This document shows, in pieces, positions 1 through 64,000 of a DNA stretch of 64,000 nucleotides. The notes under the pieces were generated by a model, which saw only the letters and a program-made list of their open reading frames with translations, had not been told where the DNA came from and did no database searches. The position numbers were made by a program, and so were the translations under genes. The DNA lies in NCBI RefSeq assembly GCF_963675165.1, contig NC_087386.1, positions 4,718,169 to 4,782,168 of the forward strand, read 5' to 3'. Source of the DNA: Halichondria panicea (taxonomy: Eukaryota > Porifera > Demospongiae > Suberitida > Halichondriidae). How positions within the stretch are numbered: position 1 is the first letter of the stretch; every line of letters starts with the position of its first letter.

Positions 1-115
1 AATGAAGCGACCTTGCCTACCTTTACCTGCAGTGCAAGCTCCAACCACGAAAATATTACCCACGAAATGTCTGAACCACGAATATTTTCTCCCCCAAAAA
101 TTACCCGCTATACGG
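1..115 (-). mobile_element. MITE fragment, CCGTATAGCGGG family, cut by window edge
   Basis: Reverse complement of the element seen nearly whole at 41712-41917: it ends in the terminus reading CCGTATAGCGGGTAATTTT and carries the repeated 'cacgaaaatatt' motifs. Its other end lies outside the window. No coding capacity. Confidence 0.7.
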
Positions 116-283
116 TAAATGGGTAAGAGCTGAACACCAGTTTCTAAGCAATACATCCGCACAAATTAAGGCTCTCGGACTATATAACTGGGGCAGGGTG
201 TAGTGTACGTGTATAGTGTGCATGGATGTGCATTGTGTAGGGTGTAGGGTTACTTTGGACATGCAGTACAAATCACTACAAGT

Positions 284-735
284 TCAGTGTTCATTTCTGG
301 TCAGGTAGTTATTTATTTTTTTTTTTAATAGGGAGTCGTAGTCCCTATTCCAAAGTTTTGTGCACATTTTAAGGGCAAACTTTGAGAATTTGTTTTTTGG
401 TGTGGATCCCAAACAGGGGCAGCATATTCCAGTTTTGATCTCACAAGTGAGATGTAGAGTTGTCTTAAACATTCTAGTGACAAGTGGCCATAGAACTGTC
501 AGTAAATTATACCAACCTGCTTGCAGGCATTTCTGCACATTCCTTCTATGTGTTTTGACCATGAGAGGTCATGAGAGATCCACACGCCAAGGTACTTGTA
601 GTGGTCAACTTTAAGTAGGGGACCAGGAGATTGAATAGGATGGTAAAGAAGATCATCAGCATAGAACAAGAGACTTCCTTTATTTTGATGTAGATCAATG
701 TCATTTATAACATGCATGCAGACACAGTACATTGA
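284..735 (-). pseudogene. Non-LTR retrotransposon reverse transcriptase remnant
   Basis: On the minus strand the frames read the reverse-transcriptase catalytic box as YADDLLYHP, followed by a thumb-like stretch with YLGVWISHDLSWSKH and a later part spelling LEYAAPVWDPH-like residues in broken frames. Compared with the copy at 41035-41640 it has lost about 180 bp just after the YADD box and has several frame breaks. YADD followed by a YLG motif is typical of LINE-type RTs; the clade cannot be named from this piece. A T-rich run at 306-327 (an A-run on its own strand) lies at the 3' side. Confidence 0.75.
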
Positions 736-770
736 ACTTGTAGTGATTCGTTGTAGTGATTCGTAGCGGT

Positions 771-1200
771 GTCCGAACCTCCTCTGGGTGTAGTTCAGTG
801 TATATTAGTTCAGTGTCCGAACCTCCTCTGGGTGTAGTTTAGTATATATTAGTCCGAACCTCCTCTGGGTGTAGTTCAGTATATATTAGTTCATTGTCCG
901 AACCTCCTCTGGGTGTAGTTCAGTGTATATTAGTTCAGTGTCCGAACCTCCTCTGGGTGTAGTTCAGTGTATATTAGTTCAGTGTCCGAACCTCCTCTGG
1001 GTGTAGTTCAGTGTATATTAGTTCAGTGTCCGAACCTCCTCTGGGTGTAGTTCAATGTATATTAGTTCAGTCCGAACCTCCTCTGGGTGTAGTTCAGTGT
1101 ATATTAGTTCAGTGTCCGAACCTCCTCTGGGTGTAGTTCAGTATATATTAGTTCAGTGTCCGAACCTCCTCTGGGTGTAGTTCAGTATATATTTGAGTTC
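771..1200. repeat. Minisatellite, about 10 units of 37-48 bp
   Basis: Tandem units containing CCGAACCTCCTCTGGGTG, TAGTTCAGTGTATATTAG and TTCAGTGT. Ten 'ccgaacc' starts can be counted between 772 and 1161. The sister blocks carry 7 (26898-27215) and 2 (40905-40992). Confidence 0.95.
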
Positions 1201-2489
1201 AGTGTATATTTGTAACATTTCATAACGTGCAGACACAGTAAATTGAATTTGCAGTGATTCATATATACCACATGTTTGACCTTCTCTGCACATGTGTGTA
1301 GAACTGGGTGTTATAATCATGTGCAGAAGAGGTCACATGCAGTAGGAATCACTATAGTGTTTTCCAGCAGGGCTGAACTTTTAGTGATTCTTATGGCCTC
1401 AAAATACAGAAAAAGTATACAGCACATGGTGTGTGTGCAAAGGAGGTTGGACTATAGGGTTATTTGCTCAGGTTACCATACAACTTACCTCTGGCTTTAC
1501 TGAGCTTATAATATCTGGCTAGCTGTGTGGATTAGCAAGGGTTAGCAGTAATGTATCTAGCTTGCATAGGAATCTAGTAAAAAGTGTATGCACTGATAAC
1601 AGAATGGAGGGGATTGCTGGGGATCATGCGCAGGTTGGTTAATGACTACTAGTATAAGTAGCCAGAGAGTCACAGAAAGTTTGCCTCCTAGTCTCCAATG
1701 ACTATGAAAAACCAGCTAGAAGTAATCATTAATTGTCAACAAGCTCAGCTAAAAGTAGTAGTACATGGGTATAAATAACCTTCTGGTGTGTGTGTGTGTG
1801 TGTTTGTGTTGAAAGTAGATAAGGTTACCACAAAACACAGCAAATGTGCTTACTCTGCCACATCTTGCTACCACAGACAAGTGCATGGCCCTAGTCTAAC
1901 AGCCACCAGCCATGCTAGCTATTGAGCCACCACCACATGAATCTAATTCCCACCACTTCTGAGAAAGGTAAATTCTAGGAAAGCAGGCAATGAATACACC
2001 CCCCCCCCCCCAAAAGGTGAGCTACAGGGCCAGGGATCCAGCATCAACTAGTGACCCTCCCACTAGAACACATGTACCACCACAGTAACAAAACCTAAAT
2101 GCTAACCCTATAACCCTAGCCCTAACACTGTTGACTGCCTTTCAATGACACCTCATAATTATAGTACGTATATAGGGACAATCAAGAAGCACAGAAATTG
2201 CCTCTGAAACTAGACACTTTCCAGGTCAATTGTAATGAACTGAGGCCACCACTATAAGAGAACTCACAAGTACTCACAACCAACTCCACACCAACAAGAC
2301 CCTCCTGAAAGGACACATCTGCTGAAGCCATAGCTACATCACCTTACCTATATGATATACTTACCTGTACTACAATAACGTTAAACAAGTAGCAAACGAT
2401 AAGCTCTGATCCAGACCATATATTACTTTGATGTACACCTGTGTGTGTGCGTGTGTGATGGGTGTGCTGCTTAATTAACTTTCAACGTA
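1201..2489. other. Non-coding part of block D
   Basis: No supportable gene. It contains a (TG)n run near 1788-1801, a poly-C tract at 1999-2011, and two telomere-like CCCTAA units near 2100-2130, too few to be a telomeric array. All are present in the sister copies with small length changes. Confidence 0.7.
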
Positions 2490-2700
2490 CCGTATAGCGC
2501 GAAATTTTCGCGGATTTCGTGGGTTACCAATCCTACATGAAAATTAAGTCCACGAAAATAGTTCTAATTACCTGTGTTTATTAAAGGCGTGGCTTCCGGT
2601 AAGCAGTCAAGCCCAGTCATTCCGCGAACATTGTGCAACGAAATGCTTTTAGAGGCCAATCCACGAAATATAAGTGCCTCAAAATTTTCGCGCTATACGG
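2490..2700. mobile_element. MITE, CCGTATAGCGCG family, TA target duplication
   Basis: Bounded by TA on both sides, with inverted ends reading CCGTATAGCGCGAAATTTT and the complement. Internal sequence repeats 'cacgaaaat' motifs. Other copies are at 28117-28291, 39343-39556, 48007-48240 and, degenerate, 23657-23760 and 45795-45895. TA duplication and short inverted ends fit a Tc1/mariner-type non-autonomous element. Confidence 0.85.
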
Positions 2701-3461
2701 TATATAGAATGAAGCTAATCTTGGCCGATCTTACACTGGTTGTATGACAAACATACAATCCGACATGTAGCAAGTGCAGCTTAAGCTTAGTTCAAGCAAA
2801 TAATGCCTGGCACAGTTTGTCAAACTACCTGTAAGGGTTAGCTAGATACATCCTTGTTCTATAGTAGGATCAAAAGTCTTACTAGGCATATGAATACATA
2901 TAATGTTTATTGCATAAATACAAAACTACAATAGTAGCATGCTCCAGTGCAACACGTGTATATTTGTGTATATTTGGCCATGCTGGGCAATAACTAAATG
3001 TATACTCACATCATAAATTCATATTCCCACTGGTATAGTCAGTAAGCATTGTGCACACCCTGTGACGCTAAGCAACATATTATCGCTAAGCAACATATCA
3101 CCTACCACATAATTATACTTACTATAATTATGTATTATTACTATAATTATATCAGGTGTCAATTGGTTAGGGTAATTAGCTTGTATGGGTTAGCACATAC
3201 CCAGAGTGTTATAGTACAAGAATCAATATATAGGATCCCTACATATCCAGAGGAGGTATACGACAGGCAATTAGTCTTTGATTGAGCAATAATTATCCAC
3301 CTACGTCGTAATCAAAGGCGTAATCAAAGGCTAATTACTTGAGCTGCACCACGCCTGTCGGACCTCCTCTGCTACATACCTATACAATTAATACACCTAC
3401 CTATACAATACACCAAACCCATCTTCATTACCAAATGCACAATTCTATGTGCACAGCTTCT

Positions 3462-3606
3462 GGGTCTCCAAAGGTGCAAGTACCGTACCAAGTGGTCAGT
3501 GGATGTGTACCCAGGAAACTGGAGATTGAGAGAAGGAAGAGGCAGTACAACAGACAAGCCAAAGAGCTGGAAAATCTCTTGAAGCAGCACCATGTATCCA
3601 CTCAGG
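3462..3606 (+). other. Exon-like insert present only in block D copy 1
   Basis: About 145 bp absent from the otherwise matching sites near 28975 and 38690. One open frame contains VPRKLEIERRKRQYNRQ followed by a helical stretch ending in HHVSTQ, then a consensus donor (CAG then GTAGGT). The charged 'PRKxEIERRKRxY' phrase recalls segments of axonemal dynein heavy chains, but I am not sure of that. No matching upstream exon was recognised. It could be a captured exon fragment or an exon lost from the other two copies. Confidence 0.4.
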
Positions 3607-5226
3607 TAGGTGGGGTATATAGGGGGAGGGAAGGGAGTTACTAAGAATAGAGCAAAATGCTACCTTATTCAAACACCGAGGTGTTCGCTTGCGGTATGTT
3701 TTGTTTTGCTTCACTGCAGCATGTAACACATTATGAATGTTTCACCATTGAGTACACAAGTTATCACAGTGGTATAATATTAGATTTGCGCACTGATAAC
3801 TGAAACCTTGAAGTGGCTGCCATCAAATTACTCAAGCATGGAATTCATTCCAGAGAACCACAATCAAGTTTAACTGGCCTTGGGACTATTAGAGCTATGA
3901 ATTTCACAAGAGAACCACAATCAAGTTTAACTGGCCTTGGGACTATGAATTTCACAACTAAACAAATAACCCAAGGCCATGGCATGTAGGAAGTAACCTC
4001 ACCACATGAAATTTAATTATACCATGGTGTATTATGTTCAAGGCTAAAAAACTTACTTGCATGCATGCATGCACGTTGACCAGCTAGCTACAAAGTTGAA
4101 GGCAGCCTAAATAGACTCTGCATGTGAACTACAAATTAAGCTAGCAAAATTGTATTCATGCGAACTGGCGATGCTGCATGTATATGGGGAAGTATAATTA
4201 GTTTCTTTTCTTAAACCGCTGTGCATATATAATTATTATAGTGCCGCTGACCTAAAACTACAGTATGCTGTTCTCAAAGCTGTGCATGCTGTGGCTTGCA
4301 TTTGTTCAGCAAACTGAATTACAACACCTATACTTATAAATATTTTATTGGCCGTTTTAGGCTTCATCACATATTAACTTGTTCTATACATGCTATAAAT
4401 CACGCGGAGGGATTAGCACTTCAATGCTCTGGCTCTATAGTCTGCCAGTAACTTGTATATATAAGCTCGTCACATTAATTTTACGGGCTCAACAATAGAT
4501 AGTATACAGACTTCTGCCAGGCTATCTTGAAAACTATGGACAGATGTATAAATTTAGTGTATAGATCTACCATGAAGTGATCCAAGTAGATCTATATAGA
4601 TCTATCTCACTTTTACATCACGAATTGGCAGCCACCTACCCACAGCTAGCTGCATGTGGTCAGACTATGAGATATATTCAAGTATAGACTGTATATCCAA
4701 TAACCCTTTTTGGTGTTGTGGGAGTAGAATGGGTAAAGATGCTTGCTGAGAGTTGTGACTTCTGAGCTCTGAATGTGGTAGCCACAAACAAGACAGCACC
4801 ACTATATACACCTATATTAAATCTATAACCTATATAGACATTGGCCATTTCATACAACTGTTACAGCAATCCAATCGTGACATTCAGTCTGCATGTTGAA
4901 CTCATCCATGCATGTACACAGAAGGGGTGCATATAGTGGATGTGATAGTACTGTGTTTGTACCATGGATATATATGTAGCCTCAACACAACAAGATAGTA
5001 GTTTTAAATTTGGCAGATTTTGTTTCATTGTCGAATAAAACCGAGAAAAATCTAAGAAGCTAAAAAGCTCGAACCTGCACGTTGGCCTAAATGTACACGC
5101 GGCTTTGACTCTAGGCTGTATAGACTCACTAAACCTCAAATTAACGTCGAGGGTTTGCACTTCAGTGCTCTAGTCTTTTTAGTGTTTACTCGCTTTTACT
5201 TGATAACAAAGCCTTAATTAACATCA
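3607..5226. other. Non-coding, nothing recognised
   Basis: Block D sequence to about 4942, with a direct repeat of the phrase 'agaaccacaatcaagttt' near 3855 and 3913 and a (CATG)n tract near 4062. From 4943 the sequence is not shared with the other blocks. Open frames are short and lack recognisable motifs. Confidence 0.6.
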
Positions 5227-5400
5227 AAATACTTGCTGTGTGTAAGCTACGATGCTGTAACAGCAGCGCTATGACGTCAAAATTACTTGCTGTGTGTAAG
5301 CTACGATGCTGTAACTGCAGCGCTTATGGCGTACAGGTGAGCAGGCTCAGAAATCACAAGAGACAGACAGACAGACAAACGAACAAACAAACAAACAGAC
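5227..5400. repeat. Two-copy tandem repeat plus tetranucleotide tract
   Basis: A unit of about 53 bp containing TACTTGCTGTGTGTAAGCTA is present twice (5230-5283 and 5284-5330) with few changes, followed by (AGAC)n and (AAAC)n tracts at 5361-5400. Confidence 0.85.
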
Positions 5401-7645
5401 TACTACAGTGCATCCAGTCTAGAGACAAATGTGTGTTGTACTTAAATGTAAATATCTAATGATCGGAACATTTCTAAGAGAATACAGACTATTTCCCTGC
5501 ATTCAGAATCTTCATTTCAAACCAGCAATTTCTATTGAATGGAACTATAGGGGTTGCTTGGAACGGATAGAACCAAGAAAATCTGCTGATACCATTGTGT
5601 AGGTGAATGAATAAGCTACAATATATCCAAAAATGTTTCCATGACAACTTAATATAAGGTGGTGGGTTTGTGGTGATTAATAAAACAGTACACAATTGTT
5701 ATTATAGTGGGTAAATCGGTTAGAGAGAAAAAGGCCAATGGTTTGCGGCTAAAGTTTGGAACTTTGTCACAACATCTGTAGATAGTTTGGCTATCTTATA
5801 AAGGTTCGATGTTGCTTAAATATCTACACATCCTCCGCAGTGCTTAGCTTTTAGTGCCGTTTCGGTTAGGGAGAAATTTGAAGAAAATCTTACGGCTAAG
5901 GTGCAAAAATTACACATGCAGAGTAAGCTTTGTCTAACTTCTGATAAAAAAAATTTGTCCAGTTCTGGAGATAATTGATGTTACACACATTTTTTTTACG
6001 ATCACCCCCATTTTCCCCTAAAATGATTTCCCACTACAAACAACTTTGGGGTAATATTTTTGGATGATGTTGTAGCTTATTCTTTCACCTATAGATCTAC
6101 TACACAATGGTATCAGCACAAAAATGTTCCAATGTTGAGAATGAATCAATTAGTGAGATACATTTAAGTACAACTACACTCACATCTACTCGATGCACTG
6201 TATATAACCCATGGCCAGCCCAAGAAAAAATAACGAATATTTTACTCCACAAAAATGACCCGCTATATGATTATGCTGTGGATCCGATCCACAGCATAAT
6301 CGTATAGCGGGTCATTTTCGACAACACTGTTAATTATGAACCTAATAGCTATAATTATACGAATGCACAACCCACCTAATTCATGCATGTCTAGTAGACG
6401 GAGAGTGTTCCCATGCAATGAAAACATTAATACCCCGAATGTAAATTACATGTGGGGTGAGAGGGAAATTTTGCCACAAAATCTTTTGCTTCAATAAGGC
6501 CACTGTTAGTTGCATACTTGTTTCAGCATAGTTTAACAGGGATTGGAAACGGGATCACGTGCGACAATGACTCCCAACGTTGCCTCTTGAAACCATCAGT
6601 GTTACGGTTCAGAGTGCGATAGGCAGTGGGCGTTAACCTCCAGCAGCAACTAAAACCATGCTAAAACTCCTCTTCTCCAGCTTCTAAAGTTAGGCTGAGT
6701 ACAACCCAGCCTATAAATCTCTAGTGTTCATCATTTGGAACCACATTAGTTGTGAATTTGTCCAAGTTTGAGTTTCAAGACGACCCTACAACACTTTTGT
6801 GAGTTTTTATATGCTTTTTCTCCCTAGAACCAGAGTTTAAATAATCTTTAACCTAGAAAAAGTATATAGTGTTTCAAAGTATTACATTAGTGATTGTAAT
6901 GAGCCACAATGGTGTTGATTGAAAAACATGTGTTGCTGATTTCAAGTATCAACTACGCTAATTAATTTATGTGTTTATTTGTACCTCTATGCAGAGGTGA
7001 AGAGGTTATAATTTCACAATTTTTAGTTATAGGCCAAGCATAGGAATAGGTTCATCGTAATGTCTTATTTCTATGATCTGAATGCATTCTTGTGAGAAGT
7101 TACACCTTGCTCAATTTAGTAGGTAAACGTTGAACATGTCGACCATTAGTGTATGCAGATATGCCTTGAAGACCCAAATTCCAACATCATCAGGCAAATA
7201 CATGAAAGAAATAACTTCAGAAAGATTATGGGATCCCTATATAAGTTAAAAAGTCATAAAAGAACAAGAAAGTTTTTTCGTAGTTTTTTTGTTTTTGTAA
7301 CTTTTCTATAAAAGCTTCATTTCAGTTTATATTTCACAAAAATGTCATAAATATCACATAATAATGGCCAATAGACAGTTGATATTTCCAAATGGCCAAC
7401 AGGCATAATAATTATAATTTTGTCTTTATAGAGCCTATAGTGTCTTAGGTGAGATCCAGAGGAGAGTTTTGCTCAATCTGGCTGATGCTACAAGCTCTCT
7501 CCTACAGCATGTATGCAGGAACGATCACATTTGCTGCTCATCAGCCCTGTCTTCTGTCTTTACCATTATTTTATGCCTAACTGACGAAAATACACAAAAG
7601 GCTGAACATAAAATAGTTAAAATTTTTTTACGGACTGGCTTTTTG
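5401..7645. other. Intergenic, nothing recognised apart from a palindrome
   Basis: No reading frame with a recognisable domain or convincing splice structure. The only clear structure is the palindrome at 6252-6318. Confidence 0.55.
6252..6318. repeat. Near-perfect palindrome, arms about 32 bp
   Basis: Arms read AAAATGACCCGCTATATGAT and its complement (one mismatch and small changes) meeting at GGATCCGATCC. The outer parts resemble ends of the CCGTATAGCGGG MITE family, so this may be two element ends joined head to head. Confidence 0.8.
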
Positions 7646-7654
7646 GTGCACAAT

Positions 7655-7714
7655 TAGCCTCGATTCCAAGCCGCTGAGAAAGGCGCACTATTCAAGGGGC
7701 TGGAGTCGAGGCTA
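7655..7714. mobile_element. 60-bp MITE, TAGCCTCG family, 9-bp target duplication
   Basis: Ends read TAGCCTCGATTCC and GGAGTCGAGGCTA and are flanked by GTGCACAAT on both sides (7646-7654 and 7715-7723). The same termini and 9-bp duplications occur at 14696-15458 and 15549-17296. Confidence 0.85.
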
Positions 7715-7820
7715 GTGCACAATGCAACTTGAACATGCTGGTACATGGTAAAATAATGCAATGTCAACAAAAAAAAGGACTTTGACCTCAAATAATGGCT
7801 GACATCAGTAGGACAGGAGT

Positions 7821-7884
7821 AGTTGGGCGTGGCCCCACCCTGGATGCGCCTACGTTCGCGTCCAGGGTGGGACCACGCCCAACT
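7821..7884. repeat. GC-rich inverted repeat
   Basis: Arms AGTTGGGCGTGGCCCCACCC and complement, one mismatch, around a loop of about 16 bp. Capable of a strong hairpin; origin unknown. Confidence 0.8.
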
Positions 7885-7917
7885 AATTGAACATGGATTC
7901 ACACTCCACAAGTCGGC

Positions 7918-8736
7918 CTTCTAAGATGCCCTAGCACTACGCTATGGCTATGGCTGGACCCCAACTCGCTTGCCCTCCAAATGCGACTGTGGCAAAAACT
8001 TCAATGTGGAGCATGCTCTCTCCTGTGCCAAAGGAGGGTTTCCTACGTTAAGGCATAATGAAATAAGAGATACCACAGCATCCCTTCTCACGGAAGTATG
8101 CAGTGAAGTGTGTGTAGAGCCCAACCTACAACCTGTGAGCGCGGACCAACTCAACGGGGCCTCAGCGAACAGCCAAGAAAACGCACGTTTGGATATATCG
8201 GCCAATGGTGTCTGGGGGGGAAGATTCCAAAAAACATACTTTGATATGAGTGTTTAACCCCCTCGCCCCCTCCAGCAGAAACCAGTCACATGCAGCAACA
8301 TACAGAAAACACGAACTGGAAAAGAAACTGGCTTATCAGCAAAGAGTCCAGGAACTTGAACACTCCTCTTTCACACCGTTAGTTTTATCCGTTACAGGAG
8401 GCATGGGCGTAGAAGCATCACTCTTCTACAAACGCCTGAGCTCACTACTTGCCCAGAAATGGGACATCACCTACAATAAAACTCTATGCTGGCTAAGATA
8501 TCGCCTAACGTTCTCCCTCCTACGCTCAGCCATCCAAGCAATTAGAGGCGCTAGATCGTCGGTGGGACATGCAGCCAGGACACCCATTGAGATCGACCTG
8601 ATCTCAGCAGAATCCCATCTCACAGGATAGTAATTAATATTAACAATAATTATCTACTATTTTACACGTACCCTTGTCATACATGCCATTCCTATAATAT
8701 ATTTATTTTTACCCCACTTGGGCCTGAAAAAAAAAA
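7918..8736 (+). pseudogene. 5'-truncated non-LTR element, C-terminal CCHC and RLE-like domain
   Basis: Two adjoining frames with a frameshift near 8250. The first has CDCGKNFNVEHALSCAKGGF (a C-C-H-C knuckle), then RHNEIRD, then ARLDISANGVWGG and TYFDMSV. The second continues FNPLAPS and later GGMGVEASLFYKR, CWLRYRLTFSLLRSAIQ, ending in TAG at 8628-8630. A CCHC knuckle followed by spaced aspartates is the layout of the restriction-like endonuclease C-terminus of R2/NeSL-type non-LTR elements; assignment is by motif layout only. An A-run at 8727-8736 may be the poly(A) end. No RT part is present, so it is a dead 5'-truncated copy. Confidence 0.7.
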
Positions 8737-8756
8737 TTGAGGAGGTCCTCCGAGAT

Positions 8757-8785
8757 GTGCTGCCTGGAATTGTTATTATGCCTCG
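8757..8785 (+). pseudogene. Stub of receptor penultimate exon
   Basis: Matches the last 27-29 bp of the exon ending at 32917 (residues RDVLPGIVI). The rest of the exon is missing, replaced by the retroelement to the left, and its donor has been separated by an insertion. It shows that this locus once held the gene present at 31530-32917. Confidence 0.8.
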
Positions 8786-9582
8786 AGGCGTAGCCGCACG
8801 AGGGATACCGTAAAGCTGACTGTGTGTGTGTCTGTTCCAGCTGTAACTGCTCAACGGTTGCAATGCGACGAAAGCTAACAGCTTCTATAGGCTTCTAGCC
8901 ACGTTCTCTTGGATTTTGATTCGTGGATTAGCAAACTAAAGCTTCTTTCTCGAGTTATGGCTAGTTTGACTCACATTGAAGGCTGTTGCAGTCTCTTCAG
9001 AATCTTTCATAGCATCATCAGTCCGCACAAACTTTCTATTCAACATATGAGTTAGCCTTGCACTAAAGCGCTAGCTTTTTGTTAGCTACAATACTCAGAA
9101 AATATCTAGCAGTAGCCATTTGTGAAATTGATCTCTTTGGACACACCCGTTAATTATTCCTATGGATGTAATGCGCATGCGCGCTCATTCCGATCCAGTG
9201 GCAGAATCATCTTTGTCTGAAGGCCTGGTAAGCCACAAAACACTACCATATAACAATATAGATAACAATATGCATGTACACAGGTCTTTTCTTCTTAGAT
9301 ATTTTATACACTGAACTACAGATCCTGGAAGAATCAATTTTCTTCTTTCTTGAGGTCCTGGTAAGCCACATAGATTTAATACAACAATAGATGCATGTAA
9401 ATAAGTCTTTTCTTCTCAGTGACTTTATATAGATAAACTAACTTTAATATAAAATTCATTATAGAAACTAATATAACACTCTAATACTTTTCAGCGAAAG
9501 CAAAAACATGGCGAGAGGCATTAGCACAGCGCCAGCTTGAACACTAGTTATTGGTAAGCAGTCTGCTTATTAGAAGGAATTG
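8786..9582. other. Insertion of unknown type between receptor exon stub and intron
   Basis: Uninterrupted in the sister locus (32909-32925), here separated by about 790 bp. The phrase GGAATTGTTATT stands on both sides (ends at 8785 and about 9588), and a 30 bp stretch of the downstream intron (TTATTGGTAAGCAGTCTGCT onward) is duplicated at 9553-9582. Inside are two similar subrepeats each ending in CCTGGTAAGCCACA (9225 and 9355), and a short open piece reading AKAKTWREALAQRQLEH after an acceptor-like TTTTCAG near 9495. No domain recognised. Confidence 0.5.
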
Positions 9583-9899
9583 TTATTGGTAAGCAGTCTG
9601 CTTATTAGAAGGCTATACATTACTGTAACAGTGAGAACTGAATGCATGCATGGTTACCACATGTATAATAGTCTGGTCAACATCATTATGTGATCACAGA
9701 TACGTGTAGCTAATTATTAAAGTATGCGTTTGTTTTGCTTATCCAAACATAATGGGGACATCCAAGTTAAGTCATGTTTCATGTTTATGTCATGCACTGC
9801 TGCACTTTCCTTGTTTCTTTAACTTCTGTCTTATACCCATGCACTGCTGGTTTTCCCCACAAGTTTCACAGCAATCATTGTACTAATTATGTAGACAGT

Positions 9900-10085
9900 C
9901 AGGGTGTCATACAGGGGGGGGAAAGGGGGGATATCCCCCCCTAGCTCCAATTTCCCCCCCCCTTTCAATTATGACTGAGTGTCCATAGCTGGGTATTGAA
10001 ATAATGGTTGACCTTTTTTTAGCAACATTTTCTGGTTACTTTTCTCATTTCCCCCCTCTACTTCAAAATCCTGTATGACACCCTG
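9900..10085. mobile_element. 186-bp MITE with CAGGGTG ends, 5-bp target duplication
   Basis: Inverted ends CAGGGTGTCATACAGG and CCTGTATGACACCCTG, flanked by ACAGT on both sides. The empty site is at 33224-33228. The interior contains runs of G and C able to pair (near 9914-9960). CAG...CTG ends with a 5-bp duplication resemble the hAT5-type elements. Confidence 0.85.
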
Positions 10086-10134
10086 ACAGTGCATTATTAT
10101 AATTATAGTGCAGTGCATTTGATTACTTTTGCAG

Positions 10135-10544
10135 CCAAACGAAGAGAAAAGGAAGCAGAGAGACTGTCTTTGTATCCAGCACCAGTACTAAAATCAAAAC
10201 AAAAAGATCTCATTCCATCTACTGCCTCTGATTCTGAAACAGAAATTGAACATGATGTTCCATTCTCCCACCAACTCAACACTGGTAGTGGCTTTGGTAC
10301 TGAGAATACACTTCCTATTTCTGAGCAGAATATTGGGGTCACTGTGAGCGAAGAAAAGGATATGCAAACGCTCAGCAAAGACCAAATTCAAGGTGATGAA
10401 GTGCAAGCCCTGAGTAGAATGGATGGCGATAGGGGTAAAGAGAACCCAACACCAAACGGGGAGTTGCTATCTGATGTGAATAATGGCAGCAGAGATGTTG
10501 TGTGTGGAGAAAAAGAAGATGTATATCTGTCTATTGTTCAGTAA
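10135..10544 (+). CDS. Terminal exon of a receptor-like protein (cytoplasmic tail)
   Basis: Acceptor TTTTGCAG ends at 10134 and the exon enters in phase 1. Joined in silico to the exon ending at 32917 it continues the frame without a break (…PGIVI, A, KRREKEAERL…). It encodes about 136 residues: a basic start (KRREKE), then a low-complexity acidic/serine tail, ending in EDVYLSIVQ before TAA. The YLSI tyrosine lies 5 residues from the C-terminus, a possible SH2 or trafficking motif. The preceding intron (9583-10134) is homologous to 32918-33259. At this locus the upstream exons are lost; at the other locus this exon is missing. No enzyme domain is visible. Confidence 0.6.
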
Positions 10545-11584
10545 CCCTCAACAATCAACCATTTAGTGATAGAGAAACTGATGTGATGTGTACATGAAGT
10601 ATCAAATTATAAATTGTTACGTAGCCTTTACTTACGAAATCATTATGTTTCCCTGCTGTCATTTGAAAACATTGAAGTCTCTAAAAACAAACCAGCGCGA
10701 TGCCGGAGTTTGTGATCACCTTATATAATAGATACTATCTTGCGCATGCTATTACATTTCTTTAACTGAACAATCGGTCGACTGTTCCTGCATGCATGGG
10801 GCTAGCCTATAATGTAATTATGGGAACAACAGATGTGACAGGGGAGAGAGTGAGAGGGCGCTATATAGTCTGTTCACCGTTAGACAGATAACTTTCCTAA
10901 TTTTCTGATGCGGTTTGAGAAGTACTCGAAGATCCATTTGCATGACACAACATCCACATGCAGAGATTAGCCAGATAATATACTTAATTAACCCCAACTC
11001 ACATGATCATCCCTATCAAACATCCATGCATGCATGCATGGTTTATAATTATGTATCATCTTGATTTATATTTTTATATCTTATGAAGTAAAGTACAGTA
11101 TTGTATACTCCCACAAACAGTTTTCACCAAGGAAAATACGGTCACGTATTATGATTGTTATTTGCACTAGGCAAATTAGGTTTTTGCTTGTCTAAAATTA
11201 TATTAAGCTAAATATTAACATAATGTGATCATTTGTTTTTAAACAAAATGGGGGGCCTCCAACTATTCGTTGTGTTTACAAAAGCATGCATGGGATTGCC
11301 CGGCCGGATTCATGCATGCAGGGAATAATAATTTATTTGTTATATACAATTACCTTGTTGATTTTTCAAGTTCTTGCTTACTATACTGATAACTGTACAT
11401 GCATGGGTATTACTATTGGTGTAATCCCTATAGAAACATCTATACATGCACTGTGATGATTTAAGTTGCTTATTGTTGCATATAGCAAAGTTAACCTAGA
11501 TATAATACTGAATTATAGCTATATATATGCTATTATGTATACACCATTAGTCAAGCAGTGATAATTATTTCCCCTCCCTGTATA
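10545..11584. other. Intergenic, nothing recognised
   Basis: AT-rich with several (GCAT)n tracts (10790, 11030, 11285) and scattered ATAATTAT octamers. No supportable gene. Confidence 0.55.
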
Positions 11585-12132
11585 TGGTGGGCCGTTTGTT
11601 TCAAAATTCAAATGTTATATTTTCATTCAAATTACAATACATTCATTCAAGATGCATATACAGTATTCATTCAAGACCTGCAATTGTCATTCAAGATTTT
11701 AATGCATTCAAGTCGACAATAATTATTCAAGATATCATGCATGCATATACAGTCATTAAAACACAACATTTAAGAGATGTCCTTTGCTTAATGCTCAAAA
11801 CTCGAAGGTCGGCAACGAACCCCTGACCTCTTGTTAATTTTCGTTAATCAATGTCATGTTTCTGGTTTGGGAATCACCTTACCACTACTGAGGGAGGGAG
11901 TTGATTATTGTGAACCCCATTTCCTGTTAATTAAAACAACTACACCATGCAATAAAACCACAAAGTGTGGCTAAAGTCATCTGAAATTATGCATGTTTAT
12001 GCATCCATCAAAATCTTGAATCTTGAATGAATAATCTTGAATGCTCTTGAATGAAAATTGCACATCTTGAATGAATGTATTGTGATTTGAATGAAAATGT
12101 AACATTTGAATTTTGAAACAAACGGCCCACCA
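11585..12132. mobile_element. TIR element, about 70-bp ends, TA target duplication
   Basis: Ends begin TGGTGGGCCGTTTGTTTC and are inverted over about 69 bp with two mismatches, flanked by TA (11583-84, 12133-34). Subterminal regions iterate CATTCAAGA. No transposase frame: a non-autonomous element. Confidence 0.85.
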
Positions 12133-12134
12133 TA

Positions 12135-12262
12135 CCTGTATACCTCCTCATGCATGCATGGCTATACATTTGCATGTGGTTTGTTTTGATTCCTATAAGA
12201 GCTGTGATGATTCCTGGAACTTTTAATTGAAATGAGATTCACAGCCTGACTATATTTATAGA
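12135..12262. repeat. Segment repeated inverted at 54958-55090
   Basis: Colinear in reverse with the DNA just upstream of MNT-like copy B, so part of the flank of that block also lies here, 5.7 kb upstream of copy A exon 1. Confidence 0.75.
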
Positions 12263-13462
12263 CTATAATTATTTCTGTATTTTGAGTGGGCAGATCAAAG
12301 GAAACACTGTGCCAATATCTGCCATAATTATGGCACAGGTCAAGCCTTGAACTGTGCCACTATCTAAATACTGGCATAGTATGGCTGAAGTTACCTCTAA
12401 AGCCCACCATCCACCCAGTAACCTGAAAGGGTCCCTTTTATCCCTTCCGTTCAGCCACACACAATCTGGAACAGTTCCATCACTTTAGTTTGCATCTGAG
12501 CCCAACCCACCAAATTAGCTTGATGTTATCTCCGCCCCCAATGAAGTGGCTAATGGCTTGTAGATATGGGCGTGGGTCAATGGCTGTGCACAAACTAACC
12601 ATCGATTTTATGCCTTGCTGCTGCCTCGATGGAAGTATGTGTGGCCTTTAAAAGCTGCACTCTGGTCAACTAAGCTGCTTAGCAAGCATGTAGACTATTG
12701 TAGAGCTTGTGTCCACTTGTGAAGTGCCTGTGTACACAAATGGCTTGCTGCTTCCTCTTCGAAAATATTCTATGGCTACCAAGATAGTCCAGAGGGTCTA
12801 CCAATGGATACTACTCAGTCCATAGATACACGAAAGAAAGGGATAGGCAACGCCCAGCACTTCCGTTGGATGAGGCGAGTTGCTAAAAAGGGGCGTGTAA
12901 TGAGCAAAAAGGGGTGCGTGCACTCAAAATGTCAGTAAAGATATTAATAGTTTGTAGTATTATAGCAAACTGTGCTCTTGAGGAGACACCAGATACACTT
13001 AGACATAGGCTATTAATCTTTTAGAGCTACTATATGCAAAGTGATGAGAAAGTAAGCTCCAAAGGGGGTGTCAGTACACTCTACAAACCATAGCAGGTCT
13101 GTTCCCAAGTCCTTCAAATGCCATCTCTTCGATCACACAATACAGATAAAGATACTTGTGTTCCACTTTCTAATACCTAAACTGTATCTTAGAGCACTTC
13201 AAACTAGATTACCATGTACAGTCAGAGCAGGAGAGGTACGCAAACTTTCTGGACTTTGGACAAACGTTTCATGGTGCTGCTACTACTTTGCTGCATTGAG
13301 AGCTGGAAAATATGCTTTGTTCCATGCAGTTATAAACACACTTTAATTCTGTGAAACTTACATGTTATAATATTATTTCATATTGGAGATAGAGGTACAT
13401 AAACTGACAAATTGGTGTTTTTTCACACAAATCAAGCTGAATAAAAGAAAGCTCGGCACTAA
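12263..13462. other. Intergenic, nothing recognised
   Basis: Short open frames only (the longest, near 13068-13346, has no recognisable motif and no splice support). Confidence 0.5.
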
Positions 13463-13727
13463 GGCCACTCCAAGTGACACTCTGGTTTCTGGTCCTGAAG
13501 TTTTTCTAATTGCATGCGGGCGGGCGGCTTTTCTCATTATGTCATTATCAATTTCACCCATTATTTTGCAAATGAATATCATTATCACACTATTTTGTAC
13601 CACATGGACCATTCTGCGCATGCGTAGTAGAAATAATGAGATAGAAATCCAATAATGAGATAGAAATCCAAGAATAAAATTTGATGCGGGCGGTGGACCA
13701 GAAACCAGAGTATCACTTGGAGTGGCC
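13463..13727. mobile_element. MITE with GGCCACTCC ends, TAA target duplication
   Basis: Inverted ends of about 37 bp (GGCCACTCCAAGTGA, then ACTCTGGTTTCTGGTCC) flanked by TAA on both sides. GGC-starting ends with a TWA duplication are the pattern of PIF/Harbinger-type elements. No coding capacity. Confidence 0.8.
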
Positions 13728-13938
13728 TAACATAGCAGCTGTAGCTATCAGTAGTGCTGGGTGTATGTGCGCATGATGCCTGATTGCTTTGAATTTCTCT
13801 TTTAGGCCCCCTACGAGAAAAATAAGCAGATATAGGGATCAATGTGTACTTTCTTGAGCGCAACTCTCGCCTCCAACCAGAGGGTGTGACGTCACACACT
13901 GCATTTACCTAGTATCACGTCCTACATGCTGTATATAG

Positions 13939-14119
13939 CGGATAATTTTCGGGCAGCAATATTGAGATATTTCGTGGATAATATTTTCGTGGTTTGGAGC
14001 TTGTACTGCAGGTAAAGGTAGGCAAGGTCGCTTCATTCGTGGGTAAAATATTCGTGGTCAGACCTCCAACCACGAAAACCACGAATATTTTGCCCCACGA
14101 AAATTACACGCTATATGGT
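13939..14119. mobile_element. MITE copy, CCGTATAGCGGG family
   Basis: Same interior as 41712-41917 (the phrase GTAGGCAAGGTCGCTTCATT is shared, also at the window start in reverse) with degenerate ends. Confidence 0.75.
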
Positions 14120-14325
14120 AGCTTGCTTTTTTTTTTTACGTGTCCTAATTGAACAGCTCAGCAGAACTTCAAAGGATAATCGCATTCATGATACTATCCA
14201 ATCTGCCACAGAATCCAATATCATGCAACATTCACAAGTTGATAGCACGCTCCCTCCCAGATTGTTGTTGTAAAATATACAACATTTTGACCGGTAAAGG
14301 GGTATATACAGTATAACACTGCATG

Positions 14326-14481
14326 TTAAACAGATTCAGTGGTAGGCAGAAAACGTTTTTCATGTGTCTGGTGCATTCCACAGCCACCACAAGTAGCATC
14401 AGGATTAGGACTCTCCAGGTCTTGAGCTGCCTGTAGTATTAGACACACGCTGTCATCAGCATGAGAATCCTCAGCAGTCAT
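14326..14481 (-). CDS. SID-only reading frame from antisense duplicate of MNT-like exon 1
   Basis: ATG at 14481-14479 matches the start of the MNT-like gene. The first 28 residues equal its exon 1 apart from P7H and R11S, and keep the helix VCLILQAAQDLE. At residue 29 the sequence diverges to ATCGGCGMHQTHEKRFLP and stops, giving 51 aa with no bHLH. A second intact copy lies at 56299-56454 in the same relation to copy C. The homology includes about 100 bp upstream of the ATG, so promoter-side sequence was copied too. Whether it is transcribed is unknown; it could equally be an inert inverted duplicate. Confidence 0.4.
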   Translation of the reverse strand: MTAEDSHADDSVCLILQAAQDLESPNPDATCGGCGMHQTHEKRFLPTTESV

Positions 14482-14695
14482 GTCTATGCTCAAATAGTCT
14501 ACAGCTCCTTTAAAACTACTGCTGAAGGATCTATACAAAGCTAAAATAATCTAGCATAATTTGTATAATCACTTAGAATATTATTGTAGATCTAACAATA
14601 TACGACAAATGAACTTACATATTTTCTTTTATGTAGACATCTAGTTGTGCGCACAACATTGGATATACCGGTAGTGTCTCAGTAGTGCCTTTGCC

Positions 14696-15458
14696 TAGCC
14701 TCGTTCCCAGGCCTTACTTTTTCTTGCTGTTGTCACTGTTCATCCATAAACATAAGAAATACATAGTGAGGCAGCAAAGAAAGAAATGGGCATACAGTTA
14801 AGAAAACGTAAGGCCTGGTTTGGGAAATCGCGTGATCCACAAGGATTTTTATGAACGTGGGCGATATGTAGCCCACAATCGTGACGTAAGGTATTCTCCC
14901 ACGCATTCCGAGTAAGACTGTACTGTACTGCACTGAGACAACCACCAAGCTGTGCTGCAAGTCAGATCAGAGAACCAGCGTGGCCAGCTCTGGTGGCAGT
15001 AGCTACCTGCTATATGATAATGATGACTAAGCTATTCTACTATAGCATGTAGAAAGACACAAGAAAAGGTAATAGTGATAGAATCTAAACACACAATCTA
15101 GACTAGTAGATCATCTAGCTAAGCCTAAGGTATAGCTAGCTATAGTGCTTGCAAACTTCCAGTTCCAAGTCCATGTCCAGCTTGCAGCAGGCAAAGTTTT
15201 ACTAGTCGTAGACCTCTGCGTGGGCAGTCCAACATCTCTAGCTCAGTATGCCCACGCTCATTTTCACCCTTCTACCACCCTTCTACCCTCACGCGACTTC
15301 CCGATACAGGCTCTCCTTTTTCCTAACTTTACGTCTATTTCTTTCTTTATTCCTCCAATTAATACCGTATTTTATCTCATTGAACGAATAATACAGTATT
15401 TTATCTTATTGAACGATTGTGATAAAGAACAGAAAAAGGAGAGCCTGTGTAGAGGCTA
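14696..15458. mobile_element. 763-bp element, TAGCCTC termini, 9-bp target duplication
   Basis: Starts TAGCCTCGTTCCCAGGCC and ends GTGTAGAGGCTA, flanked by GCCTTTGCC (14687-14695 and 15459-15467). Copy C has the empty site near 56650-56665. Internal inverted repeat built on CAGGCTCTCCTTTTT (15309 and 15427-15446). No transposase. Confidence 0.85.
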
Positions 15459-15594
15459 GCCTTTGCCCTCGAGGCCTGCGGCTATAAAGTTACTACTGAG
15501 CCAATATATCCCATGTGGCACTCTAGTCTCATGGATCAGCCCCCTCCTTAGCCTCGATTCCCGGCCGCTTGAACAAGGCGGCCTGGTATACCTT

Positions 15595-16569
15595 TTTTTT
15601 TTTTTTTTTTTTTAGCCTTTATGGCGAAACGAGTAGTTAAGGTAAGTACAAACGGGTAGACAGATATAAATCGAAATCTAAGTAAGGTAAAGATATGAAG
15701 AACAAACATATAGTAAGTTTAGGTATGCCCATCAAGCACAGGTGATAGAGTTGGTGACCTGTGAATGAGCATGGAAGCATTCCCTCGCCAAAGGGCTATG
15801 CTGACTCTCCCAAAGAGGTGTTTAATGGTGACTGAGTCTCGGTCCGCGCCTGAGCGGAGACAAATTGACCGGCCGATATCACGAATGGTTGAGATGAAGT
15901 CCTCTGCTAAGCCTCCCAGGGTTTCGGCCACAAGGGGAATGCATGTCATACCCACAGACCTGCAGCTGGGGAGATTGGAAGTCAGCTTACGCTGGACCCC
16001 CACTTGGAGAGCGTGGCCCTGGGTCCTTGCAGCCTCAGACAGTGTGAGAGACTGGAGAGGAGAAATGACATGGACGTCAAGAGCCGCTGGACGACCATTG
16101 ATCCAGTTGGGGAGGAGGACGTCTGCAGGGCGAGAAGCCGAGTCAGGAACAAGCCCTGTAGTTTCTCTTGAGGGGCCCAGAGCAGCAGACTGAGCCGCTT
16201 TAAAAACAACGTCACGGACGGCGTTGTGACGGCTGATACGGTCACTGTTGCCTCCACATCCCACCTGGTGGTCACCAAGGGAGTCAGCAACACCATGACA
16301 CTCAGGGCAGGTGAACTGGTCATTGTGCAGCGGGACCCCTAGCCAGTAACACAGGCAAGAGCGAAACTCCCTATCTTGGAGGTGAAGCCCGAGTGAGGGA
16401 GAAGGGATTACGTTCAGCCAGTCCTGAGCGTGAGGGAGACCAGTGGAGAGGGCCAGTGCTCGTGACCTAGTGGTGGGGGCCGAGGCTAACAGGCTCTTTA
16501 GTAAGGATTCATCAATAGCAGCAGAGAGGGCTCCCTGTCTGAGGGGTATGTCCATGTCGTTCAGAGTCT
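15595..16569 (-). mobile_element. 5'-truncated non-LTR retrotransposon, inner level of the nest
   Basis: Minus-strand insertion: a T-run (poly(A) of the element) at 15593-15613 and a 14-bp target duplication GCCTGGTATACCTT at 15581-15594 and 16570-16583. The 5' end is truncated inside the coding region. It lies within the left inverted end of the element at 15549-17296. Confidence 0.9.
15719..16569 (-). pseudogene. C-terminal part of non-LTR ORF: CCHC knuckle and RLE-like domain
   Basis: One uninterrupted frame of about 283 codons inside the retroelement, entering from the truncation point, so no true start is present. Landmarks: FTCPECHGVADSLGDHQVGC (C-C-H-C knuckle), RHNAVRD, then SRPADVLLPNW followed after a short gap by ALDVHVISP. 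The spaced aspartates after the knuckle fit a restriction-like (PD-D/E-XK) endonuclease as in R2/NeSL-type elements. It has the same layout as 7918-8630 but is a divergent, better preserved family. The intact frame suggests a recent insertion. RT domain absent. Confidence 0.7.
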
Positions 16570-17765
16570 GCCTGGTATACCTTGTATGCGCATGCGCAAA
16601 ATAATTGACAACAATTTCATCATACAAATTGTAAAAAAACGGACAAAGTTACAAAAGGGAATAATACGTATGACAATGTGACCACAATGGCAGCTTTCAG
16701 AGACACTAATCAAAGTAGAATAATTATGCTGCAGCAGTGTTGCTTCTTCTAGCTCTGTTTATCAAAGAGACAGTTCAAGAAAGCCTCCCAGACAGCTAGA
16801 GCTGCCAGCTAGGAAGAGTGGTGGACTCTTTAATACATCAGTAGATCTTGAGTGAATAACTTCCTGAGTGTCGAGTTAAAGCTTATTAAAAGCTTTTAGG
16901 AGTAATCATTAGCTTCTTTATCTTCAGCAATGACTTCTTGTCGAACATAAAGGCAAGATTTAGTAGCAGAACACTTGCCTGGTCTATATTACCACAGCCT
17001 CATCAGGGGACCCACAGGAACACATCATGCCTTTCCTATAACATCTGTAGCCTTACAGTGTAGGGTGTCGTTAAGTAGAGACTTGGCTTGATACAATAAA
17101 GGGCGTAAGAACTCAGTCATCTTTACACAATACTTCTATGTAACGAACTGTAAAATCAGAATACAAATAGTATACGGTTTATTTTACTGACAGTATCCAC
17201 AAATACACGGATTACCCCCTTTTTGGGGTAATGTACACACATGCGCATACAAGGTATACCAGGCCGCCTTGTTCAAGCGACCGGGAATCGAGGCTACCCC
17301 CTCCTGAGAAGGGGTCTGAGCACTCTTGTCTTGAGGTCATTTCACAGTGGAATGTGCCAGACCAATGGAATGTAATCAATTCCTGACCTTACGCCCCCGC
17401 GTATTTGTTAATTGTACAAAGCGTCAAGCGCAGGCATCTCTCTATTTCTGAAGAAGGTGCTTCAATCTATTACATGTATGTCTTTTGCCTGTGGTGCTAA
17501 CTCTCTGTGCCCAAGGACCCCTGCTTGGCTTGCTTATGCTTTGTAGCAGCGTCTATGTATGAAGCGTTTACCATGCGCAATGCATGCGTTAATGATTATC
17601 CAAATGCGTTGAGCAACGTGCAGTTCTTTATTGCCTCCTATAATATCACCTGACTAGAATAAGTCAATCTGATTCAGCCGCTGGAATTCCAGCGTGTGCA
17701 ACAAAACTACATCAAGAGTGCTCAGACCCTTCTCAGGAGGGGGCTGATCCATGAGACTAGTAGCA

Positions 17766-17827
17766 CTCGTGTGTCACAACTATAACTTGTTATTAACAAG
17801 TTATAGTGTTGACACATGCACGAGTGA
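17766..17827. repeat. Palindrome upstream of MNT-like copy A
   Basis: Arms CACTCGTG(T)GTCA and ACTATAACTTGTTA, with complements. A longer version stands at 56706-56776 before copy C. It lies between the two head-to-head exon 1 copies. Confidence 0.8.
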
Positions 17828-17980
17828 AAAAAAGAAATATGTAAGTTCATTTGTCGTATATTGCATGCTAGATCTACAATAATATTCTAAGTGATTATAC
17901 AATTATGCTAGATTATTTTAGCTTTGTATAGATCCTTCAGCAGTAGTTTTAAAGGAGCTGTAGACTATTTGAGCATAGAC

Positions 17981-18620
17981 ATGACTGCTGAGGATTCTCC
18001 TGCTGATGACAGGGTGTGTCTAATACTACAGGCAGCTCAAGACCTGGAGAGCCCTAATCCTGATGCAGTTGCAGGCAATAATCTAATTGCAGGCACTAGT
18101 AGAGCAGTGAGCTCAGTGAAGAGGAAAAATGGTTGCAGCAGCCAAGAAAGAGGGGCAGAAATCGATAAGGGTGGAACCAGCATGCTGGCCACTTTTCATC
18201 ATGAGGAAATCTCAGGTACATATATATTATGCTGATTATATTGCAGCAAGCAATATATAGATGTGTTGTATACCATTATGTGGTAAATCTTGATCACTAA
18301 ATTAAATGAGCTTGGGATTAGGTAGTAGTATTTTGTGGTAGGGAACGAAGTGTCCAACATGGCTGCATGCATGAATGCATGCCCAATTATATTTAACAGT
18401 CTCAGATGGGGGTCCTGTTATTGCTTAGAGAAGATGAGATATATGCCTCAAATCCCGACTATTTTGATCCCTTAAATCAATGCAGGCATGCATGCATGTC
18501 AATAGTGGGTTTCTAAAGGTAATAGTCTATCTGTATAGCTAATGCAAATCACATCCATTGTCTCTTGCATGCGCACGCATACATGCATGCACACACGCAC
18601 ACACACACACACACGCACGC

Positions 18621-18671
<51 letters not shown>

Positions 18672-21600
18672 AGAAACAGACGGAGAAAGTGAAGAGCCTG
18701 GCCTTCCCTTATCTCCTGATTCTCATTTGATCTCACACAAAAAGGGAGGGAAAATGCGAGCCAATCTCGACTCCAAAGAAAGGGGGAGAAAAGGAGGTCA
18801 CGGGAAGGCAAAGGTCAGTATTGAGGAGATGATTCAAAAGCAAGAGACTGCCAGTCAGATACACAATGAGAACGAGAGGTACAGGTGAGTGGTGGAAACA
18901 GATGTTTGTGTATTAATCGCATTAAATACTATATAGATTTTAGGAGTGTGCATGTTGACTTAATTGCTGTGATCTCCCAAATGTTGTCGACGTGATACGT
19001 ATGCGTGTATGTAAAAGTGCTGATACTTTGCATGTGGGTATAACTAGTTTTGTTTTAACAGATTATCTAGTATTGCATCTAATATACGGGACATCAGTGG
19101 CGTAGCCAGAGGGGTGCAGAGGGTGCTCCAGCACCCCCCTCTGGCCTCAGACTCTGCTCCACAAGTTCCTTTTACTAACTAGCTAAGCTAGCTAGCTGAT
19201 ATGAGATCGAGAGTACTAAGCTCTATAATATAATTGCACGATCAACTCAAAACTCCACCTCGAACTATCTAGCTCCACCTCCAAATATTCATTCCAGTCA
19301 GTGCACATGTGCAAAGCCACGTGGCTGAGCAGACCAAGGTCCCCCACAGAGTTGCAGACTGTTCAGCAGCTATCACCATCATCATCATGTCACTCTTTGA
19401 CCAGTTCACAGAGCATGCAGCACTGCAAAACTGCAAGTGGCTTGCTACCCTGTCCTGCTAATTCACAAGCAGAACCTGGTTAGCAGCTGCATGATTTAAA
19501 ACTCAAAACAATGCATTTTATAGGACATCTTCAGATGAAGATGTAACCACCAGTACCCTCAAAGCAGCAGTACTCTCATTTCTTTAGCCAGATTGCGTTA
19601 GAATCAATCTCAGAGCATTTAACATCACAAATTTCTGGGGGAGTGCCCCCAGACCCCCCACTGGTAATTCGTTCATCAACTTAGGACAAGCACCCCCCTC
19701 TCTCAAATCCTGGCTACGCCCCTGGACATGGATGGTTACCCATACATGATTGCTATAGTATTGCATGCGCATGCATGGTGGCACCACTTACATGTACCCC
19801 AGTCAAGGGGCTGAGGTTATTTCAGTTTCTAAGCATCTGTTGTGATAATTTTCTTATTGCTGGACTACCATGAAGTTTCCTTGGATACAACAGACACACT
19901 GTCTGGTATTTGGAGTGAATACACATGGACTCTTTCATGTTTTCCCTGAAAAACACATGTTTTATTAATTGTGTATCACACTCCTGTTCCTTTTTATTGC
20001 ATGCATGCATGTTCCACTCTCCAGGTGCTCAGACAATTAGACAATGGGATATTACTATGTATAACATGATTACCATTAAACCACAAATTTACCAAATACA
20101 ATAGTAGCCCGTATACATAATTATAGAGGAGAGAGTACTAACTATTATCACTAAAGAGTGTTGCACTGATTATATACAGGAGGAAGGAGCTACGTGTTGC
20201 TGTACTTAGTCTTCGGAATCAGTTAACTAGACCCACCAAGCGACCTGCCGTCAAATTGGTACTGGAAGCAGCTATCAAAGAACTGAAAGTGAGTAACAGT
20301 ATAGAGCATGCATGCAGATTGAGGTTTTCTGTATATAAAATAGAATGCCGTTTTCAAGTAGGGCATGCACAGACTTAGATAGAGGGTTGAATATTGAAGT
20401 GTGACAATTTATAAAACAAATATGCTTCTGCCGTAACCTTTTCGTGTGGCTCTGTACCTGAAAGTGAAGAGGGTGTAGTCGTTAAAAATAACTGGCTGAT
20501 GTTTCCCTTATGAATTATAATAGTATAATCATTCTTATAGGAGTATTTTGGTTATGCTAATGTAATTTCATGTTTTCCACTATTGAATATGCTGCCCTCC
20601 CCAAATCTCTAAAAATTATATTTTAACATTCAGGCATCTCTAATTGAGTGTTCCTTATCTGTTTTGTTTTTTTGCTTTGCTCTGTTGCCGACATTGCCCT
20701 CCTACAATAATAGGTCTATGCATGCACATTCCTTTCTTTTCCTCATAATTTCACCCTGTATATAGGCCTCATACACACAATGGTTTTGTATGTGAGTGCT
20801 ACGTTGTAGTCACATGGCAGACCAACAGGTGCTATAATTTTTTTGAGAGGTGGCCTTCATAATTGGAAAAACTGAGGAGCTAGCTAGATAATCATGTTAC
20901 CCAGTTCAAAGTTTCAACCAACACACTGGTCCTCACTTCTACTCTTGACGTGTAGTTCAGTGTTAACCTCAGTCTGCATGACTGTACTTATCACCCGACT
21001 GTGGTAATGGTTAAGCTAGCCATAATGATAAAGCAGCTTCCCAGTGGAGGTATGCAGGAGCAATTAGTTGATTGGCAGCTTCCCATGGCGTGCCGAGTTA
21101 AATACCACATAGAGTATCACGTAGCCATGCTTTCTGGGCCTAGTTTTGAGGTCCAGGAACTAATTCTGTAAGTATAATATAGTGCTTACCAGTGTCACCA
21201 TTATTTGCTAATTCTTTACCAGAAAACAGCCGCCACAATTCCCCCCACTTAATTATGTACACCTTGGTCAATAAAAATCATTTAATTCACAGGGTTTCCA
21301 TCCTTGCCAGTTACAAACTTAAAACCAGAAACTTGTATCTGTCTGTGTTCATCATGTTCTCAAACAAGGAAGGTAATGTGGTTGAGCAGCTGGTATACCC
21401 TTCCCTAAGCTAATTATCCAGACAATGTATAAGGATTCTCTGTAACTGTTCTATAAATAAAATCAGGTGGTATAGGCAAATTTCATCTTAAATATATGCA
21501 TGTACGAGCCTTAAACAAACAAGAAACCAATGCCATCAAATGTATGGTTGCTATCTATATACATAGAATGCTTTATATTGGTGTCTAATTGATGTAATTA

Positions 21601-24600
21601 TGCATTGACTGGTACTATAGCTTAGCTACTTATAATTGTATTTTTCAATGCCACCAACTATATACTCTTGTCTGGCTTCCCAGTGGATTAGCTAGACACA
21701 AGTAACTTTTGCATGGTTAGGAATTTCCTCAGCCTATTATACATAGATAAACTTTTCTCTACGGCCTAAGTCTGTTGAGGACTTTAATTGTGTTGAGTGC
21801 ATGGGGCTGAAGAATGTGTATAATGGTTCAATATTTGCAGTCCCACGTCTACTATATCATCTATATGGTTGTCTGTATAGTAGATATTCTCTGTAGGACA
21901 ATGCCTACAGTTGTTGACAGTCTGTGCTAATATCTTTTTGATTGATTAGCTCGATTACAGCTTGGATCTATAATGAATCTAATCTAGCAGCCGATATACA
22001 TTAGCTTTTAACCACTGGGTAAACTTGTATATACCTTGATTCCAATGGTCAACAAAAAACCTCAGCTATAATCAAGTTTCAGAATACCACCTGTATAGGT
22101 GTACCGCTATCTATTGATTGTGTTCTTATATTCAGTTTGCCACCTGTAGGTGTCTGCTATTGTGTTGTTCTGCCTATATTCAGCTTGCCAACTGCATGTG
22201 TACCATGCAGCTGTTGCCATTAGTGGTGCTACTATATATATATATATATAATTATAGGTGTTGTGCGTTAGGGAAATCTTTAATACTGCATGCATTTATA
22301 ATAATTATATACTCCTGCTTGTAACCTATAATGAGCAGATTCAGAATCACACACGCACACACACACACCATGCAGCCGACTACTGTGACTACTGTAACCC
22401 ATCCGTGGCCGCCCACGTGCCGCCTCGGTTAATTAGCGGTAGATCGTATAGTATATACATGCACACTCCAATAATGCCTACAATGGTGCATGCACCAGGA
22501 ACTGTGTAGTACTATACAGGCGATTGATTGTATGGGTGATTGATCAGCCACCTTAACCCTATACTCCCTATATATGTATTATAGCTGTACATTCTCTGAA
22601 TACTTTAAAAGTGTAGTAACTACAGCCTCTATATGCCTCTATTATATATATAGTTCATCACTGCATGGTCACTGCATGCATGTGATGCTACGTAGTATAG
22701 TTCACATTAAAGTACAGGATGTTTTTGTGTATAACTACGGATAGAACATTGAAAGAATAACAGAATCCTTTACATGTGAGATCAATTTCTAGCGGTACTG
22801 TTCTGAGAATTTGGACATTCCCTCATCGTGTTGGTTTTGTTCAAGTTTAATTGTTGTTCTGCGTATATATAGGGTTCTGTATACTCTTGTAACCTAAATC
22901 AACTTAGTAGTATAGATACATAATTATACATATACCTGCACACTCCAATAATGCCTGAAATGGTGCATGCAGGAACTGTGGTAGCATGCTGCCGCATGTG
23001 CAATAGTATAATAATGACTCCTAATAATTCAATGATTGTTTACTGAACTGAAGTGTTATTTGAAAGTATAAGGACTGCATGATGTGTCTTTAGGTGGGTA
23101 TCAGGAGTTTAGTGGTATAATTATGTATAATTATAGGTAACAAAACTTGGGAGTTAATTAAGTCACAGCTGAGGGAAATTTCGAAATTATAACCGTGGAT
23201 AGGTTAATATAGCGAAGACCGCTTAGGTTACACCGCTTGCATAGCATAACATACGTAGTTGTATAGTATTTTCATTGCCAGCTTAATGCAAACAGATGGA
23301 TGATGTGTTTGGGTATTGTAGACAATGGTTGTCTCCCATATTTACCACATCCATGCATTCATGCTATCTCTGAGTTCATCTCATCTCAATTCATCCAGCT
23401 CCCTAGTACACTATAACCTAGCAACACACATGTACTCTCACGCTTTCAGGACCTTAAAAGGAAAGAGAAGGAAGACATGCGTACGCTAGAGTCTCTGAAG
23501 GACAAGGAGAAAAGGCTAACCATAGAACTAGAGAACAAAATGTGAGTCTAAAACATTAAAATATGATTCCTTACGTATATTTACATTTATTATTTATATG
23601 CAACACAATTCGTAGACCATACACGCATTGGGGAAACTCCTTGCAAATGATGATACCATATATTATAGCGCGAAATTGTCTAAGGCACCGTTAGCTAACA
23701 TTTCATGGAGGATTGCTAACCCACGAAATTAAGCCCCTCCAAAATTTCGCGCTATACGGTAGAACTATATACAACACAAAACAATGTTTGGTAAACATAA
23801 TATATAATATGTCATCATGATTATGTCATCATTCAGGAAGGAATACAAAAGTCGTCCGAACTGCCCCAGCTCTTCTGGGACGGTTCTTACCTCAGTCCCT
23901 CAAGTCCCTCCTCCTGTATCTTTCTTTCCCCCTCCCAACTCTGGTTCGTGGTTTCCAGCTCTGCCAGGCAATAACATACCAAGGCCTATAGGTGAGTTCT
24001 GTATAATTATACTACTATAAGTCTGGCTTCGTCCCAAAAGCTTAGATTCTAAACTTCTCATACTGATTCAATATTCTGAAATAGGTTGACAACTGAGCTG
24101 CATGCATGTAAACAGTATAGTGTTACATCTGGAGATGGGTCATGGCTTCTTGGGATGCTAGCTGTAATGTGCTGAACCAGAAAACCCCTACATATGTTCA
24201 CCATGCATGGAGCATGTGTGCTTTAGGGTGGATAACTGATCGTTATCAAATGCATATGTTGTTAATTGCCGCTATAATTGAATTTTGAGTAGTGGAAGGG
24301 TGGCTAACCACTGTAACCACGGGTACACACCCTGCATGAATCTTGCATGAATCTTGCGTATATATATAGTGATTCCGGTAATTTTTTGGCATGCATAAAA
24401 AATGTATGCAAAGTATGATCATTATAATTATTGGTGTTCATATCACCTCGATCAGAAACGTCATATTGTACTTTTATCTTATCTTCGTACAGAAATACCG
24501 GCAGTCTCACATATAAACTCTCCACCAGTAATCTTCTCCCCATGGCCCAGCGATTGCCGCTTCGGAGTACCTGCTTACTTTCCCCCTCCGATTTCGCAAT

Positions 24601-25490
24601 CTCCTTTTCCTTTCGGAAACTCAAGATTCACACCCATGATGTTCCAGTACCCCCTTCGACCAACCTCACTCGCCATGCCCCTCACACCTTCCCATCCCAC
24701 ATTCACTGTACACAATAGCTTCCCTATGATGCAAGGAATGGTCCCTCAACAACTACCACAAGCTGACGAATCGCATCGTATGGTCACGATTGTATCTCCA
24801 AGAGCACAGGCCTATCCTCAGTCACCTGCTTACGCTAGAGAATATTCACGATCAGAGGTTCCTCCAGAAAAAGAAAGAACATGTTTTACAGAGAGCGATT
24901 TGTTTGAAGCCGAAGACAGCAGAGAGTCTTACTCACACAACAATACCAGTTCAAAAAACGGAGGAGAATCAGCTGATACAGAATGCAGATCTTCCAGTGT
25001 ACTTCATTACACTACTTCAGCTGATTCAATGAGGAAGCCTGCAACACTGACAGATCGCAATACAATTCTTTGTCAGGAGCAAGAGAGCTTTCCCCATGAC
25101 TCGCCTCTAACTTTCAATATTGTTCATCCACCTCCTTCACTGCATCGGCCAATCACAATGTCCACGTATACCAACCACAACAAAGCTCAACGTGTGCAAA
25201 AAACTATGCCACCTTTGTTACGGATTGACAGCGACAGTGAACTAGGAATAATACAAAAATCCATGCAAGGTGAAAAGTCGAAAATAGAATTGAGAGCACA
25301 TACGAAAGCCTCAAAGTTTTCTCAGATTCACAATTCCGAGCTCGTCACAGTACAGTACTGCAAAAATCCTCACTACAATAGGATATCTTCTTTGAAAAAG
25401 ATCATGCGAAAGAGAAGGAAAACTAGCAGTAGTGACTCTGAGACCAGTGATGAAGAAAGTGAACTATTGACCGCTTATAAAATTAATTAG
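17981..25490 (+). CDS. MNT: MNT/MXD-type bHLH-zipper repressor, copy A (599 aa)
   Basis: Six exons: 17981-18215, 18674-18884, 20180-20288, 23450-23541, 23837-23991, 24493-25490. All junctions are GT-AG with matching phases; the sum is 1800 nt. The ATG is the first in frame after a stop at 17909. Residues 12-24 (VCLILQAAQDLES) fit the Sin3-interaction helix of MXD/MNT proteins (LLxAAxxLE). Residues 142-150 HNENERYRR give the H-E-R contacts of E-box (CACGTG) binders. Helix 2 runs into KELKDLKRKEKED, close to MNT (LKRKEKE), then a zipper to about 216. Residues 217-568 are proline/serine rich; RKRRK (573-577) may be a nuclear signal, followed by an acidic serine run. Known family role: Max-partnered repression of Myc targets via Sin3. 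SID first, bHLH central and proline-rich tail favour MNT over MXD. Copy-specific: 18 nt lost at the exon 2 acceptor. Confidence 0.8.
18585..18669. repeat. (CA)n microsatellite abutting exon 2 acceptor
   Basis: CA/CG repeats run directly into exon 2. A 15-bp segment present in copies B and C (containing the AG and GATTCAGATTCA) is missing here, leaving ATAG then AAACAG as the nearest usable acceptor, still in frame. Confidence 0.85.
19095..19724. mobile_element. 630-bp hAT5-like element in intron 2, 5-bp target duplication
   Basis: Ends CAGTGGCGTAGCCAG and TGGCTACGCCCCTG, flanked by GACAT (19090-94, 19725-29). Present at the same place in copy C (58048-58679); empty in copy B (53307-53311). 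No transposase frame. Confidence 0.85.
21060..21372 (+). other. Unassigned exon-like pair inside intron 3
   Basis: A frame with MQEQLVDWQLPMACRVKYHI… ends at 21167 before GTAAGT (phase 2). A second piece, 21293-21372, is bounded by CACAG and GTAATG and continues in phase as VSILASYKLKTRN…SNKEG. Joined they read without a stop. The pair cannot be spliced into the MNT-like frame: its exit phase would bring a stop in exon 4. All three copies carry it, but copy B has an extra C upstream. Product not recognised; it may be a nested gene, an alternative 3' end or chance. Confidence 0.3.
23657..23760. mobile_element. Degenerate CCGTATAGCGCG-family MITE in intron 4
   Basis: Recognisable end GAAATTTCGCGCTATACGGT-like on the right and TATAGCGCGAAATTGTC on the left. 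Shared with copy B (45795-45895), so it predates the duplication. Confidence 0.7.
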
Positions 25491-26247
25491 TGACCTCATT
25501 TCATTTTCAAAGTTGTTCTAAGACTGTCTGCCACCCACCCCAGCTGAAGAAGGCACTATATACCTAATCACTACCTACATAGTTATTGCAGATTCACATC
25601 TGTTTAGAATTCAATCACTGCTGTAACTTTTCCCAATGATGATTAAAATATATTATATATTCTGTGGTTAAATTAATGATGATAAAATATGCATGATTGT
25701 AACAAATAATTGTAGCAAAAAACAGCCATAATTATTGCATGCATGGATATTATGAATTAGTTTCCAGTAATTGCAGTTTGTTTTTTTCATCGAGGCCGAC
25801 AGGGGGAGGGGTCAATAACCTGGATGTAGTAAAAAATATAATACAGCAGTGAGACATTTTTATAGGACCAACATGCACTGGGCCATGGTATGGATGTAGG
25901 TATTGTGTGCATGTGCACAGAATGCTGCATGAACAAGTCATAATTACCCCGTGTGTGCGCACCAAGTGATTAGTGTATGCATGTGTGTCGGTTTGTGAAT
26001 GTGTGTGGATATAAAAATGAGCTGTTTGAGCGAACTAGATACTTTCATGAACTGCTTTAACTGAGACAGTAGTTGAAAAAATAGTAGAAACTTGTAGGCA
26101 ATCTTCGAAGGCGACAAAATACACTGTTTTTTTTAATCGATGCTTTCTAGATTCACGGTCATTCGATCCTAACATTATAAGGTCGTTACGGTGAAAAGTT
26201 ATAACCTGTTTGCTGCTGTGCTCAACGCACGGGGCGAATGCTCTATG

Positions 26248-26289
26248 AGCATCTTGTTAAGACCCTTATAAGGATCTTAACAAGATGCT
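26248..26289. repeat. 42-bp palindrome downstream of copy A
   Basis: AGCATCTTGTTAAGACCCTT meets its complement with two mismatches. Conserved at 43147-43188 downstream of copy B. It is downstream of the MNT-like stop by 760 bp and has no T-run, so it is not argued to be a terminator. Confidence 0.85.
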
Positions 26290-26424
26290 TATACACATGT
26301 AAGAGCATTCAATGTAAGAGCACATGCAGGTTTATCTGATTACAGGAGTCATAACAAACCACCCACAAGAAGCATGTACATGTACTAACTACACCTATAT
26401 GTATTGTAGCAAATACATGTATAG

Positions 26425-26515
26425 CCTCGTTCCCAGGCCGAGTTGTCTCCAAAATTACGCTATAAATTGCCAGTTGGCGACCTATAATTATAGCTGGGAA
26501 TGAAAACTGGCGACC
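26425..26515. mobile_element. TAGCCTCG-family MITE, truncated at block junction
   Basis: Begins TAGCCTCGTTCCCAGGCC and continues like the reverse of 42895-43012, but its far end is replaced by block D copy 2 starting at about 26525. The junction between the two large blocks lies in or next to this element. Confidence 0.7.
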
Positions 26516-26525
26516 TAGCGTTATG

Positions 26526-26860
26526 GTGTGGATCCCAAGGGGCAGCATATTCCAGTTTTGATCTCACAAGTGAGATGTAGAGTTGTCTTAAACATTCTAG
26601 TGACAAGTGGCCATAGAACTGTCGGTAAATTATACCAACCTGCTTGCAGGCATTTCTGCACATTCCTTCTATGTGTTTTGACCATGAGAGGTCATGAGAG
26701 ATCCACACGCCAAGGTACTTGTATAGTGGTCAACTTTAAGTAGGGGACCAGGAGATTGAATAGGATGGTAAAGAAGAAGATCATCAGCATAGAACAAGAG
26801 ACTTCCTTTATTTTGATGTAGATCAATGTCATTTATAACATGCATGCAGACACAGTACAT
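26526..26860 (-). pseudogene. Non-LTR reverse transcriptase remnant
   Basis: Same deleted RT piece as 284-735: FYADDLLLYHPIQSP followed directly by the downstream LLKVDHY sequence, then WISHDLSWSKHIEGM in another frame. Shares the internal deletion with copy 1, unlike copy 3. Confidence 0.75.
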
Positions 26861-26897
26861 TGAACTTGTAGTGATTCGTTGTAGTGATTCGTAGCAG

Positions 26898-27215
26898 TGT
26901 CCGAACCTCCTCTGGGTGTAGTTCAGTGTATATTAGTTCAGTGTCCGAACCTCCTCTGGGTGTAGTTCAGTGTATATTAGTTCAGTGTCCGAACCTCCTC
27001 TGGGTGCATGTAGTTCAGTGTATATTAGTTCAGTGTCCGAACCTCCTCTGCATGGGTGTAGTTCAGTGTATATTAGTTCAGTGTCCGAACCTCCTCTGGG
27101 TGTAGTTCAGTGTATATTAGTTCAGTGTCCGAACCTCCTCTGGGTGTAGTTCAGTGTATATTAGTTCAGTGTCCGAACCTCCTCTGGGTGTAGTTCAGTA
27201 TATATTTGAGTTCAG
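26898..27215. repeat. Minisatellite, 7 units
   Basis: Same unit as 771-1200. Two units carry a 4-bp CATG insertion (near 27007 and 27051) that no unit of the other arrays has. Confidence 0.95.
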
Positions 27216-28116
27216 TGTATATTTGTAACATTTCATAACGTGCAGACACAGTAAATTGAATTTGCAGTGATTCATATATACCACATGTTTGACCTTCTCT
27301 GTACATGTGTGTAGTAGAACTGGGTGTTATAATCATGTGCAGAAGAGGTCACATGCAGTAGGAATCACTATAGTGTTTTCCAGCAACTTTAATGCCAGGG
27401 CTGAACTTTTAGTGATTCTTATGGCCTCAAAGGTTACCACAAAACACAGCAAATGTGCTTACTCTGCCACATCTTGCTACCACAGACAAGTGCATGGCCC
27501 CAGTCTAACAGCCACCAGCCATGCTAGCTATTGAGCCACCACATGAATCTAATTCCCATCACTTCTGAGAAAGGTGAATTCTAGAAAAGCCTGCAATGAA
27601 TACACCCCCCCCCCCCAAAGGTGAGCTACATGGCAGTAAGGGCCAGGGATCCAGCATCAACTAGTGACCCTCCCACTAGTACACATGCATGTACCACCAC
27701 AGTAACAAAACCTAAATGCTAACCCTATAACCCTAACCCTAACATTGTGGACTGCCTTTCAATGACACCTCATAATTATAGTACGTATATAGGGATAATC
27801 AATTGCAAGAAGCACAGAAATTACCTCTGAAACTAGACACTTTCCAGGTCAATTGTAATGAACTGAGGCCACCACTATAAGAGAACTCACAAGAACTCAC
27901 AACCAACTGCACACCAACAAGACCCTCCTGAAAGGACACATCTGCTGAAGCCATAGCTACCTTACCTTACCTATAATTATGATATACTTACCTGTACCAC
28001 AATAACGTTAAACAAGTAGCAAATGATAAGCTCTGATCCAGACTATATATTACCTTGATGTATACCTGTGTGTGTGCGTGTGTGATGGGTGTGCTGCTTA
28101 ATTAACTTTCAACGTA

Positions 28117-28291
28117 CCGTATAGCGCGTAATTTTTGAGGGGCTTAATTTTCGCGGATTTCGTGGGTTACCAATCCTACATGGCTTCCGGTAAGCAGTCA
28201 AGCCCAGTCATTCCGCGAACATTGTGCAACGAAATGCTTTTAGAGGTCAATCCACGAAATATAAGTGCCTCTAAAATTTCGCGCTATACGG
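28117..28291. mobile_element. MITE, CCGTATAGCGCG family
   Basis: Orthologous to 2490-2700 with an internal deletion of about 40 bp; flanked by TA. Confidence 0.85.
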
Positions 28292-29623
28292 TATATAGAA
28301 TGAAGCTAATTCTGGCCGATCTTACACTGGTTGCATAGTCATATACTGACAAACATACAATCCGACACGTAGCAAGTGCAGCTTAGTTCAAGCAAATAAT
28401 GCCTAGCACAGTTTATCAAACTACCTGTAAGGATTAGCTAGATACATCCTTGTTCTATAGTAGGATCAAAAGTACTAGACCATAATTATGAATACATATA
28501 ATGTTTATTGTGCATAAAATACAAAACTACTAATAGTAACATGCTCCAGTGCAATACGTATATTTGTGTATATTTGGCCATGCTGGGCAATAACTAATAG
28601 TATACTCACACCATAAATTCATATTCCCACTGGTAAGCATTGTGCACACCCTGTCGCTAAGCAACCTACCACATACTATAATTATATCAGGTGTCAATAG
28701 GTTAGGGTAATTAGGTTGCAAGCATGGGTTAGCACATACCCAGAGTGTTATAGTACAAGAATCAATATAGGATCCCTACATATCCAGAGGAGGTATACAC
28801 AGGCAATTAGTATTTGATTGAGCAATAATTATCCACCTACGCTCCGCCCACGTCGTAATCAAAGGCTAATTACTTGAGCTGCACCGCGCCTGTCGACCTC
28901 CTCTGCTACATACCTATACAATACACCAAACCCATCTTCATTACCAAATGCACAATTCTATGTGCACAGCTTCTGAGGAAGGTGGGGTATATAGGGGGAG
29001 GGAAGGGAGTTACTAAAAATAGAGCAAAATGCTACCTTATTCAAACACCGAGGTGTTCGCTTGCGGTATGTTTTGTTTTGCTCTAAGTGCTATGGAAGAG
29101 GAAACAGAAGTCTGATGGAGAACATATGAAAATTCATGGGTATATGTTATATAATAAAAGTGGGGCCACTGTTTAATGGTGAAATGCTATAAACATAATT
29201 TAGTCCTTCGAAAATTACCTGCTATACGACACATGGATTGTTTATCCTACTGGCCCTAATGACCCTTACAAGCTGGTAAACAAAAAATTGGCACAAAGCG
29301 TATATGGCTTGTATTACAGTAATGGGAACTAATAAATAGTCAACTGCACGTGTGCATGTAACACTATGGAAACCAAATAAAATAGTTCACTGCAGCATGT
29401 AACACATTATGAATGTTTCACCATTGAGTATACAAGTTACCACAGTGGTATAATATTAGATTTGCGCACTGATAACTGAAACCCTGAAGTGGCTGCCATC
29501 AAATTACTCAAGTCATTCCAGACAACCACAATCAAGTTTAACTGGCCTTGGGACTATTAGAGCTATGAATTTCACAAGAGAACCACAATCAAGTTTAACT
29601 GGCCTTGGGACTATGAATTTCAC

Positions 29624-30599
29624 TATGGAACGCCGTTTGCGACAAAATTCAGGCAGAATGTGATAGGCGTGTGCATCCAATATAAAATCGATTTTTGAAA
29701 ATCGATTTTTAATAATCGATTTTTTACAGTTGATTTTCGATTTACACGTGAAAGATCTTTGACAATCGATCTGATAATCGATTTTTGAAATTCGATTTTT
29801 GATAATCGATTTTTGATAATGATTATTGAAATTCGATTTTTGATAATCATTATTGAAATTCAATTTTTGATAATCGATTTTAGAACTGCTCTGAAGGTGG
29901 GCTGGGGGGGGCCCCTGTCTAAAGCTGTATCACGTGATACTATCCATTGAAGAAGCCACTATTCATGACTTCTATTCTATCTGGAATCACCAAACTCTTT
30001 CTCAGCTCTTTCTCTAAGCACACACAAGATGGCCAAATAAAACAGTGCTGGCGAGAAAGCATACAAAAATGGGTGCATGAAGAAACTAAATAAGATAGCA
30101 CCAACTGAGCAGTTCTAAAATTAATGATTTTTACTGTGACTTATGGCCCTCCTTTTTAATGGTTCCAAAAAACAATAATGTTTCGCTTTTGCGTTATAGT
30201 CTATCATGTGAGATAGCTAACCAAGCCAAGCTTTGATTCCAGGCCGCGGAGAAGGAGTTTATGCATGTTCTGAGTTTCAAGGGCGGCCTAACTGTAGCCT
30301 TGAATCCATTTTAAAATCGGCCTGGATTCGAGGCTAGTATATCAATCAATTGCGATTTTTGTAATCGATTTTTAAAAATCGATTATCAAAAATCGATTAT
30401 TAAAAATCGAAAATCGAATTTCAATAATCGATTATCAGATCGATTGTCAAAGATCGTTCACGTGTAAATCGAAAATCAACTGTAAAAAATCGATTATTAA
30501 AAATCGATCTTCAAAAATCGATTTTATATTGGATGCACACGCCTATCACATTCTGCCTATCACATTCTGCCTGAATTTTGTCGCAAACGGCGTTCCATA
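29624..30599. mobile_element. 976-bp foldback element with ATCGATTTTT arrays
   Basis: Long inverted ends (TATGGAACGCCGTTTGCGAC… about 240 bp) made largely of iterated AATCGATTTTT/AAAAATCGATT. Flanked by TTTCAC (29618-23, 30600-05). The sites in copies 1 (about 3950) and 3 are empty. The centre (about 29890-30340) contains a decayed TAGCCTCG-like MITE (30224-30335). No transposase. Confidence 0.85.
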
Positions 30600-31529
30600 T
30601 TTCACAACTAAACAAATAACCCAGGCGCATGGCATGTAGGAAGTAACCTCACCACATGAAATTTAATTATACCATGGTGTATTATGTTCAAGGCTAAAAA
30701 ACTTACTTGCATGCATGCATGCACGTTGACAAGCTAGCTACAAAGTTGAAGGCAGCCTAAATAGACTCTGCATGTGAACTACAAATTAAGCTAGCAAAAT
30801 TGTATTCATGCGAACTGGCCTTGGCGATGCTGTATGGGGAAGTATAATTAGTTTCTTTTCTTAAACCGCTGTGCATATATAATTATTATAGTGCTTGACC
30901 TAAAACTACAGTATGCTGTTCTCAAAGCTGTGCATGCTGCGGCTTGCATTTGTTCAGCAAACTGAATTACAACACCTATACTTATAAATATTTTATTGGT
31001 CGTTTTAGGCTTCATCACATATTAACTTGTTCTATACATGCTATAAATCACGCGGAGGGATTAGCACTTCAATGCTCTAGCTCTATAGTCTGCCAGTAAC
31101 TTGTATATAAGCTCGTCACATTAATTTTACGGGCTCAACAATAGATAGTATACAGACTTCTGCCAGGCTATCTTGAAAACTATGGTAAATTTAGTGTATA
31201 GATCTACCATGAAGTGATCCAAGTAGATCTATATAGATCTAACTCACTTTTACATCACGAATTGGCAGCAACCTACCACAGCTAGCTGCATGTGGTCAGA
31301 CTATGAGATATATTCAAGTAGACTGTATATCCAATGACCCTTTTTGTTGTTGTGGGAGTAGAATGGGTAAAGATGCTTGCTGAGAGTTGTGACTTCTGAG
31401 CTCTGAATGTGGTAGTAGCCACAAACAAGACAGCACCACTATATACACCTATATTAAATCTATAACCTATAGACATTGGCCATTTCATACAACTGTTACA
31501 GCAATCCAATCGTATTTGAGTAATTTCAG

Positions 31530-32917
31530 CAAACACAAGCAGAATGTGTGGACTCAGAATCCACACTTGCAGATATATGTTCCTGTAAGTTGTGCGGCAT
31601 GCATGAGTGTGCTGCTAAGGACATATTGTGGTATATAAGTTATATACTGGTCATCTACTGTGTGTGTATATATGTACACTGTATATAAATAGCTGCCTTA
31701 TAAAAAGAGTTGACCCCCAATAGAAGTGCCAAGCTAAATGATGGCCATGCATGAACAACTGTGTTGTAATGCAGCGTGTAATCCTATGTGTTCAATTGCG
31801 AGATTGATTCATCTGTGTATTGTGTAGGAAATGTGTATTAGGCCTTGTGAAGGAGGCTAGATCCTGCCATGCATGGAACTATCTGTACTATATTAGAAAC
31901 AGCCTCGTCCATTGCAGTGTTCACTAATGACAATGATAATGGAGGAGAAGACACTGATGATAATACTGTCGACGACAACGACAATGATGAGGATAGAGAC
32001 GACAACATGCCAGAAAGACCAATCACCCCAGATCCAAATTCAGATTCCTCTCTAGGGATTATTATTGGTTCATCTGTTGGAGTCCCAGTGATTCTCATAG
32101 TACTGCTCGTAATGTTCCTTGTTCTCATGTTCATCTGGAGGTCCAAAACGTGGTATGTATACTCGAGGGGGGGGCTAACAGGGGAGAGTTGGTAAATTGA
32201 TTGAGCATATTTTGATGCACTGCATGCTGACAGCCTCCAGCCTCTTGCACCTCTACAGCATACTCTAGATACTCCTCTATTGTCTTATACGTAGGCCGCT
32301 GTACAGTATACACAGTATACATGAACTATAGTGGAACATGGTACGTAGCTATGTATATAATGATATACAAGCTGTTATATTTTCAGGGAGAGAAAGTTCC
32401 AAGACGTTACAGAGGCTCAAGTGGAGGCTACTTTCAGACTAAGCCACACTATGCGAGCTCAGTAAGTCTTTAATGAGAAATGAGAACTCTTGCATGTGCA
32501 ATAACATTGAAAGTGCCTTATAGGATTTCTATATATAGAAACATCAAAAATACATACAACTAACCAACTATACATGAACAATACACTGATATATATATAG
32601 GTGCTTACGTGTATTCCCTTCTCTTAATACCTGGCCCAGGGACCCATATTCTGCAGACCCTCGATATGCCACAAGGCCAATCAAAACCATAAAATTCCCC
32701 CCTGATCCACTATCCCCGTACTTCAATCCCCTTACCCCATTCCCCGGTCCCTCATCAACCATCTTCCTCCCTGATACTGACACGGAGGATACGTATTCGT
32801 CAATTGATACGAGGCCACTCCCTGCTGTACCACCTCAAGAGTCTGATTATGAGGACGGATACATACTGACGGTGGCGCCTGCACCACGACGAGATGTGCT
32901 GCCTGGAATTGTTATTG
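31530..32917 (+). CDS. Single-pass membrane receptor-like gene, 3' part without terminal exon
   Basis: Exons by phase: 31530-31584 (tentative), 31918-32152, 32387-32461, 32640-32917. Exon 31918-32152 gives a strongly acidic Asp/Asn linker, then LGIIIGSSVGVPVILIVLLV… as one membrane helix and RSKTW as stop-transfer. The cytoplasmic part has RPLPAVPPQ (class I SH3-ligand pattern RxLPxxP) and tyrosines in DTYSSI and DYEDGYILTV. The frame leaves in phase 1 at GTAAGC and fits the exon now at 10135-10544. The 5' end is cut by block D2 at 31513, so the ectodomain is missing. Type I topology is inferred from the acidic side preceding the helix. The receptor class is not identifiable. Confidence 0.6.
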
Positions 32918-33940
32918 GTAAGCAGTCTGCTTATTAGAAGGCTATACATTACTGTAACAGTGAGAACTGAATGCATGCATGGTTACCACATGTATAATAG
33001 TCTGGTCAACATCATTATGTGATCACAGATACGTGTAGCTAATTATTAAAGTATGCGTTTGTTTTGCTTATCCAAACATAATGGGGACATCCAAGTTAAG
33101 TCATGTTTCATGTTTATGTCATGCACCGCTGCACTTTCCTTGTTTCTTTAACTCTTGTCTTATACCCATGCACTGCTGGTTTTCCCCACGAGTTTCACAG
33201 CAATCATTGTACTAATTATGTAGACAGTGCATTATTATAATTATAGTGCAGTGCATTTAGCTAAATGGTGCCAAGTCCAAATCAATTGAGTGGGCTAGCA
33301 ATCAATAAGTATACACTGGGACTATATATTGTGAAAAACCATTGCATCCAGACAAATCAATGCAGTAATACAGAAATAAATTTTACATCCAAGAAGAATG
33401 ACTTTGCCCAGTATACTACGTCCTGACATGCAAGTCCATGCAGCCCTTTTTATGATCAAATATTAATCACATCACATGGGTGCCTAAAAAGGGAGCGTGG
33501 CCACCCAACAAAATTCACGCTACGCGCTCGCAATTATACCTAGATCCGGCCATTTTTGTGTACACAGGCACTACACAAGTCAACACATGCACTCCGTCAC
33601 TGCTATACACATTCGAAATCTAGTACACAGTTATTACTAGTATCGCGATAAAAAACCTTTGCGAATGAGCCAAATCATGATCAGCGTAGAAATTGACCCT
33701 TTGCGATCTAATAATTGCAAGGATCATGCCTCTTTACTATAGTGTTTTGCGATTTTATTGTTGCGAATTGATCAACCCTCGCAAAGTTCACACACGTTTG
33801 ATGCTCCCAAAACATTCTAGGTATATATGCAAGAGTTTATAAGGTGTGAAGTATTAACACAATACACAGTATTAATCAACACTATTAAAAATATGAATAT
33901 TGGAATACTGAGTGAGGTGTTATACTTACAGTTCTTGAAT
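32918..33940. other. Intron remnant, then unique DNA
   Basis: 32918-33259 is homologous to the intron at 9583-10117 (lacking the MITE at 9900-10085). At about 33259 homology stops 15 bp before the acceptor of the lost exon. 33260-33940 shows no recognisable gene. Confidence 0.6.
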
Positions 33941-33958
33941 TCTGTCTTCTCCAGAACA

Positions 33959-34109
33959 GAGTACAAAAGAGGTATTCAGACAGCTGCATGTGTTGGGACA
34001 GGTAGCTCCTGGACGTGGAGGTGGAGGAGGAGGAGGAGGAGGTGGTGGAGGTGGTGGGGGTGCTGTGAATAGGAAGGAGGAATCAACTCACTTTCTCTCC
34101 TTGATTTGA
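33959..34109 (+). other. Possible alternative terminal exon with poly-glycine
   Basis: TTCTTCTCCAG-like acceptor, then in the phase required by the receptor gene: QSTKEVFRQLHVLGQVAPGR, a run of about 16 glycines from a GGA/GGT repeat, AVNRKEESTHFLSLI and TGA. The phase agreement has a one-in-three chance of being accidental and the glycine run is a simple repeat, so this is weak. Confidence 0.25.
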
Positions 34110-34500
34110 CTTATAAATCTATATATAAATAACTATGACCATAATTATACCTCCATTTTGACTAGAGACCTCACTGATACCAGACAAGCAAAGAATGAAC
34201 AAGTAGAACATCAATTCTCTTTTTTCAGTCACCTTGAAACCCATTTTAATTTGTGCAGAGCCAGGTACTTTTCACACTAGAAAGGGGATAAAAGGATGGA
34301 GCTGGTCCCTGTGCTGACTGCCAGCGCATGCGTACAAGACATGATCATGTGCGGCCTAGTTTCGAAAAGTGCAGTAGTAACGATTCGTACCCTCTAGCCA
34401 CCCCTCCCAGACAAAAGACCAATAATTATCAGACAGATGAACAAAACACAAACTTGAAAAGCATGGTGATGATTGAAAGATTAAAAACTAGCTATGAAGT

Positions 34501-35498
34501 TCATTCGACATCTTTGATGCCTTCACTTTCAGTGACGAGTGCTCTCTCCAGGATGACTCTCCCTTCCTGAAAGAGATAACTTGGTAACGCACCTATCAAT
34601 GTGTTTTCCCACTACTCCCCCTACCCCCCAGGAGGGGTAGGGCTAATATGGGGTGGGTCAAACTCCCTATGGTTGGGGAGATTCTGTCTTCCAATTCCCC
34701 CTGGTCAACATGGGTTGCACATGTATGCAAGGCAAAGTCAAATCCCCTAAGTACGGGGCTAAAAATGTCAGAGTCAAGGGGGAGGGATCGAGTAGTGGGG
34801 AAACACATTGATAGGTGCATGCATCACTAACAAATTACTACTGGAAATGCGTAGTAAAAATGACACCCACCTTATATTTCTGTGAGTCTTCCGTTGCGAA
34901 CTCCTGAGTACATTGCACAACAATACAATAATTACATCACGATTCTTACAACTGATACATGTTACTCGAACTCGACCCATGACAAAACCGCACCTACATT
35001 ACATTATGTACTGTAGGATTTTCACTTACGTAGATCCACCCAAGTCTTGTAGTACAGTTTTTACACGATACATCTCTGACAATAATTATGTCTACCAGTC
35101 AGCTGCAAAGAAAGAAAACAACACTTACAATTATTAGCTGTAATTTTCATATACTATACTAACCATTATCCTGTTTTCTACTTCACTGAAGAGAAGGTTA
35201 ACGCTGTAAGAAATGAATTTCATGGTCGTCACTGCACTACAGAGGGTTTACACGTACACACAAGTCTATACTATTTCTTACACTCTGTTGAATAGAAATG
35301 CCCGTCCTGTGGCTCCAGTGAATCTCTGTAACAATCAAGAACACGTAATGGTATGTGCTGACTCACTAAAAGTCTGATATGACTGACACTCACCGTTGAG
35401 ACTAGTTCAGAGCGGTTACGGTTGGTTAGGGCTGTGTCACAGTTGGTGCATGAATATACTCTGGTTCCGCCAGGGTTATCAATAAAAATTCTCCCCAT
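34501..35498 (-). CDS. YPEL5: Yippee-like 5 homologue, six exons, +4 frameshift in exon 4
   Basis: Exons (minus strand): 35394-35498, 35282-35325, 35164-35203, 35030-35102, 34871-34903, 34501-34566. All boundaries are GT-AG with consistent phases. Without the shift they give 118 aa, near the 121 of vertebrate YPEL5. Start [20 protein letters not shown]; then [47 protein letters not shown] and [11 protein letters not shown]. The two CxxC pairs (CTNC, CKNC) form the Yippee zinc site. Residues NR are doubled after LTNR compared with vertebrates. In exon 4 the bases AATT are inserted after the codon for H of LTGRH, moving the second CxxC out of frame. Family role: small zinc-binding protein, linked in mammals to the CTLH ubiquitin-ligase complex. 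It may be a pseudogene, a polymorphic null or a sequencing error. Confidence 0.85.
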
Positions 35499-35670
35499 AC
35501 TGAAACTCACTGTACAAAGAGCTCTACAAACTCAAACTTATGTCAAACTGAAGATCCTCAGAGCTTCAGTTACAGAGATTGTTATGGTTTGTGAAGTATG
35601 GTTAATTAGAAAGAACGACCTTTGCCTTTGGCCTTGACCTCTGTACCCCTGGTCTCCAAAATGGCTAGTA

Positions 35671-36112
35671 TTACAAGCGAATAAGTTTCGAGTCCTGCTG
35701 CCCAAGACAAAGTTCTCATTGCGAACAAATCCCATCACTCAAGAGCCTGCCATCCAAAGGCTTGCAAAATTTGATCATCTTTACAAATGGTAGCAAGAAA
35801 GGCATGAAAACTCTAATAGAACATTCACCTTGCATGATAGACCACCCTATGCAAATGGTGATCCCCACATGGGTCATATACTGAACAAGGTGCTCAAGGA
35901 CTTCATTAACCGATACAAACTAATGCGAGGTTACAGAGTCAACTATCGTCCCGGCTGGGATTGCCACGGTCTGCCCATAGAACTGAAAGCTTGTAAAAAT
36001 CTGGACGTGAAGGAGCTCTCCTCTTAAGATACGCACAAAAGCTGCTCAGTTTGCCAAAAAGACGATTAACATTCAGAGAGAAGCGTTCAAGCACTGGGGT
36101 TGCCTTGGTGAT
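35671..36112 (+). pseudogene. IARS2: Mitochondrial isoleucyl-tRNA synthetase processed pseudogene fragment
   Basis: Continuous intron-free match to the N-terminal catalytic part of class I IleRS: VLLPKTKFSLRTN, then [19 protein letters not shown] (the HIGH-type ATP motif), then [17 protein letters not shown], and in a shifted frame KIRTKAAQFAKKTINIQREA ending at WGCLGD. TAG replaces a glutamine codon in the LYKW-QERHE stretch (near 35792), and one frameshift follows ELSS (about 36022). The usual D before GPPYANG-type context reads DR here. Lack of introns over about 145 codons suggests a retrocopy. It lies immediately before a kynurenine aminotransferase exon, apparently within that gene's intron. 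Confidence 0.85.
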
Positions 36113-36123
36113 TGTACTTGCAG

Positions 36124-36875
36124 TGCATACTCCAGCCTCTCCTTTGCTATACAAGGATTCCTACAAGAGGGGGATGAGGTGGGTCTATGGATGTTCTTAC
36201 GCACTAACTAATAGAACGATTCTTGCTTGACATATATACATGTTGTATACATGCATGTTAACTTATGTGTTTAATTATTGTGTCTAGGTGATTCTTATTG
36301 AGCCGTTTTTCGATTGCTACTATCCCATGGCCAAGCAAAATGGAGCCACAGTGAAGTACGTCCCTCTCAGGCCAGTAAGTGTGTACATTATCATTTGTAA
36401 TAGGTACCGTCGCCTCGAATAGATGCCTTTTCTATGTAGAACTTTATGTGTACATGTAACTGTCTTATTTAGACTTGTTTTGAAGAAAGGCAGTCTGAAG
36501 CCTCGTCAATTATTCAAGCTTAATTAGACGGTGCAGTGCATTAAGAGTGAATGTACGTATATGTTCTTTAAAATACATTGTTACAGTAGCTTATACAGAA
36601 AATACGATTTAATAATTATGGTAATCTAATCTGTTACTGTAACAGCTGACTTATCCTTTGTGTATGTCAACTTGAGTCTTATATTATACCAACCCAATTT
36701 TTAATGACGACCCACAGAGTTGTAGTCACATGACCTTGTTTACCCTCCCCTACAGAGAGGTAAGTACCCCGGCATGTCCAAGGACTGGGCAGTGGACATA
36801 CAAGAGTTGGAGGCGGCAGTCAGCAAGAACACCAAGATGCTCGTGATCAACACCCCCAACAACCCGTTTGGAAAG
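36124..36875 (+). CDS. KYAT3: Kynurenine aminotransferase, three internal exons of a truncated gene
   Basis: Exons 36124-36178, 36288-36374 and 36756-36875, all with good AG/GT borders and compatible phases, no stops. They read [38 protein letters not shown], and [13 protein letters not shown]…[20 protein letters not shown] and NTPNNPxGK are hallmarks of the KYAT1/KYAT3 branch of fold-type I PLP aminotransferases; the N of NNP contacts PLP. The Lys-bearing exons should follow, but block D copy 3 starts at about 37057 and none is seen. The remaining exons are undamaged, so truncation is recent or an assembly join. KYAT1 versus KYAT3 is not decided. Confidence 0.8.
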
Positions 36876-39342
36876 GTGTGGTTACTGTACACTATAAATC
36901 TCCTCAATATCGTGTGTAGCATCGTCCGTCTGCACAATCAACTTATGAGTTTGCTTTGCTGCTTGTTAGCTGCAAAGCTGTACAGCCATACAAGCTGCAG
37001 CCATTAATTTGTAGTGAATTCCATGGTGTGAATTCTGAGCTCTTTGCAGATCGATGCCTTTTATTGCCATACTATATGCACCCCTTCTGTGTACATGCAT
37101 GGATGAGTTCAACATGCAGACTGAATGTCACGATTGGATTGCTGTAACAGTTGTATGAAATGGCCAATGTCTATAGGTTATAGATTTAATATAGGTGTAT
37201 ATAGTGGTGCTGTCTTGTTTGTGGCTACCACATTCAGAGCTCAGAAGTCACAACTCTCAGCAAGCATCTTTACCCATTCTACTCCCACAACAACAAAAAG
37301 GGTTATTGGATACAGTCTACTTGAATATATCCATAGTCTGACCACATGCAGCTAGCTGTGAGGTGGCTGCTAATTCGTTGTGTAAAAGTGAGTTAGATCT
37401 ATATAGATCTACTTGGATCACTTCATGGTAGATCTATACACTAAATTTATATCTGTCCATAGTTTTCAAGATAGCCTGGCAGAAGTCTGTATAGTATCTA
37501 TTGTTGAGCCCGTAAAATTAATGTGACGAGCTTATATACAAGTTACTGGCAGACTATAGAGCCAGAGCATGCATTGAAGTGCTAATCCCTCCGCGTGATT
37601 TATAGCATGTATAGAACAAGTTAATATGTGAAGAATATTTATAAGTATAGGTGTTGTAATTCAGTTTGCTGAACAAATGCAAGCCGCAGCATGCACAGCT
37701 TTGAGAACAGCATACTGTAGTTTTAGGTCAAGCACTATAATAATTATATATGCACAGCAGTTTAAGAAAAGAAACTAATTATACTTCCCCATACAGCATC
37801 GCCAGTTCGCATGAATACAATTTTGCTAGCTTAATTTGTAGTTCACATGCAGAGTCTATTTAGGCTGCCTTCAACTTTGTAGCTAGCTGGTGAACGTGCA
37901 TGCATGCATGCAAGTAAGTTTTTTAGCCTTGAACATTATACACTGTGGTAAAATAAATTTCATGTGGTGAGGTTACTTCCTACATGCCATGCGCCTGGGT
38001 TATTTGTTTAGTTGTGAAATTCATAGTCCCAAGGCCAGTTAAACTTGATTGTGGTTCTCTTGTGAAATTCATAGCTCTAATAGTCCCAAGGCCAGTTAAA
38101 CTTGATTGTGGTTCTCTGGAATGAATTCCATGCTTGAGTAATAATTATGATGGCAGCCACTTCAGGGTTTCAGTTATCAGTGCGCAAATCTAATATTATA
38201 CCACTGTGGTAACTTGTATACTCAATGGTGAAACATTCATAATGTGTTACATGCAGTGAACTATTTTATTTGGTTCCCATAGTGTTACATGCACACATGC
38301 AGTTGACTATTTATTAGTTCCCATTACTGTAATACAAGCCATATACGCTTTGTGCCAATTTTTTTGTTTACCAGCTTGTAAGGGTCATTAGGGCCAGTAG
38401 GATAAACAATCCATGTGTCGTATAGCAGGTAATTTTCGAAGGACTAAATTATGTTTATAGCATTTCACCATTAAACAGTGGCCCCACTTTTGTTATATAA
38501 CATATAACCATGAATTTTCATATGTTCTCCATCAGACTTCTGTTTCCATTAAGCTCTTCCATAGCACTTAGAGCAAAACAAAACATACCGCAAGCGAACA
38601 CCTCGGTGTTTGAATAAGGTAGCATTTTGCTCTATTCTTAGTAACTCCCTTCCCTACCCCTATAACCCCACCTTCCTCAGAAGCTGTGCACATAGAATTG
38701 TGCATTTGGTAATGAAGATGGGTTTGGTGTATTGTATAGGTATGTAGCAGAGGAGGTCCGACAGGTGGATAATTAGAGCAATAAAAGACTAATTACCTGT
38801 CGTATACCTCCTCTGGATATGTAGGGATCCTATATTGATTCTTGTACTATAACACTCTGGGTATGTGCTAACCCATGCATGCAACCTAATTACCCTAACC
38901 AATTGACACCTGATATAATTATAGTATGTGGTAGGTGATATGTTGCTTAAGGATAGTAATTATGTTGCTTAGCATCACAGGGTGTGCACAATGCTTACTG
39001 ACTATACCAGTGGGAATATGAATTTATGATGTGAGTATACTATTAGTTATTGCCCAGCATGGCCAAATATACACAAATATACACGTGTTGCACTGGAGCA
39101 TGCTACTATTGTAGTTTTGTATTTATGCAATAAACATTATATGTATTCATATGCCTAGTAAGACTTTTGATCCTACTATAGAACAAGGATGTATCTAGCT
39201 AATCCTTACAGGTAGTTTAACAAACTGTGCTAGGCATTATTTGCTTGAACTAAGCTGCACTTGCTACGTGTCGGATTGTATGTTTGTCAGTATGACTATA
39301 CAACCAGTGTAAGATCGGCCAAGATTAGCTTCATTCTATATA

Positions 39343-39556
39343 CCGTATAGCGCGAAATTTTCGAGGTGGATTGGCCTCTAAAAGCATTTCGTTGCACAAT
39401 ATTCGCGGAATGACTGGGCTTGACTGCTTACTGGAAGCCACGCCTTTAATAAACACAGATAATTAGAACTATTTTCGTGGACTTAATTTTCATGTAGGAT
39501 TGGTAACCCACAAAATCCGCGAAAATTAAGCCCCTCGAAAATTTCGCACTATACGG
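39343..39556. mobile_element. MITE, CCGTATAGCGCG family
   Basis: Orthologue of 2490-2700 inside the inverted block, flanked by TA. Confidence 0.85.
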
Positions 39557-40904
39557 TACGTTGAAAGTTAACTAAGCAGCACACCCATCACACACGCACA
39601 CACACAGGTATGCATCAAGGTAATTATGGTCTGGATCAGAGCTTATCGTTTGCTACTTGTTTAACGTTATTATAGTACAGGTAAGTATATCATAATTATA
39701 GGTAAGGTAATGTAGCTATGGCTTCAGCAGATGTGTCCTTTCAGGAGGGTCTTGTTGGTGTGCAGTTGGTTGTGAGTTCTTGTGAGTTCTCTTATAGTGA
39801 TGACCTCAGTTCATTACAATTGACCTGGAAAGTGTCTAGTTTCAGAGGTAATTTCTGTGCTTCTTGATTGTCCCTATATACATACTATAATTATGAGGTG
39901 TCATTGAAAGGCAGTCCACAATGTTAGGGTTAGGGTTATAGGGTTAGCATTTAGGTTTTGTTACTGTGGTGGTACATGTGTTCTAGTGGGAGGGCCACTA
40001 GTTGATGCTGGATCCCTGGCCCTTACTGCTATGTAGCTCACCTTTTGGGGGGGGGGGGGGTGTATTTATTGCAGGCTTTCCTAGAATTCACCTTTCTCAG
40101 AAGTGGTGGGAATTAGATTCATGTGGTGGCTCAATAGCTAGCATGGCTGGTGGCTGTTAGACTGGGGCCATGCACTTGTCTGTGGTAGCAAGATGTGGCA
40201 GAGTAAGCACATTTGCTGTGTTTTGTAGTAACCTTATCTACTTTATATCTACCCTGTACACACAAACACAACACAAACACACACACACACCAGAAGGTTA
40301 TACCCATGTACTACTACTTTTAGCTGAGCTTGTTGACAATTAATGATTACTTCTAGCTGGTTTTTCATAGTCATTGGAGACTAGGAGGCAAACTTTCTGT
40401 GACTCTCTGGCTACTTATACTAGTAGTATAGCTTTCATTAACCAACCTGCGCACGCATGATCCCCAGCAATCCCCTCCATTCTGTTATCAGTGCATACAC
40501 TTTTTACTAGATTCCTATGCAAGCTAGATACATTTCCGCTAACCCTTGCTAATCCACACAGCTAGCCAGATATTATAAGCTCAGTAAAGCCAGAGGTAAG
40601 TTGTATGGTAACCTGAGCAAATAACCCTATAGTCCAACCTCCTTTTGCACACACACACCATGTGCTGTATACTTTTTCTGTATTTTGAGGCCATAAGAAT
40701 CACTAAAAGTTCAGCCCTGGCATTAAAGTTGCTGGAAAACACTATAGTGATTCCTACTGCATGTGACCTCTTCTGCACATGATTATAACACCCAGTTCTA
40801 CACACATGTACAGAGAAGGTCAAACATGTGGTATATATGAATCACTGCAAATTCAATTTACTGTGTCTGCACGTTATGAAATGTTACAAATATACACTGA
40901 ACTC

Positions 40905-40992
40905 AAATATACACTGAACTACACCCAGAGGAGGTTCGGACACTGAACTAATATATACTGAACTACACCCAGAGGAGGTTCGGACACCGCTA
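40905..40992. repeat. Minisatellite, 2 units
   Basis: Complement of the unit at 771-1200. Copy number contracted relative to the sister blocks. Confidence 0.9.
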
Positions 40993-41034
40993 CGAATCAC
41001 TACAAAAAATCACTACAAGTTCAATGTACTGTGT

Positions 41035-41640
41035 CTGCATGTTATAAATGACATTGATCTACATCAAAATAAAGGAAGTCTCTTGCTCTATGCCGATGAT
41101 CTTTTTCTTTACCATCCTATTCAATCTCCTGAAGATTATCTAAAATTGCAAGGAGATATTGACCAACTCCAAGCATGGTCTGAAACAAATGTACTCTTGT
41201 TTAACCAATTAAAGCAAGTGTAAATACATGACTATATCAAGAAAATTCAGCCCACCACTTCCCAACATGTGTCTCAATATCAGTGGACGTCCCCTACTTA
41301 AAGTTGACCACTACAAGTACCTTGGCGTGTGGATCTCTCATGACCTCTTGGTGTGTGGATCTCTCATGACCTCTCATGGTCAAAACACATAGAAGGAATG
41401 TGCAGAAATGCCTGCAAGCAGGTTGGTATAATTTACCGACAGTTCTATGGCCACTTGTCACTAGAATGTTTAAGACAACTCTACATCTCACTTGTGAGAT
41501 CAAAACTGGAATATGCTGCCCCTGTTTGGGATCCACACCAAAAAACAAATTCTCACAAAATAGAAAAAGTACAAAAGTTTGCCCTTAAATGTGCACAAAA
41601 CTTTGGAATAGGGACTACGACTCCCTATAAAATTACCTGA
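41035..41640 (+). pseudogene. Non-LTR reverse transcriptase remnant, longest copy
   Basis: Reads VINDIDLHQNKGSLLLYADD (catalytic box YADD), LFLYHPIQSPEDYLK…, a stop after LLFNQLKQV, then in other frames SGRPLLKVDHYKYLGVWISH and YRQFYGHLSLECLRQLYISL…LEYAAPVWDPHQ. A 24-bp tandem repeat (GTGTGGATCTCTCATGACCT, 41330-41376) breaks the frame. It retains about 180 bp deleted in the other two copies. Fingers domain and endonuclease are absent. Confidence 0.8.
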
Positions 41641-41711
41641 CCAGAAATGAACACTGAACTTGTAGTGATTTGTACTGCATGTCCAAAGTAACCCTACACC
41701 CTATATATATA

Positions 41712-41917
41712 CCGTATAGCGGGTAATTTTCGGGGGAGAAAATATTCGTGGTTCAGCAATATTGAGACATTTCGTGGGTAATATTTTCGTGGTTGGAGCT
41801 TGCACTGCAGATAAAGGTAGGCAAGGTCGCTTCATTCGTGGGTAAAATATTTATGGTCAGACCTCCAACCACGAAAACCACGAATATTTTGCCCCACGAA
41901 AATTACACGCTATACCC
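41712..41917. mobile_element. MITE, CCGTATAGCGGG family, best copy
   Basis: Left end CCGTATAGCGGGTAATTTT after TA. The right end is the near complement (AAAATTACACGCTATA). It differs from the GCGCG family in the terminal motif and interior. Confidence 0.8.
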
Positions 41918-42892
41918 ACATCCTGCTGATAAACTCATGCGTGGTAAAACAAAATTATGGCAACCACCAGGTCCCCATGTGTATATGTAGTACCAATTAA
42001 CCTGTTGTAAAGATTGCTAAATAGATCTTTTGCCCTATAATCATTGCTGGCCCACTCAGTATAGTTCTTAGCTCTGAGTGTCAGTTGCGTACCCATACAG
42101 TGCACATTTTATTAACCGAGTCGTGTAGACGGTTGCCGATGATAGTAGTCCGCTGAGGTGTCTGTCTTGAGTCTTCTCACCTGGATGCCGAAGGGTTGTG
42201 TTTGCAGCATCAATATATAGCCAAGTAATTTCTTGTTGAATAGAAGCGAGCAAAGGCTAAGAAGCTTGAACTTGCACGTTACCTACAGAAGTGCTAGCTT
42301 TTATAGGCTAGCCACATACAGGTTTGATTAGAGGCATTTTATGGCCTACCACAACGCCTTATCACAGTGAGTTTCACATCAGTAAACTGCAATCTTAATT
42401 TAATTGGCTTTGTATAGCAATGTATACTGCTGATTTTATGCCGCTCCTTCTATTTTTGATAAAATAATGACACTTCTGGTCAAGGTTTTAGTACTTCATG
42501 CAGTGCTCTAGTTAAGGTTGCCGTTCTTGGTGACCTTTCCTCCATTGTTTTATTGTTTTGACTAGCTCCTAATCATGTGTGCACATGCAATATATACTTA
42601 TGCGGTATATCATGAGTTTAGCATTACCATATACACACGCTTGTGTACGCACACCAAACACACACATTCAATAGAATAACTCCTAAAGGTGAGTCTAAAA
42701 TATGGACTTATGCATGCCTTAATTGATAACACTCTTTGAAGTTCTTCTCTTAAAAGTCCCAGCAGAAGTGTTGTCCACTTCAACGTATCTTTATCACGCA
42801 TGCAGGGTTGGCTACCTCGAAATTTTTGGTCTGGCCAATTAAGGCACTCCATGCTGGAGTTGCTGTTCTTCCCTTTGCTACATGTGTATTTA
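41918..42892. other. Unique spacer between blocks D3 and B
   Basis: Absent from the A-D2 junction at 26515-26525. No supportable gene; short frames only. Confidence 0.5.
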
Positions 42893-42894
42893 TA

Positions 42895-43012
42895 GCCTCG
42901 TTGTCTCCAAAATAACGCTAGGTCGCCAGTTTTCGTTCCCAGCTATAATTATAGGTCGCTAACTGGCAATTTATAGCGTAATTTTGGAGACAACTCGGCC
43001 TGGGAACGAGGC
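42895..43012. mobile_element. TAGCCTCG-family MITE, nearly fully palindromic
   Basis: TAGCCTCGTTGTCTCCAAAA on the left; on the right the complement with GGCCTGGGAACGAGGCTA. The whole element folds on itself around CTATAATTATAG. The copy at 26425 is its truncated sister. Confidence 0.8.
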
Positions 43013-43146
43013 TATACATGTATTTGCTACAATACATATAGGTGTAGTTAGTACATGTACATGCTTCTTGTGGGTGGTTTGTTATGACTCCTGTAATCAG
43101 ATAAACCTGCATGTGCTCTTACATTGAATGCTCTTACATGTGTATA

Positions 43147-43188
43147 AGCATCTTGTTAAGATCCTTATAAGGGTCTTAACAAGATGCT
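43147..43188. repeat. 42-bp palindrome downstream of copy B
   Basis: Orthologue of 26248-26289, same arms with one change. Confidence 0.85.
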
Positions 43189-44079
43189 CATAGAGCATTT
43201 GCCCCGTGCGTTGAGCACAGCAGCAAACAGGTTATAACTTTTCACCGTAACGACCTTAATGTTAGGATTGAATGACCGTGAATCTAGAAAGCATCGATTA
43301 GAAAAAACAGTGTATTTTGTCGCCTTCGAAGATTGCCTACAAGTTTCTACTATTTTTTCAACCACTGTCTCAGTTAAAGCAGTTCATGAAAGTATCTAGT
43401 TTGCTCAAACAGCTCATTTTTATATCCACACACATTCACAAACCGACACACACACACTAATCACTTAGTGCGCACGCACGGGGTAATTATGACTTGTTCA
43501 TGCAGCATTCTGTGCACATGCACACAATACCTACATCCATATGTATAATAGGATTATACTGCACTCACACACATTAAGGATGTTTTTCCTCTGTAGGGTA
43601 TATAATAATAATTATGGCCAAACTGATATGCCCACATTAGAATTACCGAAACCTTCCCAGTACCATGATAATTGTGCATGCATATAGCCATGGCCCAGTG
43701 CATGTTGGTCCTATAAAAACGTGTCATTAATTGCTGTATTATATTTTTTACTACATCCAGGTTATTGACCCCTCCCCCTGTCGGCCTCGATGAAAAAAAC
43801 AAACTGCAATTACTGGAAACTAATTCATGCAATAATTATGGCTGTTTTTTGCTACAATTATTTGTTACAATCATGCATATTTTATCATCATTAATTTAAC
43901 CACAGAATATAATAATATATTTTATTAATCATTGGGAAAAGTTACAGCAGTGATTGAATTCTGAACAGATGTGAACCTGCAATAACTAAGTAGGTAGTGA
44001 TTAGGTATAGTGCCTTCTTCAGCTGGGGTGGGTGACAGACAGTCTTAGAACGACTTTGAAAATGAAATGAGGTCACTAA

Positions 44080-47000
44080 TTAATTATAAGCGGTCAATAG
44101 TTCACTTTCTTCATCACTGGTCTCAGAGTCACTAGTGCTAGTTTTTCTTCTCTTTCGCATGATCTTTTTCAAAGAAGATATCCTATTGTAGTGAGGATTT
44201 TTGCAGTACTGTACTGTGACGAGCTCGGAATTGTGAATCTGAGAAAACTTTGAGGCTTTCATATGTGCTCTCAATTCTATTTTCGACTTTTCACCTTGCA
44301 TGGATTTCTGTATTATTCCTAGTTCACTGTCGCTGTCAATCCGTAATAAAGGTGGCATCGTTTTTTGCACACGTTGAGCTTTGTTGTGGTTGGTATACGT
44401 GGACATTGTGATTGGCTGATGCAGTGATGGAGGTGGATGAACAATATTGAAAGTTAGAGGCGAGTCATGGGGAAAGCTCTCTTGCTCCTGACAAAGAATT
44501 GTATTGCGACCTGTCAGTGTTGCAGGCTTCCTCGTTGAATCAGCTGAATTAGTGTAATGAAGTACACTGGAAGATCTGCATTCTGTATCAGCTGATTCTC
44601 CTCCGTTTTTTGAACTGGTATTGTTGTGTGAGTAAGACTCTCTGCTGTCTTCGGCTTCAAACAAATCGCTCTCCGTAAAACATGTTCTCTCTCTCTCTAG
44701 AGGAACCTCTGATTGTGAATATTCTCTAGCGTAAGCAGGTGACTGAGGATAGGCCTGTGTTCTTGGAGATACAATCGTGACCATTCGATGCGATTCGTCA
44801 GCTTGTGGTAGTTGTTGAGGGACCATTCCTTGCATCATAGGGAAGCTATTGTGTACAGTGAATGTGGGATGGGAAGGTGTGAGGGGCATGGAGAGTGAGG
44901 TTGGTCGAAGGGGGTACTGGAACATCAAGGGAGTAAATCTTGAGTTTCTGAAAGGAAAAGGAGATTGCGAAATCGGAGGGGGAAAGTAAGTGGGTACTCC
45001 GAAGCGGCAATGGCTGGGCCATGGGGAGAATATAACTGGTGGAGAGTTTATATGTGAGACTGCCGGTATTTCTGTACAAAAATAAGATAAAAGTACAATA
45101 TGACGTTTCTGATCGAGGTGATATGAACACCAATAATTATAATGATCATACCTCGCAATAATGATCATACTTTGCACACATTTTTTATGCATGCCAAAAA
45201 ATTACGGGAATCACTATAATATAATATATGCACGGTTCATGCAGGGTGTGTACCCGTGGTTACGGTGGTTAGCCACCCTTCCACTACTTAAAATTCAATT
45301 ATAGCGGCAATTAACAACATATGCATTTGATAACGATCAGTCATCCACCCTAAAGCACACATGCTCCATGCATGGTGAACATATGTAGGGGTTTTCTGGT
45401 TCAGCGCATTACAGCTAGCATCCCAAGAAGCCATGACCCATTGTAACACTATACTGTTTGCATGCATGCAGCTCATTTGTCAACCCTTTTGCATGAATCA
45501 GTATGAGAAGTTTAGAATCTAAGCTTTTGGGACGAAGCCAGACTTATAGTAGTATAATTATACAGAACTCACCTATAGGCCTTGGTATGTTATTGCCTGG
45601 CACAGCTGGAAACCACGAACCAGAGATGGGAGGGGGAAAGAAGGATCCAGGAGGAGGAACTTGAGGGACTGAGGTAAGAACCGTCCCAGAAGAGCTGGGG
45701 CGACTTTTGTATTCCTTCCTGAATGATGACATAATCATGATGACATATTATATGTTTACCAAACTTTGTTTTGTGTTGTATATATATAGTTCTACCATAT
45801 AGCGCGATATTTTCGAGGGGCTTAATTTCGTGGGTTAGCAATCCTCCATGAAATGTTAGCTAACGGTGCCTTAGACAATTTTGCGCTCTAATATAATTAT
45901 GGTATCATCATTTGCAAGGAGTTTCCCCAATGCATGTAAGGTCTACGAATTGTGTTGCATATAATTAATAAATGTAAATATACGTAGAAATCGTATTTTA
46001 ATGTTTTAGACTCACATTTTGTTCTCTAGTTCTATGGTTAGCCTTTTCTCCTTGTCCTTCAGAGACTCCAGCGTACGCATGTCTTCCTTCTCTTTCTTTT
46101 TAAGGTCCTGAAAGCGTGAGAGTACATGTGTTGCTAGGTTATAGTGTACTAGGGAGATGGATGAATTGAGATGAGATGAACTCAGAGATAGCATGAATGC
46201 ATGGATGTGGTAAATATGGGAGACAACCATTGTCCACAAAACCCAAACACATCATCCATCTGTTTGCATTAAGCTGGCAATGAAATGCTATGCAACTACG
46301 TATGTTATGCTATGCAAGCAGTGTAACCTAGGCGGTCTTCGCTATATTAACCTATCCGCGTTGTGAAAGGAACAAGTAATCTTTATGCACACTAATTGTT
46401 TTAGTAAAAACATTTTGATGTTTGTACGTACTATTTAATTAATTATACTATAAGTAGCATCGCATAATCAAGATTTGGTGCCTGGAGTCCGAGTTTTAAA
46501 GTCATACATGGATCCGACATAACTGAAATTTCCCTCAGCTGTGACTTAATTAACTTCAAGTTTGTTACATACATATACCACTAAACTCCTGATACCACCT
46601 AAAGACACATCATGCAGTCCTTATACTTTCAAATAACACTTCAGTTCAGTAAACAATCATTGAATTATTAGGAGTCATTATTATACTATTGCACATGCGC
46701 AGCATGCTACCGCAGTTCCTGCATGCACCATTTCAGGCATTATTGGAGTGTGCATGTATATATATAATTATGTATCTATACTACTAAGTTGATTTAGGTT
46801 ACAAGAGTATACAGAACCATACATACCAGAACAACAATTAAAGTTGAACAAAACCAACACGATGAGGGAATGTCCAACTTCTCAGAACAGTACCGCTAGA
46901 AATTGATCTCACATGTAAAGGATTCTGTTATTCTTTCAATGTTCTATCCGTAGTTATACACAAAAACATCCTGTACTTTAATGTGAACTATACTACGTAG

Positions 47001-50000
47001 CATCACATGCATGCAGTGACCATGCAGTGATGAACTATAATAGAGGCATATAGAGGCTGTAGTTGATACACTGTTAAAGTATTAAGAGAATGTACAGCTA
47101 TAATACATATTATAGGGAGTATAGGGTTAAGGTGGCTGATCAATCACCCATACAATCAATCGCCTGTATAGTACTACACAGTTCCTGGTGCATGCACCAT
47201 TGTAGGCATTATTGGAGTGTGCATGTATATACTATATGATCTACCACTAATTAACCGAGGCAGCATGTGGCTGCCCACCGGTGGGTTACAGTAGTCACAG
47301 TAGTCGGCTGGTGTGTGTGTGTGTGATTCTGAATCTGCTCATTATAGGTTACAAGCAGGAATATATAAGTATTAAAGATTTCCCTAACGCACAACACCTA
47401 TAATTATATATATAGTAGCACCACTAATGGCAACAGCTGCATGGGACACATGCAGTTGGCAAGCTGAATATAGGCAGAACAACACAACAGCCATATAGGC
47501 AGAACAACACAATAGCAGACACCTACAGGTGGCAAACTAAATATAGGAACACATAGCGGTACACCTTTAAAGGTGGTATTCTGAATAAAATACGATTGAA
47601 CTTAATTGATTATAGCTGAGGTTTTTTATTGACCATTGGAATCAAGGTATATACGAGTTTACCCAGTGGTTAAAAGCTAATGTAGCGGCTGCTAGATTAG
47701 ATTCATTATAGATCCAAGCTGTAATCGAACTAATCAATCAAAAAGCTATTAGCACAGACTGTCAACAACTGTAGGCATTGTCCTACAGAGAATATCTATT
47801 ACACAGACAACCATATAGATGATATAGTAGACGTGGGACTGCAAATATTGAACCATTATACACATTCTTCAGCCCCCATGCACTCAACAGACTTAGGCCA
47901 TAGAGAAACGTTTATCTATGTATAATAGGCTGAGGAAATTTCCTAACCAAAAGCAATTTACTTGTGTCTAGCTAATCCACTATAGGAAGCCAGACAAGAG
48001 TATATACCGTATAGCGCGAAATTTTCGAGGCACTTATATTTCGTGGATTAGCCTCTAAAAGCCATTTCGTTGCACAATGTTCGCGGAATGACTGCTTACC
48101 GGAAGCCACGCCTTTAAATATTTGCATGATAGCAGGTAATTCTAATTAAAGAACAATTTTCGTAGACTTAATTTTCGTGTAGAATTCTAACCCACGAAAT
48201 CTGCGAAAATTAAGCCCCTCGAAAATTTCGCGCTATACGGTAGTTGGTAGCATTCGGAAATACAATTATAAGTAGCTAAGCTATAGTACCAGTCAATGGC
48301 ATAATTACATCAATTAGACACCAATATAAAGCATTCTATGTATATAGATAGCAACCGTACAGTAGATCAATTTGATGGCATTGGTTTCTTGTTTGTTTAA
48401 GGCTGTACATGTATATATATAAGATGAAATTTGCCTATACCACCTGATTTCATTTATTTAGTATTTACTACTAAGTTGATTTAGGTTACAAGAGTATACA
48501 GAACCATATATACCAGAACAACAATTAAATTTGAAAAAAACCAACACGACGAGGGAATGTCCAACTTCTCAGAACAGTACCGCTAGAAATTGATCTCACA
48601 TGTAAAGGATTCTGTTATTCTTTCAATGTTCTATCCGTAGTTATACACAAAAACATCCTGTACTTTAATGTGAACTATACTACGTAGCATCACATGCATG
48701 CAGTGACCATGCAGTGATGAACTATAATAGAGGCATATAGAGGCTGTAGTTGATACACTGTTAAAGTATTAAGAGAATGTACAGCTATAATACATATATA
48801 GGGAGCATAGGGTTAAGGTGGCTGATCAATCACCCATACAATCAATTGCCTGTATAGTACTACACAGTTCCTGCGTGCATGCACCATTGTAGGCATTATT
48901 GGAGTGTGCATGCATGTATATATTATATTATATGTATCTACAGCTATTAACCGAGGCGGCACGTGGGCGGCCACGGGTGGGTGGGTTACAGTAGTCACAG
49001 TAGTCGGCTGGTGTGTGTGTGTGTGTGTGTGTGATTCTGAATCTGCTCATTATAGGTTACAAGCAGGAGTATATAAGTATTAAAGATTTCCCTAACGCAC
49101 AACACCTATAATTATATATATATATATATATAGTAGCACCACTAATGGCAACAGCTGCATGGGACACCTACAGGTGGCAAACTGAATATAGGCAGAACAA
49201 CACAACAGCAGACACCTATACAGGTGGCAAACTAAATATAGGAACACAACCAATAGATAGCGGTACACCTATAAAGGTGGTGTTCTGAATACAATACGAT
49301 TAAACTTGATTATAGCTGAGGTTTTTTGTTGACCATTGGAATCAAGGTATATACGAGTTTACCCAGTGGTTAAAAGCTAATGAACGGCTGCTAGATTAGA
49401 TTCATTATAGATCCAAGCTGTAATGGAATCAAGGTATATACAAGTTTACCCAGTGGTTAAAAGCTAATGTAGCGGCTGCTAGATTAGATTCATTATAGAT
49501 CCAAGCTGTAATCGAACTAATCAATCAAAAAGCTATTAGCACAGACTGTCAACAACTGTAGGCATTGTCCTACAGAGAATATCTACTATACAGACAACCA
49601 TAGAGATGATATAGTAGACGTGGGACTGCAAATATTGAACCATTATACACATTCTTCAGCCCCATGCACTCAACACAATTAAAGTCCTCAACAGACTTAG
49701 GCCATAGAGAAACGTTTATCTATGTATAATAGGCTAAGGAAATTTCCTAACCAAAAGTAATTTACTTGTGTCTAGCTAATTCACTATAGGAAGCCAGACA
49801 AGAGTATATAGTTGGTGGCATTCGGAAAATACAATTATAAGTAGCTAAGCTATAGTACCAGTCAATGCATAATTACATCAATTAGACACCAATATAAAGC
49901 ATTCTATGTATTTAGTGCTGATCACATGATCTCCAGCCAATCAGCTTATCTGAAATTGGTCAGGTGACCATGGATCAAATAACTTAATCCACACTTAAGT

Positions 50001-53000
50001 GTGCTTTAAGTTGTTAAGTGTGGATTAAGTTGGTTTGTTAATACACACTTTTTATCAAACAATCATAATACAAGCAGATTGAATCTGAATGTCATCATAA
50101 TTAATACAAGCAGATTGAATATGTACACAAGCAAAGCTGAAAAGTATTAGAAAGTTGAATGTTATTGTTTCGACTTGTTTCATGTGTACCGAATTGCTGA
50201 CTTCACCATAGCATCGCTTTTTCGTCTGGAGAAATAGGCTCAGCTTGCTTCGAAGATGTACATACCTGTACCTAAGCCAGATCCATATAATCGTTTCATC
50301 AAAGGTGCTTCGAATATCATAGCTTTCCAAAAGAGCAAACCAGATACTCATTGCCATATAGTTTGCGCACAAAGTTTCCCATCCAGTAGGCCAGATCAGC
50401 TGGAGGCATATCCAGTAGTATAGTGGGATCGGGACTGTTGGTCAGCAGGAGAAATAAGTCGAGAACATGCCCAGTCAGTCCAGATAGCTTTAGATCGTAT
50501 CTCCTTCTCCTTTGCATCAGTTACTGGATCTACAAACCTACTAAAACTTGCTATTACGTCTAGCTAGCTAGCTAGCCACCAGCAACTGTAGCTAAATCTA
50601 GCTGCCACGAGGCTAGAGCTCACGTGACAGCACTAGAACACACCTAGCCAAGTGACGTGTTTTAATGCTGGTGCACTCGGATGGCCTCTTGGTTACGTAA
50701 TGCACTCGGCTGCGCCTCGAGCACCACGTTAACCTCGAGGCCATCCTCGGCACGCAGATTAAAACACTTAATCTTGGCTAGGTGTGTTCTAAATAATACA
50801 TAGATAGCAACCATACAGTAGATCAATTTGATGGCATTGGTTTCTTGTTTGTTTAAGGCTCGTACATGTATATATATAAGATAAAAATTTACCTATACCA
50901 CCTGATTTTATTTATAGAACAGTTACAGAGAATCCTTATACATTGTCTGGATAATTAGCTTAGGGAAGGGTATATCAGCAGCTCAACCACATTACCTTCC
51001 TAGACTCGCAAGCCACTCCCTTTTCTCTGATTGGACGGGGGCGGGAGAAAAGGGACTGGTGACTCTGGGCTACAGCTTGTGTAAATCAGGAATGCTATTA
51101 AATATATATATATATATAATATATATTAAATATTAATGTCACGTGCAAATTATCCAATTTATTCTGATGTGTCAAAAGCTAAAGACACACAGAAGACAAG
51201 TATACAGATCTATCTAGCCAGTCTTTTGATTTTATAGATCCTTGTACCAGTGTCTGTTGTGCCACAACTTGTGGATTAGCATGGAACAGCTGATGAACGT
51301 AGAAATCTTGGTAGTCCTTCTTTGAACCGAGGAGTGGCAGCGATTTAAGACAGCTTGTACAAGTCTGACTACTCTCAATTCAACTGCTGCCGTCTGCCAT
51401 TATCTGTCTTGTATTGTACAGGTTATTAAAAGCTTTAGGCAACCAATGACTTTCGGCTGCCAGTTCTCATCACGTAAAACTAAAACAAGCTAATCTCTGC
51501 TGGTGTCTTAGATGACTATATCCTAGCTGAATGCCTGATGATGTTATTACTCCATCATCTTCTCTTTTCTAGCACTAGCATCCATTCTTAAACTGTAGCT
51601 AAGAAGCCCGCGATCACTTTTGCAGGCTACGCAATTCTACATAACCTCACGCAATTTTTGGATCACGTGGAAAAATCAATGAATAATCTCTACCCAAATT
51701 CTGGTAGAGACACAAAATGTGTCCCAGAGTCACCAGTCCCTTTTCTCCCGCCCCCGTCCAATCAGAGAAAAGGGAGTGGCTTGCGAGTCTAATTACCTTC
51801 CTTGTTTGAGAACATGATGAACACGGACAGATACAAGTTTCTGGTTTTAGGTTTGTAACTGGCAAGGATGGAAACCCTGTGAATTAAATGATTTTTATTG
51901 ACCAAGGTGTACATAATTAAGTGGGGGGAATTGTGGCGGCTGTTTTCTGGTAAAGAATTAGCAAATAATGGTAACACTGGTAAGCACTATATTATACTTA
52001 AAGAATTAGTTCCTGGACCTCAAAACTAGGCCCAGAAAGCATGGCTGCGTGATACTCTATGTGGTATTTAACTCGGCACGCCATGGGAAGCTGCCAATCA
52101 ACTAATTGCTCCTGCATACCTCCACTGGGAAGCTGGCTTTATCATTATGGCTAGCTTAACCATTACCACAGTCGGGTGATAAGTACAGTCATGCATGCAG
52201 ACTGAGCTACACGTCAAGAGTAGAAGTGAGGACCAGTGTGTTGGTTGAAACTTTGAACTGGGTAACATGTAGCACTCACATACAAACCATTGTGTGTATG
52301 TGAGTATACAGGGTGAAATTATGAGGGAAAGAAACGAATGTGCATTCTTCAACAGAGCAAAGCAAAAAACAAAACAGATAAGGAACACTCAATTAGAGAT
52401 GCCTGAATGCTAAATCTAATTTTTAGAGATTTGGGGAGGGCAGCATATTCAATAGTGGAAAACATGAAATTACATTAGCATAACCAAAATACTCCTATAA
52501 GAATGATTATACCATTATAATTCATAAGGGAAACATCAGCCAGTTATTTTTAACGACTACACCCTCTTCACTTTCAGGTACAGAGCCACACGAAAAGGTT
52601 ACGGCAGAAGCATAATTATTTGTTTTACCAATTGTCACACTTTCAATATACAATCCTCTATATCTAAGTCTGTGCATGCCCTACTTGAAAACGGCATTCT
52701 ATTTTATATGCAGGACCTTGATCTGCATGCATGCTCTCTACTGTTACTCACTTTCAGTTCTTTAATAGCTGCTTCCAGTACCAATTTGACGGCAGGTCGC
52801 TTGGTGGGTCTAGTTAACTGATTCCGAAGACTAAGTACAGCAACTCGTAGCTCCTTCCTCCTGTATATAATCAGTGCAAAAACTTTTTAGTGATAATAGT
52901 TAGTACCCCCTCCCCTATAATTATGTATAATATTATTATACATGTATTTGGTAAATTTGTGGTTTAATGATAATCATGTTATACATAGTATATCCCATTG

Positions 53001-53735
53001 TCTAATTGTCTGAGCACCTAGAGAGTAGAACATGCATGCATGCAATAAAAAGGCATAGGAGTGTGATACACCAATTAATGTGTTTTTCAGGGAAAACATG
53101 AAAGAGTCCATGTGTATTCACTCCAAATACCAGACAGTGTGTCTGTTGTATCCAAGGAAACTTCATGGTAGTCCAGCAATAAGAAAATTATCACAACAGA
53201 TGCTTAGAAACTGAAATAACCTCAGCCCCTTGACTGGGGCACATGTAAGTGGTGCCACCATGCATGCGCATGCAAAACTATAGCAATCATGTATGGGTAA
53301 CCATCCATGTCCCGTATATTAGATGCAATACTAGATATTCTGTTAAAACAAAACTAGTTATACCCACATGCAAAGCATCAGCACTTTTACATACACGCAT
53401 ACGTATCACGTCGACAACATTTGGGAGATCACAACAATTAAGTCAACATGCACACTCCTAAAATCTATATAGTATTTAATACACGAACATCTGTTTCCAC
53501 CACTCACCTGTACCTCTCGTTCTCATTGTGTATCTGACTGGCAGTCTCTTGCTTTTGAATCATCTCCTCAATACTGACCTTTCCCTTCCCGTGACCTCCT
53601 TTTCTCCCCCTTTCTTTGGAGTCGAGATTGGCTCGCATTTTCCCTCCCTTTTTGTGTGAGATCAAATGAGAATCAGGAGATAAGGGAAGGCCAGGCTCTT
53701 CACTTTCTCCGTATGTTTCTATGTCTGAATCTGAA

Positions 53736-53770
<35 letters not shown>

Positions 53771-54733
53771 ATGCGTGCGTGCGTGTGTTTGTGTGCGTGT
53801 GTGCATGCGTGTGTGCGTGCGCATGCAAGAGACAATGGAGGTGATTTGCATTAGCTATACAGATAGACTATTAGGCCATGCAAAGTCAATTTGTAGTTTC
53901 TCAGGCTATTATTCCTAAAATAGCAAGCGGATTGAGGCATTTGATAAATATTAATGATATTCATATAATTTTAATTGAAACCACACCCCTAACTTCCTCA
54001 ATAAGCGGAAGTGCATAATTTTTACTTATTAATTTTAGTCATAATTATATTCATGACCAAAAAACCATACAAATTTATCCTTTTCTTTTCTTTTAGTGCC
54101 TTTAATTTGAGGTCACGTGATATTTAACTTTTTGTAAAGCAGTCAATTTCCAAGTGGGAGGGCCTGAGAAACTACAAATTGACTTTGCATGGCCTTACCT
54201 TTAGAAACCTACTATTGACATGCATGCATGCCTGCATTGATTTAAGGGATCAAAATAGTCGGGATTTGAGGTATATATCTCATCTTCTCTAAGCAATAGC
54301 AGGACCCCCACCTGAGACTGATAAATATAATTGGGCATGCATGCATGCAGCCATGTTGGACACTTCGTTCCCTACCACAAAATACTACTACCTAATCCTA
54401 AGCTCATTTAATTTAGTGATCAAGATTTACCACATCATGTGGCACATGGTATACAACACATCTATATATTGCTTGCTGCAATATAATCATATATGTACCT
54501 GAGATTTCCTCATGATGAAAAGTGGCCAGCATGCTGGTTCCACCCTTATCGATTTCTGCCCCTCTTTCTTGGCTGCTGCAACCATTTTTCCTCTTCACTG
54601 AGCTCACTGCTCTACTAGTGCCTGCAGTTAGATTATTGCCTGCAGCTGCATCAGGATTAGGACTCTCCAGGTCTTGAGCTGCCTGTAGTATTAGACACAC
54701 CCTGTCATCAGCAGGAGAATCCTCAGCAGTCAT
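44080..54733 (-). CDS. MNT: MNT/MXD-type bHLH-zipper repressor, copy B (600 aa)
   Basis: Six exons on the minus strand: 54499-54733, 53508-53736, 52752-52860, 46016-46107, 45573-45718, 44080-45071; total 1803 nt, in frame throughout. The SID-like helix, HNENERYRR basic region and zipper are as in copy A. Differences from A: exon 2 keeps the original acceptor and encodes DSDSDIETYG; zipper start DLKKKEKED instead of DLKRKEKED; a 9-nt in-frame loss in exon 5 (SRPSSS instead of SRPNCPSSS); C-terminus TAYN instead of TAYKIN; and scattered substitutions in the proline-rich half. Intron 3 is about 6.6 kb here (3.2 kb in A) because of insertions and a tandem duplication. Intact frame and canonical sites argue for function, or for an allele of copy A. 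Confidence 0.8.
45795..45895. mobile_element. Degenerate CCGTATAGCGCG-family MITE in intron 4
   Basis: Orthologue of 23657-23760. Confidence 0.7.
48007..48240. mobile_element. MITE, CCGTATAGCGCG family, only in one unit
   Basis: Inserted at TA. Empty sites: second unit of copy B (about 49806), copy C (about 60640) and copy A (about 21662). A full-length 234-bp element with clean ends. Confidence 0.9.
50317..50517 (-). pseudogene. Possible DUF3504/Crypton-type N-terminal fragment
   Basis: Frame reads MQRRRRYDLKLSGLTG, then ILLDMPPADLAYWMGNFVRK, then loses similarity. 'Leu-Asp-Met…Pro-Ala-Asp-Leu-x-Tyr-Trp-Met-Gly-x-Phe' resembles the helix preceding the DUF3504 domain in ZMYM-like, Crypton-derived proteins, but the expected continuation is absent. 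Recognition is from memory of the motif only. Confidence 0.3.
50635..50790. repeat. Foldback sequence inside the copy B insertion
   Basis: Arms AGAACACACCTAGCCAAG and complement continue imperfectly for about 55 bp around a GC-rich centre with CGCCTCGAGCACC. Confidence 0.75.
51001..51791. mobile_element. 791-bp MULE-like element, 69-bp perfect TIRs, 10-bp target duplication
   Basis: Ends TAGACTCGCAAGCCACTCCC… inverted over 69 bp with no mismatch seen. Flanked by ATTACCTTCC (50991-51000, 51792-51801). The empty site is intact in copies A (21368-21377) and C (60334-60343). Long TIRs and a 9-11 bp duplication fit Mutator-like elements. No transposase frame, so non-autonomous. Perfect TIRs imply a young insertion. 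Confidence 0.9.
51797..52120 (-). other. Unassigned exon-like pair inside intron 3, copy B
   Basis: Orthologue of 21060-21372: second piece 51797-51876, first piece ending near 52005. An extra C (near 52132) changes the frame upstream of the first piece. The MULE-like insertion duplicates the donor at the end of the 80-nt piece. Confidence 0.3.
53739..53830. repeat. (TG)n microsatellite abutting exon 2 acceptor, copy B
   Basis: Directly precedes the exon 2 acceptor on the minus strand (ACACAG then ATTCAG). Confidence 0.9.
53874..54194. mobile_element. 321-bp Harbinger-type MITE in intron 1, copy B
   Basis: Ends GGCCATGCAAAGTCAATTTG, inverted over about 33 bp, flanked by TTA (53871-73, 54195-97). 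Empty in copies A (about 18522) and C (about 57465). Confidence 0.9.
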
Positions 54734-54957
54734 GTCTATGCTCAAATAGTCTACAGCTCCTTTAAAACTACTGCTGAAGGATCTATACAAAGCTAAAATA
54801 ATAATCTAGCATAATTGTATAATCACTTAGAATATTATTATACAACAAATGAACTTACATATTCTTTTAACAAGAGCAGTAAAGGCTGTGTACACTTTTA
54901 CCACAGGCTTCATAAAAACACGTGCATGCAAGCATGACTCAGAAGCTATTTCCCGGA

Positions 54958-55090
54958 AATAATTATAGTCTATAAATATAGTCAGGCTGTGAATCTCATT
55001 TCAATTAAAAGTTCCAGGAATCATCACAGCTCTTAGGAATCAAAACAAACCACATGCAAATGTATAGCCATGCATGAGGAGGTATACACT
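54958..55090. repeat. Segment repeated inverted at 12135-12262
   Basis: Lies just upstream of copy B exon 1; see the partner entry. Confidence 0.75.
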
Positions 55091-55476
55091 CAGCAGGGCC
55101 GTAGCCACCAGTCAGGTTAGTCAGGTTTCAACCTGACCACTTTTTCCGAGGTGAATAGGCAATGGTCGTCACTACAGTAAACACATAATGGACAAAAAAT
55201 GCAGTGAACTTCTTCTGCAGTGCAAAACATGCAAGCATGCTAGAACTATAAGTGATCAAGACTATTAGTCTACATGCTATCATTGCTATGGCGAGAGAGA
55301 ATCCCTTCCAAGTCTTCCAGACCAAGCTCACCATCCAGCTAACCATTTTTTGTTCCCCAAGCGATCATTTGGAAAGTCCAAACCAGTTCTGTGGTCTTGC
55401 CAAATACAACTTTGCTGTTTCTCCATCATGATAAGAATCAAGATGTTGTGTTCTGTAACATTAATTTTGTGTTAGG
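55091..55476. other. Intergenic, nothing recognised
   Basis: Begins with a hAT-like end (CAGGGCCGTAGCCACC at 55097) without a visible partner. Contains a small inverted repeat GTCAGGTT/AACCTGAC. Confidence 0.45.
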
Positions 55477-56285
55477 CAGGGGCGTTTCTAGAGATTGAAG
55501 CAGGAGGGTGCTCAAGAGTACAGAAAAAATGGGGTGCGCATAGCGAGCGCGATTTTATGCCCCCGCATTTATTTCGGCGCATCTTTCATACATCCAGCTC
55601 CTCCCCCATGCAGCCTTGCAGCAAAAAAGTACAGCACACTGCCCAAGAAAAGAGCGGCTCCTACTATTCTCTTCTAGAGCTTCTCTCTTCCATTCTAGTT
55701 CTGTTACTATGATACTAGACAAAGCATCTAGCTACAGTAATTTTTATGTTATTACATGTGTATATTTTTGTAAATGACAATACAATGTTGTAGTTTGTAG
55801 CCCAGAGCAATCTATAGTACCGGTACTATAGCTCATAGTTTCCTGCTAAATACACTCAAATGGGATCTAATACATGCATAGCGTGATAATAAGACATAAT
55901 TATGAGTCAGTCATCTTGTAGGATCAATCTCCATGCACTATTCTCCTGGGGTACATCCTAGCAAACTGGTCAATCACTGCAATGGGGATGTCCAGTCATT
56001 CTAGTGTTAGTCATTGCTTCTCAGTATCTCTCAGTGGAGCAAGAGGTGACTGGGAGAGTGCAGAGGATCTTGATCAGCTATTATGCATTACATAACTACT
56101 GATTGCGCATGCTCAATTGGGCGTGGTCATGACTTGAACATGTAATCGTTGTCAATGAGATAGAGCTGCACAGTTAGCTAGCTAGCTAGCTAGCTAGCTA
56201 CTGAGTGATAGGATTAGTTTCATGGTTGTCTGGGAGGACAGGGGGGTGCTCAAGCCCCCAAAGCCCCCCATTGTACACGCCACTG
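55477..56285. mobile_element. 809-bp hAT5-like element between copies B and C
   Basis: Ends CAGGGGCGTTTCTAG and GTACACGCCACTG, flanked by TTAGG (55472-76, 56286-90). No transposase frame. Confidence 0.8.
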
Positions 56286-56298
56286 TTAGGGCTAAGCT

Positions 56299-56454
56299 TT
56301 AAACAGATTCAGTGGTAGGCAGAAAACGTTTTTCATGCGTCTGGTGCATTCCACAGCCACCACAAGTAGCATCAGGATTAGGACTCTCCAGGTCTTGAGC
56401 TGCCTGTAGTATTAGACACACCCTGTCATCAGCATGAGAATCCTCAGCAGTCAT
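56299..56454 (-). CDS. SID-only reading frame, antisense duplicate of exon 1 near copy C
   Basis: Second copy of the 51 aa frame at 14326-14481. It keeps R11 (ADDRVCLILQAAQDLE), is otherwise the same including the divergent end ATCGGCGMHQTHEKRFLP, and stops at TAA. It stands head to head with copy C exon 1; the two homologous arms (about 56368-56601 and 56785-57018) are separated by only about 180 bp, so a shared divergent promoter is conceivable. Transcription unknown. Confidence 0.4.
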   Translation of the reverse strand: MTAEDSHADDRVCLILQAAQDLESPNPDATCGGCGMHQTHEKRFLPTTESV

Positions 56455-56705
56455 GTCTATGCTCAAATAGTCTACAGCTCCTTTAAAACTACTGCTGAAG
56501 GATCTATACAAAGCTAAAATAATCTAGCATAATTGTATAATCACTTAGAATATTATTGTAGATCTAACAATATACGACAAATGAACTTACATATTTCTTT
56601 TATGTAGACGTACATACGTCTAGTTGTGCGCATAGTGGCTCAGTAGTGCCTTTGCCCTCGAGGCCTGCGGCTATAAAGTCACTACTGAGCCAATATCCCA
56701 TGTGG

Positions 56706-56776
56706 CACTCGTGTGTCACAACTATAACTTGTTAATAACAAGTTATAGTTTCATAGTTGTGACACATGCACGAGTG
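56706..56776. repeat. Palindrome between head-to-head exon 1 copies
   Basis: CACTCGTGTGTCACAACTAT with its complement, and inner ATAACTTGTTAATAACAAGT. A longer form of 17766-17827. Confidence 0.8.
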
Positions 56777-56930
56777 AAAAAAAGAAATATGTAAGTTCAT
56801 TTGTCGTATATTGCATGCTAGATCTACAATAATATTCTAAGTGATTATACAATTATGCTAGATTATTTTAGCTTTGTATAGATCCTTCAGCAGTAGTTTT
56901 AAAGGAGCTGTAGACTATTTGAGCATAGAC

Positions 56931-57564
56931 ATGACTGCTGAGGATTCTCCTGCTGATGACAGGGTGTGTCTAATACTACAGGCAGCTCAAGACCTGGAGA
57001 GTCCTAATCCTGATGCAGTTGCAGGCAACAATCTAACTGCAGGCACTAGTAGAGCAGTGAGCTCAGTGAAGAGGAAAAATGGTTGCAGCAGCCAAGAAAG
57101 AGGGGCAGAAATCGATAAGGGTGGAACCAGCATGCTGGCCACTTTTCATCATGAGGAAATCTCAGGTACATATATATTATGCTGATTATATTGCAGCAAG
57201 CAATATATAGATGTGTTGTATACCATTATGTGGTAAATCTTGATCACTAAATTAAATGAGCTTGGGATTAGGTAGTAGTATTTTGTGGTAGGGAACAAAG
57301 TGTCCAACATGGCTGCATGCATGCATGCCCAATTATATTTATCAGTCTCAGATGGGGGTCCTGTTATTGCTTAGAGAAGATGAGATGTATGCCTCAAATC
57401 CCGACTATTTTGATCCCTTAAATCAATGCAGGCATGCATGCATGTCAATAGTGGGTTTCTAAAGGTAATAGTCTATCTGTATAGCTAATGCAAATCACAT
57501 CCATTGTCTCTTGCATGCGCACGCATACATGCATGCACACACGCACACACACACACACGCACGC

Positions 57565-57609
<45 letters not shown>

Positions 57610-59246
57610 TTCAGATTCAAACATAGAAACAGACGGAGAAAGTGAAGAGCCTGGCCTTCCCTTATCTCCTGATTCTCATTTGATCTCACACAAAAAGGGA
57701 GGGAAAATGCAAGCCAATCTCGACTCCAAAGAAAGGGGGAGAAAAGGAGGTCACGGGAAGGCAAAGGTCAGTATTGAGGAGATGATTCAAAAGCAAGAGA
57801 CTGCCAGTCAGATACACAATGAGAACGAGAGGTACAGGTGAGTGGTGGAAACAGATGTTCGTGTATTAATCGCATTAAATACTATATAGATTTTAGGAGT
57901 GTGCATGTTGACTTAATTGTTGTGATCTCCTAAATGTTGTCGACGTGATACGTATGCGTGTATGTAAAAGTGCTGATGCTTTGCATGTGGGTATAACTAG
58001 TTTTGTTTTAACAGATTATCTAGTATTGCATCTAATATACGGGACATCAGTGGCGTAGCCAGAGGGGTGCAGAGGGTGCTCCAGCACCCCCCTCTGGCCT
58101 CAGACTCTGCTCCACAAGTTCCTTTTACTAACTAGCTAAGCTAGCTAGCTGATATGAGATCGAGAGTACTAAGCTCTATAATATAATATTGCACGATCAA
58201 CTCAAAACTCCACCTCAAACTATCTAGCTCCACCTCCAAATATTCATTCCAGTCAGTGCACATGTGCAAAGCCACGTGGCTGAGCAGACCAAGGTCCCCC
58301 ACAGAGTTGCAGACTGTTCAGCAGCTATCACCATCATCATCATGTCACTCTTTGACCAGTTCACAGAGCATGCAGCACTGCAAAACTGCAAGTGGCTTGC
58401 CACCCTATCCTGCTAATTCACAAGCAGAACCTGGTTAGCAGCTGCATGATTTAAAACTCAAAACAATGCATTTTATAGGACATCTTCAGATGAAGATGTA
58501 ACCACCAGTACCCTCAAAGCAGCAGTACTCTCATTTCTTTAGCCAGATTGCGTTAGAATCAATCTCAGAGCATTTAACATCACAAATTTCTGGGGGAGTG
58601 CCCCCAGACCCCCCACTGGTAATTCGTTCATCAACTTAGGACAAGCACCCCCCTCTCTCAAATCCTGGCTACGCCCCTGGACATGGATGGTTACCCATAC
58701 ATGATTGCTATAGTTTTGCATGCGCATGCATGGTGGCACCACTTACATGTACCCCAGTCAAGGGGCTGAGGTTATTTCAGTTTCTAAGCATCTGTTGTGA
58801 TAATTTTCTTATTGCTGGACTACCATGAAGTTTCCTTGGATACAACAGACACACTGTCTGGTATTTGGAGTGAATACACATGGACTCTTTCATGTTTTCC
58901 CTGAAAAACACATGTTTTATTAATTGGTGTATCACACTCCTGTGCCTTTTTATTGCATGCATGCATGTTCTACTCTCCAGGTGCTCAGACAATTAGACAA
59001 TGGGATATTACTATGTATAACATGATTACCATTAAACCACAAATTTACCAAATACAATAGTATAGTCTGTATACATAATTATAGAGGAGAGAGTACTAAC
59101 TATTATCACTAAAGAGTGTTGCACTGATTATATACAGGAGGAAGGAGCTACGTGTTGCTGTACTTAGTCTTCGGAATCAGTTAACTAGACCCACCAAGCG
59201 ACCTGCCGTCAAATTGGTACTGGAAGCAGCTATTAAAGAACTGAAA
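56931..59246 (+). CDS. MNT: MNT/MXD-type bHLH-zipper gene, copy C, exons 1-3 only
   Basis: Exons 56931-57165, 57609-57837 and 59138-59246, equal in length to copy B, with intact SID-like helix, basic region and both helices of the bHLH (to AAIKELK). The DSDSNIETDG start of exon 2 is retained, unlike copy A. Exons 4-6 (zipper, proline-rich half) are not in the window because homology breaks at 63860; they may lie beyond the right edge after an insertion, or be lost. If lost, the frame would run past the exon 3 donor into intron and stop after a few residues, leaving a SID-bHLH protein without zipper. Confidence 0.7.
57527..57608. repeat. (CA)n microsatellite abutting exon 2 acceptor, copy C
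   Basis: CA/CG repeats end in ACACAG, the acceptor itself. Confidence 0.9.
58048..58679. mobile_element. hAT5-like element in intron 2, copy C
   Basis: Same insertion as 19095-19724 with the same GACAT duplication. Confidence 0.85.
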
Positions 59247-60019
59247 GTGAGTAACAGTATAGAGCATGCATGCAGATTGAGGTTTTCTGTATATAAAATA
59301 GAATGCCGTTTTCAAGTAGGGCATGCACAGACTTAGATAGAGGGTTGAATATTGAAGTGTGACAATTTATAAAACAAATATGCTTCTGCCGTAACCTTTT
59401 CGTGTGGCTCTGTACCTGAAAGTGAAGAGGGTGTAGTCGTTAAAAATAACTGGCTGATGTTTCCCTTATGAATTATAATGGTATAATCATTCTTATAGGC
59501 GTATTTTGGTTATGCTAATGTAATTTCATGTTTTCCACTATTGAATATGCTGCCCTCCCCAAATCTCTAAAAATTATATTTTAACATTCAGGCATCTCTA
59601 ATTGAGTGTTCCTTATCTGTTTTGTTTTTTTGCTTTGCTCTGTTGCCGACATTGCCCTCCTATACAATAATAGGTCTATGCATGCACATTCCTTTCTTTT
59701 CCTCATAATTTCACCCTGTATATAGGCCTCATACACACAATGGTTTTGTATGTGAGTGCTACGTTGTAGTCACATGGCAGACCAACAGGTGCTATAATTT
59801 TTTTGAGAGGTGGCCTTCATAATTGGAAAAACTGAGGAGCTAGCTATAGATAATCATGTTACCCAGTTCAAAGTTTCAACCAACACACTGGTCCTCACTT
59901 CTACTCTTGACGTGTAGTTCAGTGTTAACCTCAGTCTGCATGCATGACTGTACTTATCACCCGACTGCGGTAATGGTTAAGCTAGCCATAATGATAAAGC
60001 AGCTTCCCAGTGGAGGTAT

Positions 60020-60338
60020 GCAGGAGCAATTAGTTGATTGGCAGCTTCCCATGGCGTGCCGAGTTAAATACCACATAGAGTATCACGTAGCCATGCTTTC
60101 TGGGCCTAGTTTTGAGGTCCAGGAACTAATTCTGTAAGTATAATATAGTGCTTACCAGTGTTACCATTATTTGCTAATTCTTTACCAGAAAACAGCCGCC
60201 ACAATTCCCCCCACTTAATTATGTACACCTTGGTCAATAAAAATCATTTAATTCACAGGGTTTCCATCCTTGCCAGTTACAAACCTAAAACCAGAAACTT
60301 GTATCTGTCTGTGTTCATCATGTTCTCAAACAAGGAAG
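60020..60338 (+). other. Unassigned exon-like pair inside intron 3, copy C
   Basis: Orthologue of 21060-21372; pieces end at 60133 and span 60259-60338. Only a Leu/Pro change from copy A. Confidence 0.3.
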
Positions 60339-60417
60339 GTAATGTGGTTGAGCTGCTGATATACCCTTCCCTAAGCTAATTATCCAGACAATGTATAAGG
60401 ATTCTTTGTAACTGTTC

Positions 60418-61232
60418 TATAAATAAAATCAGGTTGTATAGGCAAATTTCATCTTAAATATATGCATGTACGAGCCTTAAACAAACAAGAAACCAATGCC
60501 ATCAAATTGATCTACTGTATGGTTGCTATCTATATACATAGAATGCTTTATATTGGTGTCTAATTGATGTAATTATACATTGACTGGTACTATAGCTTAG
60601 CTACTTATAATTGTATTTTCCGAATGCCAACAACTATATACTCTTGTCTGGCTTCCTATAGTGGATTAGCTAGACACAAGTAACTTTTGCATGGTTAGGA
60701 ATTTCCTCAGCCTATTATACATAGATAAACGTTTCTCTATGGCCTAAGTCTGTTGAGGACTTTAATTGTGTTGAGTGCATGGGGCTGAAGAATGTGTATA
60801 ATGGTTCAATATTTGCAGTCCCACGTCTACTATATCATCTCTATGGTTGTCTGTATAATAGATATTCTCTGTAGGACAATGCCTACAGTTGTTGACAGTC
60901 TGTGCTAATATCTTTTTGATTGATTAGTTCGATTACAGCTTGGATCTATAATGAATCTAATCTAGCAGCCGATATACATTAGCTTTTAACCACTGGGTAA
61001 ACTTGTATATACCTTGATTCCAATGGTCAACAAAAAACCTTAGCTATAATCAAGTTTCAGAATACCACCTGTATAGGTGTACCGCTATCTATTGATTGTG
61101 TTCTTATATTCAGTTTGCCACCTGTAGGTGTCTGCTATTGTGTTGTTCTGCCTATACGGCTGTTGTGTTGTTCTGCCTATATTCAGCTTGCCAACTGCAT
61201 GTGTACCATGCAGCTGTTGCCATTAGTGGTGC

Positions 61233-61267
<35 letters not shown>

Positions 61268-61359
61268 TGTTGTGCGTTAGGGAAATCTTTAATACTGCAT
61301 GCATTTATAATAATTATATACTCCTTCTTGTAACCTATAATGAGCAGATTCAGAATCAC

Positions 61360-61416
<57 letters not shown>

Positions 61417-63390
61417 ATGCAGCCGACTACTGTCACTACTGTAACCCATCCGTGGCCGCCCACGTGCCGCCTCGGTTAATTAGCGGTAGATCATATAATA
61501 TATACATGCACACTCCAATAATGCCTACAATGGTGCATGCACGCAGGAACTGTGTAGTACTATACAGGCGATTGATTGTATGGGTGATTGATCAGCCACC
61601 TTAACCCTATACTCCCTATATATGTATTATAGCTGTACATTCTCTGAATACTTTAAAAGTGTAGCAACTACAGCCTCTATATGCCTCTATTATAGTTCAT
61701 CACTGCATGGTCACTGCATGCATGTGATGCTACGTAGTATAGTTCACATTAAAGTACAGGATGTTTTTGTGTATAACTACGGATAGAACATTGAAAGAAT
61801 AACAGAATCCTTTACATGTGAGATCAATTTCTAGCGATACTGTTCTGAGAAGTTGGACATTCCCTCATCGTGTTGGTTTTTTTCAAGTTTAATTGTTGTT
61901 CTGGTATGTATGGTTCTGTATACTCTTGTAAAACCTAGTAGTAAATACTAAATAAATGAAATCAGGTGGTATAGGCAAATTTCATCTTATATATATACAT
62001 GTACAAGCCTTAAACAAACAAGAAACAAATGCCATCAAATTGATCTACTGTACGGTTGCTATCTATATACATAGAATGCTTTATATTGGTGTCTAATTGA
62101 TGTAATTATGCATTGACTGGTACTATAGCTTAGCTACTTATAATTGTATTTCCGAATGCCACGACTATATACTCTTGTCTGGCTTCCTATAGTGGATTAG
62201 CTAGACACAAGTAAATTACTTTTGGTTAGGAAATTTCCTTAGCCTATTATACATAGATAAACGTTTCTCTATGGCCTAAGTCTGTTGAGTGCATGGGGGC
62301 TGAAGAATGTGTATAATGGTTCAATATTTTGCAGTCCCACGTCTACTATATCATCTCTATGGTTGTCTGTATAATAGATATTCTCTGTAGGACAATGCCT
62401 ACAGTTGTTGACAGTCTGTGCTAATAGCTTTTTGATTGATTAGTTCGATTACAGCTTGGATCTATAATGAATCTAATCTAGCAGCCGCTACATTAGCTTT
62501 TAACCACTGGGTAAACTCGTATATACCTTGATTCCAATGGTCAATAAAAAAACCTCAGCTATAATCAAGTTCAATCGTATTTTATTCAGCATACCACCTT
62601 TATAGGTGTACCGCTATGTGTTCCTATATTTAGTTTGCCACCTGTAGGTGTCTGCTATTGTGTTGTTCTGCCTATACGGCTGTTGTGTTGTTCTGCCTAT
62701 ATTCAGCTTGCCAACTGCATGTGTCCCATGCAGCTGTTGCCATTAGTGGTGCTACTATATATATAATTATAGGTGTTGTGCGTTAGGGAAATCTTTAATA
62801 CTTATATACTCCTGCTTGTAACCTATAATGAGCAGATTCAGAATCACACACACACACACACACACCAGCCGACTACTGTGACTACTGTAACCCACCCACC
62901 CGTGGCCGCCCACACGCCGCCTCGGTTAATAGCGGTAGATACATATAATATATACATGCATGCACACTCTAATAATGCCTACAATGGTGCATGCACGCAG
63001 GAACTGTGTAGTACTATACAGGCGATTGATTGTATGGGTGATTGATCAGCCACCTTAACCCTATACTCCCTATAATATGTATTTTAGCTGTACATTCTCT
63101 GAATACTTTAAAAGTGTAGTAACTACAGCCTCTATATGCCTTTATTATAGTTCGTCACTGCATGCATGTGATGCTACGTAGTATAGTTCACATTAAAGTA
63201 CAGGATGTTTTTGTGTATAACTACGGATAGAACATTGAAAGAATAACAGAATTCTTTACATGTGAGATCAATTTCTAGCGGTACTGTTCTGAGAAGTTGG
63301 ACATTCCCTCATCGTGTTCAACTTTAATTGTTGTTCTGGTATGTATGGTTCTGTATACTCTTGTACAACTTAATAGTATAGATACATAAT
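60418..63390. repeat. Tandem duplication within intron 3, copy C
   Basis: Two units of about 1.5 kb (60418-61945, 61946-63390), each containing the phrases CAGCTGTTGCCATTAGTGGT, an (AT)n and a (CA)n tract. (CA)n is long in the first unit (61360-61414) and short in the second (62845-62863). Confidence 0.85.
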
Positions 63391-63860
63391 TATATATATA
63401 CATGCACACTCCAATAATGCCTGAAATGGTGCATGCAGGAACTGCGGTAGCATGCTGCGCATGTGCAATAGTATAATAATGACTCCTAATAATTCAATGA
63501 TTGTTTACTGAACTGAAGTGTTATTTGAAAGTATAAGGACTGCATGATGTGTCTTTAGGTGGTATCAGGAGTTTAGTGGTATATGTATGTAACAAACTTG
63601 AAGTTAATTAAGTCACATGTAGCTGAGGGAAATTTCAGTCATGTCGGATCCATGTATGACTTTAAAACTCGGACTCCAGGCACCAAATCTTGATTATGCG
63701 ATGCTACGTATAGTATAATTAATTAAATAGTACAAACATCAAAATGTTTTTGCTAAAACAATTAGTGTGCATAATGATTACTTGTTCCTTTCACAACGCG
63801 GATAGGTTAATATAGCGAAGACCGCCTAGGTTACACCGCTTGCATAGCATAACATACGTA

Positions 63861-64000
63861 CTCAGGTAGGTTAAGGATTGGGACCAGCAATTATTGCTGA
63901 ATCAGCTAAAACGCAGCCAAGCCCACGATTTTTAATATGTTTTGTGTGTAAAAAATTAGTTTAGCTACTTATCTTTTTTAGTTCTAATTCCGGAGGTCTA
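63861..64000. other. Sequence after the copy C breakpoint
   Basis: Unrelated to the other copies; begins CTCAGGTAGGTTAAGG. Too short to identify. Confidence 0.5.

Follow-up and report, generated by a model that had tools for sequence, protein, structure and literature searches.

We are highly confident that a specific, recurrent mutational process inserts self-complementary tetramers genome-wide in the 131.5 Mb genome (39 contigs) that holds the window, by which we mean the whole 64,000-nucleotide stretch of DNA analysed. The case for a specific mutational process follows from a peak in indel length, an excess of palindromes, the polarity of the events, insertions trapped in repeats and an imprint on word composition. 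Most short insertions in well-studied genomes duplicate adjacent sequence in tandem; here a single, narrowly defined non-tandem class rivals slippage, obeys one simple rule and has shifted the word counts of the whole genome to a measurable degree. The chances seem to us evenly balanced that this is a previously undescribed germline process in an animal genome, which places self-complementary tetramers at flexible pyrimidine-purine steps, accounts for some 94,000 additional ATAATTAT sites and forms a eukaryotic, insertion-driven counterpart to HIP-like word inflation.

Comparison of 272 kb of duplicated copies, almost wholly within one 260-kb region, gave 520 unique indels, which were collapsed by 4 flanking bases, so that rare double counting is possible; the genome-wide scope comes from the repeat traps and the ATAATTAT word count described below. 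Indel lengths peak at 4 bp, a size shared by 70/520, while 34 are 3 bp long and 9 are 5 bp long. Eighteen of the 70 are tandem and 52 are non-tandem, and 36 of these 52 insert or remove a palindromic tetramer, where random 4-base deletions taken from the same DNA give a null of 9.2% (p=1e-25, the indel p-values assuming independent events). Among the non-tandem 4-bp indels, those with exactly 2 shared bases are palindromic in 30/32 cases and those with fewer shared bases in 0/9. The palindromic proportion of all non-tandem 4-bp indels is 7/10 in comparisons made only within the window and 18/25 in those wholly outside it. The sequence-only reading had claimed many exactly 4-bp palindromic indels between sister copies, and this holds more broadly than was claimed, the excess being present after tandem slippage is removed. 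It had also named AATT and CATG as the classes. Both occur, but the rule is wider and takes in self-complementary 4-mers that share 2 bp with their target: besides AATT and CATG/TGCA we found TTAA, TATA/ATAT, ACGT/GTAC, GATC/TCGA, GGCC/CCGG and AGCT/CTAG. When tandem events are counted, a self-complementary excess is also seen at 2 bp (54/89), 6 bp (7/22) and 8 bp (5/23), and non-tandem 6-bp indels are palindromic in 4/17 cases (p=0.003); thus 4 bp is the main size and not the sole one.

The events and sites in the window are as follows, in window positions:

2350..2353: empty target ATAT, short allele, by direct reading
27973..27980: ATAATTAT, filled allele of the 2350 site, with AATT gained inside ATAT; long in 2 copies, short in 3, polarity ambiguous
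27005..27010: TGCATG, a TG->TGCATG insertion in one unit of a tandem array with 44-bp units; long in 2 copies, short in 18
27049..27054: TGCATG, another TG->TGCATG insertion, in the following 44-bp unit; long in 2 copies, short in 18
22371..22374: TGCA in CA->CATGCA; 2 long, 1 short, and the other copy may instead have lost it
47602..47605: TTAA/AATT insertion, TT->TTAATT; 1 long, 2 short, 4 other
52615..52618: AATT-type insertion, GCATATTTG->GCATAATTATTTG; 1 long, 3 short, 1 other
45894..45897: long allele, AATT-type, for site 23661, from copy comparison
37568..37571: ATGC/GCAT beside an existing copy, tandem class; long in 1 copy, short in 4, with several placements equally valid
46428..46431: GTAC next to an existing GTAC, tandem palindromic; long in 1 copy, short in 2
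59937..59940: TGCA extending TGCATG, tandem class; long in 2 copies, short in 2
27688..27691: CATG extending an existing CATG, tandem class; long in 1 copy, short in 3, other in 1
35082..35089: ATAATTAT close to exon fragments that look YPEL-like; the neighbouring copy, L012, is without AATT
2503..2706, plus strand: MITE-like repeat, whose genome-wide copies serve as fixed-site insertion traps, from repeat copies

Among the examples on which the sequence-only reading was built, the pair 2347 and 27972 (ATAT at 2350-2353 against ATAATTAT at 27973-27980) and the two TG->TGCATG sites given as 27007 and 27051 are clean non-tandem cases. The indel at 2885/28480 is real, but falls outside the clean filter because neighbouring bases also differ, and 61255/22247, which borders on a TA microsatellite, is a weak example. 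At 2070/27685, 4425/37567 and 20976/59938 a partial CATG or ATGC tract is lengthened, so that slippage is possible. The case placed in a YPEL5 exon is the ATAATTAT at 35082, which lies about 0.1-0.2 kb from exon fragments that we take to be YPEL-like from a motif; its exonic position was not confirmed.

Most events fit one of two forms, XY->XY·rc(XY)·XY, mainly as CA->CATGCA, or TA->TA·AT·TA. The rule spans dinucleotides (CA->CATGCA, TT->TTAATT, AG->AGCTAG, TC->TCGATC), with CA, TT, TC, AC, GG and AG as targets other than TA. Apart from 12 TAATTA events, the palindromic events can be written as XY-rc(XY)-XY; TA-AT-TA, and TA-GC-TA from a trap, cannot. All 12 TA->TA·AT·TA (AATT) events lie in the context A-TA-T, and XY-AT-XY events at TG, TT and GT are non-palindromic. 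With polarity taken as the minority state among few copies, which local gene conversion may blur, the palindromic 4-bp events comprise 16 insertions, 6 deletions and 10 ambiguous cases, in contrast to 9-bp indels with 27 deletions and 5 insertions. Single-copy 2-bp duplications are of AT type in 30/40 cases, of which 16 are insertions and 3 deletions. Deletion from abundant motifs is disfavoured by this polarity and by repeat copies without the insert, 698 of which carry the exact empty 15-mer.

Four alignment-free traps, each reading NNNN at a fixed site in high-copy repeats, were applied to the whole genome. They caught 8 copies with inserts, all palindromic (AATT three times, and AGCT, ATAT, TTAA, TGCA and CTAG once each), on eight contigs (C1, C3, C5, C7, C9, C12, C13 and C16); the fourth trap, at AAAGGCGTG/GCTTCC, caught no copies genome-wide. 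An alignment artefact is rejected as the source of the signal because fixed-site traps use no alignment, and a peculiarity local to the window because the trapped copies lie on eight contigs. In 37 aligned copies of the MITE-like family (36 and the window's own) there was no 4-bp palindromic insertion and one 4-bp ATTT; since 23/37 are 98-100% identical to the consensus, this set is too young to serve as a mutation record. Copy L070, with only 62 bases aligned to the consensus, is less secure as an independent copy. We apply the names MITE, MULE-like and Tc1/mariner-like presumptively, from inverted-repeat ends and target duplications and not from a transposase, and a Pfam search of six window ORFs gave no matches.

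The word ATAATTAT occurs 100,191 times in the genome and its reverse 5,899 times, an excess of about 94,000 if the reverse word is taken as the expectation. Under an order-1 model ATAATTAT stands at 16.9x expected and AATTAATT near expectation, at 1.3x. Hexamer classes that the rule would make have median O/E of 2.14 and 2.15, against 1.05-1.10 for control classes; isolated hexamers of the rule with little or no excess are CTAGCT (1.18), GTACGT (1.04), ATATAT (0.53) and GCCGGC (0.29). The earlier suggestion of a specific mutational process gains support from the insertion polarity, the traps and this match between insertion context and word excess. Its corollary, that insertions account for the octamer abundance, gains the same support, though they may make up only some of it: part of the abundance of TGCATGCA and CATGCATG is tandem extension of existing units.

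As to mechanism, for which the sequence-only reading gave no name, our tentative preference, held at a little short of even confidence, is for the joining of broken ends that have a 2-nt stagger and carry short self-complementary tails; we rank it above transposon footprints and zigzag template switching. The break, the hairpin and the enzyme are parts of this scheme that we infer from sequence patterns. What is left at a dinucleotide XY is XY-ZW-XY, two copies of XY on either side of a 2-bp filler, with a self-complementary 4-mer as the insert; ZW is usually the reverse complement of XY, and at A-TA-T the filler is mostly AT, giving ATAATTAT. The process would start with a staggered double-strand break, offset by 2 nt and falling chiefly at pyrimidine-purine steps (TA, CA/TG), and fill-in of the break would duplicate XY. 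Each 3' end may then gain a 2-nt extension copying its own end, in the manner of P nucleotides and as with off-centre hairpin opening, and the two 3' extensions would anneal, turning CA into CATGCA. At TA, which is self-complementary, the tails could anneal fully to give TATA, and in line with this the commonest single-copy 2-bp duplications are AT-type. ATAATTAT would require the extra assumption of one untemplated A on each 3' end, and a TA-directed transposase is a candidate cutter at TA sites. Against end joining of this kind, AT filler at ATAT and GC filler at TA are not products of a palindromic-tail rule. The hairpins of V(D)J coding joints are opened by Artemis. The P nucleotides at these joints, described as one to three base pairs of inverted DNA end (PMC3528771), are alike in being short inverted copies of a DNA end that are palindromic at the joint. 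Unlike them, the insertions here are genome-wide and symmetric, with XY duplicated on both sides and no segment joined.

One alternative is the excision of DNA transposons that duplicate a 2-bp target, such as Tc1/mariner-like elements at TA, with TA-TA, TA-N-TA or TA-NN-TA left behind. The invariable ATAT context of the AATT events, an AT-rich palindromic target around TA that also appears in the flank profile (of the AATT class only), the dominance of AT-type 2-bp duplications and the many near-identical copies of a MITE-like family at TA with TATA flanks all speak for it, as do findings on ZB, which is reported to prefer ATATATAT targets, TA being central, and to leave footprints 0-3 bp long, 2-4 bp being cited for the group (PMC7913693). 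Such footprints resemble the present events in that the 2-bp TA is duplicated and a few bases are gained at an ATAT-type target. However, many events lie off TA, and CA->CATGCA, TT->TTAATT and AG->AGCTAG are unexplained, with a filler that mirrors the target and not an element end; excision of the MITE, which ends in CC...GG, would not yield AT, and the excess of ATAATTAT would demand enormous numbers of excisions. A donor at TA with A...T ends was not found in 260 kb: none stood out among 33 large insertions and none was clear in 60 of 266 TA-flanked inverted-repeat candidates. We consider excision footprints unlikely as the source. Zigzag template switching in replication, with the polymerase passing to the other strand, 2 nt backwards and then back, would produce S-rc(S)-S, a product that we ourselves derive from short-range template switching as presented in PMC7954356. 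It fits XY-rc(XY)-XY exactly, accounts equally well for the 6-bp event CAA->CAATTGCAA, of S-rc(S)-S form, and agrees with the palindrome excess in non-tandem 6-bp indels. It predicts a size range, whereas sizes here are mostly 4 bp and non-tandem 2-bp (4/18, p=0.64) and 8-bp (0/18) indels have no palindrome excess; nor can it yield AGCT at TA or AATT in ATAT, TA->TAATTA having no local template. Its probability appears distinctly low.

Ordinary microsatellite slippage on self-complementary tetranucleotide repeats would draw on common ATGC and TA arrays, and could account for the tandem palindromic events (12/48) and the 2- and 8-bp excess that appears once tandem events are counted. As a full account it is contradicted and very improbable: the insert should copy a full adjacent unit, yet most events begin from half a unit, the non-tandem palindromic events alone carry the signal, and AATTAATT lacks the inflation of ATAATTAT. 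Selection or function for the octamers as a binding site or chromatin element, with the insertions as surviving variants, would suit their huge abundance and weak, symmetric flank preference. We hold it to be equally improbable, as many different palindromes obey the rule, including in transposon-like repeats without evident shared function.

A literature search at the level of titles and abstract openings found no description of such insertions. If confirmed in new mutations, they would point to germline repair or transposase activity, would explain the odd octamer composition and would serve as a caution that palindromes can be enriched without a regulatory role. A likeness in word content is offered by HIP1 of cyanobacteria, also a palindromic octamer far above expectation, which in the model of PMC4390886 is gained through point mutations, with a bias from methylation-linked mismatch repair. 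Unlike HIP1, the octamers here are created by insertion, and in a eukaryote.

Four-base-pair insertions occur throughout this genome (131,455,214 bases in 39 contigs) and follow a simple rule, in which a dinucleotide XY becomes XY-ZW-XY and the inserted 4-mer is self-complementary. Local duplicates are abundant in the window, C10:4718169-4782168 (59 self-matches of at least 200 bp), and indels were compared across the window plus 200 kb of contiguous neighbours (260 kb) and, with 12 kb of contig C1 added, across 272 kb. Under a strict filter (8 identical flank bases; alignments of at least 200 bp and at least 80% identity) the 260 kb gave 381 unique indels, including 73 of 1 bp, 67 of 2 bp, 25 of 3 bp, 53 of 4 bp, 7 of 5 bp, 17 of 6 bp, 15 of 7 bp, 19 of 8 bp and 33 of 9 bp; when non-tandem, they numbered 39 at 4 bp versus 13 at 3 bp and 3 at 5 bp. 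A looser filter over the 272 kb returned 520 unique indels, with 70 of 4 bp, 52 of them non-tandem.

A palindromic 4-mer, in any equivalent placement, was present in 36 of these 52, compared with 9.2% when 4 bases were deleted at random from this DNA (p=1.1e-25), and the share was 7/10 inside the window and 18/25 wholly outside it. Where exactly two bases were common with the flank, 30/32 were palindromic (null 16%); with fewer than two, 0/9. Once tandem events were counted too, 48 of the 70, from 21 different locus pairs, had a self-complementary unit (null 12%). Non-tandem indels of 2 bp (4/18) and 8 bp (0/18) were without palindrome excess, and those of 6 bp had some (4/17, p=0.003). With tandem events included, self-complementary units exceeded the null at 2 bp (54/89), 6 bp (7/22) and 8 bp (5/23), which reflects, at least partly, slippage of AT and ATGC repeats.

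The filled words were TAATTA (12), CATGCA including tandem forms (18), AATTAA-type (6), TATATA-type (8) and, more rarely, ACGT/GTAC (2), TCGATC (1) and GGCCGG-type (1), alongside 22 non-palindromic events. These palindromic events can be written XY-rc(XY)-XY, where rc is the reverse complement, except TA-AT-TA, which is confined to the context A-TA-T (12/12); XY-AT-XY events at TG, TT and GT are non-palindromic exceptions. Polarity, read only with at least three copies, gave 16 insertions, 6 deletions and 10 ambiguous cases for palindromic 4-bp events, a further 16 having two copies only. Non-palindromic 4-bp events read as 2 insertions versus 5 deletions when non-tandem and 4 versus 0 when tandem.

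A further peak lies at 9 bp, where 43 unique indels, all of them non-tandem, compare with 23 at 8 bp and 20 at 10 bp in the window and the compared loci L001-L024; 27 read as deletions and 5 as insertions. The two peaks seem to arise from distinct processes, because their polarities are opposite. MULE-like insertions in the same DNA likewise have a 9-bp target duplication.

Traps (NNNN between fixed anchors in high-copy repeats) allowed an alignment-free search of the whole genome. One repeat supplied most copies:

2503-2706, forward strand: MITE-like repeat with ends TACCGTATAGCGCG, inserted at TA with TATA flanks; 1473 first-look candidates genome-wide.

Selection of the best matches gave 37 aligned copies, of which 23 were 98-100% identical to the consensus; the repeat was probably active recently. 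Its trap CACGAAAT-NNNN-ATAAGTG caught five copies (AATT three times, AGCT and ATAT), CGAACA-NNNN-TTGTGCAACG caught one (TTAA), and a MULE-like terminal repeat two (TGCA, and a GCTA that can equally be placed as AGCT or CTAG), so that 8/8 inserts were palindromic; a third 4-base trap had no copies genome-wide. At the CACGAAAT site, 698 copies were empty and 15 had inserts with both anchors intact (3 of 1 bp, 6 of 2 bp, 1 of 3 bp, 5 of 4 bp), with none above 4 bp in a search of 1-14 bp. A wider 3-5-bp trap caught 11 copies (6, 5 and 0 of 3, 4 and 5 bp), its 4-bp inserts being TGCA, TTAA (the CGAACA copy), the non-palindromic GTAT and two messy ones; another returned a single copy, already caught by the CACGAAAT trap. 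GC as filler at TA occurred once, in a trap. The AATT copies L067, L070 and L071 look mutually independent, since L067 has no listed change in common with the others and these two have only 44T>C in common, L070 being less secure with 62 aligned bases. The AGCT copy, L068, has an additional 4-bp palindromic insertion of GCAT form.

Frequent inserts have left a clear imprint on word composition, some rare types a weak one or none. Genome-wide, ATAATTAT occurs 100,191 times and its reversed word TATTAATA 5,899 times; in the 272 kb, ATAATTAT reaches 18x an order-2 model, and the remaining flanked TAATTA words 0.8-3.5x. Among hexamers with an expectation of at least 5, median observed/expected was 2.14 for XY-rc(XY)-XY (12 words) and 2.15 for palindromic XYZWXY (15 words, with GCCGGC an exception at 0.29), against 1.10 for other XYZWXY (228), 1.05 for other palindromes (48) and 0.95 for the rest (3,792); as classes, therefore, words that combine palindrome and 4-bp spacing, as the insertions make them, are enriched, and those with only one of the two are not. 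With longer repeats removed, isolated TAATTA (4.9x), TGCATG (2.7x), TATATA (2.2x), TCGATC (2.0x) and TTAATT (1.6x) were enriched, and CTAGCT (1.2x), GTACGT (1.0x) and ATATAT (0.5x) little or not at all. Three ATAATTAT cluster within 42 bp at window positions 3109-3150. In the window and L001-L024, TACATGTA (106) and TAGATCTA (42), each TA + palindromic tetramer + TA, stand 7-9x over the order-2 model, perhaps as a 6-bp relative of the process.

The data establish that insertion occurs, its length, its rule and its spread across the genome; from them we infer that a DNA break and its joining produce the 4-bp insertions. If a break with a 2-nt stagger were filled in at each end, XY would be duplicated, and 2-nt palindromic tails could then pair with each other because XY is present on both flanks; the predicted products are CATGCA from CA and TATA from TA. 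AT-type events make up 30 of 40 single-copy 2-bp duplications in the window and L001-L024, the majority TA to TATA by eye, with 16 insertions versus 3 deletions. The AATT filler at ATAT would require one additional A per end or another source, for example a TA transposase, and either may apply: Tc1-like elements favour ATAT-type sites, according to PMC7913693, and the MITE-like repeat, with its many near-identical copies, is located at TA between TATA flanks. An open-literature search of titles and abstract beginnings found no published account of such 4-bp insertions, which leaves their absence from print unproven.

In the window, a tRNA search found none, Pfam had no matches to six ORFs, and a split exon is presumably YPEL-like from its motif; together with the size of the genome, this exon points to a eukaryote. 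A tandem array of 44-bp units, at 770-1205 and 26895-27218, is common to two duplicated blocks.
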